Source: Planoprotostelium fungivorum (taxonomy: Eukaryota > Evosea > Variosea > Cavosteliida > Cavosteliaceae). Taken from it: a DNA stretch of 64,000 bases. Of the stretch, positions 1-64,000 are shown piece after piece. The position numbers and the translations under genes were made by a program. Where the stretch lies: assembly GCA_003024175.1 (NCBI GenBank), contig MDYQ01000022.1, forward strand, positions 186,001-250,000, in the 5' to 3' direction. Positions within the stretch are counted from its first letter, which is position 1; every line of letters starts with the position of its first letter. The notes below the pieces were generated by a model. It saw nothing but the letters and a program-made list of their open reading frames with translations. It was not told where the DNA came from and ran no database searches.

Positions 1-3000
1 CACCGACTCACCGTGACACACTTGTCCGTTCTTTCTCTCTACTCTGATGCTCTCTTCTTCTAGCGTGCAGTAGCTTCTCATGTCTGTACTGTCTAACTCG
101 AACTCTTGCTCTAGCCCTCTTCTCTTTCTTCTCACGACAAACAAGATGGCCATAATGAGAACGAGCAGAAGGAGAGAGCCGACTACAACGGGGACTATGA
201 TGACGGCGGGATTGATAGAAGAAGACTGTGATGACGTCATCACACATCATCCATTAGAGATGACACTCACAGGTTGACTCGGCTTCTGAATAGGTACACC
301 ATAAGTGAAGTTTGTAAAGTGATTGCAGGAGCACATGACTGATACATTCGAGACGCTGAGCGTAGTACATCCATCAGGCATCCAAGATTCATCACGTTGA
401 CTCCAGTGAAGACATGTCATGCCTGTCAGACGTCAGTGTACATCTGACATTGTACACAACGCACCAGAAGATGGAGGAGAAGAGAGAGGCATGGTGAATG
501 TGACAGGATCATTCAGTCCACTGACGTTGACGACTTGAAGAGAAGTGTCCAGGAGTTCTACACCCAATATCTGTCCCACGCTGTGTTGAATTGTTAGATT
601 TGATATTCTAAAAGATGGAATATGGAGTTCAATTGGAAGAGATGGATTGTTCATGAATGATAGAGAAACAGATATCTCACATGGACTGATTGACAAAGGC
701 AAATGGATTGAACGTCAGCAGATCCACTACCATAAACCCTTCCGGTGATTTCGATAGAACCTGCACATGTCATCATTTACATCGAATCATCGTGGGATAT
801 CACCTCACGAGAGAAGACGACTGTGGCAGTGTCGCCCACTCTGACAGCTGTCGACAGCTCAGGCACTCTGGCGATCTGTGCTCGTCTCATTCCTCTCTCT
901 CTGTCTCTCTCCTCTCACCTTCTCTATGCTCAGCTTGATGTAGTCTGATGAGATGGCGATGGGCTGAGTGTAGTTGTACAGCTGATTGCGAACCAGAGCA
1001 TCCAGGAGAGTGAAGAAAGGCGTCAGTTGCGAAGCGTTACCACTGTACAGTGGTCGTATGGTATCGTAAGTGAACAGTGACTGTCACATCATCAGTCTAC
1101 ACCATTGTGGATGACCGATCGATTTCACCTCGACGACGCCACGAGAGAGTGACAGCGGAAAATCGATCAGTGGAATGACATCTTCCAGAGGTACACAGAC
1201 GTAAGTTCGTTGTAGATTGAAGTCGTTCAATCGAAGACCTGCACGTAAGAGCGTGGAGCAGTAGCTCCATCTCGTGACATTCGTCACGGCCAAGTCCACG
1301 ATAATTGCGTAATCAACATGGACACAACTGCTCTCTGGTGCCGCCTGATGACAGTTAATTGAAATATTTCCAAATGAAAATTCACCGAAATGTAGTTGAC
1401 AATTTCCGCAAAGTTGTTGAGAGGATAAGATGTTCCGTTGGGACAGGCTGAACAAAACTGTCCTGGACATCTCGTTCCTCCTCTCCTCGCTGTGAACGCT
1501 CTGCTGACGCTGCTGCTGCCACTCCTCTTGATAGATACTGACTGTCCCACGCTTCTGTACAGTGTACCATTGATCCACTGTCCTTCTGGTCCGTTGGCTA
1601 TAGAGATGTGTGCGACACTTCCGTTGTTGTAGATGATCTCAGAGGTGAAGCTAGAGTTGTCCACCCTAATACCGGATATTCTCTCATCGAGTCCGCGACC
1701 GTTGATAGTGAAGTAGCCTCCGTCTGTATATGCACTCGTACCATCTACAACGAAGAAGTGAGAGTCACACATAGACTCAGCCCAGGGCAGATATCTGGAC
1801 AGAGGATAGTCTGTGTCCATCAGACAGTACAGACTACCCGCGTACTCGTCGTTGACGAAGTCTATTCGAATAATCAGATCGAAGACTTGCATCAAAAATG
1901 TTGTGAGAGAGTACTCACCAGAGATCTGATTGCCCCTGACGTCCAGCTGACTGACGCCAGAGAAATACGGAAACGTCGTGATCTCGTTGTAGGACAGATC
2001 CACGACAGAGATGCCGCTGATGTTGCCGACTAGTGAGATGTCGTTGTGTGACAGGTTCAGACTCAACAGTGAAGCAGATAGTGCCGTGGTAAACGGCCAG
2101 ACTGACAGCTGGCTGTAAGATATCTCCAGTTCCATCACATTCTCCATCGTAGAATAATCGACCGTGGCATTGATTGTGCTATTTTTAGATCGGAAGCTGG
2201 TCGTCAAGGTGAAATCGAATCCGTCTGAACTCAGTGTAGAGTCTGAGATGTAGAACTGATTGATGGGACACGTGTAGGCGCCTGTCACTTGACTCTCGTT
2301 GTAGATCGATAGATTCCACATGCAACGTACCAGAGATATGGGTGTGAATAACAAAAGTATTGGAGACTTGTAACTCGTCTCGAATGAGACGGTCGTGTTG
2401 TAGATGGACACGGTGGCGTTGTAGTCGGTCGTCATAGCTAACATGATATCGCTGGAAATTGCTCGTACCTGTCATCCGTTCACCGAACGGTTTACTAGGT
2501 TCTGAACTCACCTCTGAGAAAGAATTCGCCGTGCAATTGATCATGGTCGAATTGTAGATGAACAGCCGGCTCAAATTATTACCACCAGTTCCTTTCAGGC
2601 AGAGAGAGTCGTAATCACCCGAAGTCACGATAAAGAGTGTGTCGTTGACGTGAACCTCCGCGGTAGTGACCGATACAAACGTGGCCGTGGTACCACCACT
2701 ACCACCGATGGTGACGGGTGAGACCATCACTTGTCTCTTGTCTTGATTATTCGATTCCGGATTGGGCCGGGAGACATCGCTGGAGAATGTACAAGATCGA
2801 ATCTGCTCGATGTGAATCCATCGAAGTGTCATCGTATCACCTGGATCGTCTGACTGGGTAGGGTAGATAGATTCATCCTACTGGAGTTGTAGACGGAGTC
2901 GTACACGTAGATGGTCGCTATGGACGTAGATTTGAAATCTCCGGTGAAATTGCAGCGGAAAAAAATGGCGTCACCCACTAGCTTGATCGATCGGGACATT

Positions 3001-5145
3001 TGAATTCCGAATTGTACGTCGGAGGCGTAGAAGGGGTAGGGTGAGATGTCTTGCGGTACCGGGTCAGAGTAGATGAGCGGTCCCGGGTGGGAGTCCTGGG
3101 CCGTATCGATGGATGTGTCGATGATGGTGAGGTTTCCGTGGATACTGAACGAGTTGTACTGCCCAAGTGATATCGTGCCTCCTTGTATGATTGTACCAGG
3201 AACGTCAAAGTGGAAGGACAGAGAGAGTGGAATGGATGGTTCACTGAAGCTGATGGAATAGACGCCATACAAGAAGTACAGATGTAAACTCGTCACATCA
3301 TTGCTGAGTTCGAATACTGATCGAGTGGGTGAGATGAGCGTTGTAGATGGATTCTCACTCGATTGCGTCACATTGAAGCTCGAGTTCAAGTAGATCGAAG
3401 TGACATTTGGCTCGTTGTAGATGATGGGAAAGATGGTAGAGAGAACTCCATTTCCGATGCGACCGAAGACTCTGCCTGTACCGGATGGTACGTACGCGTA
3501 CGCATGGGTGTCGTTGATGACAGTGTAGTTCTGCAGAACAGATAGACCCACAGTGCCTACCAGATTGGCTCCAATGATGCTGACCGAGCCTCCGGCTATG
3601 TCCCTTCAGATATTTGTGCGAAGTTTCGAATTCACCAGTGGCTGGCTGTACGTAATCTACGTACATCACTTGTACGCCACAAGAGTATTGGATCCATCTC
3701 GGTGTGTCGTCTGCCAAAACGGTGGGAGAGTTATCTGTTATACTGCAATTCGACTGAAATGCAAGAGGCGGAGTGTTGTAGAAGCCTGATGTCATGACGT
3801 CAGGATGCGAGTCGAGATGTCATGCATGATACTCACTTGTGAAGTGACATCCTGAGACATAGAGATTCTGCAGATCAGGCAGAAACGGGAACTTTCCTCC
3901 AAATTTTGTGTCTATCAGTTCCAACGTCCTCAAGCTCGTCCACGCCGGAAAACTACCCCCTATCTCTCCATTCTTCACGCTCAGTGTCTTCAGGCTATAA
4001 GGCGGCAAGAAGCTTGCAGGAATGATGTCCACATACACTCTGACCATCGTCACAGTACTGATTGTTGAGCTGAGAGAGCTGGGCCACTGTGCGATGTTCT
4101 GCCAGTAGAGCTGAGTCTGCACGAGAGATATCATGGTCCACAAGTTGGTTGAGTTGTCCGGCGTGAAGTCTAGGGATAAACTCGACAGAGTGAAAAGTTT
4201 TGCAAAACTGACTTGGCTCTCCTCCAGGGTGAGTCGATAGAGGTCGCTGTGGGCGATGCGATCGACGGAGATGGTGCTATGGTTTCTGAAAGTGATCGAA
4301 TAGCGAGGAGAGGACGAGTCATCCATCCAGTGACCGATCTGATATGGCGTCATTCCGAATGATCATGATGGCAATGGAAGACTCACGGTACTGTTGTCTA
4401 TGAGGACGGTGACGGGCAGATTGGTTTGGAAATTCGAGTGGAGACCTCTCATCATGGTGACGTTTCGAACGAGAAGATCGGCAGGCATCACCCAATCGAC
4501 ATCGCGATCTGAATCGCCTTCGAAGGTGGAATCGATTATCACCACGGACTTCGAGACGGAAACTGTGATGGAGAGAGCATGAAAGTTGCAATCGTCCAGT
4601 GTTAGAGCAGAGGAGTTGAAAGATGCGTGACCTCGGGTGAACTGGCTGTGCGATACCGATAGCGTGTTGTTTTCCGTTTGAAGAGTTGCGTCTGTAAAAT
4701 CACATGAGATGATGGTCGATGTAGCCGTATCATCAGTCCAAGTAGAATTGTTGAAGAGGCATTGTGAGACGGACGATAAGTCGGAGGTCGTCTGGATTGT
4801 TGTGTTGTAAAAACTGATGCCTTTCAAGAGGATGGATTGATTGGTGGATATTGTGAGACTGACGTTGTTGAATATAACGTGACCCGCTGCAACGAAAGAG
4901 ATGTTGGAGATGTAGGTGTTGAAGATGGTGGCGGAATCGTCATTGTACTCTCCCGGAAGCAATACGTATGAGTAGTTGCTGACTCCAGATATCCCTATAG
5001 ACGAATGTTGCTCGATGATGGCTGCCGATGTGAGTTTCCGATTATGATCTCTTCACATACACGTCCAATTGTTTGGGCCCAAACTGAAATCTTCCGCAAG
5101 ACAAACTCCCAACAGCACAAACGAGAGGAAGCCAATCGACTTCAT
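1..5145 (-). CDS. Receptor with beta-helix, LRR, IPT/TIG and GPS motif plus TM helix; 3' end off window
   Basis: Large multi-exon cell-surface receptor. It starts at ATG 5145 with a signal peptide (MKSIGFLSFVLLGVCLAEDF). Next comes a beta-helix-like, Asn/Ser/Thr-rich region with many N-glycosylation sequons (about 5000-4360). A leucine-rich stretch follows (4350-3820), then an IPT/TIG-like fold (about 3600-3400), more beta-helix (3400-2500), a second LRR block (2160-1900), a second TIG-like domain (1760-1550) and a Cys-rich EGF-like piece (CPGQFCSACPNGTSY). A GPS motif lies at about 400-254 (CLHW...DGC...CSCNHFTNF). The next intron (about 290-199) is followed by a clear TM helix (VIIVPVVVGSLLLLVLIMAI) and a basic stop-transfer RRKRR. 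The reading frame runs off the left edge, so the cytoplasmic part is unseen. By analogy with the receptor at 13639-17857 it may be a kinase; this is inference. GPS motifs in GAIN domains mediate autoproteolysis next to the membrane. Exon borders in the ectodomain are approximate. Confidence 0.75.
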
Positions 5146-5170
5146 GCGATTGTGGATTGCGGAAAGATAT

Positions 5171-5305
5171 ATATCGAACGCGGAGTCGTTCTTCGGGGTA
5201 AAATGCGAAACACGCTGTAGAACGACACACAAGACAAAAGGAGAAGCTCCATGCTGGACTTGTAACATGTTCTTTAGTGGAGAGATATCGAACGCGGAGT
5301 CGTTC
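5171..5305. repeat. Direct repeat pair of 22 bp upstream of the receptor start
   Basis: An identical 22-bp sequence (core TCGAACGCGGAGTCG) occurs at 5171-5192 and again at 5284-5305, just upstream of the ATG at 5145. It may be a duplicated promoter element or a footprint of the local rearrangement that produced the adjacent receptor fragment. Confidence 0.6.
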
Positions 5306-5399
5306 TACGGAATGCATGCGGCATAGCGAAAAAGTATGTTGTGGCTTGAGAGCCTGCAGATTTTGTCTCTTCTGACAATATGTGAATGTACCATCTTCA

Positions 5400-6304
5400 A
5401 TCTTCGTAGATCAAGGCCTTTCCATTATTTTTCGACATCCTGATCATGTCCACTTTGTCTTTGGAAACGTACTTTACGTCTCTAGAACTCTCCGTGTGCA
5501 AAGACAACCCTTCTGTGATCTCTTTGGCTGTGTATCTCTTCTTCTCATCCACTATCACGCTGTTCGTTGTGTCTCCCAACAGTTGTACCGGCCGCGCGGT
5601 GTGGATCAATGCAATTTCGACACCGTCTCCCTCCATATCAAGTACACCGCTGGCGCAGAGATATCCAACACTGTCTTGGGCGAATCACCTGCACTATCAC
5701 TCCGAAACGTCACCTTGCTGCGAGGTCTCTCTCTGAACGACCGAAATGGATCATCCATCACAGTGGATGTCCTCATCGAAAACAGCACCGTGAAATGACT
5801 GGCAGATACGGACAGCGAGCTGATTGGGCTCATTTGCAGGATGGAATCTGCAAAATCACATGACGTGATGGTCTCAGTGGTCGATGTGTCTGACCAAGTC
5901 GAACCGACGGAAAGACAGTGCGATACGGTCAATAGATCGGCGGTCGAAGTAAGTTTAGAGTCTTTGAATGTGATGCGTTCGAAAATGACGGATCGGTTGA
6001 CGGCCACAGTGAGATTGACATTGCTAAATCGGACATCGCCCGTTGCGATCAAAGAGAAATTGGAAATGTAGGTGTTCGATATTGTGATGTCGGCGTCGCT
6101 GTAATTTCCTGGCAGTACAATGTATCGGAAGTCACTCAAACTCCTTCTTCCAGAAGAGGAATCTTTTTCGATGACTGCCAAAATGAGGATAGTGTTACTT
6201 CATTATCTCCACTCACTTGTCGTCCAGTTGGTTGGGCCCAGCAGAAAATCATCGGCGAGGTAAGTGGCCACCAATGTCAAGAAGAGGAAGCCGATAGACC
6301 TCAT
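5400..6304 (-). pseudogene. Rearranged 5' fragment of a second copy of the receptor gene
   Basis: ATG 6304 opens a signal peptide (MRSIGFLFLTLVATYLADDF) closely matching that of the receptor at 5145. It is followed by a beta-helix stretch (LPGNYSDADITISNTYISN...) paralogous to 4962-4600 of that gene. The homology on the minus strand stops near 5800. The next part of the same protein (matching RNVTMMRG...VLIDNSTV of the parent) is found on the plus strand at about 5590-5795 (RNVTLLRG...VLIENSTV). So the fragment contains an inverted segment, and nothing downstream of the first beta-helix is present. No LRR, TIG, GPS or TM parts follow. It could be transcribed as a short secreted protein, but the inversion argues for a decayed tandem duplicate. 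Confidence 0.7.
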
Positions 6305-6498
6305 CTGTGCTCGTGTTCCAGCAGTCTGATTCGTTTGGGTGAAAATATGAGAAGGTGACATCCAATGGAATTCGATGACGTTTGTCGCGTTGTGAAGTGA
6401 CCCAATCACTCAAAATGGATAGATATTGGTGTGATGCTTCTGTCGGTGAGATCGACACACCGAAAGAGGTGATCCTGCAGTGTCTTCGTTTATTCTCG

Positions 6499-7868
6499 TC
6501 AAAGGTATTTAGCGATTGCCACGGCCAGCTGAGCTCCCAACTGCGAGCTCCTCCATCCCCAGGGGTGAACACCGTCACCCGAGCAGAAGGAAGGTGATAC
6601 ATGGTCTAAACCCTTCGCCGCCGTCGCACCGAGTTGGATGAGGTGAGCATGACGATCATTCGACTTCTTTCTGTACTGCTGGAATCCCTTCACGATGAAT
6701 TCTTCCGAATATCTTCCGAATGGGACGACCTGTGACGTCAGACGACGTCATCACGAGGGAGATTCACCTGGAATATCTTGGATTTGGGACAAGTCTGCCT
6801 CATGGAGATCAACCATCCCAGCACTTTCTCCGTCACCTGCGTCCCAATCAATCTCAATTAAAATACAATTCATTCGGTTTTAATCACCTGGGGCTTGCTG
6901 GCGAAGAGACCGTCGTTTGTGCCCTGAACATTTAAAATCACATTGGGACACTCGTCGAATTCTCTCTTGACTTTGGAATTGTGCCAGTTCCAAGAAGAAG
7001 TGTTCGATGTACCTTCTTCACTCCACAGGGGAGGTACGTTACCACTGCCTCCTCCCGTCATTCCTGGGAATCGAGGTCAATCCCGGGAATCGTCGACGCT
7101 AGGCTCACCTTGACCACCCCAGGCAAGGAGACTGACTTCTGCGCCGATCGCAGATGCGACGGCGAAACCGAAAGAAGGGAAGGCATCGTCGGTCTCGATG
7201 GTGAAATCATGAGGTGTTGGGAGCTCAACGGTGTTGGCGCCCTGTGCGATACTGTCTCCGTAAACGGCCATCGTCTTAGACGACATGTCGCTGGGCTGAT
7301 TGAAGATGGTGCCGGTGGGTGCATCGAAACCTGAATGAGATGAGATGTGTGAGAGAGGTCGAGAAAGCGTACCTAAGATGCGGATGTTGGTGCTGGGTCC
7401 CACCCAACGATCGACCTAGAGGAGTCAGGACAGTGATCGTATATTACGAAGATGTACCCAGCCGTTGCTGTTCTTGATGTATAAGAATACGGTATGGATA
7501 TCTTGTGGCTTGAGAGAATCTACGAGGAGGACATTTGTGTCGTTACCCATATGGTATTCTTTCCACACGCCGTTGTCGATAGACCATGCGATGTTGGCGA
7601 AATAATCGTTTCTTTGAGGAAGGTCTAACACGACAGACACCTGCAGTCGCCTTCAGAGGATGGCCCATCTTTCGCACATCACCTGGGTGGTGTTGGTGAT
7701 GGTGAATTTGACATAAGGGCCACAGTTAGCTGCCTCGATGGATCCAATGGAGGCATTAATGTACCAGTTCCATTTGGTGTGATAGATGCGAGAGTCGGCA
7801 GCTGCGGTGAAGTCGGCAGTGACCAATTGGGACAGACAGACGACAAATAAAAGAAGGCTGGCTCTCAT
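6499..7868 (-). CDS. Secreted SGNH/GDSL-family esterase with N-terminal beta-domain
   Basis: ATG 7868 opens a signal peptide (MRASLLLFVVCLSQLVTA), then a roughly 150-residue beta-sandwich-like N-terminal region. The SGNH hydrolase blocks follow in order: GDSIAQG (block I, nucleophile Ser), a Gly block around LLAWGGQG, GTNDG (block III, oxyanion Asn), and DGVHP near the C-terminus (catalytic Asp and His, block V). An N-terminal beta-domain plus SGNH core resembles carbohydrate esterase CE2-type deacetylases, so removal of acetyl groups from polysaccharide is the likely role, outside the cell or in a digestive vacuole. At least five short introns interrupt it; one near 6733 contains TGACGTCA. 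Stop at 6499-6501. The family call is firm, the substrate is inference. Confidence 0.75.
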
Positions 7869-8098
7869 GTTCTAAGGAAGACGAAGATGACGGTTTGTAT
7901 GCGCAGACACACGTCGTGACATGTTGTGTGACAATTGACACAAACCATTACTCGAATTGTTCTGCCGTCTCCAGCAACAGGACACAACCATCAATCATAC
8001 ATCCAGATCTGCATCTGAGACCACGAACAAACCCGATGCAGGCGAGATGATCAGATCGCGGCAATTGGTGATGATGACATCTGTGGATCATGCAAACT
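7869..8098. other. Intergenic spacer, same-strand genes
   Basis: About 230 bp between the start of the esterase gene and the stop of the next upstream minus-strand gene. It presumably holds the esterase promoter. I see no further ORF or RNA gene in it. Confidence 0.5.
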
Positions 8099-10490
8099 TT
8101 ATATCGTCACGTAGAATACGGCCACAGATATCATCATGAAGATGACAAAGGTGATGACGTACTTCCACGAATGATCCTCCGGTATCTGCGCGTCTAAACT
8201 GCAACAGAAGAGAGCTGCCTCCGTCTCTTCAATCTCTGAATGGACTACATCTTCAAACATCTTGGCCGTGAACGATAGAGAGCTTGTCTTCTGTAAAGCT
8301 TCACTCAACCTGCAAACGATCAGCTCTCCATCATCCATCATCGTCACGTGCTGATGTCGAACGTGTGACATCTATATGTCTCTCACTTGTATTGAGATAG
8401 AGACTCAGATATGGCAGAGAATGTCTTCTCTATACTCGCAAACTGTCGATTCAGATGTGAAACTGTGGCGGCCGCCACAGGTGACGCACTGTCGCTCTCC
8501 TTCACTGCCTCCAGCATCTGGTCCACCCATTTCCAAGAATAATTCTTGTCCTTCATCTTCTTCATGATGGGGTGATGGATGTACTTTGTCGAAAATTCGA
8601 CGATCTTTTCTAACGACCTTCTCAGTGGAACGGCTGACGTGACGACACGTGACAAGATAGCATTTCGAGTCGAAATATCGCGGAAAATTTCTCCCATGCT
8701 GACGTCACTGGGGTGGGCGTGGAAGGGGTGGTAGCTGTTACATTCGAATGAGAACGAGAAATTTCGCGGAAAAGTGTCACCCCTGCGACCAAGTGTAGTC
8801 GTAACGGCCGTTCGTGTTCGTCTTTGTGGGGTCGACGAGACCTCCCAACCATGATGTGAGAGATCGGATGATGAGTTGGGTCGTCATGTTGCCGTGGATC
8901 GACGCGGGAAGGTCTCTCACTCGATCGAGAGGGTCCGTGCAGTATTGACCCACGGACACATCGGCCGTCTCATCATCGCGGAGGAGGATGATCGAGTCGT
9001 CCGATCTGTCACCATCATCACATCATCCAGAAATTCTCAACTCACATCGACATCGCCTTATAGTTGTCTAAATATTTGTGTCCTCCCCTCGTCGATAGAA
9101 CGTAAACGGGCACGACCCTGACTCCCTGCTTGTTGGCCACCTTGTCCATATCCTCCACGGACATCTTTCCCTTGGCCTTGTGTGAGCTCGAACTCAGCTG
9201 ACTATTGAAGAGGATCGTCTCCTTATCGTGCTCCACGAGACCGGATCCCAAGATATCCTCTACACTTCTCAATTGATGGTGTAGACATTGTGAATCGAGA
9301 TATTCGGTCAGTTGAGATTCCAACCGATTCTCCTCTGTCGTGTAGAACGTTCGAAATTTCGTGCACTTGCTGATGGACAGCGAGATGTGATGGTGCTCGT
9401 GTACGTTGTGTACGCCTCGGAGGAGGTGGAGTTCGATTCCGGGCGGGGTCGCTGCCTTGGCCCAGCGGTGGATCTCTGTGATACGGATATCGGGAGAATT
9501 ATGACCGAAGGGATGAGCTCCTTGATGATTGCGCAATACGATGACGGGAGCCAAGATGCGGCTGACTTCGTGTGTGGTTTGGATGGAAAAATCGGGCACG
9601 AGGACCTGGTTCGTGAGTCAAGAGGAGGAGATGGATGAGAGAGAAAAAGATTGTTTTTTTTATGCCCATGTGTGATGATGATGGGATGGAATCACCTGTT
9701 CGATGGCGGAAGTGACAAGACGAACGATGAAGGAGAGAGGTCTCTGGTTGAGGTTTGCATCGGTGGAGAGGGGATCTGTGAATGATGCAATGTGTCCATT
9801 GTTGCCCGCGGCACAACGAATGGCATGTTTGGACACGTCGGAGACGAGGTATCTACCTCTTCCGACCCAATGGTTGGCGGCGCACCTGTGGAGGATGAGA
9901 ATGACGTCAGCAGGTGATACACACCTCTCCGGGTCAGATGAGGAGGTATAAAGGTAGCGAGTGTTCGCGTTGACGTGGATTCCGTTGAAAGATAGAAAGG
10001 CCGGGGAGGGGATGTTGATGATGAAGTGATTGTATGTAATGGCGGCGGAAGTATCTTCTCGCTCTAGATTTTGTATGTAATCCTCAAAGACTTGCTGGAC
10101 CGAAGAGATGGGAATCACGTGAGGTGATTTGGTCCCCGTGGAAATGAGCCTCTTCAGAGCAGACAGAAATGGAGCCGAGCTGACTGTCTTCACTTGATAT
10201 GTGATATCGATCCTCGTCTGAGTCGGTGGTGCAATCGATTCGCCGTCTTCCATTATCATCTGAGGGATTCTGTCTGGTAGAGTACGTTCTAACAGATCGG
10301 AGATCTTACTGACATCTTCATCTCCTCCATCGTCGATGAGGATGACACGGACACCAATGCGACCTTGAATAGAAAGATCATCGAATGGTGTCGATTTGAA
10401 CTCAGGATTGTTGATCTCGAGCGCTGCATATGTATATCCTAATATCAGACCGATGAGAATGGTTCGTAGTACTGCTCGTCCATGATGCAT
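8099..10490 (-). CDS. Large type I membrane protein of the secretory pathway, unknown function
   Basis: ATG 10490 begins MHHGRAVLRTILIGLILGYTYAA, an uncleaved or cleaved N-terminal hydrophobic segment. About 650 residues of lumenal sequence follow, including a His-rich segment (HNVHEHHHISLSISKC) and a helical C-terminal part. A single C-terminal TM helix ends the protein (YVITFVIFMMISVAVFYV) with almost no cytosolic tail. Stop TAA is at 8099-8101. The layout and several motifs remind me of the plant At5g58100/At3g28720 family of ER membrane proteins; that link is from memory and weak. Several 40-60 nt introns are present (near 9640, 9030, 8700, 8380). No enzyme motif was recognised. Confidence 0.65.
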
Positions 10491-10862
10491 GGTGATGTGA
10501 ATCGAACATCACATCACATCACCATTATTTACTGAATTTATTTGCCATTTCGCCTCGTTACTTAAAGATGACAATTTGATATTTCAAACATGCCAAGCCT
10601 GTGTGTGTCACAACAATCCCACGTACCATCTATGACGAGCTATCGTGAAGATCCTCCTCATTGGTACACTGGCCTATTACCATAGGAGGGGCTCTTCACT
10701 TCGTCTTGCCATTAGATCACACAGATTCAAGTTCAGAGGGTCTGTGGCTTATCGCTCCCTGGTTACCAACCATTGGTTTATTTATCTTTTATTCTGTTAT
10801 CGGGTGGTGAAAAAATCCAGCCTGGAAGAAAACAAATCGGCGGCACACAACCACATGATTGC
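10491..10862. promoter_or_regulatory. Divergent intergenic region
   Basis: About 370 bp between two head-to-head genes (minus-strand membrane protein, plus-strand RasGEF). It should hold both promoters. No convincing TATA box or coding potential stood out. Confidence 0.4.
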
Positions 10863-13380
10863 ATGATGTCTGAGACAAAACCGACCGTCGCGTTGCCGAA
10901 ACAAGTTCTCAATGCACGCGCTGTTCGAACTGCCAGCGGATTCGAACACAAACTCAAGTTAGCGATGTCCATTCCCAAATCGAGAGAGGAAAGAGAGGCT
11001 GAGAAAGAGGATATAGATGTCACCTATCACAATATACCTACGTTCGAAATGTTACAATCGAGCATTTCTCCCAGGCAGGCACCTCGAAAGGTCGTGATGA
11101 TCGACGAAAAGAAAGAGGTTGTGCCGATCAAGAGGCGCAGGTGAGAGATGATGCATGTGATGTTAGCTGATTCGAAATCATCAGAAGTCGCAGTGCCGTC
11201 GTGTTGCATTCTTGGGAGAGATCCGACGCCTTCATCGATCAGACGACAGTGGAACTCATCGAGAAACTGTCGAAGAATAGAGCCCTTGCCTCTACAAATA
11301 GCACGAACGAACTCAAAAGGGTCCTCTTAAAGAGTGAATCTCACAATCGCACATCCATATTCTAAATCGTACGACAGGATCAAGATTTGACACGATCGGT
11401 AATGATCTGAAGACCATCAAGAAGAAGGTGTATATCATACTTTGGGAGCTCTGATGACGCAATGGCTGATCGAGATGACAGATACACGTCACAGAGGATG
11501 AGTCCGGGTTGATCAAAGATGCAGAGATGCAGTACGCCGTATCAAAGTTGATCGATTCGAAATACCTAGAGAGAGGTGAGAAGAAGAAATCTTCATCACG
11601 CATGCATCGTGTGTCTGATGATCGTGGATAGATCCAAAATGGCAAACGTTACTGTTCTTGACGCATCGTTTTTTCATGAAATCAGAAGATTTTTTTGACC
11701 AAGTTTTGCGATTGTATCCATCCAAAAATGATCGCACGATGATCATCACGATCGCAATCTTTCATCATCGCAATCATATGATTTCTTGATTTAGATTCAG
11801 AACAGAAGACGCCAGAAATAGAAAACAAGTTTACCAGGCCATCACCGTGTGGATCAAGGTGAACATCAGAAGAAATTCACCCCAATACTGATCTACAACC
11901 AGACATGTCCCTCCGATTTCGAAGGAAAATTACTGAAAAAGTTACTGAAATCTCTGCGAGAGAGAAAAGAGCCGGTCGACTGGGTAGAAACAGCCACCAA
12001 GGTGATCCATCCATCTACAACGCTCGTGATGACGTCATCACAGTCCGTAGGTGGACTCATCCACCACAAATCGGCCGCCAAATCGTCCATCAGCCGCAGC
12101 ATCGGTCAGGTGAGACACAATAAAACACAATAAAACGAATTTCGTCTCACTCAGCCAACAGATGGGCACTATGGCCAGACAGTTCCTTCACCCTCAAAGC
12201 TTGGCCCTCAATCGTTCAGCATCAACTGAATACGCACCGTTCAGAGAATCTCTCATCATGGATCACTCATCACAGACGCTGGCCGAACAGTTGACCATCA
12301 AAGACCATCGTCTATTGTTGGGCATCGATCTCGATCAAATGTCTCGATATCATCCCGAAAATTTGGTGAGAAAATGGTCGTTGTAGATGGTGACGAGATT
12401 CCAGGAAACGACACCGGCGATCAAGACTTACGTACGCTGGTTCAATCAGGTGGGAAATTTGAGAGAAAATTGGATGAAAACTGAGAATCGATAGATCAGC
12501 GGCTGGGTGACATCAGAAGTCGTCACGTGCGTACAGACCAAGGTGAAATTCCATCGAAATTTCGTGGAATGATGGCATCTAGTTGAGGGTGTCCTTGGTA
12601 TCCCAATTCATCAAAGTGGCAGTGAAATGTTACGAATTACAGAATTTTAATTCTTCGTTTGCCATATACAGTGGCCTGACAAGGGTGAGTCCTCACCACT
12701 TTAAATCCAATCGAAAATCATTTCGTGGCATTTTATTCATCATCTACAACAGAATACCGTAGCTCGTCTGGCAGATACGTGGCAGGTGAGGTGCAGTCGA
12801 CGAGCTGGGTTTAAAAATTCACAGAAAATTCCAAAGAAGTATCTACAACAATTCACAGAACTAGAAGAAATCTTCAGTCTGGATGGTAATTACAAGAATC
12901 TGAGAACGCTGATGCGATTCAAATCGGATGGAAAGATGACGGCGATGGTGCCGTATACGGGTGAGGAACAATCGTTCATCGCGATGAGACGATGACATGT
13001 CTATAGGTCTGATTCTGAGAGATATCTCCCTCATACAACTTCACAATTCGAATCAGGTGGATACAAAAACAAACTTCTTTCACATCATCATCATCCATTA
13101 TCATCGTACATGATAGACAACATCACGTGGCTGATGCGAGTGAAAGGTCGACGAACGTCTCAACTTTGACAAACTGAGAATATTGGCCCCCAGTTTGGAG
13201 ATCGTCCAACGATGTCAAGCCACCAACTACCATTTCGCCGACGTCTTAGACGTCCAGAAGCAGCTGCTGACGCTCACATACATTCGGAGTGAGGAAGAGC
13301 TGAATAAGAGGTCCAAACTGTGTCAGTCGGCAAGGGGCTCAGAGAACACCAACCCTCTGTCCATGTCCTCTCTCGTGTGA
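10863..13380 (+). CDS. RasGEF (Cdc25-type) guanine nucleotide exchange factor
   Basis: Activator of Ras-family GTPases. In-frame ATGs lie at 10863 and 10866 (MMSETKPTVALPK). The first ~350 residues are basic and low in recognisable domains. The catalytic Cdc25 domain starts near 12280 (LTIKDHRLLLGIDLDQM). It continues over several exons with hallmark segments: WFNQISGWV, an FIKVAVKCYELQNFNS helix, AIYSGL, FSLDGNYKNLR, and PYTGLILRDISLIQ, before the C-terminal helices (LEIVQRCQ...). Stop at 13378-13380. Introns are tiny: 12002-12043 is 42 nt, phase 0, and lacks a stop codon, so it can be misread as exon; 12364-12402 and the one ending near 12752 also carry CTACAAC/GTTGTAG motifs. Exons between 11330 and 11830 are uncertain. 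Confidence 0.8.
12002..12043 (+). repeat. Intron carrying both palindrome motifs
   Basis: A 42-nt intron of the RasGEF gene (GTGATC...CACAG). It contains CATCTACAAC and then the perfect palindrome GTGATGACGTCATCAC directly before the 3' splice site. Its length is a multiple of three without a stop. Confidence 0.75.
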
Positions 13381-13638
13381 AGAGTGTAGAATAGATGTAT
13401 GAACATAGAGCTGTCTCCGACATGTCCGTTTCGCACAAATGAGTTGATGCATCACATGATCCACGTCGGTGTGTGCGGAAGAAGAGAGGAGATTCATCGA
13501 TGTCTCAAAGCTCTCCTGTGAAGAGGTGAGCGCACGACCAGAGCTCCTCCAGCCAAAGCTCTTTTCTTTCTGTCACCTTTACCGGTCGCGTGGTTTGACA
13601 GCAACTTGCCTTTTCGGAAGGCACTTCAGAACAAAGAG
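13381..13638. promoter_or_regulatory. Spacer between RasGEF stop and receptor start
   Basis: About 260 bp between two same-strand genes. It likely holds the RasGEF 3' end and the receptor promoter. No other feature was recognised. Confidence 0.4.
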
Positions 13639-16600
13639 ATGAACAGAGGCACGACCCTCTATCTGTTCGTCTTCTTCGCTTGTATTTTAGCAGATGAAAA
13701 TTCAAGTTCATGTCCGTTGAGCGTTACGGCAAACGTTAGTTTAATCAACGGTGAAGATACGCACACTCGAAGATCTCTGATCTGTTTTCAGCTATATCGA
13801 AATCGAATTGTAATACAAACAGTACACTCCAGATCTCTTTCTTCGGTGGAAAGCTGGACAGCATAATATCCCACTCAAACATCTCTTTTGCAAGAATCGA
13901 TCTTATCGGTCACGGAGGCTCTCTTCCGAATCCAATCACACTCCGTGGCTTCAACAGAGTGGGACTAGCATTCGTTCCAAATGATAACCGATTGATGTCA
14001 GATCCGACTGATTAATTTCACTCTTCCAAACATTGTAACCTTTGATTCAAATGTTGATGTTCAGATATCAAATTCGAGCATCTCTGGAGGAACCATCACC
14101 CTCGGATCTGGCTCCGCAAATCTCACCGACTTCATTAGCATCAACAGTCGTATCACTTCTACTTCTTCACTTCTACTGCAGCGCTGTAGTATATCCTACT
14201 TTCAAGAAAAGATCGCTCGCGCCCTCACTGCGGCTCAAGTCAACATCAGCGACAGTTTCTTCATCGCGAACATGGGAGGTGCCATCAACTCTACGGGAAA
14301 CGTCACCGTGTCCAACTCGGTCTTTCAAGGCAATCAGGTACAGAACAATGGTCAACCAGGTGGAGCAGGTGAACATCATCTCCTGTTCCATCCCTCATGG
14401 CGATCAGCCATCAATAGCCAAGGGACGGTTACCGTATATAGAAGCAATTTCACCGGCAATTCGGTTGACTCTGTCATGGGATCGAGCATCTATAGTGACC
14501 GTGACGTCATCCTACGTGAATGTTATTTTGGGAACAACTCGTTGCTGGGCAGCGGAAACAAAGGAGGCGTATATGCCAGAAATATCTCTGCCATCCACAG
14601 TGTCTTCACAAACAATTCCGGAAGTGGAGGGGGGAATGCATTATGTGAGATTTCGTTTCGGTACAACGCTGACGACTGCAGATGCAAGCGGCAGCGTCAG
14701 CGTGTACAATTGTACCTTCAATAATAATTCGAACAGCTTCAACTATTCGAGTAGTGTGCTCGGAGCCTCGATCCACGCACAAACGACGGTGTACGGTGTG
14801 TTCGAAAAGAAACGAACGAAATGTGACATCATCAGTCGACACGTGCGCTTTTCAAAATGATCAAGGTCTTCCGTACGGACAAGGAGGATCCGTTTACTCG
14901 GCGGGGGATGTTTACGTCATCGACAGTAATTGGACTTCATGTTCAGGCCAGGAGGGAGGAGGTGAGAGAATGTAGATCGTGACGATTGATCTCGAACAGC
15001 TATCTACTCTGAGGGAAATGCTTGGGCTATCCGCTCAAACTTCACTTCGAATCATGCTTCGAGTAGCGGGAGTGGTGGTGAAGATGCTTGAAATTCATCC
15101 AAATCGACTGACGTTGGACAGCCATAAAGAGTAAATCCTCTCTCTACATCTCCAACTGTAGCCTTGTCAGCAATACTGCAGACACAGATTCGAGTGAGTC
15201 TTAATTCGATCTCCCGCCAAGTCTGACTCTCATAGTTGTATGGGGTGGTCCCAATTCCACCATCGTAAACAATAACTTCTCAAACAACCGAATCACACTT
15301 GTTGAAACTGCGTGTATAACTGTGGACTCTCAGTCTTTCATTGCGAACAACATCTTCACCAACAATACGCCATACATCAACCAGTACCTCATCGAATTTT
15401 CCAAAAAAGGTGAGAAAGACAATCTGGAGGTGAAATGCATCATCTGACGCCTCCCAGCGGAATTTTACGTCATCAACAACACCTTTTACAATTCCACTTC
15501 AATCTTCCATCCTAATATTGTTCCATCGAAACTCATCGTGGACAAGGGTCTACAATGCCAGAACAAATTTTTTTCTCCTCCCAATGTCTTCGTCGTCGAC
15601 GATGTCAGCTACTTTCCCTCTTCCAACTACAACTGCACCAATGGAACCCTCAACAAGACGGGAGGTCAACCGCTGAGCGTCAATTCCAGCATATCTCTCC
15701 CCAATTGGATCGATCTGTCCTTCATGAACACACCCGTCGTAAACGGTGGTGGCTCCGGTGGTGGCGGAACTTCCGGTGGAAAATCCGAGGCGGAGGATCG
15801 TCTGAGGAATGTGATGAGAAGAGACAGAGACCCCATCTCTTCTCAACTCAACAACATCATCACCACCTTCTTTCTCAACGGCACGGACTCTTTCATTCAA
15901 TTGAACACGTCGAACATCTCACTGTCTGCCTTCTACATCCGTAATGGTACGTAACGGTGGTCACGTGACGTCTCACATCGATCAGCCACCGTGGATGACG
16001 TGTCTTTGAATATGACGGACAGCGTGGCGAACTCGAACGTACCGAGAAAAGTCATAGAAAATCTGAGGAACGACAGCAAGTCTCCCGCCTTTGTCATCTT
16101 TTCAAAATTCAAAGAAGACCAAGTCGGATTCGCCACCTTACCTCAGAACCTATCCGCCGACGTCTTCGGGCTGTCCCTGACCGACATCAACGGCACAGAG
16201 ATTTCGGTGAAAACTCGATGAAAATTTGACGAAAACTCATTTTTCAGGTCGATGCCACCGTGACCAAAGGTCACAACATCACGATCAAGATTCCGATCCG
16301 TGATGGAGAAGATTCTTCCCATCTACAATGCCTCTATTACGTCGACGACACGTGGTCCCCCGATGGATGCAACGCGACAGACAGAGGCGTTGATCACATC
16401 ATCTGCTCTTGCAACCACCTCACAAACTTCACTTTGGGTGTGATCACTCCACCTTTGACACAGCCTGTATCTACTGGGACAAAAGAAGGGCTGCTTGGAG
16501 GTGAAAAGAGTAACACTGGGTTGATCGTCGGTACGTAACGTGAAATTTCGTGGGAAATTGACGGAGATTCAGGTGTCGTCGTAGGTGCCGTGTTCTTTGT

Positions 16601-17857
16601 GGCCTTGGTGGCGGTCATATCTGTCGTCATCTATCGAGGCAGGATGAGGAAGAGAGTGAGTCGATCTACAACGATGATGATGACGTCATCTGACGTGAGC
16701 AGTACACAGAATCCTCCAACTTCAAGATGGAAATCGCTTCACAGGTGAACCATCACGATCATCATGACATCTTCATCCTCTCCAACATCACCACGATCAC
16801 GATCAGACATCATCACAATGATGAGACACCATGATGACAAATGACAGCCCGACATCATCATGCAAGAGAAGGTATGTCAGAGCTCCTTCTCCACCGTCTA
16901 TCGCGCTCTACAATCAGGCACCACAACCGTCGCCGTGAAGAAAATGACGCAGAACGCTCGCCGAACGAGATTCCTCCAAGAGGTTACCATCCTCAAGGTA
17001 TCCGATATTCAACGAAAAAGCATGAGATCTGACTCGTTGTAGAGCATGCACCACCCCCACGTCGTGCAGTATCTCGGTCACTATGAAGATGAAGAGGGTC
17101 AAGTGTGCTTGATGACAGAATGGATGGACAGCTCTCTCCTTCACAAATTGAAAGAAGAGGAGGTCATGGAGAGGGAGCTGAAGGATGACATGTGAAGAGA
17201 GAACATAAGTGTGAGGCTGACTTTGTCAGCACGAGCCAATTGGCTAAGGCGATGAGCTATCTACAACAGCAGAACGTCGTTCACGGTGACCTCTGTGCAG
17301 CAAATGTTCTCCTGCGCGGCTCCAACGTGAAGATTGCGGATTTCAGTGAGTTTTCATCGACTTTCATGTTTTCTCATCGTCTCAGGCATGTCCATCTATC
17401 AGAAACAGAAGATGAACAAAGACGATCAAGTCAACGTTCGCTGGCAGGTGAGACGCATCTACAACCTGCCACTCCCGCTCATCCCCCACAGTCTCCGGAG
17501 GTGTTGAAGAAGCGCAAATTCAACTTTGCCTCTGACGTTTGGTCCTACGGTGTCTTATTGTGGGAGATCTACACCGACGGCTCGCTCCCTTACGTCGATA
17601 TGAACGAATTACAAGTGGAAGATCACGTGAATGAAGGAGGCAGGCTCCCTCCCACAGGAGTCGAAGACATGGACGACATCATGGACAGATGGTGATGGAT
17701 CGCGATCGTGATGATGAGACTGATCGAGATCAGTTGGGCGGAGAATCCGAAGGAGAGAATCACGTTCGTTGCCATCTGCACTCGCTTCGCAAAACCGGAA
17801 CGCAGCACGAAGAGAGCGACGGCGAAGGATGATGAGGGCGTCTTCTATGACGAGTGA
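13639..17857 (+). CDS. Beta-helix/GPS receptor with single TM and cytoplasmic tyrosine-kinase-like domain
   Basis: ATG 13639 opens a signal peptide (MNRGTTLYLFVFFACILADE). A long parallel-beta-helix-type ectodomain follows, with repeated N-x-F-x-G/N-N patterns (FTNNSGSGGGNA, SNFTGNSVDS) as in right-handed beta-helix repeats. A GPS motif at about 16326-16440 has the four expected cysteines (CLYY...DGC...CSCNHLTNF), the proposed cut falling in HLT. One TM helix (VVVGAVFFVALVAVISVVIY) and RMRKR follow. The kinase domain (16850-17850) has VAVKKM (VAIK Lys), FLQEV (alphaC Glu), HGDLCAANVLL, DFS in place of DFG, VRWQSPEVL (APE) and DVWSYGVLLWEI. The glycine loop is VCQSSFSTVY, lacking all three canonical glycines, so activity is uncertain. 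No seven-TM region exists, so this is not an adhesion GPCR. Stop TGA at 17855. Confidence 0.8.
16656..16702 (+). repeat. Intron carrying both palindrome motifs
   Basis: A 47-nt intron just after the TM exon of the GPS receptor (GTGAGT...GAGCAG). It contains GATCTACAAC followed by GATGACGTCATC. Confidence 0.75.
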
Positions 17858-19386
17858 AAGCTCTCGATGCATGTATGATTAGTTATAACAAAGTGGAATC
17901 TTTATATCGTGTCTTTATATCGTGCGGACGTCGGTATCAGTGCCTTCTGAGATGGTGGCGAGTGTTTCGTAGGGTTTATCTCTCTTGGTCGAGGAGGAGG
18001 ATTTTCGCTGCCGATGAATCTCGAATGCATTCAGAGGAAACGAAAGGTCGGTCGTTGGAACATGCGAGCAGGTCCATTCACGAGACAACTTCTCGTGAAG
18101 TTTCATCCATCGGGGTGGTTCGTCTCTTTCTCTGTTGCGATTAATATCCAGAAGACAAAGATGACGTCCGTGTGACGATGCGATGACCTCTTCATGGTAC
18201 GCTGACTTATCTCCGTAACGACTGTCCTGATTTCTATCGGTGTGTCGACGTAGACGTCATCTTAATATCTGTTGGTAACACTCCCAGAACAGTGTTCGAG
18301 ATATTAATCATATTTAAATCTGAAGATAAATCAAGATACAGCTCACCAGGTGTCTCACTTGGACAGTCAGGCGTTATTTCTTAGTTCCTTGTTCTCCTCC
18401 CACCGTGAGTAGTTGTGCTTCTCATCATCGTAATCCTTTCGTCCAAGATATAGAACAAGTCAAAGTGATGCTGCGGCTGATGTCAACGGAAACTTCGACT
18501 GTCAGCACTATGGCCCTCACATCGATTCGAAACGAAACCATCACGTTTAGGACTTCGTTCACTAAACAGACTCTCGTCAGACACAACATCAGGTTTGACG
18601 ATGGTGCACCACTGGAATGTGTTTCACCAACAAGATGATAATATGATTCTCCTCTATCTTTCTCATGGCAGCTTCAATGACTTGAAATTCGTAGAGAAAG
18701 TCGGAACCCACAGCTTCCACTGCAATACGATACCACCTGTGCTTATGAGATGCGACACATGCGTCGAAAAGATCAAGACGCACTCCATCGCAGCCCTAGA
18801 TGGTCTCACCTTCTATGATTCTCTGCAATTCCACTTCAATTCGAGAGACCATCTTGCAGAGAGGAGTAAGAAGGCCCGTGGCTTTTATTACGTAATACAA
18901 TTATTACGCGGTGCACCGAGAATATTCGCTTCCACTTTCACCAGCAGTTCCCAACTGAGGAACACCTAGCATTCTGTGATGCCATAGGGCATCTATTCGA
19001 CAAAGAGGAAACTTCAAAACTATTCACACGAACTGCAATGCCACGAGTAACACGAGAATCAGGGACCAGTAGCTGAACACGGAGTTCGGTCCCATAAAAG
19101 GTATGTAACGATGCGTTACCATGCGAAGTACTATAGATCTATAGATCTACCAGATCTGACGCTCACTGGCTTTCCTGCGATTTTCTCGTGTATCTGTGTA
19201 TAACGAACATATGCGGTGATGGATAGCTCCACATGATATCACCGAAACTGCGTTCCCACCCCGGTGCAGATCTGCACCAATTCTCGTGTTCTCCAACGCT
19301 TGGAGGCCCTGTCATCTGTTACTCGTCGTCCGCAGCGTAAATGAAAGCGAGAACCACCACACATTACCGCTCGTCAAACTTGAAAG
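17858..19386. other. Poorly coding 1.5-kb region with one possible gene remnant
   Basis: No confident gene. At about 18440-18960 there are two overlapping plus-strand open stretches (MLRLMSTETSTVSTMALTS... and LSHGSFNDLKFVEKVGTHSF...) that might be exons of one small gene or a decayed relative of the downstream cluster. The frames do not join cleanly through a consensus intron. The rest appears non-coding. Confidence 0.35.
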
Positions 19387-20086
19387 ATGCTCAAGGCTTA
19401 CGAAACCTCCAACGCAGCCCTGGGACCTCCACTACGCCTCGTATTGCATTGGATCGATGATATGTGGACGCAAGAGATCGAACACCAAGCTAGAAAGAAC
19501 AAGTCAGCTGTACCGGCCTCCACAGCCTTCGAATATCAAGAATCTCTCGGCTTCTGTCTGTTAGAACCTCTTAAGAGCAAACAGAGGAAATCGTACGAGA
19601 ATGAGAGCCGCTTCCTCTCGCCCCGCCCCGTCATCGTCATCGACTCCGTACGTATCTTATATTTCAAGTCGCTGACCTCTTACAGTCTTCCCCTCTATAT
19701 AGCAACCTGAAGCGGTGCACGGTGACAGTAAAACTGCTAACGGGTGATGGAACACCGTTAGACCCCATCGATCAAGGTCGCCTCATGGCTCCCCAGGGGA
19801 AGCAAACCGTTCTGTCTATCGCTCACAGCAGAACTCCTCCGATGGCTGTCAAGGTGAATTCCTCCTCTGTCAGAGGATTCCTTCTCATTGCTCACCACCA
19901 CAGATCAGTGGTAAATTAGAGATGAGAACACTGAGCCTGGGCTTCGTCATCGACTACGAGACGTGCGATGGAAAGACAGGGCAAGCCTATCTGACGTCAA
20001 ACATGTTCAACTTGGTCAGAGACAGACACCGAGAGAAAAAGAAGTGGTCTACACGAACAGACCTATTAGAACTAGATGTATATTGA
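19387..20086 (+). CDS. CSL-like RHR-N single-domain protein, copy 1
   Basis: Three-exon gene of about 200 residues. ATG 19387; introns open at about 19649 (GTACGT...TTACAG) and 19853 (GTGAAT...CCACAG); stop 20084-20086, followed shortly by AATAAA. The core motif RKSYENESRFLSPRP matches the signature of the CSL (RBP-J/Su(H)/LAG-1) N-terminal Rel-like domain (QKSYGNEKRFFCPPP). Downstream segments (CTVTVKLL..., EMRTLSLGFVIDYETCDGK..., NMFNLVRDRHR) match the order of the rest of that domain. The beta-trefoil and RHR-C domains that CSL proteins also need are absent. A role in binding DNA or modulating a full-length CSL is inference. The final exon is nearly identical to copy 2. Confidence 0.6.
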
Positions 20087-20692
20087 TTGTGAATAAATGG
20101 GCTCGAAACGAACGGGTCAGATGATGTAATCATTCGGATCACGCGACATCTCACGATGTCTCAGAATCAGTCGAACCTCTCATTATCGCCTCTTCTTGTG
20201 CAAACAGATTGCGGAAAGGTGACACGCCTGCACATCATCGTCGCCTCTTCATCATCTCTCTCAATGTATAAACGCAGCACACCACCCTGATGGTGTTGTC
20301 CATCACAATTTCATGCGTCGCAGTTCTACTCGGAATGGAAGCTGGGAACAAGGGAACTCTTCTTCCCAGGCGGTTCACACCACAGACAGCTGATTCACTA
20401 CCACCCCACAAAAGATTGGAAACAGGATCCACAAACACTTATTCTATCAGTTGGAAACGAGCCTCAGAACTCAAGACTTCGAAGCCGAACGAAGAGAGGC
20501 ATCCTCTGTGCGTAAGGTGAACACGAAATCAGTCAGACTTTGCGGTGAATCGTCGCTCAGAATAGATTGTGACCAGAGTTGACGTTTACTGGCCCGATCT
20601 GAGCTCGACTCAATCTCTCTCGTTCTCAGTGCCTGGAGTTACAGTAGTACTACTATTCCCTCACATTTTCATACATTGCCACACACTGAAAG

Positions 20693-21385
20693 ATGCCGTA
20701 TTCATCGTCTATAGCCTTGGGTCCCCCGCTTCAACTCGTCCTGCAGTGGATCGACGATATGTGGACGCAAGAAATCGAATGTCAAAATAGAACCAAAAAG
20801 ACGGAGGTACCAGCCTCTATAGCTTACGACACACGCGGGACCGATGCCTTTAGCCTGCTGGAACCTCTGAAGAGCAAGCAGAGGAAATCGTACGAGAATG
20901 AGAGCCGCTTCCTCTCGCCCCGTCCCATCATCGTCATCGACTCGGTACGTACCTTGCTCTATGAAGCATCGCTTACGCCGAACAGACGTCGTCCTTGTAT
21001 CATAATTTGAAGAGCTGCACGGTGACGGTGAAGCTTCTGACGGGTGATGGAACACCATTGGACCCCATCGATCAAGATCGCCTAACGGGACCACAAGGAA
21101 AGAACGCTGTGCTGTCTAACGCCCACGGTAGAACCCCTCCAATGGCGCTTAAGGTAAGAACACCACCGTCACATCTCGCACATTTCTGATCGGCCGTCAC
21201 AGATCAGTGGCAAGTCAGAGATGAGAACACTGAGTCTGGGCTTCGTCATCGACTACGAGACGTGCGATGGAAAGACAGGGCAAGCCTATCTGACGTCAAA
21301 CATGTTCAACTTGGTCAGAGACAGACATCGAGAGAGAAGGAAGTGGATCCCTAGAACAAATCTGTTCGAATTGGGTGTATATTGA
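20693..21385 (+). CDS. CSL-like RHR-N single-domain protein, copy 2
   Basis: Same exon plan as copy 1: ATG 20693 (MPYSSSIALGPPLQLVLQWI), intron phases conserved, stop 21383-21385, AATAAA just after. RKSYENESRFLSPRP is retained. The last exon differs from copy 1 by only a few bases over about 120, so the pair arose recently or has been homogenised by gene conversion. Introns are more divergent than exons. Confidence 0.6.
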
Positions 21386-21825
21386 TTGTGAATAAAATAG
21401 ATTCGAAGCCTTCTCCCTTTGTAAACCGTCAAGTTATATCATCGATCGATACGTACGCATCGAGAGTTATCCATCAAAGATAAGGTGACAAATGATAGAT
21501 CACTACACAAGATGACAACAGCTGTAGACGAGTGGTATCTATTTGGACGATCAACTTCTACCTCCCACGCTCCCATTTCGATCGCAGTTGGATGTCAGTT
21601 TTTCACCCGAGAAAGTACAAGCCTGGCGTCTCTGTGACGTGTACCGAGACTTCGACGTGTTAGCGGTCAATGGAAACCTCCGAGCTGCCAGCTAATGTCC
21701 CTAGCTGTGGTATCTGCGTTAGATAAACGCACCTTATCCAACGAATATCCCATTCTTCGTCACGTGACGACAGGCGGAGGCGATAAGGTGAACGCACAAC
21801 AGAGAAAATCCGAGCACGCGACCAC

Positions 21826-22520
21826 ATGGGAGAATTTCTAACGCCTCCTCTGCCCATCATCAAGGAGTGGATCGATGAGCTGTGGGAGTTAGAGGTAAAT
21901 GGACGAAATCGTCACGCTTCCACTGCGAGGGAGACCGAGATGTCGATATCGCCTGATGCCCCACCACCTGCACATTTTCAACTGGTAGAGCCACTGAGAG
22001 CAAAGCAAAGAAAATCATACGAAAGAGAGAATCGATTCTTCACCCCGAGACCGATCATCTCTCTTGACTCGGTGCGTACTGTACGTAAAAGGTTCGGTAC
22101 TGACGTATCGCAGAGTTCCTATCTGGTGAATAACCTGAAGACTTGTGTCGTGACGGTCAGACTCCTCGATGAATCAGGATCACCATTCGACATGAACGAA
22201 CAAGATCACCTTGACGGACCTTTCGGTAAACAGCTACCGTTCTCTATTCCTCATAGAAGGACACCTCCACTGGCCGTCAAGGTGAACGACGACATTGAAA
22301 CTTCCGGGGTTGAACGACATGACTGCAGCTCTGCGCGAGATCTGAAGCCAAAACTGCTCGTCTGGGATTTCTCATACAATACGAAACGAAAGATGGTATC
22401 AGGGGTCTGATCGAGCTGGAATCCAATCCATTTGATTTAGAGAGAGACAGAACGACTGAGAAGAAGACAGTGAGGGGCTCTTCCTCTCGTAGGTGCAAAT
22501 TAAAGAGGGAGACCGTGTGA
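21826..22520 (+). CDS. CSL-like RHR-N single-domain protein, copy 3 (divergent)
   Basis: ATG 21826 (MGEFLTPPLPIIKEWIDELW). The signature reads RKSYERENRFFTPRP. The penultimate segment ends FGKQLPFSIPHRRTPPLAVK. An intron of about 48 nt opens at GTGAAC (22282) and ends CTGCAG. The last exon reads LCARSEAKTARLGFLIQYETKDG and aligns with the matching exon of copies 1 and 2. The C-terminus is basic (SSSRRCKLKRETV); stop 22518-22520. Reading through that intron gives a false C-terminus. The divergence shows that the shared residues are under constraint. Confidence 0.6.
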
Positions 22521-22777
22521 ATAGATGTATCGTTAGAAGAGCCTCTTCTGATCATCGTGATGAAGAGCGATCAGCCTGAAAGAAGCTTCGACAAACAACG
22601 AGCTCGTGAAAAAAGTCAATTTTTCCGACATATCCCAAATTTGCGCACGCATCCCTGGTTCCCTTCTCTGTTCCCACGAAACATTCTATTTTCAAATTTG
22701 GAGCAACCGAAAAGTACGACTTCGATACATCACTTTATATATATTAAACTAGATCAGTTTGTACAGTCTTCTAAGCC
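22521..22777. other. Convergent intergenic region
   Basis: About 260 bp between two genes that converge. AT-richer 3' flanks; no feature recognised. Confidence 0.4.
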
Positions 22778-23789
22778 TACATCTTCACTGATGAAACATC
22801 AGACAACGATGAAGAGGGTCGTCGCTCACTGGATGATATGGTATCATTGATCTCGTCAACCGTCAGTTCTGGAACATGACACTCATCGTCCGGAAGCCAA
22901 CCCATGTTCCTCAGGAACTTCTCTTCTTTCGCCTCGATATCCACCTGCGTTACGTGTTATGACGTCATCGTTCGTCACAGCTCACCCTCTTGGTCAATGC
23001 GTTATCTGATTCTTCCTCTGTGATTTTTCCCTCGCTGCGGTTGGGGCGAGGCAACAGCTGCATCCTACAGTCTCCGTTTAGAGAACTCGAACGTCATCGT
23101 CTCATGTTTGCATTACCTCTGTTCTTCTTCCTTCTCTTGTAAGATCCTCTCGGTCAAGGTGGGCTCAGATGCGGCCTTTCTGAAGAACAGAACATCGTAT
23201 CGTCTGATGTCAAATGAGTCATACGCAGACAGATGGCTTCCATCACCTGTGATGTTTGTCTCTGTTGCTCGGCGACTCTGGTTTTTTACTCGATTGTATG
23301 ATGCTTTCGGGCGTACTGCCTTCCTTTGTCCATGCCTTTCTGGATGTGTTTGCATTTGTTGGAGTTGCTGGGCACGATCCTGACTTGTCCACGAGTGCGG
23401 GCGAAATGGAGCTCGTAAGTTGCAGCGGTGATTGCGGTCGTTTACGAGTGGTACCAACCGTTGCGAGAGATGGCTATAGACAATGTGAGAATGCATTTTC
23501 CAATGGTTGGATGGAAAACTCGGAAATTTGGCTGAGGACTCACGAAATTGCGGTCGAAGGTGGTCTTCTCTCTGATCTGTTTGAAGACGTCATTGGACGT
23601 TTCATTATTGATGAGTTCTGGGGACGATTTAGCTCTCCCCAACTTCTCCAGATTAGGAGGCGTTCTCCTTCCCTTCTTATTGTTTTTCGGTGAAATGGAC
23701 CGAGGAGGGATCTCGGCCCCGTTCATCTTCTTTGGATTGGCTATCCATTCTGGACTCAGCATCAACCCACGGTTGGCCGTGTTGTCCAT
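22778..23789 (-). CDS. Vasculin-like (GPBP1 family) putative transcription regulator
   Basis: ATG 23789 (MDNTANRGLMLSPEWI). A basic low-complexity N-terminal part is followed, after an intron of about 65 nt, by the core NFPSLATVG. This matches the DFPSL motif of vasculin. The C-terminal block EEKFLRNMGWLPDDE...LTVDEIND aligns with the conserved vasculin C-terminus (EHRLLKAMGW...LTEDELKEF). Stop TAG at 22778-22780 after a Ser-rich tail. Vasculins are GC-rich promoter-binding nuclear proteins. An intron near 22970 contains ATGACGTCAT. Exons in 23040-23270 are approximate. Confidence 0.65.
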
Positions 23790-24086
23790 TGCGATGTGAT
23801 TTGATTCGACCGTGGTTGATGTTGGGGGCAGCGAGACGGATTGACTCGAACCGAGAGCGTAGGAGGTGGAGGGTGTTCTGCGAAAATATGTTGCTTTGAG
23901 GGTTCTGTGGCAGGTCTGGTTTATAAGACCATATTTTTTATACGTCGAGATCCTCGAAAATTCAACATTTTTCCCTATTGGGAGTGTGAGAAGGAGAGGA
24001 AAGACATGGGAGGTGATGACAAAGGTGAGAAGAGGAATATATCTTTGTATTGAGGACCAGGACATGTTCTGGAAGAAGTGTTGTCT
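23790..24086. promoter_or_regulatory. Short divergent promoter region
   Basis: About 300 bp between head-to-head vasculin-like and NOM1 genes. An open frame continues upstream of 23789 on the minus strand but has no homology support, so the later ATG was preferred. Confidence 0.4.
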
Positions 24087-26216
24087 ATGAGGGGAATCGT
24101 GATGGATGATGTGATGATAGGAAAGAAGAGGAAGGTGGAGAAGAAGAGTGGAAAGGAGAGAGTGAAGGAAGAGAATGTGAAGAGAGTCGAGAAGAAGAGG
24201 AAGACGGAAGATGTTGCTCCTGAGAAGACATCAGGAACGGAGGTCTATCGACCTCGTACTGTTCAGAGTAGTACGCCACAGCAAGCCATGGAAAGACAAG
24301 TTCGAGGAAACATCAACAAGCTTGCCATCGCTAATATGGAGGGCATTCTAGAAGATCTCGAATCTTTAATGATGACACACGGTCAGAGGAGTGAGTCCAC
24401 CGATGAACAGTTCGATCATACTGATCGATTTTGCAGCCGTTTGGGAAGTGATGGTCGATTGCATCTTGGACAATTGCATCAAGAGCGGTCACTCCATGCT
24501 TCACTCCGTTCCGATCATCGCTCAATCTGCATTACTCTCCGTCTTACACCGAACGATCGGCGCCGAGATCGGTGAATCAAATCCATCATCTCCTTTGTCC
24601 ATGATACGATTCACCATCTTTCACATCGCGATCTGACTGTCTCAGGTTCCTACGCAGTCGAAAAGTTGATCCACGGATACGAAGAACATTATAAGAAGGA
24701 AGACTCGAATGTCTGCACCAATCTGATGATCCTGATGATCCACATGTACAACATGCACACCCTGCACTGTACCCTAGTCTACGACGTCATCAAGAAAATG
24801 ATCGGAAGATTCACAGAAATCGATTTAGAGATTCTTCTGGTTGTCATCAAGGGTGAGACATGAACGCTCCACCATCGACTCATCATCATCAGCTTGTGGT
24901 GTTCAATTGAGAAGAGACGACGCGGGAAGTTTGAAAGAGATCGTTCTGTTGGTACAGTCTGGATCACGTGACCACGAAATTTCGGGGAACGTTCGCGTGA
25001 AATTTCTCATCGAGAGTATTGCCGATTTGAAGAACAACCGAACGAGAGAAGTTGTAGAGGAACATTCAGCTCTACAGAGATGCATCAAGGTGGCACATTC
25101 TATGATCAAGAAGAGAGACAGTCCGCCGGAGAATCCATTGAGGCTGACCGTAGATGACATCTTCAATATAGAGGAGAAAGGTGAGATGCATGTCTATGTG
25201 CGGTCGGATGTTCTCGTGATGAGATGGATCGTCATCGCGATGTGATTGTGATGAGATCATCGTGACGAGATGAAAAGGATTAAAATGATATTTATTGTAT
25301 TTATTCACGCGGGAACAGGTCGATGGTGGCTCGTGGGTTCGACTTGGGGTGGAAGAGAAAAAGGCGGGAAAACGGAGACCTCAACGGAATCTTCAGCACA
25401 GACCGAGCAGAACAAACTCTTACAACTCGCGAGAGCTCAACGCATGAACACAGACATCCGCAGGTCCATCTTCTGTCTCATAATGTCTTCCGAGGTGATG
25501 AGTCGTCTCATCTACAACGAGCCGACCGATTTTTCAGGATTATTTCGATGCGTTCAACGGTCTTTTGAAATTTGGCGGAAAAGGACAGGACGTAGAAGTC
25601 ATGTACGTGTTGATCCACTGCTGCCTCCAAGAGAAGAAATACAATCCTTATTATTATCACATCGCGACCAAGTTGGCCTCTTTCCACAGGAGCTATCGCG
25701 TCAGCGTGAAGCACACACTGTGGGACAAGTTCAAAGTGCTCTCCACTATGACGCCCAGATCTATATCGAATCTGTCGAATATGACAGCAGATCTGATCGT
25801 GGATAATACGGTCAGCCTGAAAGCGTTAGAGGTGAGCCTCTCCTCTGTCGCGTGAAAACGGTTGAAATTCGCAGAAAATCGAGATGGACGAGCCTGACAC
25901 CACGACCGTCTTGTTCCTGCGAATTCTCCTGCGATCCATCATCGTCAAGGCTACCCAAGACACGGAGAGAAATATCCTCAGTGATGTGGGTTTCATCCAT
26001 CTACAACCTACCAATGACCCGTTGTAGATCGTGGTCAAGTTGATCAGCGTGGAAGGTGTGCAGCCCGTTATAGAAGGTCTGTGTCATTTCATCGTGAGAG
26101 AGGAATTAGCACAGACGGAAGGAGAGCCGAAGAAGGATGACGTCATCTACGCCAAGGGCATCAAGCTGTTGAGACGCATGCTGGAAAAGTGGTTGGCATC
26201 GAACATGTTCAAATGA
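24087..26216 (+). CDS. NOM1: NOM1/Sgd1 nucleolar MIF4G-MA3 protein
   Basis: Ribosome biogenesis factor needed for small-subunit assembly in the nucleolus, known as NOM1 in animals and Sgd1 in yeast. ATG 24087. A Lys/Glu-rich basic N-terminus carries nuclear/nucleolar targeting signals. The MIF4G domain begins at RQVRGNINKLAIANMEGIL and runs through RRVIHGYEEHYKKEDSNVCTNL-type repeats. A conserved WWLVGSTW linker follows, then the MA3 domain (MSSEDYFDAFNGLLKFG, CCLQEKKYNPYYYHIATKL, WDKFKVLSTM). Stop 26214-26216. At least eight introns of 36-60 nt are present. Those around 25494-25535 and 25987-26028 hold CTACAAC motifs; the latter pairs CATCTACAAC with GTTGTAGAT around a 14-nt loop ending at the 3' splice site. 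Confidence 0.85.
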
Positions 26217-26406
26217 AGATTTGGTATCGTCGTACAAATAGAAGGATTCATTTTTCGCCTTGAAGAAGAGACTTGAGTGAATCTACGCGTGCAGTGTCAT
26301 TTGTCGAGAGCTTCACCGTATTGATAGTAGAGAAAGCATCATCCATGTCCCATTGCATCGAACGAGTAGGTCACAGAAGACGCAGACGATCACAGGCAAT
26401 GGATAT

Positions 26407-29061
26407 TTATTGACTCGTCTGTTCTGATGCAGCCATATCCAGGCAAGTCTTGACGAGGCCTCGAATCGTTTCTGCTCCTCCCGCAGTCTGAACGAACGGA
26501 TGCTATCACGCATCAGATCATCATGTCTCTCCATCATCACAATCGACTCACCATCAGCAGCTCGATGGTATCAGGTCTTTGCGTGGGATCTTTCACCAAA
26601 CAGCGAGCGATAAAGTCGTTGAAATTCTTTGAAAAAGCGCTCGAGTGTTTCAGTGTGGCCGGGGGACGATTCGGAAGTTGTTTCAATTGCTCTAGAGATC
26701 GAATGTCATTGTTTGGCGGCCTGCCCTCGGCCATCTACAACGATGAATGATATTTCGACGAATTCTACGACTCACTTCGATGAGGGTGATACCCAGGGAC
26801 CAGATGTCAGCCTGTGAAAGGTCAGAGAAAATTCTTTCAACATTCTATAGAAATCATCACCTTTGAATTGTAACCTGATTTCAAGATGACTTCTGGTGGC
26901 ATGTAGAGTGGACTGAAGAGAGGATGAGAAGACGTTTACGATTCGACACGAGAATAAAATGAAATAAAATATTTACCTCCCAACGAGATCGATCGGTCTG
27001 TCGCTGGCGCTGGCCATCATCTGTTCGGACACTCCGAAATCTCCCAATTTGACCTGTGATGACGTCATAAATCGTCATTCTACAACCAGCCCACCTCGCA
27101 ATTCTCGTTGACCATGATGTTCGCCGCCTTCACGTCCAAATGAATGATATTCTGCGAGTGCAAGTACACCAGACCTGCCGCGTTGTAGACGCAGAATAAA
27201 ACGAGATAAAATCGATCCCACCTTTGAGAGCTCCCACGTTGACGTACGCGATCTGATGCTCTTCTAAAGGTTCTAAAGTTCGATTGATCATGTCTTTCAC
27301 TGAACCCACGGCACAAAAATCCATGAGAATCTGATCATTTCATCAGCCAAGAGTCGATAAAATGTGGAAGAAATTTCACCCAGACTTCCAATGCAGTGAT
27401 GCACGTCCCAAAATAAGACAAAACATTGGGACTCTTGCACTGCTTCAACACTTCGACCTGTCACGTTGAGAAATCTCGTTGAAATTTCATATCGTTACCT
27501 CCTTTGCGATCGTTGCTTTTCCCGCCTCATTCGCCGGCACAACTTTCACGGCCAATTGAAAATTCGTCTCTCTGTGTCTCGCCACCCACACCGCACCGTA
27601 GGCTCTGACCCCAGTCAACCCATCTACAACGTTGTAGACTCACCCCTGACCAATCTTACTGATCCATTCGAAAATGAGCTCTGGCTTCTGGCCCGACCAC
27701 TGGAAATTGAAATCGACGTGTGCCTTGTGTACAACGTTGTACGGTCTTGATACACCATCCGCTACTTCTTGTACGCCTCTTCTCATACCGAGCCATTTGC
27801 CCAGACCACCACCTATGACGTCATCGATCGCGTTGTAGATGGATGTACCTGAAGAGTCTCTGAGTGGGTCGGCCTGGACCTGTTGGGTGTATGCGGCCCT
27901 TTTGCCATCGAACCAGGCGCGGTATTCTTCCTGGAAAAAGTTGATAATTGGATGGGAATGTTGTGGGAAAATTCTGAGAATGTTCGACTCACGGCGGGGG
28001 AGTGTACGATGATCAACTGCGTTTTTTCGACCTGTAAAAAATGAGTCATCTACAACGATGTAGATGGTACCTCTCCCGAGCTCTGAATCTTGGCCTCGAA
28101 CGACAGCGTGTCCTGATTTCGGTCAACTACAACGAGACGTCAACCATCTCATCACCCTGTTCTTGATGTCGTTTGCACACAAGTCTTTCAGATCTCCCAA
28201 TTCCTGTTGGACTCTACCGTTGACTACTTTGTACAGATGAAAGGAGCTCTCGTTATACGCGAGCGGTGTCTCATGCACAGGGTTCTTTGGTGGAGACCTC
28301 GGTGATATCTCACCCTTGGCCCACGTCTGCTCGACACTCTTCTTCTTGATGGCTGAATAAATGTAAATGTTTCGTATTTAAAGTCGAAAACCTTTCGCTC
28401 TGGCACTGCAGACCCATCGACCGATGAACTTGATGGCGTCACTTGTTTTAACGTCCCAATCGAGCTTGAGCGAGAGATAGTTCTTGATCTGATGGAGATT
28501 GAGTCGGGACGCATCGCATGATCGATCACATTGGTGTTGCCCAGTTGGTTGTTCGTCCATTCTTCCAAGATGTTCGCTTTTGTGGGATCACTGCAGTCGG
28601 GTGTCATGATGATCTCGTATTGGGGTTCTCTCTTCATCTCAACCGTTTCCTAAAGATGTCAATCATATACGAGCACCTGATGATGTATGGCATACCATGC
28701 GGCCCAAATTATTGTCTATGAGTAGACTCTCTCTTACTAATCGGGTGCCATTATAATACAGATTATATTCTAAAGACTGATGAAGAGGTGGCAGTTTCTT
28801 GTTATATAAGTCGATCACATCCTTGACCGTCTCATTCGGTGTGAATCTTGAGTTAATCAGTACCTAGATCAAATTTCCGATCTGAATATGATGGCATTCT
28901 ATGTGCTTAATGATTGCCAATCAAGTGTATCGCGCGAGTTAGATCGCTGGACCTCACTTTTTCGTCTTCGAACCCAGCTCCCGAAAAGAGGGGACCGTTA
29001 ATTTCAGATAGAGGGTCGGCTGACCCACACTCTCCTTCTTCTCCATATTCGGAGAGCTCAT
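26407..29061 (-). CDS. PAK-type STE20 kinase with Ubl/RA-like, PH-like and CRIB regions
   Basis: Rac/Cdc42-effector kinase. From the N-terminus: a ubiquitin/RA-like segment (FTPNETVKDVIDLYNKKL, about 28870-28690), a PH-like region (28200-27800), and a CRIB motif VSRPYNVVHKAHVDFNFQW at about 27755-27700 for binding active Rac/Cdc42. The kinase domain follows: GQGAYGAVWVA, AVKVV, HLDVKAANIMV (Arg of HRD replaced by Leu), LGDFGVS, GSPLYMPPEV, DIWSLGITLIEMAEG. The intron at 27632 region splits the glycine loop exactly, giving IGQG/AYGAVW when removed. The C-terminus ends AASEQTSQ, stop 26407-26409. PH-CRIB-kinase order is that of Cla4/PakC-type PAKs. The 5' end is uncertain: 29061 is the first ATG near the earliest homologous exon, but splicing to an exon at 29160-29430 is possible. 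Confidence 0.75.
27054..27094 (-). repeat. Intron carrying both palindrome motifs
   Basis: A 41-nt intron of the PAK gene. On the coding strand it reads GTGGGC, then GTTGTAGAA, then ATGACGTCATCACAG at the 3' splice site. Confidence 0.75.
27623..27638. repeat. Perfect 16-bp palindrome TCTACAACGTTGTAGA in intron
   Basis: Lies inside a 39-nt intron that interrupts the glycine loop of the PAK kinase domain. The intron border is fixed by protein homology on both sides, so the motif is certainly intronic. Confidence 0.85.
27813..27848 (-). repeat. 36-nt intron carrying both palindrome motifs
   Basis: Coding-strand order: GTACATC, CATCTACAACGCG, then GATGACGTCATAG ending the intron. Almost the whole intron consists of the two motifs plus splice sites. 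Confidence 0.75.
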
Positions 29062-29713
29062 GCCGTTAATTTGTGCAATGGTGAGAGTCTGTAACAGTTA
29101 ATCTCAATGATTCTATACGATGATGTGCTTGTGACAACCGATCTCTGTATTGTCCTCACCTATCTACCGCGATGAAGGTAGTTCAGGGGGTCAGACCTTT
29201 CCGACAAAAACGATGATGTAAGTTCAACGAGATGTGAACAACTCCCTACAACAGGCTGACGTCGGAATCTTGTCCTGATAAACAGCCGATTGGATCCAAC
29301 AGGGTCACCAACTACGAACATAGAGAGAGAATCCACGAGGTGAATTTGCCAGGATAACAGACCCGCCGCATGAGAAACTTCTAAACATGATGTGGCAGTT
29401 GCCGTTGATCGTTTTCGGAACACCAAGACGGGATTTTATCTGGACCGAATGCTGAGGACAATCATCCACTCCTGATAGAAGATGGAAGCCTTCTCATCCT
29501 TTGATGACTCTCTCTGTAGAGGGCACATCCGTTGGAAGGTCCTTCGGTCCGTTCTGTTTCTCTTCAACTCAGTTCTTCATCATCAAATCACCCCGACTGA
29601 TGATCGAAGGTCTTCATCTTCTGATGAGATGTGCACCACGGATAGATCTACGACAACTTTCTTCTGCGGCCGAAACCGACTCAATCTGATGATGGGAGGC
29701 CTGTCCATCATCA
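29062..29713. other. Region between PAK gene and Pro-rich gene
   Basis: About 650 bp. A minus-strand open stretch at 29160-29426 may be an unplaced 5' exon of the PAK gene, but I could not splice it in phase. Otherwise nothing was recognised. Confidence 0.35.
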
Positions 29714-31172
29714 TCATCCACGCACATCGATCTCATCGTCCACGAGGTTCACCTCAATTGAGCGGGGGTCACGTATTCTCCGTTGGCTAATCGTCTCCTC
29801 AGATTCAGCAGTCTCTGTCTCTCTATCCTTATCTCTTCTCTTTCTCGCAGAGCAGCAGCGCGATCGGCAGCTGCGGCGGTTCTCTCTCTCAGTGCTTCCC
29901 AGGCGAGCGTCCTGTCACCGTAGTCTCGTCGGACTTGGTTGTCCTTCGTGATTCCTGGCCTGACACCTCTATCGTTGTCTTGAGATGATGACGAAGAAGA
30001 AGATGAATGATGAGGTGTATGTGATGATGACTGGTGATGATGAATGATGAGGTGTATGTGATGACGAAGGAGAAGATGAATGATGAGGTGTATGTGATGA
30101 CGAAGAAGATGAATGATGAGGTGTATGTGATGACGAAGAAGAAGATGAATGATGAGGTGTATGTGATGATGACTGGTGATGATGAGGATGGTGATGCTGA
30201 TCGTGGAATGTGGGCGTTGATCATGCGATGATCGTCATGATGATCAACCGAGGGTGACGACGCGTGATGATGACACCGACTCACTTTAGATTTTCGCTCG
30301 TAGAGGGTACATAAATGGGTGTCGACGGTGGAGAAGGTAACGGTGACGCGCTGGGAACCGAAGGAGGTAAAGGTGAAGACGTCGGCTGAGCTGGTGGTTG
30401 TAGTTGCGGTTGAGAAGGAGATGAATTGGCCAGATCAACTGACTTTCTCTGCGAGATGGATCTCTTTCTCTTCTCCACGCTCTTCCTCTTCTTGTGATTC
30501 GTCGACGCTTGATTCGATTCTGAAGTGGATGTCGGAGTCGATGATGGTGATGATGTGGAAGATGGTGCCATGACGCGGGGAGCATTCGATGGAGTTTTAA
30601 CATTCAATTTTGCGGGAGCATTCTGAGTGGACGATTTCTCCCTCACTTCCTTATCGGCTGACAGCAACGTTTGTGCCGTGTTGTACAGACTGAAATCTCG
30701 GTGAGCTTTCGACTCGAGGGTGATTCAGCTCACTCTCGCAGGTCAGCACCGTGTGGATTGGCCATGGGATAGTTCACACCACGATAGAAATTTGGATTCA
30801 TCTGATCGGGATAAGGATAAGGATAAGCGTAACCGAGAGGTGGAGGAGGTACCATACGAAGTCCGAACGCTTCTGGACCGAATCTGTGATGAGCGAGGTG
30901 AGATGGAGAGTGATTGATGATGGTGATGTCTTTGAAGATGATGTGATATGACACCTCTGTAAGATGGTTGGAGGGTGACGATGCATGTCATAGGTGAAGG
31001 ATGGAGTGGCAATGCCAGCCATGTGCGCTGGAGGAGGTGGAGGTAGTTGTCTCCCAAACGCGAAGAATGGATCGGAAGTAGGTGCGAGTGCCATTCTCTG
31101 ACTCGTTGCGGGATCTAATCCTTCTCTCGTCGCTCCTCTCGGTGGTGCATTACGTTGTGATGTTGCATCCAT
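29714..31172 (-). CDS. Pro/Ser-rich low-complexity protein with C-terminal Arg/Ala coiled coil
   Basis: ATG 31172 (MDATSQRNAPPRGATREG). Pro-rich tracts follow (QLPPPPPAHMAG, YAYPYPYPDQ), then a Ser/Pro region with a basic cluster HKKRKSVEKRKRSISQRK that could be a nuclear localisation signal. The C-terminus is a charged helix (AWEALRERTAAAADRAA, ALREREKRDKDRE) ending DDEIDVRG, stop 29714-29716. No domain was recognised; the composition suggests a nuclear or RNA/chromatin-associated scaffold, which is inference. A tandem repeat (29990-30185) lies in an intron or encodes a His/Ser-rich stretch. The two readings cannot be separated by eye. Confidence 0.5.
29990..30185. repeat. Imperfect tandem repeat, five copies of a 32-38 bp unit
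   Basis: A 22-bp core (AATGATGAGGTGTATGTGAT plus two bases) recurs five times, starting near 30005, 30043, 30079, 30112 and 30148. The spacers vary by small in-frame GAA/GAT blocks. Confidence 0.8.
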
Positions 31173-31340
31173 TTTTCCCCTCCCACCTTGATATCACTTT
31201 GGATAAGATATCCTTTCTCTTGTTCTGACGTAGAGTGTGAGATCGAATGTTGAGCGCGTGTGATTGACGATGGATGAGAAGTTGAAACAAACGGAAAATT
31301 TTTAAACGGAACAGTTTGAACGCATCTATATCTATCTCTG
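31173..31340. promoter_or_regulatory. Compact bidirectional promoter between Pro-rich gene and BBS5
   Basis: Only 168 bp separate the two divergent start codons, so both promoters must share this segment. Confidence 0.5.
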
Positions 31341-32756
31341 ATGGAAGCCGCGAGCACGACGACGATAGCCTTCCAATATGTCTGGCAAGATAAAGAGGTT
31401 CGTTTCCAGATGTCTCTGAGGTGAGCTGATCATCGGTTGGAGTCTCACTCAGCCTCTTTACAGTGATTTACAGTGCAGGCCAGGAGAGGTCAGTTTCTTC
31501 AGTGCATCTGTGCTTCTTCTAAGTCATTTTTTAGAAAGTCATCGTTTCTGTTGGTGATGTAGAAGATGGCAGAGGCCAGCTTGGGGCAGTCCTCACGACG
31601 AATCTACGATTACTATGGGTATCATACCGCTCGGCAAAAAACAACATCTGTGAGAGTAAAACACTTGATGTCGTCTTCTGATCGGGTCAGCTGTCGGCTA
31701 CAGCTCGCTTCAGACCATCTCTGTTCATACGGTGGCAAATAAGCAGAAGAAAGAGACATTCATGCTTTCCATCTGCGCCAAACACGAAGATAACACGGCC
31801 AATCTCAATTTCCTCTGTAGCAACCCCACCATCAAAGTTATTCTTTACGAAGCTCTTCACGACTACGAGAAAACGAGGCTGTTTCGCGATCTAAAGGTGA
31901 GCATTCGATTGAGAGATCGATGATGAGACCGTCCTACAGCTCAGAGGTGCCATCATTAGAGACAAAGAGCCCGTCCTACTGCCTGGGGAACACGTTTATC
32001 GAAAGGTTCCCGGAATCTGGAATCTCTCAGCAGAGCAAGGTGGTCATCACCCGTCACGATCATGACTTCTTCAGGGAATCTTGGTACATTCGTCATCACC
32101 AACGTCCGATTAGTATGGTTTGCGAATCTCATCACAAGTTTCAACGCTAGCATCCCATACATGCAGATCAAAAACATCAGAACGCGATCATCTGCTTTCG
32201 GCAAAGCTCTCGTCATAGAGACGATGCCGCAGAGCGGGGGATACATTCTAGGATTCAAAATCGATCCATTAGAAACTCTAAACGAGGTGTGTTCTAATGA
32301 CAGATGAACTCTGTGATGAAATTGCATCAGGTGTGCGCCGAGTTGCAGAGTATCCATAGTATCTTTGCAAAAGAGCCCATCTTTGGTATAACGAAGTGAA
32401 GGACCATCAAGTGGCATCGTTTACTCATCGTCACCTCAGATCGAAGACAGAAGAAGCAGACCTGTCTTCCTTCAATTTTTCCTTTCTCTTCAGCAATAAA
32501 GGGAACAACGCACAGAAGAAGAAAGCCCTCGAGGAAGAAGAGGAGGTGATCATCCAGCACATCATCCGTCATCTTCACGTCATATATAAACACCGTGTAG
32601 GTCATCGAACAAGAAGACCCTGACGCGTTAGCCCTCTATTACGCCGATGGCAACACGAACAGAGACCGCGAGCCCGTTTTCAACGAAGATCTCGGCCTCG
32701 CCATCGAAACGCTGAAAGAGGGCATGACGATCGGCAACTTGTGGTCGGTTGTATGA
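31341..32756 (+). CDS. BBS5: BBS5, BBSome subunit
   Basis: Subunit of the BBSome coat that moves membrane proteins in and out of cilia; it has two PH-like (DM16/GRAM-type) domains that bind phosphoinositides. ATG 31341. Strong matches to animal BBS5 run along the protein: [98 protein letters not shown], and the C-terminal [38 protein letters not shown]. Stop 32754-32756; length near the usual ~340 residues. Introns near 31420, 31530, 31650, 31900, 32010, 32290 and 32400 are short. Its presence implies a ciliated stage in the life cycle. Confidence 0.92.
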
Positions 32757-32771
32757 TGTACACATAAATTC

Positions 32772-32873
32772 CACGATAACTCTGTTACGATCATTCTATT
32801 ACGATAACTCTGTTATGATAAATGTGTTACGACAACTCCGTTTGAAGATGATTCTGTTACGATAACTCTATTA
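32772..32873. repeat. Degenerate tandem repeat of a TTACGATAACTCTG unit
   Basis: About six to seven imperfect copies of a 14-16 bp unit (TTACGATAACTCTG and variants) lie between BBS5 and the convergent WW-PH gene. They run into the WW-PH stop codon (32857-32859), so the repeat supplies the end of that reading frame. Confidence 0.7.
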
Positions 32874-35059
32874 CAAATGGCAGAACAAAGCCCGGAGGCT
32901 TAACATCTCCATACTTGAGTGGGGCGAAGAATCGGACCCAGTTCATCCTGGCGTTCTTCTCTCCAAAGATTCGGATCCTCTCGGCGTCGATGTCGTACAG
33001 CAACTGCGAGTACTGCGACAGATTCGCCTTCATCTCTTGTAGCGTCTTGTACTTTGGACATTTTCCCTTCAGATGGTCCAATCGGAGGACACTGAACATG
33101 CTCGTGACGAGCTGATGAGTTTGAGAGATGCACGAGATGAAAGACGTCTCACGGCGTTGTAGAGGGCACTGATCTCTTTGTCGGTGCGGTATATGTACCA
33201 CTCTTGGTTGCCGAAGGTGATCTTCATTTTGAACGTCTGATCGAGTCAGTTCAAGTGTGACGCGTGTCACACACCGGGCCGTTGGGTGACTGGTTACAGT
33301 CTTCCAGCTGTATCTTCATCTCCTCCTTCACGACTTCGTTGTTCGAACCAGTCATGGAAGGTGATGGGGGAGTGCTCGGCGTGTTCGCTCGTGTCTTTAT
33401 CATCTCGACTTTCTGTTGCGTGTATTCTTTCTCTTCTCTCTTGTATGCGGCGGATTCCTGTTGGCGTGTGAGATGATTCGGGTCTGATGACTGACCTGCT
33501 TCTTCATTTTCTCTCGTTCTTCTCTGGCCAAGACGCCATCGATAGCTCCGTTGATTTTGATCGCAGCCGCCCAGTCTGACATTTCCTCTGCACGTCCGTT
33601 TAACATCATTCAAAACGAACGAATATGATTTCGTCTCATTTTAAAGAGACTCACTGGGTGAGGTGGCGTGAAATTTGTACTTTGAAGCGTTGAACAATTG
33701 GATGGAAAATTCGTTCGGTCTCTGTTCTTTTGTTGGCACGTCGTATTCGCTGTCTTTCAACACGAAATTAAGATCGACCAACTGTTGATCCTGATGTCAT
33801 TCAGATGATGATCGAGTCGTGACATGTACCCCATCGGACTTGAACATGGTCAATTTTCCGTCTTGTACGATACAATAGAACTTCATCCAATGTCCGGCCC
33901 TCTCTGTCGGACGTTGAGCGTCATCATCCATCATGTAATGGGACCCTGACGATCGCGACACTCACCGTGATGGAGATAACCTCTCATCGATAGATCTGCC
34001 CCTTCGACCCAACCGAAATTCCCTCCTTTAAAACTACCAGTTCTAACCACACCCGTGGGCAGACCGATGGATACGTCTAAAGTCATCAGACGTACGTCAC
34101 GTTCGTATCGAAATCTCACCTCCTCCCCACTTCTTCCAGGCCAGATCGGGTTTGAACTCTTTGGGTGATGACGTGTGTATCGCATCGATCTTTGGTGAAG
34201 ACTTTTCGATGTCAGGATTCAGATGAGTGATGGTGTCTCACTCTCGGAATGGCTTGTGGAGCTGATTGTGATGGACTTTGTCGTTGCACCGGTTGAGGTT
34301 GATGTTGTGGTGAATGTGATGTCTGTGGTTGTCTTTGAGGTAGTTGCGGCGCTTGCTGATATGCAGTTAGAGATTTGTTCACTCGAGATGATTACCTCTG
34401 AGGGTATGTTTCTGGGAACATGATTGCTGGGCAGATATCAAACGGAATTCGGTGAATGGTTGACTTACCTATGTTGATTCGGAGATCTACCAGTAGAGCT
34501 GTGCCAGGGTGAGATGATATGTAATATATGATGTCATTTCAGTCGGTACTCACACTGGTGCAACTGATAGTGATGGCTTTCGGGGGATGGGTGGCGCTTT
34601 GTTGGTCGGGGCAGATCCTTGTTGGATCTCGAATGAAGATCGCGATAACTCGGCTGAAGAGTTCATAGAGGACGTTGACGAAGTCAGTGACTGTGTGGAC
34701 GAATGAAGCGAACTGTATGGGGACGCTGATTGAGAATTGGATGGTGACAGAACTGGTTTCGGTTTCGATGGTGGAGGAGGAGGTAAGGCAGGTTTCTTCA
34801 GACTGTTCTTCATGTCTGTGTATTCCTATCTACATCACCTTATCGCCACAAAAGACTATCTCACATGCTCCCATAGTGTCTCACCACTCTGTGAATTGTG
34901 AAAATAGACGTTGCCCTCATCATCTTCGTACCGATCCCACTCAATGAACATGCTCGGCTCGGCGTCTGGCTCGACTTCTCGCCCCGTTTCAGTCACGTGA
35001 TTCAGCTTCAGCTTAATATTCCGTGGGGCGAGAAGCTCAGAACGCGTGGAACGTACCAT
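32857..35059 (-). CDS. WW-PH domain adaptor protein
   Basis: ATG 35059 (MVRSTRSELLAPRNIKLKL). A WW domain follows at about 34960-34860 (EWDRYEDDEGNVYFHNSQSG, then ETLWEH), binding Pro-rich ligands. A Pro/Ser linker (PALPPPPPSKPKPVLSP) leads to a PH domain from about 34020 to 33550 (MRGYLHHGE, HWMKFYCIVQDGKLTMF, MSDWAAAIK with the final-helix Trp). A Lys/Glu/Gln coiled segment (YKREEKEYTQQKVEMIK) and a C-terminal alpha-rich module (WYIYRTDKEISALYNA..., NWVRFFAPLKYGD) end the protein; the module was not recognised. Likely a membrane-recruited cytoplasmic scaffold in cytoskeletal or Rho/Ras signalling, by inference from domains. Numerous short introns. Confidence 0.7.
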
Positions 35060-35367
35060 CACGTTTCGATCGGCTGACGCTGATGCAAGTGAGATGATTT
35101 AGAGCTACAGCTCATATTGAAAGACGAACGTTTCCACCAGCTGACCCAGGCACAGATCGCCAGGTATCCAGAGGAAATAAAAGAATTTCTAGTGCATTTA
35201 ATGCAGATTTTTTTTTTCGGATTTCTGAAACGAGTTCAGCTGAACGCGTGAGGGCTTTCTTTTTGGCATCACGACGCGTGAGCACTTTCTTTTTGACATC
35301 ACGGCGTGAGGATAATCATCACTACGATGCAAGGAGACACATACTCTAGAACACAGACAACAAACAC
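35060..35367. promoter_or_regulatory. Divergent promoter region with 30-bp tandem repeat
   Basis: About 310 bp between head-to-head genes. It contains a run of T residues and two adjacent ~30-bp copies (35244-35272 and 35273-35303, sharing ACGCGTGAG and CTTTCTTTTTG). The repeat could be a duplicated regulatory element. Confidence 0.5.
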
Positions 35368-36172
35368 ATGGCTTCTTTCTTCATCGACTCCATAGCCAAC
35401 TCACAAGTCAAAGAGAGACTATTACAACGTGCGATACCTCTCCTTGGCTCCATCAAGACCGCCAGACCTATCGTCGTCTTCAATAGCTGCGAGATGATCG
35501 GAGGGTCGCTGCACATCTATTCCATTCCACATCAGAATTGCCCATCTAAAATGTGAGACATGACCCATTCGAAAACAACTTTGTGACAATCTGCAGAACG
35601 TGGGACCAGATCAACCTCATCACGACCAACATGGATTCGTACAAGGCCGAGTGTATAGGCGAACTTCCCATCAATTCTATGAATGTCCTCCTGGGCTGCT
35701 GTTTGTCTCCTCGAAGGTTCAACAAAGGAGATCAGTTCCGGCTACTTCTCATCGCTCACGGCCACTCATCTTCTTCCTTCTTGGTCAGCCCATCTTTCCG
35801 TCTGTACAGTAAGAAAGCTCAGATTGAAGACGCAGAGTCAAAGCATCAGAGAGAATGCAACCGAAAGCAGAAGAAGCGTCCTGTGAGCTCCTCTCGATCG
35901 TTTCACACGCTGACTATGAACAGGATGAGCTGATGATGGACGCTCTCAAGGTGATCAAGAAGATCATATCTTCTTCCAGGAGTTCAGAAGAGAAGCACAG
36001 AAGGTTGAAAATTGCATCGGAGGCGATTAGAAGCATGCTGAGCTCGACCCCGTGTGAGTTCCCAACACAAGAGAGGGTCACGATCGATGCATACTCTTAT
36101 GAAGATCCGCAGCCCGAGAGGCTCTTGGATCTCTCCATCAATGAAAACGAACTTGTCGATAGTTCAGAATAA
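35368..36172 (+). CDS. Hypothetical protein, possible immunoglobulin-fold/transcription-factor-like
   Basis: ATG 35368 (MASFFIDSIANSQVKERLL). A first intron of about 50 nt (GTGAGA...CTGCAG) restores PSKITWDQINLITTNMD. A segment FRLLLIAHG...VSPSFRLYSKKAQ has the look of the last strands of a beta-sandwich DNA-binding fold, but this is only an impression. A second intron (about 35883-35922) joins a helical C-terminal part (LMMDALKVIKKIISS, EEKHRRLKIASEAIRSML). Stop 36170-36172. No family could be named. Confidence 0.6.
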
Positions 36173-36182
36173 TAAAAATGAA

Positions 36183-38100
36183 ATGCACATGATCCGCTGC
36201 CTTGTTGTTCAGAGATGGTACCCAGTATTTGTGTCACAGATCGTGATGTTGTGTGCGGTGAGAACACATGTCTTCAGACATTCTACTCCGGTACGTTATT
36301 CGTCTTCTAGCAATCACTATGATGTCACCATCGTCGGCGCGGGCATTGTTGGGCTCGGTGAGATGAATGTATAATGTGATCTGAACAGAATCCAGCCGTT
36401 GCAAGAGAGCTGACGAAACGTGAATACAAACAAGATCATCCCTCTCTACGTGTTGCTGTCCTGGAGAAGGAATCCAGCGTGGGTGATGCATGTTCCTCTA
36501 AATAATCGCATCCCTCAATGCGATTACAGCCAAACATCAGAGCCATAACAATTCTGGCGTCATTCACGCTGGCATCTATTATAAACCAGGTAATATACAC
36601 CATCACTGTTGACGTTCTCCACAGGTTCTGTCGCATCTCATCTCTTGCAGGTTCTCACAGAGCACGATTATGCGTGAAAGGTTCAAAGATGATGTACCAA
36701 TACCTCAAAGACAACAACATTCCTCACGTCAAATGCGGAAAGGTGTCGCTGATGATCGATCATCGACGAGACAAGATCCACTGAATCACATCAGCTGATC
36801 GCCGCTATCAACACGGAAGAGATTCCGAGACTGCACGAATTGTACGAAAGAGGAAAACAGAACGGAATCGAAGGTCTCCGGTTGATCGACCCCCCAGAGA
36901 TCCGAACGATCGAGCCTCATGTGGAGGTGATGTCGTGATGACGTCATCACACGTCATCGTCCATCAGGCCGTCAAGGCTATCTTCTCCCCGGAATCGGGC
37001 ATCACAGATTACGCGGCGGTAGCTCGATGCTTTGCGAGAGATTTCGAGCAAAAGGGCGGGAAAATATTTTTCAAATTTCAGGCGGACCTTTTCGACAGGA
37101 CGGGGGGAGACATGAAGATCACTTCTACAGACGGACAAGTGAGTCACAACCGATGACGATCACAGTGTGACTGATCGATCGCATCAGGCGATCACGACAT
37201 CCAAGCTGATCGTGTGTGGAGGATTGTATTCAGACAGAATCGCAGAGAAAACGGGGGGAAGCCTCCAACCCACCATCGTACCCATACGAGGTACAGTCTT
37301 CGCATCTTATTCAATTCTTCTGTCGTGACAATCAACATCCAAATAACGCGGCACAGGTGAATGGAGGAAACTGAAAGAACAGAACAATCACATGGTCAAT
37401 ACCCTCATCTATCCCGTGCGTACGTTACGTCTGTACGTCTCAACGTCTACAGATACCCGATCCACGCTATCCTTTCTTGGGCGTGCACTTCACGAAAAAG
37501 TTGAACGGAGACGTTTGGATTGGACCGAATGCCGTACTGGCTTCGTCGCGGGAGGGCTACCGTTATTCCTCATTCAACGTGAAGGACGTCGTGGACTTTG
37601 TGAAGAATCGGTGAGCGTATTCGGATGTGAAACTTCGCGTTATGTTTGACTGACGAGATGCAGGGGATTCAGAAAGCTAGTCCTGAATAATATTCCTACG
37701 GGTATCAGCGAGATCTATCGGTCTTTATCTCTCAGGTGATTTACAGTTTCGCTCGATCATATCCGTTCAACTCATCAGCGTAATTCATTCAAAACAGAGC
37801 ACACATGAGAGAATTGAATTTGTACATTCCTTCGTTACGTCGAGAACACATCTCTTCTCGTTCCGTCAGCGGCGTGCGCGCTCAAGCTTTAGACGAAGAA
37901 GGAAATCTGATCCAAGACTTCGTCTTTGATACGACGGTCAGGGGTGAGAGAAGATGGACGAGGTGAAGAGGTGAAGAGCTGTAGATGTCATACACGTGAG
38001 AAACGCACCATCGCCTGCGGCTACATCTTCTCTGGCTATTGCAGAAGAAATCGTAGATGCAGCAGAGGAGCACTTTGGTTGGATAAAGAAGGAGAAATGA
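36183..38100 (+). CDS. L2HGDH: L-2-hydroxyglutarate dehydrogenase, mitochondrial
   Basis: FAD-dependent enzyme oxidising L-2-hydroxyglutarate to 2-oxoglutarate, a mitochondrial metabolite-repair function. In-frame ATGs at 36183 and 36189, or 36246, precede a basic Ser-rich targeting-like leader (MLCAVRTHVFRHSTPVRYSS). Next is the FAD Rossmann motif TIVGAGIVGLATAREL and the family block SHNSGVIHAGIYYKPGSHRA. Later blocks: SGITDYAAVARCFARDF, LIVCGGLYSDRIAE, PTIVPIRGEW, YPIPDPRYPFLGVHFTKK and the C-terminal VRAQALDEEGNLI, HVRNAPSPAATSSLAIAEEI. Stop 38098-38100. The intron at about 36927-36969 contains GTGATGACGTCATCAC. The start lies only 10 bp after the upstream stop. Confidence 0.88.
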
Positions 38101-38362
38101 GGGAGGATTACGTTCGTTGACCTCCCACACGTAGAAATGTAAATTCTGTCGTTCTCCTTCATAAGGTCGAAAAGTGTCACTTATTCTAAATTTGATAGCG
38201 CAAAGAAGTAATTCCGCCGACAAATTACCTCGTTTTAAGTTCTCGATTTGCCGTTGAATCCTTCGAGGCAGCTTCCTATCACCACGTGAATAACTGCACC
38301 GAAACACGGTAAGACTTCTACGTGATGTTCAAACGACAATACCGCATTCTTAACCCTACAAA

Positions 38363-38939
38363 ATGAGATCCGCCATCATTGTCTTCGCTCTCGTCCATCT
38401 CGCCGCAGCCGGATGCAGTGGTCCCAAGATCGGCACCATGACTGGATACGATAACACGGATGGACATGATGATAAACATCCTGGCAGTCTCATGGAGTAC
38501 GACCACACCACACCCGCTTTCTGGGCCAACGTCAACGCTGTGTCCATCTACGATCGCGACTGGAGCCAGTGGAAGTACCATAACATCATCATCAAGTGAG
38601 TTGCGATGACATTCACCGAACTATCCGTAACTCCTTCAGCTACAAGGGAAAGAACGTCACTGTTCAATCTTGGGACGCCTGCACTAACGCTGATTGTCCA
38701 GAAGATCCTCAGTGCTGCACCCACAACGCACAGAAGTTCGCCAAGCCCGGATTCCTCGTTGATGTAGAGAAGAGAGTGCTCAAGTCTGCTTTTAACATCA
38801 CCAACTACAATGATGTGATGAACAAGATCACCATCTACGTGAGATCGTCAGATAATTCGAATCGCTCCTGACGATGGTCCAGTTATGCGACGCATTCGAC
38901 CACCAGGCCGTCGCCAACAAGTACCACCTTTCGAATTAA
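38363..38939 (+). CDS. Small secreted Cys-containing protein, tandem copy 1
   Basis: Three exons, about 160 residues. ATG 38363, signal peptide MRSAIIVFALVHLAAAG; introns near 38596-38638 and 38838-38880; stop 38937-38939. The mature protein has CSGPKIGTMTGYDN, a Trp-rich middle (FWANVNAVSIYDRDW) and KNVTVQSWDAC...CPEDPQCC followed by NAQKFAKPGFLVDVEKRVL. The VTVxxxDxC...C...F pattern resembles double-psi beta-barrel proteins (RlpA/expansin/barwin-like); this is a tentative fold guess. Likely extracellular or wall/matrix protein. Confidence 0.75.
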
Positions 38940-39437
38940 ACCCAAGACGCTGTACTGTAAACCATAAACTATCGTTTTCATTGCCTATCATTGCATGGTA
39001 CCAACAAACGGAGTTTACTTGCTGTGTGGAGGTTGCGTATACTGTGTAACAACCGTTGGAGGCATTACTACGTTTCTTTGAGAGAATAGAGGGTCCTGCG
39101 AGTGGCGGTATATCATCTCTGCTGATTGCCGGGGCCGTTTCGCGATCGCGCTGAAACCCGAGGGGGTTACATCCCTCAGTAATTGGTATATGCACCACGT
39201 TCGACTGGACCATTTTCCTTGGTTCCGCTCGATGAGTGTAAGAGTGTCACTTTACCTCCAATTGATAGCTGACGGAGTAATTTGTCGAGGCGATTACCTT
39301 TTTTTGACGTTTGGTCGTTGAACGCGATAAGCACTCTACCATTCTGACATACGTGGTTGTAACCGACAATGCGACGCGGTAGAGCCTACCCGACGATTCC
39401 AAACGACAATCCCGCATTCTAAATTCACAGCAACAAC
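38940..39437. promoter_or_regulatory. Spacer with duplicated upstream region
   Basis: About 500 bp with no ORF of note. Its last ~200 bp (from about 39230) resemble the ~220 bp upstream of copy 1 (from about 38140): both share a GTGTCACTT...TTGATAGC block, an AATT...CGA...ATTACCT block and, just before the ATG, AACGACAAT.CCGCATTCT. The promoter was therefore duplicated with the gene. Confidence 0.55.
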
Positions 39438-40008
39438 ATGAGGTCTGTTCTCTTCCTTGCTCTCGTCGCCCTCGCCGCAGCCGGATGCAGTGGTCCCAAG
39501 ATCGGCACCATGACTGGATACGATAACGCCGATGGACAAGACGATATGCACCCCGGCAGTCTCATGGAGTATGAACACACCACACCCGCTTTCTGGGCCA
39601 ACGTCAACGCTGTGTCCATCTACGACCGTGACTGGAAGAAGTGGAAGTACCACAACATTATCATCAAGTGAGACGAACACGTCAGAATAACGGATTGATT
39701 CTCTATAGCTACCAAGGAAAGAACGTCACTGTTCAGTCTTGGGACGCCTGTGCTAATGCTGATTGCCCCGATCACACCAACTGCTGCACCAACAACGCAC
39801 AGAAGTTTGCCAAGCCCGGATTCCTCGTTGATGTGGAGAAGAGAGTGCTCAAGTCTGCCTTTGGCATCAACAACTACAATGATGTGATGAACAAGATCAC
39901 CATCTACGTAAGACCTCTGCACTTCACTTTCAATTACTGACGAGAATCCAGTTGTGCGACAAGTTCGACCACCAGGCCGTCGCCAACAAGTACCATCTTA
40001 CCAACTAA
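39438..40008 (+). CDS. Small secreted Cys-containing protein, tandem copy 2
   Basis: ATG 39438, signal peptide MRSVLFLALVALAAAG; same three-exon plan and intron phases as copy 1; stop 40006-40008. Differs from copy 1 mainly at CPDHTNCCTNNAQ and a few surface residues. The high exon identity between copies indicates recent duplication. Confidence 0.78.
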
Positions 40009-40243
40009 AGTTCGAGTTGATTCATATAAACACCTGTTGCCATTAGTCTCTCTATTCATTAGGTGATCCGAACAGTCTCCATATCAGACCATCCGATCTG
40101 TCCATGTGTGGGACCGCGACCTCTTTCTGACGTTAGCATCGAAAGAGCTCTTCCATCTTCCGCGACGGTTAGTTGCCGCGATCTACTCACGGTAAGCCGC
40201 TATCACGTTGAATTCCGCTTCAAATTATCAAATTACAGACACC

Positions 40244-40823
40244 ATGAAGTCCACGCTCGTCTTCTTTGCCCTCGTCGCTCTTGCCGCAGCCGGATGCAGT
40301 GGTCCTAAGATCGGCACCATGACTGGATACGATAACGCCGATGGACAAGACGATATGCATCCTGGCAGCGTAAATGATTACGAACACACAACACCCGCTT
40401 TCTGGGCCAACGTCAACGCTGTATCCATTTACAATCGTGATTGGAACCAGTGGAAGTACCACAACATCATCATCAAGTGAGCTGACGCACATTCCACCAT
40501 CTGATTGACTCTCCTTCAGCTACAAGGGAAAGAACGTCACCGTCCAATCTTGGGACTCTTGCGCTAATCAGGATTGCCCAGATCATACTCCATGCTGCAC
40601 CAACAACGCACAGAAGTTTGCCAAGCCCGGATTCCTCGTTGACGTAGAGAAGAGAGTACTCAAGTCTGCCTTTGGCATCAACAACTATGACGATGTGATG
40701 GCCAAGATATCCTACTACGTAAGAGACATCTTTTGCAATGTGTCTTTGATCCTGATGAGAATATAGTTGTGCGACAAGTTCGACCCCAAGCCCATCGCGA
40801 AGAAGTACCACCTCACCAACTAA
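40244..40823 (+). CDS. Small secreted Cys-containing protein, tandem copy 3
   Basis: ATG 40244, signal peptide MKSTLVFFALVALAAAG; introns near 40478 and 40718; stop 40821-40823, followed by AATAAA near 40852. Slightly more divergent (NDYEHTTPAFW, CANQDCPDHTPCC, KFDPKPIAKKYHLTN). All cysteines of the other copies are kept. Confidence 0.78.
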
Positions 40824-40954
40824 ACCTCCATGATGTAGAACTACAACCGCGAATAAAAGCGTGTTATGTAATGAACAATCATCATCTGTGCCACCACAAA
40901 CACCATCTCACACAAACATCGACATCATCATCCCCATCTGAAACGAGAGACTCT

Positions 40955-43900
40955 TTATTGCTTTACAACGGTGGGAGGTGGCGCGTTCGGGTTCGGTTTT
41001 AAGATGACAAATCCCTCCATGATGGGTGCAGCCGATAGATAGTCGTCCGTCGCCAGCTCTGCCCTGTCGTTGTAGCCCAGAAGCACCGGCGTAGTGTGAG
41101 TCTGGAAACCAGTGATCGTCTTTGGTTTTCCCGCCTGGCCGATCGTGTCCACGGCCTGACCGACACGAACGGGAACGGGGAGGGGCTTCATGTTCTCATC
41201 GAACGTCATCAGCATGCGGGGGTACATCGCGGAGACGAGAGTGAAGAGGAGGTAGTGGTTCTTGGACAAGATGACTGGATGAGATCAACATGATGATCGT
41301 GATGTGATGATCAGAGGAAGAAGATGAGATGATGACCAGATGAAGAAAATGAGAAGATGAGAAGATGATCAGAGGAAGATGATGATGATGACGCTCACTG
41401 TTCTTAAAGTCCAAGCAAGCGTGTGCCACCGTGAGCAACCCAGCCATGGCCGTCCTCGACAAGATCGATCGATCGGAATCGTACGGTGCGATCGAGATCG
41501 TTCCCTTGCCCATGAAGACCATTCCCTGAGCCACCCTGACGAGGAACAAATAATTGGGCTCCTTGTACCAGTAAGCAGAGAGGGAGCGTAAGAGGTTGGC
41601 CACTCTCGAGTTGTTCGTGCCGGCACCGATGAGACCGAGGGCGAAGATTGCACCCATGGCAACCTCCTCATCTGAATCGTGAGATAGCTTGCTGAGTGTG
41701 TCCATCACAGGAATTCTGGGGTTGCTTACGCTCATCAGACCCAGGGCTAACGGTACGGCCCTGCGTACGACGGGTTCGCAGTACCTGTGGGGGTGAGGGG
41801 GGAGTACGTACGTAAAGTACGTACTGAAGGAGGTGGTCGAACGAACGTAAAGCCATCTCGACTCCGATGTCTTCTCCCATGGCAATGAGGGCGATGCCGA
41901 GTGTGGCGACGGCTTGGTGTGAGTCCTTCTCGGTCAAGTGGTCTCCACACATGTCCAACAGCGATTGGATCTTGAGAACGTTACCCGTCCCGACGTACGC
42001 GCACGTATCCAACGTAACGGAAGCGTAACGACCGATGGGATGTGTCACGGTCTTGAGCGTCTCGAGCGTGACCTCGCTCAGCTGCTGCCTGCCTGAACGT
42101 CCGTCAGGCATCTCGTCACCGTGAAACGACTCACCGAGGTACAAGAGACCCAGGGCTAAGGCGACAAAGCGGCTGTGTGTCTGGTTCAGGGAAGCTTCGT
42201 CACGCTCCATGAGAACCGCGAGCAAGGAATTGGTAATCTCCGGGTCTCCGGTACCAACGAAAATCATACCAAGAGATAGACAAGCCATGGCAACGACTTC
42301 CATGCTGGCCTTGCTGTCGTCGACGGTGGGCAAGAGGAGGGCACTGAGATCAGCCTTGGCAGTGCCGGTGTAGGCGATACCGAGTCTGTCAAAGGTGAGA
42401 GACGTGACGCAGCGTCAATTGTCACCCCAAAATGGCACCGATGCGAATGTTGTTGTTCGTCTGGTCGGCAACGTACTCGCTGAGGAGGGCGATGGCGGGG
42501 TCGCACTCGTTGTAGACGCCCGAATTGACGATACCTACGGCCAGGAGGGTTCCCGCCTTGATGTAGGGCTCGTTTGCGTAGAGGTACTTGTCGATTTGGG
42601 TGAGACCGCCGTCGACGTCCCACAGGAGGACCATTCCGAGGGAAGCAGCTGCGGTCATCATGCCGTGCTCCTTGTTCTTGTACAACCACTTGTTACCTAT
42701 TCACCCGTCAGAATGTTCTTCATCATCGTAACACATCATCATGATCCGATGAGACATCATGCATCACAATGGTGAGAAGATGACAACTCACCGTCTTCGG
42801 TCATGAGCTTGTCTTTCAGGAAACCGGCGTTGACGAACGCATTGACAAAGGTGGAAGCGAGATTCTGTCTGGCCGAGTCCAAGTTGGTTCCAAATCCTCT
42901 CGTGTCGCTCAAGTTCGACTTGTAAATGTCTTCGGGTGTCTTCGCTTCGGTGATCTCCAGATCTTGCGCCAGCACTTGAAAGTTCTCGGACAACTTGGAG
43001 TTGTAGATGAGAGAATTCAGATTCTCGTCGCTCGAATCAAAGTACAAGTGCTGACGGCCGAGTTGAAGGGCCATCTGTTTTCTCGTCACCCTGTTCATGT
43101 GTCATTGCGATGATGATGATGATGGCAGCGTCGCTCACTCGTCTTGGACGGACGTGAAGAGATCCTGAGCTCCCTTGACGTCCGAATTGTTAATCATGCT
43201 GCAGACGCGGAGGGCCTCGCATGGCTGATTGGCCTTCTTGTAGATGTCTTGAACGACCTTGAGGATGTGCTCGTCTTCTCCTGGGGCGAAGCTGGCGCAC
43301 TGTGTGAGGTAGCGACCGATCTTGGAATAGTTGACGTCATCAACAAAGTCCATGATCTGATCGATCTTCTCGATCTCGAGGAGGAGATCGCATGCCTCGT
43401 GCTCGGCATTGTGTTGCATGTTGAATGGGACGATCTGATTGACGAGATTTTGGAGCTCTTCGACGCTGGTCTTGTTCTCTGTTCGCTTGTCCCATTCGGT
43501 GCTGATCTCACCCGATAGATGTCTGAATGATAATGTAAGAATGGATGGAATTGGAGGTCGCTGAAGACGGAGGAGTTACCTGATGAATTCGTGTCCCCAC
43601 GAGCCGATGTCTTTCATCGATCCTTGGAGTTTATATTTCAATGTCTCTCCCTCTCCTTCTTTTCCAAACGTCATGGATAACACGGCCAGAATGTCGGATA
43701 AGAGAGTCTGTTGGTGTCAAAAGATGGAAGTGGATATGACGTCACAGATGATAATCGATACGATACCTTGTTCTCTGATGATGACTGGCTATCAAAGAAA
43801 GCCTTCAGTTTTTCATAGTGAGGGCCCAAAAACTTCAGTGGCTTTGGAACGGAAGTCATAGAACTGGTTGCTGTCTTAATCTCTGTAATCAGAGTGTCCA

Positions 43901-44167
43901 ATGCTAGCTTCTGGACGCCGACGTCAGCGTCTTGAACTCTCTCTGCTAAGAGATCCAGCTCCTCCTTTTTCCTCTTGTCCTCTTCTGACTGATTGTATGA
44001 TCAGTCGACATGTAAATGTAATAGATAGAAGGTGTTGTGTCTCGTGAACTCACCAGCTCTTCCTCCTTCTTCTTCTTGTCATTCTTCTTCTTTGTATCTG
44101 TCTTCTTCTCCTCTACCTTCTTGTTCTCTTCATTGTTGGTTGCCTTCACTTCGTCTTTCTGGCTCAT
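40955..44167 (-). CDS. RPN1: 26S proteasome regulatory subunit RPN1/PSMD2
   Basis: Largest base subunit of the 19S particle; docks ubiquitin receptors and shuttle factors. ATG 44167 ([17 protein letters not shown]), then the typical Lys/Glu-rich N-terminal tail. Family blocks: [42 protein letters not shown], the toroid of proteasome/cyclosome repeats ([102 protein letters not shown]), and the C-terminal [18 protein letters not shown]. Stop 40955-40957. Around ten introns. One near 43715-43770 contains TGACGTCA and one at about 41272-41400 is long, GAT-rich and variable. Single-copy core gene, useful for phylogenetic placement. Confidence 0.93.
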
Positions 44168-44515
44168 CGTGTTCTTCTGATGATGAGATTCGTCAAATGA
44201 TGCACACGTGAACACCAGGCTTCCACGTCACTCCAACAAATCATTTTGACAATCTACAATTTCGACATTGGGCATCATCGCAAACTTTGTTTTCAATCTC
44301 CACTCTAATTCTCACAAAGAACGTGAGGTCTATGTGTCGAACGAAATAGATTCTGCGTGTGACTTGGTTGTTCTTCGTTTTTTGTGATTGTGTCTAAATA
44401 TAGAGTGGTTTGCGAAAACGTAACCACATCAGGTTGATGATCGAACTGCAAAATTATAGAGAGTGACTTGATCAATAGCGGCTATTCAGTGACACGTGGA
44501 ATCGAGAGCTTCATA
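44168..44515. promoter_or_regulatory. Divergent promoter region between RPN1 and BBOF1-like gene
   Basis: About 350 bp between head-to-head start codons. No feature beyond presumed promoters. Confidence 0.4.
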
Positions 44516-46264
44516 ATGACGAGCCATTCTCCAACGCGAAGTAAAGCGCAGTCAGCAGGAGGTCTACGAAGATCGAAAGATGCCACAGAGGGAGATCAGA
44601 TGTCGCGATCGATGAAGGAATTCCTTAAAACATACGGGTGATACGATGACGGTGAGTGTCTTTTCTGATGTCATCAGGGATGGATGGCGCAACGACATCA
44701 CAGAGGAATTCAAAACGAAACAATATAAATTGTGAGGGTTTCATTCATCGAATCCATCACTGACACATCGCGAAGACAACAAGAGATCGAAGAATTGAAG
44801 CGACAGAAACACGATGCTCAAGTCGAATCGGTGAATCATCAGAATCACGTGAGAAGACCGCTGAATCCATCAGACCGACATCATTGAACACCTGAGGAGC
44901 CAATGCGAAACGAAGGACAAGCAATTAGAGGAAACGCGAGCGAAAAAGATCGCAGTGGAGCAAGGATTAGAGAAAAGCGCCAAGGATATAGAATATGTAC
45001 TACAGAATGAGATCATCAGTGAGTGGAAGATGTGTAATCGTCATTCATCCTGATAGATCTAAAATCGAGTATTGCTCACAAGGATCGATTGATCAAAGAA
45101 ATGGAAGAGGAGAATGAGATGTTGAACGAATACAAAGTGATGAAACACCACGCGACATCATCACAACCTCTGATCGACCTCAGATGCACAGAGCTCAATA
45201 CGCTCATGATGTCGAGCATTACAAACAAGAGATCGAGGGCATCAAGCAGAAGCACAAAGACAAGATCGCACGATTAGAAAGGAAATTTTACGATGAGAAG
45301 ATTTCACTACAGAAGCAATTTCAACAAAAGTTGATGGAACTGAGAAAAATTTCGCATGAGGAGGCTGTGACGAAGTTGGGAGAGACAACGAAACAACTCT
45401 TTGTGGAAAATCGAACCATGACAGAAGAACTGCAGCTACAACTACAAGTGATCATCACTACGATGACACGATCACAAATCGCTGACGCAAATACAGACGA
45501 CAGAAAAGTTGAAGGTCAAACAGAAACAGCTGACGAGCGAGAACAAGAGGTTGGCTCGTGAGGTCGAGATTCAGGAAGAGAAGGAGCAAGAGTACGCGTC
45601 ACAACAACACCAGAGAACGGTGACGATCAAGAAATTATCAGAGCGGATCGGAAATTTAGAAGTGTCGAACGAGAATTTGAAAGCTGAGACCATCCGTTCC
45701 GTCTCGAACGCCAGCGCACAGATGAAGAGAGAATTGGACGATTCCAAGTTGGATATCGAAGGCATGAAGAGACTGTTAGAGCTCAAGAACAAAGACTTGA
45801 AGAGGATCAAGGTGGAAGTCATCACTCTATACGATGGATGATAACACGTGATCAGAAATTGGCCAGAAGGGTTTTAGAACAGAGAAGTCAACTAGAGCAG
45901 TTCTTCTTAGACGCCATCGAACACGCTCGATCAGAGGCAACTCGGGAGAGACATGGCAACCGCTTCAACTTGGAATCTTCACATACGTTCGTGACAGATC
46001 ACACTACCAGTCTCAGTCTACCATCTATATCGAGAGGAAAGACACCGGATGCTGTATCTGTGGAATCCGTGCCACAGACACAACGTGAGTCACTTGATGT
46101 TCCGATGATGATCTGACGACGAAGGAGCAGATGTGTCAGAAGAGTTGGACGAGCGTGGGCTGTTGGATATAGATCAGATGGGGTGGGAGGATAAGGAGAG
46201 AGTCCTCAGAATGGTCTTTGCACGAATCAACGGATCGATCTCGGGTGATCATAAAAGAGCGTGA
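44516..46264 (+). CDS. Coiled-coil protein, probable BBOF1-like basal-body factor
   Basis: ATG 44516 (MTSHSPTRSKAQSAGGLRR). Almost the entire protein is heptad-type coiled coil (CETKDKQLEETRAKKIA, KHKDKIARLERKFYDEK, KQFQQKLMELRKISHEEAV). A block LARRVLEQRSQLEQFFLDAIE recalls basal body-orientation factor 1 (CCDC176). The assignment is from memory and moderate; other ciliary coiled coils are possible. I end it at GSISGDHKRA, stop 46262-46264. Splicing on into 46330-46437 would make it overlap the opposite-strand sortilin exon. Together with BBS5 it supports a flagellate stage. Confidence 0.55.
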
Positions 46265-46341
46265 CTTGTCTGACGCGTTCATCATCACATTTCGTGTAAC
46301 ACTTACACCATTCGTTTATGTATACACAGTGGAGACAGACA

Positions 46342-48825
46342 TCAAGAGTCTCCCAAAAGACGAGACCCCATCTCTTCTTCTTCTACGGGATAACTTCTTG
46401 CCAGCATCTTGCCGATGTCTTGACGCTTCTTCACGATGACGACACCGATGATGACAAAAACGAGAGAGGACAAGGTGAGACCCATTACGAGTCCCACTCT
46501 GCTCTTCTGTGTCTCCTCTACAACTTGCGCGATGTACGTCGAATAGTGTTGAGCGTTGCAGTCTTTCACGTAGTGTGAGAGATCGTCACCTCCCCGGCAG
46601 CCACTGCCGGAATGCTTAAAGTATCTGCGGTCACGTGAGCGATTGCGTGTGATGACGTCATCGTTCACCCCCGCGTGAGGTTGTACTGCTTGACACCCGG
46701 CAGACACACTACGGAAGGTCCATATACGATGGTGAGATCTCTCTCGCAGCGGTCCACACGATTTCTACGGAAGCCGAAATCACTATTGGGTCAGATCATC
46801 TACAACGAGACGACTCCCTCACCACTGGTAATCTTCCATCTTGCATTCGCACGGCTGGACGATCCTGATTTGAGGTCTGAAATTGGCAGGTTGTAGACAG
46901 ATGGAACCGGCCTTCCTCCTCATGATTGTCCTCTTCAATCCCATGCTACACTGTGGTCGATTGTACGGAGACATCCTGTACTGATACGGCACTTCTTCGT
47001 AGTCAAGAGTGATGTCACAGACCTATCGCGTGTCGACACGTGTCGACACGAATGCACCCACCCCTCTGGTGAAGACGGGCGCGAAATCCACGCGAAAAGT
47101 CAGCCCCGGAGTCGAATTTCCGGTGAAAAGTAAAAACTCTGTGGATCCGTTGTTCACCACGTGTGACACCTGCACCTCCCTCCCCAATTCGATGGACAAC
47201 ACGCTCTCCCCTCGATCGATGGTATAACTGCGATCCACTCAGTCTGATGACATCACCCTACGACATCCTCACAAGAGCTTGTCGGTCGCTCTTTTGGCGG
47301 GAACGAACACGATGAGACCTCCCGTCTCCGTCACGGCGTGGAGCGTTGGCTCGTGGAACATCTCACGGAAGGAAGAGCCCCCGTCGGTGGACAAAAAAGT
47401 GAGAATATTCTCGGGTTTCGAAGTGTGGTAGTTTCCCCACGCTCCATGACCGATGAGAAGATCGGGCAAGTCTTCGCGCGAGTACATACCGGAGATGGAG
47501 AGTGGTCCTCCCTCTCCATCTACAACGCTGTTCTGCAAGAAGAAGTGCAGGCCGCACTGGATGGGTCAGCGATCGCAATCGCATTTTTCAGTTCACCGAG
47601 GTGCAGTCTGCATCGTCTCCCCTGGGAAGGTCCGCAGTACGTACGAATTCCCAGGATCCACCCCCGTTGTACGTAACCACTGTGTTCAAGCGGTTGAGGT
47701 AAGGGACCTTCACGTTGGCGAAGTAGACTCCAATGTTACCCCTGGCAACAGCCACGTTGGGCTGTCCGTCTACAACGAACACGTTCAAGAGGGATTCGAC
47801 TAAGAAGTTGTCCTCTCCCACTGTCTGATAGAGGTGGACGGTGTCGTCATCGGAGGTCGCACGGTTCGTTGTGATCATTAGAGATCCAGATCGATCATCG
47901 ATGAGGCGGTAAGACTGAACGAGTGAGTGGTGATGTTGACATGATGGAAGAGCACCTCTCGAATTTGACCGTTGGAGATATCCCAGGGTAGTTGAATGGG
48001 AGTCCATGGTGATCCACCAGAAGAGACGAGAACCGAAGAGGTCTTCGAAAGTTGAGAAGATGAACGTGGCGCGATGTGTCTTCTCACCTCCACGGACAAG
48101 AGGCTTCCACCCGATGCGCTGATGTGTGAAACATTCGAGCCAACGATGGTGTAAGATGAAGCATCTTCGGTTTTGGCCAACAGAGAGATGTTGGTGGCAT
48201 CCAATATGCCGTATATAGAGGTGGAGTTGAGAGGACCCCATGTCACATCACGACTGAATCTCAGCTTGTGATACGATCGACCGCCATCAACAGTGAGGTA
48301 GCTATCGGTCATGTTTCCCTTCTTCTGATAGCCCAAGAGACTTCCCGACTTCTCGTGCCAGCGAATGTGATCGAAATGCACGGGTGCAGAGTCTTCACTG
48401 AATGTGAGTGCACCATTATTAGACCACCAATTCGTGGAGCCGTTTCCTTGGACGAAGATGGTCTAATGGAAATGAGTCGGCTGATGTTTTGAATGACACC
48501 CACTCCGGAGGGAAGAATGTGTAACTTCATTGGGAAGGATGAGACGGTATTAAGAGGCTGATATGTCCAACTTCTTCCTCCGTCCACTGACTTGAATAAT
48601 CTACCCTCTTCTGTGATTGAGAGAGCCGTCTGTGGTGATGAGGGAAATTCAAGAATTCAACCAAACCTGTGAATCGGTATAGGTAGCTGAGGTGGTCACC
48701 CCACTTGTATGTACCTATAAGAATCAAACCTCCCCTCCATTCTTTACACCCACAGAGGTGATCGTGGGACCAGCTATGCACGAACCCAGAATGAATAGAA
48801 TACAGAAGAACCTGAGACCCAGCAT
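46342..48825 (-). CDS. Sortilin-type VPS10-domain sorting receptor
   Basis: Type I receptor that carries hydrolases between Golgi and endosome/vacuole. ATG 48825, signal peptide MLGLRFFCILFILGSCIAG. The VPS10 ten-bladed propeller shows Asp-box repeats: SVDGGRSW, TVDGGRSY, YNGGGSWEF, STDGGSSF. A Cys-rich 10CC module follows (CDITLDYEEVPYQ, PQCSMGLKRTIMRRKAGSIC, CECK), then TM VGLVMGLTLSSLVFVIIGVV and a short tail VKKRQDIGKMLARSYPVEEE ending GSRLLGDS, stop 46342-46344. The acidic tail end fits adaptor-binding signals. Introns include one near 46640-46680 with GATGACGTCATCAC. The stop lies 77 bp from that of the convergent gene. Confidence 0.82.
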
Positions 48826-48942
48826 GGTTGTGTGTGGTGGCTCTGATATCGGTGAATGAAAAATAAGGTAGCACACCAGCCCACCTTAGCAAACACAAGC
48901 AGATAAAATATCTGGGAAGGCGCACCGATCGTGGGCCTATAT

Positions 48943-49068
48943 ATTGTGCGGCCCAAGCGATTATTTACCTTTTCAAAAAAGCGCGTTAAGAAGACGAGTA
49001 TCCATGGTGATTTTGCGTTATCGTACCGAGTGAAAAAGAAAGGTAAATATTCGCATGGGCCGCACAAT
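48943..49068. repeat. Inverted repeat, 30-bp arms with 2 mismatches, 65-bp spacer
   Basis: Left arm 48943-48973 (begins ATTGTGCGGCCCAAGCGA, ends TTTACCTTT). Its reverse complement lies at 49039-49068. It sits in the short divergent region between the sortilin and Arf-fusion genes and could form a long hairpin or be a small non-autonomous element. It could also be a paired regulatory site. Confidence 0.8.
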
Positions 49069-49134
49069 ACAACCGTATCATTCTCAAGATCTTCACAATA
49101 TGGTATACAACAGGAACGAGGCGAACAGTGGCCA

Positions 49135-50771
49135 ATGATAAACAATTATGACGATAGGATCTATATCGAAGGTTTTCTGAATGACACAGCCAGATCGATC
49201 ATTCACCGAATGACGACCCGGACAACAGAACACACAATCGGCAGAGAATACAACAACACGAGAAGAGAAGCTGCATGGCTTTCATACAAAAGTAAGGAGG
49301 AGAATGCACTAGACCTGACGTGAATCACAGAGCTATCGATCGACTCCCCAAATGGATGCGTCCTGCGACGGAACTACGGCTTCTCATGATTGGTTTAGAT
49401 GCAGCTGGAAAGACGACTATATTATACAAGCTCAAACTGGGAGAGGTGGTGCAATATCAATCCTTCTGCTGATCTCGATAGAACGTCACCACCATTCCCA
49501 CTCTTGGATTCAATGTTGAGACGATTCAATATAAGGACGTCAACTTCACAATTTGGGATGTTGGTGATTAACCTCATACGACAAAGCGTTCTCACTCTTC
49601 GAGGTGGTTGCGATAAGATCAGACCTTTATGGAGACATTATTTTGAGAACACCTCTGCCCTTGTATTTGTCATCGATAGCGCCGATCGAGACAGAATGGA
49701 AGAGATCATAAACGAAGCCATCAGCCTCTCTCAACAGGCAGACCTGAACGATGCAGCGTTCCTCTTTTTCTGCAATAAACAGGTGCGACGGCGTAAGACC
49801 CTCCGTCTCATTTTCATCAGGACATCTCCGACGCCGCCTCCGTTCTGGAACTATCGAACAGGTTTCTGCCCGCCATCAAAGATAGAACATACTTCTTTCA
49901 GGTGCTGCTTCGTCTTAATAACCGTCATGAAAGAGACTGCAGGGATGTGTGGCCACCCAGGGAGAAGGTCTATGCGACGGTTTAGATTGGTTAATTACTG
50001 CTTTGACCGGGTGATTGTGTCTCATCATATCGTCTCGCACGTTTCTAAATTCTTCAAAGTAATAAATCAGCACCCAAAACCAAAGCCACAGAGAAGCGAA
50101 CAGCCAAGGCACCCGTTGATCTAGCCCCAAACAGATCACCCATCATCAACCTCGGTGAGTTCACATCACATCACCGTCACACATCTTATCTCGACAGCAA
50201 TGAATTCAAAGACATCCGTCCATCCTTCCACCTTCATCAAGGCGGACCTATTTGTCCCCAGCTCTCCCTCCGATGAGTTTCCAGACGATGAATTCCTACG
50301 TCAGCTCGAGAGCTGCACATTGGATGCGTGGGACCACAAGACTCACTTACGCATCCCCTACGTCTATCTCAATCTTCTGGGCAGGCGAGAAGGCGTCAAG
50401 GTATGAAGATGCATGACGCTGCGGCCGAATTCAACTTGGACAGAAAGTGAGACACAGCATACAGAACTACATCATGAACAGTGGCAAGACGAATAAGACA
50501 TGGCATGAGACGATGACCTACTTTTGGGTTCAAGTGAGGAGAGAAGAGGAGATATCATGGTAAACGAGCGTTGTAGATGGTGGATTACGCCAGGGGAGGG
50601 GATAAGGGACGGAGATACAACAGCTTCGATGAGTTCTTAGGGGCGAACAAATACCTCGTGGATGGCGGTCTGTTCCTTCATTATTACACGAGAGAGACAA
50701 TGTTATTGAATAAGGATGCGAGAAGCGAGTTCACATTACCTGATGTGATGCCATTACCCAGCGTCGTGTAG
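49135..50771 (+). CDS. Arf-family GTPase fused to a C-terminal uncharacterised domain
   Basis: The GTPase part has all G motifs: GLDAAGKTT (P-loop), [10 protein letters not shown] (switch I), [13 protein letters not shown] (switch II; Gln of GGQ replaced by Cys), CNKQD and the [15 protein letters not shown]-terminal block typical of Arf/Arl. The best start is ATG 49135, giving a ~55-residue N-terminal extension without the usual MG myristoylation start; a later start is possible. An intron of about 48 nt (GTGATT...TTCAAAG) keeps the frame from LITALTG into [18 protein letters not shown], and the next exon boundary is also in phase. This links the GTPase to a ~140-residue module: [69 protein letters not shown]. 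Stop 50769-50771. The module resembles stand-alone bacterial proteins I recall but cannot name. Confidence 0.65.
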
Positions 50772-51221
50772 AGTTAACTGGTACTATAAACAAGAATTTA
50801 ACATAGAACCTCGTTTAGTGAGTTGTAACGTGTTGAATGAGTGCAATTCGTGAGGAACGTCAATCATTGCAGACACCCAAATCAGAAACATGAGGCCACC
50901 TTCGATCCTTTTGTTTTACTTTATGCTCACCAGAACTATCGACCACCGCGGTACTTCTTCGACCACTACCTCAGATCAGTGACAATTGGCATACGTCTAT
51001 TACATCGTGTACGTCGCACGACGTACTTGATGCCTGTGAACATAGATGATCGCCAGAGCGCAGGATGATCAGTGCCACTGGTGAGTGGCGTGATTTCCAC
51101 TCTTCGTGAAACTCTATCCACGAGATGAGTATGCAACTGACATATAGGCAATAAACCAAAGCCCATTCAACTCGTCTGAAAGTTATTGATGAAGCTGCTG
51201 TTTATATAACTTTTATATAAA
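50772..51221. other. Convergent intergenic region
   Basis: About 450 bp between converging genes. Short unconnected ORFs only; nothing recognised. Confidence 0.4.
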
Positions 51222-51962
51222 TCAATCACTCGACAGAGGGCATTGCTGAGGAGGTTCGAAGATGTTGCCGAACGAAGTTGTGGGCTTGAAAGTCAAGAAG
51301 TAGGTGATCTCATTAGTGATGTCATTCTTCCACTGGTGATAGACTGGAACGGTGGGGTCTTGTTGAGAGACACACACCACCTCGATGTACTTGCCCTTGT
51401 CGTCGCTTCTAGTCGGTGATCCCTTCACAGGTCTCTGTCACAAGCATCAGATCGGGGATGATGAAGTCATCTGACGTCTCCACCTTCCACAGATCGCACG
51501 GATAACCGTAGTAATCTTCACCACCAGCGGGAACATAATATACTCTCTCCGTCAAAATCCAAGAGAATAGATCGTAGCTGAACTTGTTCTTGCTCAGGGT
51601 GTATTGGCAATCTTGCGTTCCATTTTGAGAGATTTCGTTCTCGTAGCTCAAACTGGTGCCGTTGGGCTGCAATAATCTCCAACTATCCTTGTGAAGTCTA
51701 TCGGAGATCTCCGATTCTAAGTCGAATTTGGATGCCATCCTCCCCTTTCCGTCGTGATACAGCATGCCCTGATTGTGCGTCAGTGATGCATCTCAAAGAT
51801 GACGACGATCTTCACACTGTACGTGTAAGCATATTCAGCGTTAGGGAGTATGCTGAAGACTTGAGCAGCAAAGGAAGGAGAAGGTGCCACGGTGGGTTTG
51901 CAGTTACATTGACCGAGGACGCATCCGATGAAGAGGATCACAAAGAGAGAGACGGCTCTCAT
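51222..51962 (-). CDS. Secreted protein of unknown function
   Basis: ATG 51962, signal peptide MRAVSLFVILFIGCVLGQC. The mature chain of ~210 residues has a few cysteines (QDCQYTLSKNK, YGYPCDLW, VTETCEG, VVCVSQQ) and a likely beta-rich fold. A phase-compatible intron lies near 51775-51820 and another near 51415. The C-terminus is FEPPQQCPLSSD. No family was recognised; the pattern is that of small amoebal secreted lipid- or matrix-related proteins, without firm support. Confidence 0.65.
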
Positions 51963-52249
51963 GCTTCTGCTTTTCTCGTTTGGCGAGAATGCTGGGCGTT
52001 CCAGCCGTGTTCTGTGCTCGCTGTGAGTTTTTCATATTCGCAGTGAGAAAAATATGAGAAGTCATCCTAAGGATGTCATCACACGCCAATACTTCGGGAG
52101 CTCTCTGAACTCAAGCATTCAAGGCACAGCCTCTAAAGTGCTCGTCACTGTTCTACTTCTTCACAAACAATCAAAGTTGAAGATGAATCAACGCCTGACC
52201 TTCTCGATCGTTGAAACGATCTACAACGTTGTAGACGTGTAAATTTATC
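51963..52249. other. Intergenic spacer with CTACAACGTTGTAG palindrome
   Basis: About 290 bp between same-strand genes. It contains the perfect palindrome at 52220-52235, 15 bp beyond the phospholipase stop codon, so the motif is not confined to coding-gene introns unless a 3'UTR intron exists here. Confidence 0.6.
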
Positions 52250-54560
52250 TTACAATCTGACCCAATCGAAATCCCATTCTTCAGGTAGACCCACGGTCCA
52301 CTCCTTCTTCAACAGAGGATGTGCCTCGTTGTAGATGGACCATCTGAATGGCTTCAGGCTCTGGTGACTGGGTCCCGATATAGCCTCGACAGAAAATTCC
52401 TGGAATAAGATGACGACTTTTTCGAGAAAATCTCCCTCCCACCTTCATGAGCTGCACGCTGACCACTTTAGAGTCTATACCACCGAAGGCAGACACGTTC
52501 TTCTCTTCTGTCTCTAAATCGTAACGGGATGACACGGCTCGCGATGAGTGACCCATGCTGATGTTGTCGTGGGTGTAGTCGTTGTACTGCATGACGTGCT
52601 TGATGCCACTGATGTTGTGAACCTGAGTGGTTGTCGTCAGTGTGATGAGATGATGATCAGACGATGATGAGGTGATGATGGTGGAGACCAGAGGATGATC
52701 AGACGATGGCGATGATGGTGATCGAATGATGATGATCTCACGTCAATCTGTAGACGCTCAAAGAGCTGGTAGCGAACATCCTCCGTGTACTGTGTGCAGT
52801 TTCCATCTTTCGTGCAATTTCCGTATCCACTGTCAGAAATTGAATCTTCCTGGAATCTTCCACGTCGACACGATGATCACCTGGTGACGTAGGTCTCCTT
52901 CAAATAAGGCACGTTGAACGACGGCCAGTAGCTCTTCTCCTTCAGCACCTCAGTTACGTCTTTTCTGTGACATTTCTCAGAGTTTTCATCCACATTTCTC
53001 ATGTCACTCACGCGAAAGTGGAATGAGGGATCTGTTCGATGATCCAGAGAGTACCAGGCTGTGCCTGACCATCTACAAACCTGATGTCCATCATTTAATC
53101 ACAGCTCGATACGTTTGGATGACAATACACACTTGTTGTAATCTGTCACGGCCCATTGGTTGTTATAAGTGCCCGAATTGTGCATCGAAAATAGGTCGGT
53201 CCATTCTTCTCCGTCTTTCGCCAAACGATTGGCTGTACACGGTCAACGCGAGGAGACCCATTTTCTACCCACAGATCATTGCCCTCTGCCACGTCATGAG
53301 AGTACTGGGGTCAATGAATTTGAAAAGAGTCTCATCCATTATCTCATTGGTGGTCTCCCAGGCAACCAGACCACTGAAATCTCATCGGAATCCACGCGAA
53401 ATCTCCATCTCACCTGTCCATGGCGTAAAAATCTGAGGAGAATCAGAGAACGTTCGCGGAATTTTCCACGCACCGTCTTTGGAACACAAGAAGGCGGGAC
53501 GGGAGGAGAATGTCATTCTGACAGCACTGACATCCTTCAAGTTGAAATCGTATCTCTTCATGATGCGGAACATGGAGTAGTAACGAGTCCAAGTGGTGTG
53601 ACCGACCAGCAGGTCGTCTTCGGTCATCTACAACGCGTCAGTGAGGGTATATGGTGATGAAATGATAGATGGACATTAATTCACCTTGATGAAACCAGAA
53701 CAATCTAACATCTTGGGAATCGTGACATCGTCGTTCGATCTCTTCTGTTGCATCATCTTCTCGCGATGTCTACGATCATCAGATGACATGATGGAGAGGA
53801 GGATGGGATCGATGTGATCACCTCATTGCACGAGATGAATCGTTCTGATAGAGGGGAACGAGAGTTTCCAGATCACCATCACTGATGAGGGCATACAATT
53901 CGATCTGTGTGATGGCGGGAAGATCTTCATCGAATATACGAGCGGCGGTGTAACTGTGAGATCATGAGTTCATCGCGTGCCACTATCCACGTCATCTACC
54001 CTTCATACAGACCATCGAATTGATCCATCAACAGTCGAACTTGTCTGCGAATTTCTGGATGTTTCACCTTTCATGATCAGTTGAATGGAGCTCAGTGACA
54101 CTCACATTATCGGATCGAGAGAAGATCATTTGTGCTTGGAGGTATTTTGTCATCGTTCTGGACAATGGCTTTCCGTCAAACTCGTTGTACCTCCAACTCT
54201 GGAACCACTGACCAATCCTCTTTGAGGTAGTCAGGCCTTCCATTAAACCTACAAAATAGTCAATCTTTCGATGATGGATTCACAAACCTGCGCAATACAT
54301 CTGAACTGCATCGGGGTATTGGGAGTTAGTAGTGATATTCAATTGATCCCATCCAATCTGGTCTAATGTATCGAGGTAAGAGACGTGACAAGGCCCATCG
54401 AACCTCTCTGTCCTTCAATGAGTTCTGATTTGTGTCGGTGCTCATCACCTTCTATGGGTTCGATGATTCCATCTCTATTGAAGACACCTCCTACACGTAC
54501 AGAGGAAGAGAAGCCGACAAAAATGGCCAAGGAAATGAAGATCGTGAGCCGATGCATCAT
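52250..54560 (-). CDS. Phospholipase B-like hydrolase (PLBD family)
   Basis: Lysosomal/secreted Ntn-type amidase-lipase as in Dictyostelium PlbA-G. In-frame ATGs at 54560/54557, signal peptide [18 protein letters not shown]. Family blocks: [26 protein letters not shown], the nucleophile region LDCSGFIK (Cys becomes N-terminal after autocleavage), [48 protein letters not shown], and the C-terminal [13 protein letters not shown]. The end is WDFDWVRL, stop 52250-52252. About a dozen short introns, including one ending CGTTGTAG at about 53632 and a longer GATGATG-rich one near 52625-52740. Likely acts in digestive vacuoles. Confidence 0.82.
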
Positions 54561-54730
54561 CTCGTCCTGTCGAAATAATAAATCATCACTCATTTTTGAG
54601 CGAAATACATTTCCTCCAAAACGATCTCACATCATTCACCCTCTTCCTCCCCATTGTCCCTCTCCTTCATCTCAGACGACCTCCAATGCCCCCCTCTATC
54701 CAATCCTGACTCTCCCACTTTTACAACTAT
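54561..54730. other. Short spacer between phospholipase start and kinase stop
   Basis: Only 170 bp between two same-strand genes; must contain the phospholipase promoter and the kinase 3' end. Confidence 0.4.
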
Positions 54731-57700
54731 TTATTCATCCGGTGGTGGAATATCCCACACGTGTGGCTCTTCTTCTGCCTTCACCTTACACTCTTCCAGC
54801 CTCTCCAAAATCGTCTCACAGTCCGGTCGTCTCTGTGGATCTGCACTCCAACACTCTCGGATCAGCTGCGACATCATGGATGGCACTGCCTTAGGCATCG
54901 TGGGTCTCAGTCCTTGTCCTGTTCTACATCAGCCACTCGTTCATCTCCGACATCATCATCTCGATCGTGACGATGTGAAGACGATGTGATGATCATCTCC
55001 ACCTGTCTGTAACACGATCTGCAGGGACTCCATCTTGTACTCTGCAAACGGCGTCTGGTACTTCCCGTTGAAGCATCGATAGACCATCTCCCACAGACAT
55101 ATACCGAGAGAGTACACGTCCGATTTCACCGTGAACTCTAAACCGTTACAGATCTCAGGCGAGATGTGAGTGGCAGTCCCTCTCAGCTTCTTCAGGGTTG
55201 ACATTCCAGTAGTCTGTTGCGGTCGAGCCAGGCCGAGGTCGCAGACTGACAGGGTCATGCTACATCATGACGCATCATCACACCTTTCACCATCCAGTCA
55301 TCACTGACCAGAAAGTTCATCGTCTTCAGATCTCGATGTAAGACTTGTGGTGTCGAACTGTGCAGGCACCTCACACCTTTCGTCTACAACGGTCAGTTCT
55401 CTCCTTTGAAAATGGAAACGCACCATCTGTATGGCAAAGTCCAACATTTTGGCCACGTCGAAGATGAGAGAAGTGCAGAGGAGGTCGTAGAGCGAGCCCC
55501 TGGAGCAATACTCCATCACTAGGCACAATTGAGGTTCTAAACAAGCACCGAACAAATTGACGATGTTGGGATGTCTAAGACTCCTACGTAGGTGTCAGCG
55601 TACAGTTGCACGTGGGGTTTAAGGTTCAAGTGATGCGTGTGTACAGGGTTTAAGGTTCACCTCAACGTCTCGAATTCGTATTTGAAATCTGTGATATCTT
55701 GCGGCCTCTTGTCTACCACTTTGATCGCTACCTCCCTCGACTTGTGTAAACCCTTGTACACCTGAAATCCCCCTCAGTTTTCTCCGAGTTTTCTCCGATT
55801 TTCACCTGTCCCGACGCCCCCGAGCTCAATTGTTTCGTAAATTCCAGCGTCGAATATTCGATCCAGGGGTCTTTCATAATGCCCATCTCTTCAAATCTCA
55901 ATTTGAACGTCCCAAATATATCTCCGTTCATCTGCATGGGCAGGGGGTAAGACAAGGGCTGCAGGGGTGGTGAAGAGCTGTCTGTGTCGAAGTTTGGAGG
56001 GGAGAGAGGTGTCGGCGCGATCGAGCCGCGTCGACTGCGTTGGGGACGCTGCCGCGGAGATTCGGGTGCCGGTCTCGATTGGGCGGCGGGAAGTTTTCCG
56101 ACGATGGGAATGGCCATGGAGCGGATCTGTCAGATGAGTTTTCTGCGGAATTTCGCGGAGATTTACCTCGCCAGGTATGCCCTTGCTCTCTTTCAGTTCT
56201 TGTATGGCCGTGAGGAGCCGCAATCGAGATCCCATCTTTGTGATGCCTAGATCGTGGAGCATCTTCTCGTCTACCATAGGTAGTGTGTCTTTGAATATTC
56301 TCTCCTTCAAGAAGAGAGGCGTCAGCTCACTCATTCCTAATTTCTCCATCCACGATTCCAACTCTGTACGTGTCAATCTGACGTGTCGACGTCGACACTC
56401 ACCCCGAGTGCGGGACAGTAACATGACGACATCGGTGGAGCAGTCGTTGACGATCGCTACGTCTAAAGCTGTCTGCTGTTTGTTGTCGACGGCAGTTGTA
56501 GAGGCGTTGGCCAGCAGTAGATCCATCGTTAGATCCACACGATTGACCATGACGCTGGCGTGAAGGGGAGTCCTCGTGGAGGGTGAATCTACAACGTTGT
56601 AGACGGATGAAACTCACTTTCCCGAGAAGTCCGGGCGGTTGACCTCGCAGTTGTAGTCTAATAATAGCCTCACCAATAGACCTCTGACGTGTTGGTTCAT
56701 GAGAGCCTTGTGCAGTGGTGTCTCTCCCGTCACGCTGTCCTGCTTGTTGATATCCGTTTTTCGCGCCAAAAATCCGTCGAAGATCTATCCACGTCAGAAT
56801 TTTCCCGCCAAATTTCCCCACCTTTCTCAACGAAGAGGGTGAGGGGTAATATTCACACAACAAGTGGAAAGGTGTGACACCAACACCGTCGATCAAGTTC
56901 GTGTCTATGTTGGGTGAAGACAACAGGGCCTGTGACGTCATCAGAGACGTCTCCGTCACGCATCACGACATCTCACCTGTATGATCCTCGTGTTGTTCTG
57001 TGGAATCGCAACGTGCAACGGTGTTCTCCCCGTCTGGTCCCTCGTGTTGACCTGTCAACGTCAATCACACGTCACCTGTCACGTTTCACCTGCACGGCGT
57101 GTTCCAGTAGGATCTCCACCGTCTCGTGGTCGCTCTGTCCCACGGCGTGGTGCAAGATCGTCTTCTCCCCGATCGGTGTGTTCAATTGATCGGCGAATTT
57201 CTTCATTCTGAGGAGCTTCCTCAGGGCTCTGTGGTCGCCGCTGTCGATGCACTGCAACATCATCTCCACGAAATTGTGGGCTCCGTCTTTCTTCTTGATG
57301 CCAAACTTCTGTTGAATGTCTTTCCAAGGTGAAGCGGGCTGCTTGACGGAGGGGCTGCTCTGTGGAGGGTGAGTCATTAGATTGGCGGGTTGTAGATGGT
57401 GGTCACGTGTTTGAGGGGGGTGGGGCTGGTGGGGAGGACGGGAGACGCGGCTAATTTGGGGGGAGAGCTGATGGACTAGAATGAAATCAATATCGAGGAC
57501 CTTCACTACACTTCACCTTTCTCTTGTCTTCCTCTTCCATCTCCACCGCATCGATCTGATGACGTCATCACGATGTCGACGTCGACAATCGATCACCTTG
57601 GGTGGTATCACTTTGATGGATTTCCTGGCTTCAGCTCTGCTTTCCAGTATAGACACTGGACCCGATTTCGTCCTCGATATGTTCAACTCTTCCCTGACCG

Positions 57701-59147
57701 ACTGAAATTTCCGTGAATCTTCCGGTAAATTTCCTCGAATTTTCTCACCTCCCTCTTGTTGATGACGCCGGTCTTTTCTACTCCCATGCGTAACAGGCTG
57801 TTCGCTCGCTTCTTGTAACTGAGGGCTTCGAGTAGATTGGCACATGTCTTCAAGAAGGGCTGCATGGCGATGAGATCTTCCTTGCTGAGGTTGGGACTGC
57901 GATTGAACAGAGTGAAGAGAGCCAGGACCTGATGACGTGTGTTGATGAATGATGATGAGGGATGATGGGTTGTTGATGTGTGTTGGTGATGATGTGATGA
58001 TGTAGGATGATGTCACCTCTTTCTTGGAGTCTAATATGGGAATGGAAACGAGATTGACGATCTCACTGGGAACGTGTGGGAGGAAGTGAAAGGCCTGCCG
58101 TGAGTCACTTTCCCGCCACTTTCGACGATTCAAAATTCGAACTCACCTGCGAGTTCACGCTGCGGAGTGCGATGATCTTACTGGTTTTGATGGGCGACAC
58201 CCACAGCTCGTCGAGGGATGCTCCATCTACAACGAGCTTCTCCAGCCTCATCTTTACTTCGGGGGTGACGTTCTTTCGAATTAAATTTCTGACGGTCACA
58301 TTTGTCTCTTTCACAGACGTTCGAATGTTGTTCTTCCTCTTCACAGAAGACACGAAACCAAAGGAGCTGTTTTTTTTCAATTTTTTTTGGTGATGTTCGT
58401 TTTCTGATGGAGATGACTTTTGATGAGATGAAGAAAGAGGTAACTTCTATTCTGTCGATATCAAGAGATGAAGACACACCAAGCAGTCAAGTCCAGCATG
58501 TTGGTCAACATGTTCTCAAAGATAAATTTCGGCTGTATGTCGAAGTGGAACCGAATGTGAACCTGTGAGGTCATCAATTTACAACGAAGGGGGAGAGACT
58601 ACCTGGTAGATGGCCTCTTTGACTTGATTCAGATGGATGCGACCATCTGTGCCTTGAAAATGTTCTGATGCTGACTCCATAGCCATGAGAGATTGATAAT
58701 ATGGATCTCTTTGTGATCTGTCGATGAATGAGTGGAGAGTGATGTAACAACGTGATGTGGTGCAGTGTGATGTGTTGATGAATACAAAATGATATGTGAG
58801 AGAATGATTTAAAATCCACATCATGTCGAAGCATGGACGGTGGTTCAGATGGCTATAGAGATTTCGAAAACTCACTCATCGTCTATGAGAGAAGACATAG
58901 ATATTGAAGAGGATAGAGGAGAAGACAAGCCTGACGAATGCATGTCTGATAATGAAGGAGGTGGCGATTCTGGCGTTTCAAAACTGTTGAGATGCAGTTG
59001 TGATTTTCGAACATAAGGGAGTGCGTCTGTTGATGTGGACAATAGACTGCCTATAAAATGTGAGATCGATCGATAGAGGAATAGTGTACTTCGACTACGC
59101 ATAGGGCGGACTTTCGGTTCAAAGTCTAATGACTTGAGCAGCTGCAT
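54731..59147 (-). CDS. GAF-ankyrin-SAM-TKL protein kinase
   Basis: Probable start ATG 59147 ([20 protein letters not shown]), Ser-rich leader, then a GAF-like domain (about 58550-57800: [50 protein letters not shown]). Ankyrin repeats follow at about 57300-56450 ([63 protein letters not shown]). A SAM domain comes next ([20 protein letters not shown]...[16 protein letters not shown]), then a TKL-type kinase: [35 protein letters not shown] (DLG for DFG), [23 protein letters not shown]. Stop 54731-54733 after WDIPPPDE. The GAF could sense a small molecule. Introns near 56935 and 57565 carry TGACGTCA; 56588 carries the CTACAACGTTGTAG palindrome. N-terminal exons are least certain. Confidence 0.75.
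56588..56603. repeat. Perfect palindrome TCTACAACGTTGTAGA in intron
   Basis: Inside a ~46-nt intron splitting the ankyrin consensus GK/TPLHA, so the intronic position is fixed by homology. Confidence 0.8.
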
Positions 59148-60131
59148 ATCCCTCTGATGATTCTGATCCTTCCATCAGCATCATTCGACACAAAGCCCCA
59201 TAGTCTGGGATCATATTTCTCTGACACCCATTCCTATGGAGCTCATTTCAAATATCACCTCTGAAACAACCGCTACGGAGTTAGAACGGGACCTATTTGA
59301 TTGGAGTCTTTGACGGGTTTCGATATGTATGGAGTCTGCCGATGAGTGTTGTTCTGGGGTGTTGGTAGCGCTCCACTTTCTGATCGCAGAGGGAGAAGTT
59401 CTTTCATCTTCGCTGTTCCTACAGGCCGTTCAGATTAAATACGTCTATCAGCGAGGTCGAGCGTTCCACAATCGGTCACATGCGACCATTCCGATCAGAT
59501 GATCTCACCCTCCCTTCTTCTTGAACAGAGTCATATTCATTTTGGAGGTAGCTGCGTTAAAAGAACGTCCCGCGATCGTTTGCCCTCCTCCTCGTGTTGT
59601 TGATGTCGGTGTCTGATCTTTTGTGTTTTCGCGGTTCTCCTGACACCGGGATTGTTGCTTCTCTCTCAATCAACCTCTGCTTCCTCCTCCGTCTCTGAGC
59701 CCCTCGCTCTCTTTACGAACTCTTAGAGCTAACCGACCATTCTGCGGTTGTGTGTGACAGCTTTGGACGGCACCCGCTAAGATGATGAGAACATGCTGTC
59801 CACAGGATGGGTCAGTATATCTCGTGCTGTATGATGCATGGTTTCATAAGAGTTCCGACAGAATAGGAGGAGGTGCAAATCGTTTCATATGTTGCCTATT
59901 AATCTCCAAAATAGGGGAGGACGACGCCACAGACATCGATCAGAAGGAATCGTGCTGTGGTAATCGTCTTCGAGTGGATGCGAGATTGAACATCGGACTC
60001 GTGGGATGGCGATTGACCACTGGTGGACTAACAGTGTGCTTGTGGTCAGGTCTCCTGAACAAAAATCCCTGACTGCAACGAAATACATTCCATCATCACA
60101 TCATCCCTCGATCACACCACACCGTCCAAAT
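59148..60131. other. Non-coding region between the two kinase genes
   Basis: The longest gap in the window, about 980 bp. A 96-codon plus-strand ORF at 59782-60072 has no recognisable features and is probably spurious. The region should hold the promoter of the kinase ending at 54731 and the 3' flank of the next. Confidence 0.45.
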
Positions 60132-63100
60132 CTATTTATTTTGGTTCACTTGCGTTAAACACTCCTCCAGATGCTCCAATACAGACTGACAAGACGGTCT
60201 CTGCGACGTATCCCCGTGCCACATCTTCGTCATCAGCTGCTTCAGTGGCGGTGGAAAATTGGTCGGAAACGTGGGCCGAACATTGTGCTCTGCCGTCTGC
60301 ACCATGATTTGTAGATCGTTCAACTTGAGATCCGCGTAAGGTTGCTGATAGGCACCCCTCGCCACCGCGATGAACAGCTCCCAGAAGACGATGGCCAAGC
60401 TGTAGATGTCGCTCTGTACGGTTTCAGTCTCTCGCACCCATCTACAACGTTGTAGATCCCACCTCCGTCGTGAATTTTGAACCGGACAAGAGCTCGGGAG
60501 CGGTCCAACCGATCGTGCCCACCATGTTGTTCAACGTTCTCAAGTTGTCGCTCGTGTCGAATCTGGCCAACCCAAAATCTGTCAACTTGACGTCGTCTTC
60601 GTCTGTGATCTGCAACGCATGAGCTCGATTCGATCGCGTGACTGACTCACCAGAACGTTGAGAGACTTTAGATCTCTGTGCACGATCGGAGGGTTGAAGT
60701 AGTGCAAGGTGCTGAGTCCCTGCGTGATCTCGATGGCGAATCTACAACGTTGTAGACGAGCGTGACGTCATCCGCCTCACCGTATGGCCCTCGACCAGTC
60801 TGGAATGTCTACCTTGAGGAGGTGGTACAGACTTCCCTTGCCACAGTATTCCATTACCATGCACAATTTGGGCTCCAGACAAGCACCGATAAAGTGCACG
60901 ATCTGTGGAGACCGAACGACGCTGTCACTCAGCGTCAGCACGGTCACCCTACGTGTCTCATCACCTCATCACGGTGAACTCTTTCCTGAACTCTTGTTCC
61001 ATCGCCTCGTCTTCCGTCTTCAATACCTGCCCGAGTCAAATTTTTCTCTCTCTTCTCTCTCACCTTGATGGCGACTTTCGTCCCGTTGTAGAGACCCTTG
61101 TACACTTTTCCTGAGGTTCCGGATCCCAATTTCTTCGTGTATTCCAAGTCCTTGTGCTCGATCAGCCAGTCAGGCCTCGAATTCTCCTCCATTCCCATGA
61201 TCGTTCGGATCCTCTCTTTCCTGTGAAATTTCGATGAGATTTCACCGCGATTGTACGCGACTCTACCTCTCTGAGTCTTGTACGGGTGTGGTGACCTCCT
61301 TGCCCTGCTGCTTCACCTTGTTCAATTTCTCTTTAAAGTCTGCGTCGCTCTTGTGCTGCTTCTCCTCCTTCACCCTCTGCTGCGCCTCGTAAGTACCGTA
61401 CGCCTCCGAAATTTCACTCACTTTTCCCGCCGTCGACGATTCGAGCAGCTTCATCATTGCTTTCTTCAGAGTCAAACGTGAGCCCATAGTTAAACCCAAT
61501 TGTAAGCTGTCGATCGTGTCTTCACACATCTTCTCGCTGTCTATGCTCTCGGTCATAGTGTCTAAATACAACTCTTCTTCCATGAATTTGAGATAATGCT
61601 GCTCCAATTGGATCTCAGCCAACCAAGCCTTCAGATCTGTGACGTGTTATGACGTCATCACACGTCATCACTCACCTTCTGCCCTCTCGATCATCTCGGC
61701 GATCTTGTGCTGCTTCAACTCTTCCGCCAACTGCCTCGGCCTCGTCTTCCTCTTCGATTCGAGCGAAGTGTCCGCACCTGCCTCGAAATGAACACACGAC
61801 CACCATCCTCTATCTCACCCGCATTTAAGAGGATCTTGATGATGTCCTTCCTTCCAAGATGTACGGCGTAATGCAAGGCTGTGTCACCGTGGTTCGTCGG
61901 TATATTCACGTCGGCACCGTTTGCGATGAGATGGTTCAACATCAGGACACGAACGGATGGATTGAATATGGCCTTGTGAAGTGGCGTCTCACCACCGACG
62001 TTCGTCTTGTTGACAGAAGCACCTCGCTTGATGAGGAGGTCCATGAGGTCCTGACACGATGGTGATGATGACTTCTGACAGAAGTAGTGGAGGGGTGTGT
62101 TCTTGTCTTTCGATTCCACGTCGATGAGAATTCCGGGAAAATCGAGAATGCGGCGGAGGATCTGGTCGTCGGAAGGTTTACCGGTGGCGTGGTAGGTCGC
62201 GCAGTGGAGGATGGTCCAGTGTAATCTACAACGTTGTAGACGAGTAGAAATGAATAGAGATGGAGTACCTGTCTTGGACGTTGATGTTGAGGCCTTCCTT
62301 CTGGTAGTGGCCCAAGAACAGATTGATAATGCTCCTGAACATCGTGTGAGATTTCGATTTTTAAGAAAACTCACACTACACCAGATTTGAACGCAGAGTG
62401 AATGGGATAGGAGCCGTCAGTGTCTTGTTCGTTCATCCTCAACGGGATCTGCACGTCTCAATTTTTCCCGCCGAAATTTTGGGACGCACCTTGTCGGCAT
62501 TGGCAAACAGTGAAGTGACTCGATCGACGTCGTCACACTTGAGAGCGTTCGACAGACTCGTGACGTCATTTGCGTAAACGCTCCACAGTTGCTCCATCGT
62601 CTTGTACAGTGAAGATGAAATTCCGGGCAGTGACATGCTGCTCTTGACGCACAGAAACTCGACTGTGTTGCCTCCGGAGGATTTTCCCTTCTTTCCCATC
62701 TGAAAGACCTCTCGGAGTGCTACCACATGCTGTGAGGCGTGAGAAATGAGATTCGAAATAAAAATGAAGTGGAAGCAAAGGGAGAATTTGTAGATATTTG
62801 AGGTGGATCGTGAAGGTGGAAAATGGGAGATGAGAATTTTGATGATGCATGAGGATGTCGCATGAGATGGCTTACTGGCTTCGAGTCTGTGTCTAGATGG
62901 CAGAGGTGGAATGGTGTTAAGAAGTAGCGTCCGGCTTTACTCAATTGGGCTGCGATTTTTTCAACCGAACGTAACCTCTATATGTCCTCACATGCTACAC
63001 ACTCTTCCGACGTAGGTATGTTGGGGAAGAAGGCTCTCATGTCTTGCGTTGGGTTATCTCCCATGAGTGACCTGCTCATCTCAATTTACATTCTAAAAAA

Positions 63101-64000
63101 TAAAATCGAATCAAATATACGCACGCTTCCGATCTCGAAGAGTTCTTAGACCTCAGGGTCCACTTCTTGGCTCGTGGTGACTGTAAAGAGGTGGAAGATG
63201 ATGACGATGATGATTCTCCGTTGTCGCTGCCCGATTCGGAGAGGGACCGCCTGAATCGACTTGTGAGAGTCAATTCGAAACACGACCTCGTGGTTCCGAG
63301 AAGTCGAGTGTCTATCGATGTGATGTATGGAGAGATATCGATGATGATGTGGATCGATTTGGATGGGCGATTCGTGATGTTTTGGGATGGCAGCTCACGA
63401 TGAGGTGTTGAGATTAGTTAACGAGGGTGATTTCCTTCCGCTTCCACTGCTTCTCTTACTGCTTCCGCTCTCTCTTTTGCCATCTGCCTCATTGGGGGGT
63501 ATCAACTGTTTTTTATTCAGTTCATTCGAACATTGAGGTAATCTGAACGTCTATATAACTCAAAATGACCCCTCACCGTGACTGAATTTCCAGAGTTTCT
63601 TGGATTGGCAGTATTGACGAATAATGCAGCCGCTTGAGCAGTGAGAGCGTTGATGTCAGACGGATTCGAAGATGAGAAGCTCCCCGGATTGGATGAGGAA
63701 GGTGTTCTCATTTCGGGCGAAGAATTACCTCCGCTGACGTTGGGAGAGCTGCTAGGATCACTGACCGATGTAGTTTTCTCTGATGCAGAAGAGACCAGAG
63801 GCCTCTCCGTAGTATGGGTAACTCCCCCCATATGGAGAGCCGAACCGATGATTGGACGATTCCTCGACCGATCTTCAGAATTACTGCCGATCAGTTTGGA
63901 CTTTAAGAGGTTCATCTCTAGATTCCGATTTGAAGGTAATCTTCCCCACAAACTTTTACAATTCCCTCCCTCAGCCTTGTTGGCGCTCTCGGGGGTGATC
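60132..64000 (-). CDS. GRAM-ankyrin-SAM-TKL protein kinase, 5' end off window
   Basis: The frame is open to the right edge (ITPESANKAEGGNCKSLWGRL), so the N-terminus is missing. A Ser/Asn-rich region (63950-63130) precedes a GRAM-like domain at about 63050-62650 (FFPNIPTSEECVA, LSKAGRYFLTPFHLCHLDTD, HVVALREVFQMGKKGK). Ankyrin repeats follow ([61 protein letters not shown]), then a SAM-like domain (LKAWLAEIQLEQHYLKFMEE...LGLTMGSRLTLKKAMMKL), a coiled linker, and a TKL kinase: GSGTSGKVYKG, VAIKV, HRDLKSLNVLI, LTDFGLARF, GTIGWTAPELL, DIYSLAIVFWELF. Stop 60132-60134 after TQVNQNK. All catalytic motifs are intact. It is a tandem paralogue of the upstream kinase with a different sensor domain. Confidence 0.78.
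60441..60456. repeat. Perfect palindrome TCTACAACGTTGTAGA in intron
   Basis: In a ~49-nt intron of the kinase gene between TTEVG and SDIYS; extends to the 18-bp palindrome ATCTACAACGTTGTAGAT at 60440-60457. Confidence 0.8.
60742..60780 (-). repeat. 39-nt intron carrying both palindrome motifs
   Basis: Coding-strand order: GTGAGGCG, GATGACGTCACG, then CTACAACGTTGTAG forming the 3' splice site. The two motifs fill most of the intron. Confidence 0.8.
62225..62240. repeat. Perfect palindrome TCTACAACGTTGTAGA at intron 3' end
   Basis: Last bases of an intron opening with GTACTCC; removing it joins DR to LHWTILHCATY in the ankyrin region. The final AG of the palindrome's GTTGTAG is the splice acceptor. 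Confidence 0.8.

Follow-up and report, generated by a model that had tools for sequence, protein, structure and literature searches.

Two short DNA words recur in the ultra-short introns of unrelated genes in a 64,000-nucleotide stretch of Planoprotostelium fungivorum DNA (the window; contig MDYQ01000022.1, positions 186,001 to 250,000). The first word, D, is the palindromic octamer TGACGTCA, and the second, Y, is the half-site CTACAAC/GTTGTAG in either orientation. The presence of recurrent palindromes in tiny introns, noticed in the original prediction, is confirmed. Our best reading, which we put just short of an even chance, is that both words serve as recognition sites in double-stranded DNA, presumably for sequence-specific proteins, and lie in genes, mainly in ultra-short introns. 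A purpose-built gene model, whose coding score was computed with the motif bases masked, finds 202 introns no longer than 60 nt in the window (median 42 nt, together 8.7 kb). According to this model 37 of these, about one in five, contain D and/or Y (D in 14 introns, Y in 27). The motif introns are 38-57 nt long, and every called intron is GT-AG. They are spread over 10 of the 13 gene models, which are of unrelated kinds; no clustering along the window was seen (p = 0.83), and their distance from the larger non-coding stretches is not different (p = 0.36).

Exact counts over the whole window are 23 for TGACGTCA, 66 for CTACAAC/GTTGTAG, 7 for the 12-mer GATGACGTCATC and 6 for CTACAACGTTGTAG, and these lie above Markov expectation with no gene model involved. 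Assigned by site midpoint, 15 D sites fall in short introns, 7 in exons, 1 in a long intron and none in intergenic DNA; for Y the numbers are 34, 28, 3 and 1. One of the 15 D sites, at 14502, straddles a predicted donor, so 14 are whole within short introns. Compared with dinucleotide shuffles, whole sites in short introns are in large excess (D 14 against 0.70 expected, Y 34 against 0.75), while the other non-coding DNA (18.5 kb) is at background level (D 1 against 0.8, Y 4 against 1.6). The 42 non-coding stretches of at least 150 bp (13.9 kb, promoters not mapped individually) contain one Y and no D. Three other finder settings, which share the same starting labels and are not independent of the main model, preserve the difference: per kb, D is at 1.2-1.8 in short introns and 0.07-0.10 in the remaining non-coding DNA, Y at 2.4-3.9 and 0.27-0.52.

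All 15 D positions listed in the original prediction are present, within 7 bases, and so are its five Y palindromes, within 3 bases. The D list misses 8 of the 23 sites, six of them in predicted exons, and the Y half-sites, given there as examples, do occur in introns but 28 of the 66 are in predicted exons. The outcomes named as refuting, a frequency no higher than in shuffled introns or an equal one in exons and intergenic DNA, were not seen; confinement to introns is nearly true of D but only partly of Y.

Both words are also over-represented in coding sequence, an observation absent from the original prediction: compared with codon shuffles, Y is found 23 times in sense (4.7 expected) and 6 times in antisense (0.5), and D 7 times (0.9). 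Among the exonic Y copies, 16 of 28 are in the frame xxC-TAC-AAC. The codon pairs TAC-AAC (29 observed, 9.3 expected), TAC-AAT (11, 6.1), TAT-AAC (1, 3.7) and TAT-AAT (2, 2.4) show that a nucleotide-level preference is added to a two-fold Tyr-Asn excess.

The place of D within its introns varies (strand in brackets). It is at the 3' end in 56930..56976 (-) and in the 45-nt intron 226..270 (-), there as the 18-bp palindrome TGTGATGACGTCATCACA, near the 3' splice site in 6730..6767 (-) and near the centre in 22945..22985 (-). It also occurs in 46625..46668 (-) and, as the palindrome GTGATGACGTCATCAC, in an intron of an FAD-oxidoreductase gene at 36927..36967 (+). In the intron 57556..57596 (-) D (TGATGACGTCATCA) is accompanied by another ACGT-centred palindrome, TGTCGACGTCGACA, and in 61637..61675 (-) a near-perfect palindrome centred on D takes up 28 of the 39 nt, with 13 of 14 arm positions paired. 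The D intron of RPN1, 43708..43745 (-), may really have its donor 21 nt further upstream, with D still inside; a 7-residue insertion is seen relative to human RPN1. The possible D intron 9886..9924 (-) is ambiguous, being a multiple of three without a stop.

Introns with both words were reported in five places, of which four are introns in our model. A Y half-site, an 8-bp gap and the D palindrome GTGATGACGTCATCAC make up the site in 12002..12043 (+), which is a multiple of three without a stop and hence not frame-proven, and the same order of Y, 8-bp gap and D is found in 16656..16709 (+). Y and D are also together in 27054..27094 (-), and 60742..60780 (-) has D and a full Y palindrome that is also the 3' splice site. 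The fifth, 27813..27848 (-), again with Y, an 8-bp gap and D, is 36 nt long without an in-frame stop and a multiple of three; it may be intron or coding and is an exon in the model. Of the five Y and D pairs that have this orientation and lie within 60 bp, three show the 8-bp spacing. Co-occurrence of D and Y within introns is not significant (4 introns against 1.9 expected, p = 0.10).

Y half-sites are found in the introns 11859..11902 (+), 12366..12404 (+, antisense), 17448..17491 (+, in a stretch that is kinase-like by eye), 25495..25537 (+, in a MIF4G/MA3 gene), 28113..28155 (-), 46783..46822 (-) and 57360..57406 (-), and in 30391..30443 (-) the context of the Y core is atypical (ACTACAACC). 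Two further possible introns with a half-site are ambiguous, both multiples of three without a stop: 1724..1768 (-), which may be coding, and 3317..3358 (-). Y forms the intron end in 16998..17042 (+, GTTGTAG, also kinase-like by eye), 50534..50576 (+, CGTTGTAG/ATGG, the motif running on into the exon), 53628..53684 (-, CGTTGTAG/ATGA) and 55384..55423 (-), and in 25986..26027 (+) the second of two inverted half-sites 13 bp apart is the 3' splice site. Full Y palindromes occur in 56573..56617 (-), at the end of an ankyrin-kinase intron in 62226..62268 (-) and at the end of 52221..52261 (-), which is additional to the original list; the 18-bp form ATCTACAACGTTGTAGAT is in 60414..60462 (-) and the near-perfect CATCTACATCGTTGTAGATG in 28032..28070 (-). 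An MST-like kinase domain contains four motif introns: 26735..26775 (-), ending in Y (CGTTGTAG/ATGG), the Y and D intron 27054..27094, 27175..27221 (-) with a half-site, and 27605..27643 (-) with a full Y palindrome. The spliced protein aligns to STK4 across these junctions and has no gap at them.

The interpretation as DNA sites rests on the short-intron excess, the background level in other non-coding DNA, the strand indifference of Y, the zero-spacer symmetry, and a near-invariant Y core with variable flanks. Y half-sites in introns are 16 sense and 18 antisense, therefore a reading at the level of DNA is suggested, in line with the original prediction, which preferred a double-stranded DNA site or an RNA hairpin to a one-sided splice signal. 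Perfect zero-spacer dyads with arms of at least 7 number 14 against 0.9-1.0 expected, and D or Y accounts for 10 of them; with arms of at least 4, 32 of 65 palindromes are centred on ACGT. In the Y 12-mer, mismatches are mostly in the flanks, and its excess stops at 3 mismatches (15 against 4.8; next class 32 against 34.3). Information drops outside the motif core in the motif introns. Ten D-like 14-mers with exactly 3 mismatches were seen in other non-coding DNA (2.5 expected); they are mixed, several of ATGATG type, and one, at 3792, is a real D core. After masking of D and Y, the top intron 7-mer is the Y variant CTACATC, and other intron words, such as GAAATTTC and GGCGGGAA, are at or slightly above the shuffle range. 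We rejected an E2F-like interpretation of GGCGGGAA, as 8 of its 12 copies are in exons.

We suggest that D, with the form (G)ATGACGTCAT(C), belongs to the symmetric bZIP/CRE-type sites and would be bound by a dimer, and that Y is a half-site of roughly 10 bp (ATCTACAACG), used singly or as the overlapping dyad ATCTACAACGTTGTAGAT. The sites would lodge mainly in ultra-short introns, where coding imposes no restriction; proteins would bind D and Y, and this binding would be the function of the sites. Their role would be tied to gene bodies and not to promoters, for example in polymerase pausing or in chromatin organisation within genes. The bZIP/CRE core recognised in the original prediction is borne out, D being the CRE octamer with 14 of its 23 copies wholly in short introns. 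CRE/C-box and T-box sites of bZIP factors are known chiefly in promoters. The D and Y palindromes share with them the ACGT centre, but here the other non-coding DNA is at background level, and Y also occurs as a half-site without an ACGT dyad. Several observations speak against DNA sites: ordinary regulatory sites would be expected in promoters too, yet the long non-coding stretches are almost empty; genes of so many unrelated kinds are odd for a single regulator; D retains a weak excess at 4 and 5 mismatches (12 against 8.0 and 45 against 35.1); and the branch-point-like positions and spaced repeats described next also count against them.

D and Y could instead act in RNA, as branch-point and 3' splice-site modules or as hairpins that approximate the splice sites of tiny introns, but we find this clearly unlikely. 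In 6 of the 14 D introns the A of TGAC is 8-11 nt from the 3' end, close to where the last TGAY of other introns mostly has its A (9-14 nt), and TGAY is present in 25 of 37 motif introns and 83 of 165 others (p = 0.07). However, D is scattered over 0.13-0.85 of intron length, and donor, acceptor and branch-site scores show no significant difference. GTTGTAG is the exact 3' end of nine introns, and the first-AG rule accounts for its acting as an acceptor. In 7 of these 9 an AT continues into the exon (30 of 193 in the others), so Y disregards the splice boundary. The hairpin idea is weakly supported at most: pooled over spacers of 3-14 nt, inverted repeats are in modest excess (arms of at least 6, 34 against 19.5; at least 7, 14 against 5.2), and a k-mer count is also elevated at spacers 3-8 and 15-22. 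This 1.7-2.7-fold excess, in which no individual spacer length is prominent, is far below that of zero-spacer palindromes, which are enriched roughly 15-fold; with arms of at least 6 the latter number 19 against 3.2. By eye, the six spaced repeats with arms of at least 7 in motif introns consist of D or Y copies. Moreover, both Y strands are used equally and 20 of the 27 Y introns have a lone half-site. Folding energy is slightly but not significantly lower in the 37 motif introns than in the 165 other short introns (mean z -0.41 and -0.15, p = 0.12). A calling artefact, in which the motifs supply GT/AG and attract false intron calls or mirror common codons, is hardly credible. The exonic Y frame xxC-TAC-AAC would agree with it, as would the introns that are multiples of three without a stop (4 of 37 motif introns, 24 of 165 others), but the other 33, if retained, would disrupt the frame or introduce a stop. 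In addition the motif bases were masked in coding scoring, the STK4 alignment is gap-free at four junctions, and the whole-window excess needs no gene model. It is also very unlikely that the sites mark hotspots of recombination or DNA breaks, held in short introns as by-products of break repair in transcribed genes. D sits within genes and contains ATGACGT, the M26/CRE hotspot of fission yeast, but hotspot motifs tend to disappear through conversion and Y would be left unexplained.

Introner-type gain has more in its favour and is still unlikely. The motif introns would then derive from short palindromic mobile elements, which entered genes with splice sites of their own. The most similar intron pairs agree at 21 of 21 nt (36927/61637) and at 24 of 27 nt (12002/16656), the best pairwise score is 21 against 12, 15 and 15 in three shuffles, one intron is mostly a single near-perfect palindrome (28 of 39 nt), and the weak D excess at 4-5 mismatches would also fit; spread through RNA would account for the absence from non-genic DNA. 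However, among the 202 short introns of the window similarity is limited to the sites and their near flanks (matches of at most 27 nt) and does not extend over the full length. By eye, the 5' parts of introns that share a 3' Y are unrelated. Y shows no excess at 4 or more mismatches, its mismatches sit in the flanks, and it is also found in exons and across splice junctions. The proposed terminal duplications do not appear either: direct repeats at the junctions reach 5 nt in the 37 motif introns and 7 nt in the 165 others, with similar distributions. Where two ankyrin-kinase paralogues, one pair within the window, can be aligned, 6 of 7 motif introns are at positions absent from the other copy, but this does not discriminate, because 12 of 15 short introns without motifs are likewise unshared. 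For the palindromic intron, conservation between the paralogues is suggestive only (p = 0.07).

Copies of DNA-transposon-derived introners are reportedly similar along their whole length. Such introners have target-site duplications in 49 of 130 families and terminal inverted repeats in 72 of 177 (PMC9860276); a repeated sequence common to introns of unrelated genes is shared with our case, whereas neither these features nor full-length copy similarity is seen here. Amoebophrya introners also have inverted repeats within protist introns, but these are 8-20 nt repeats that join the intron ends, with 3-5 nt boundary direct repeats and mostly non-canonical splice sites (PMC7789003), while here the main dyads are spacer-free, the called introns all GT-AG and the boundary repeats unremarkable. 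Hypoxylaceae have symmetric (sister) introns and stwintrons, and a mobile-element origin has been put forward for their symmetric introns. The inverted symmetry surrounds a 10-nt central palindrome, TTTCTAGAAA, and according to the authors is unneeded for splicing (PMC8469720). An example intron there measures 93 nt, its terminal inverted repeats are 45-55 nt, and similarity between the introns covers most of their length. Ours resemble these in their internal symmetry around a short central palindrome, but they are 38-57 nt long, share mainly the site, have it at variable positions, and Y is also exonic.

Literature searches, like the original prediction, gave no description of a system matching the D/Y pair. 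Searches of viral_contigs with two DNA patterns and one RPN1 exon protein found no relatives, and the window gave no matches in an Rfam scan at gathering level or in a tRNA scan. The 18-mer ATCTACAACGTTGTAGAT occurs at 15 places in a prokaryote genome collection, against about 4 by rough arithmetic.

Returning to D and Y as DNA recognition sites, it can be speculated, although we consider it quite unlikely, that they are a genome-wide marking of introns, in which dimeric proteins on the palindromes would pause the polymerase or set chromatin and so couple transcription to splicing in introns whose small size leaves no room for other signals. If the pattern is genome-wide, about one fifth of a eukaryote's ultra-short introns would carry one of two DNA words that are nearly confined to genes. 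Tiny introns could then be tested as DNA-level sites separate from splicing, in sharp contrast to introners.

The CRE-type palindrome of the tiny introns (D, with a bZIP/CRE core) and the word CTACAAC/GTTGTAG (Y, a half-site or a full palindrome of two inverted halves) lie where the original prediction placed them, and under a Markov model, which does not depend on gene calls, few words of the window exceed expectation as strongly as these two. The window comes from a eukaryote with very short introns, tentatively an amoebozoan and perhaps close to Protostelium. Genes were called with a finder made for this window, combining a position-specific coding score, in which the bases of D and Y were masked, with GT-AG sites and learned intron lengths. 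At convergence it returned 280 introns in the 64-kb window, with the consensus AG/GTGAG at the donor and CAG at the acceptor; 202 of them are at most 60 nt long (short introns; median 42 nt). As some of the 13 gene models seem to fuse neighbouring genes and many longer called introns are probably intergenic, long introns and intergenic DNA were pooled as other non-coding DNA.

Both motifs are concentrated in the short introns, where 14 copies of D stand against 0.70 in shuffled sequence and 34 of Y against 0.75, while in other non-coding DNA (18.5 kb) D occurs once against 0.8 and Y four times against 1.6. The 42 non-coding stretches of at least 150 bp (13.9 kb) contain one Y and no D. This contrast was retained under three further finder settings, which depend on the first. 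It is also seen with longer words: a D 14-mer with up to two mismatches has 11 copies in short introns, two in exons and none elsewhere, and a Y 11-mer with up to one mismatch has 30, 14 and one. In total, 37 short introns, spread over 10 of the 13 models, carry a motif. Retention of the intron would cause a frameshift or add a stop in 33 of these 37, and for the four inside a kinase domain the spliced protein aligns to STK4 gap-free at the junctions.

Seven pieces from five models were scanned against Pfam, detecting LAG1-type DNA-binding, RasGEF, FAD oxidoreductase, ankyrin-SAM-kinase, MIF4G/MA3 and phospholipase B domains; one piece has sub-cut-off matches only. For an MST-like kinase domain and for the RPN1 model, alignments to solved structures cover most of the length. 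Similar stretches stand in tandem at about 18600-22500, one piece of which gives the weak LAG1/CSL-type match (PF09271, E 3e-6), a domain that is to our knowledge unusual beyond animals and fungi. At about 38400-40820 a cysteine-containing protein, expansin-like by appearance, is present in three tandem copies; the part of one copy covered by a Pfam piece has no match of its own.

The exons also hold an excess, which the original prediction did not report. Compared with codon shuffles, Y occurs 23 times in sense against 4.7 and six times in antisense against 0.5, and D seven times against 0.9; leaving out the first, merged model, the counts are 14 against 3.2, 5 against 0.3 and 6 against 0.6. 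Much of exonic Y is accounted for by the codon pair TAC-AAC, used 29 times against 9.3 expected, compared with TAC-AAT (11 against 6.1), TAT-AAC (1 against 3.7) and TAT-AAT (2 against 2.4). Thus, Tyr-Asn itself occurs about twice as often as expected, and its spelling as TAC-AAC is additionally favoured. Three exonic Y copies in RPN1 coincide with a tyrosine that differs from the human residue, in an alignment judged by eye. Another over-represented word, the E2F-like GGCGGGAA, has 12 copies (25363, 27519, 37055, 41128, 42550, 47296, 53914, 56085, 56802, 58110, 61424 and 62465), eight in predicted exons, three in short introns and one in a long intron.

Five Y-D pairings at most 60 bp apart have the orientation CTACAAC...TGACGTCA. 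The spacing is exactly 8 bp at 12015, 16666 and 27832 (the last in a stretch readable as intron or exon), 14 bp at 60742, counting the far half of the Y palindrome, and 42 bp in a pair whose Y is exonic; the remaining orientations give 7, 12 and 13 bp. So few cases give no more than a hint that D and Y could be bound jointly. Dyads without a spacer are the outstanding symmetric class: 14 have arms of at least 7 nt against 0.9 expected, ten of them D or Y, and 32 of the 65 palindromes with arms of at least 4 nt are centred on ACGT. ACGT-centred palindromes on GTCGAC, up to 22 bp long (CGTGTCGACACGTGTCGACACG), lie at 47023-47061, 56364-56402 and 57556-57596 and are possibly a third motif family. 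Eight-nucleotide direct repeats inside single short introns are about four times as frequent as in shuffles (56 against 13.8, k-mer count), for example in 12110-12161, 52965-53011 and 61637-61675. The second of these introns has a terminal inverted repeat, with GTGACAT close to the start and ATGTCAC close to the end.

The main rival is that the motif introns descend from introners, which we consider rather improbable. Neutral decay of inserted copies should scatter mismatches and leave a long tail of them. However, the excess of the Y 12-mer, whose consensus retains some bias from sites initially located via CTACAAC, stops at three mismatches, and the mismatches lie mostly in the flanks and not in TCTACAAC. 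Introns sharing a motif have little else in common, the best pairs matching over 16-27 nt around the sites. The D 14-mer does point towards descent, with a weak excess persisting at four (12 against 8.0) and five mismatches (45 against 35.1). Two ankyrin-kinase paralogues have two intron positions in common, one offset by one residue in the alignment; at one position both introns are palindromic, but their resemblance leaves some room for doubt.

A role in RNA ranks after introner descent and is less probable still. Measured from the 3' end, the A of TGAC falls at 8-11 nt in six of the 14 D introns, close to where other introns have their branch-point zone, and D may have a splicing role in these six. 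In nine introns Y supplies the 3' splice site; if the spliceosome uses the first AG past the branch point, GTTGTAG is expected as an acceptor. In seven of the nine the following exon begins with AT, against 30 of the 193 other introns, so the Y site spans the splice junction. As to the hairpins originally proposed, inverted repeats pooled over spacers of 3 to 14 nt are in excess: 34 have arms of at least 6 nt against 19.5 (12 against 4.8 in the 37 motif introns and 22 against 14.8 in the 165 introns without a motif) and 14 have arms of at least 7 nt against 5.2; the six of these in motif introns are all composed of D or Y copies, by eye. Taken singly, none of these spacers stands out; a cruder k-mer count gives an excess also at spacers of 3-8 and 15-22 nt. 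However, Y halves are as frequent in antisense as in sense, 20 of the 27 Y introns hold a single half, and folding energies of motif introns are slightly, but not significantly, lower than those of other introns. Hairpins are therefore unlikely.

No description matching the pattern of D and Y was found in the literature searched. Fungal symmetric introns, Amoebophrya introners and introners in general are related work, and this pattern is not described in the passages of it that were consulted. Our tentative reading, which we place ahead of introner descent, is that D and Y are putative double-stranded DNA recognition sites proper to gene bodies, situated mostly within tiny introns.
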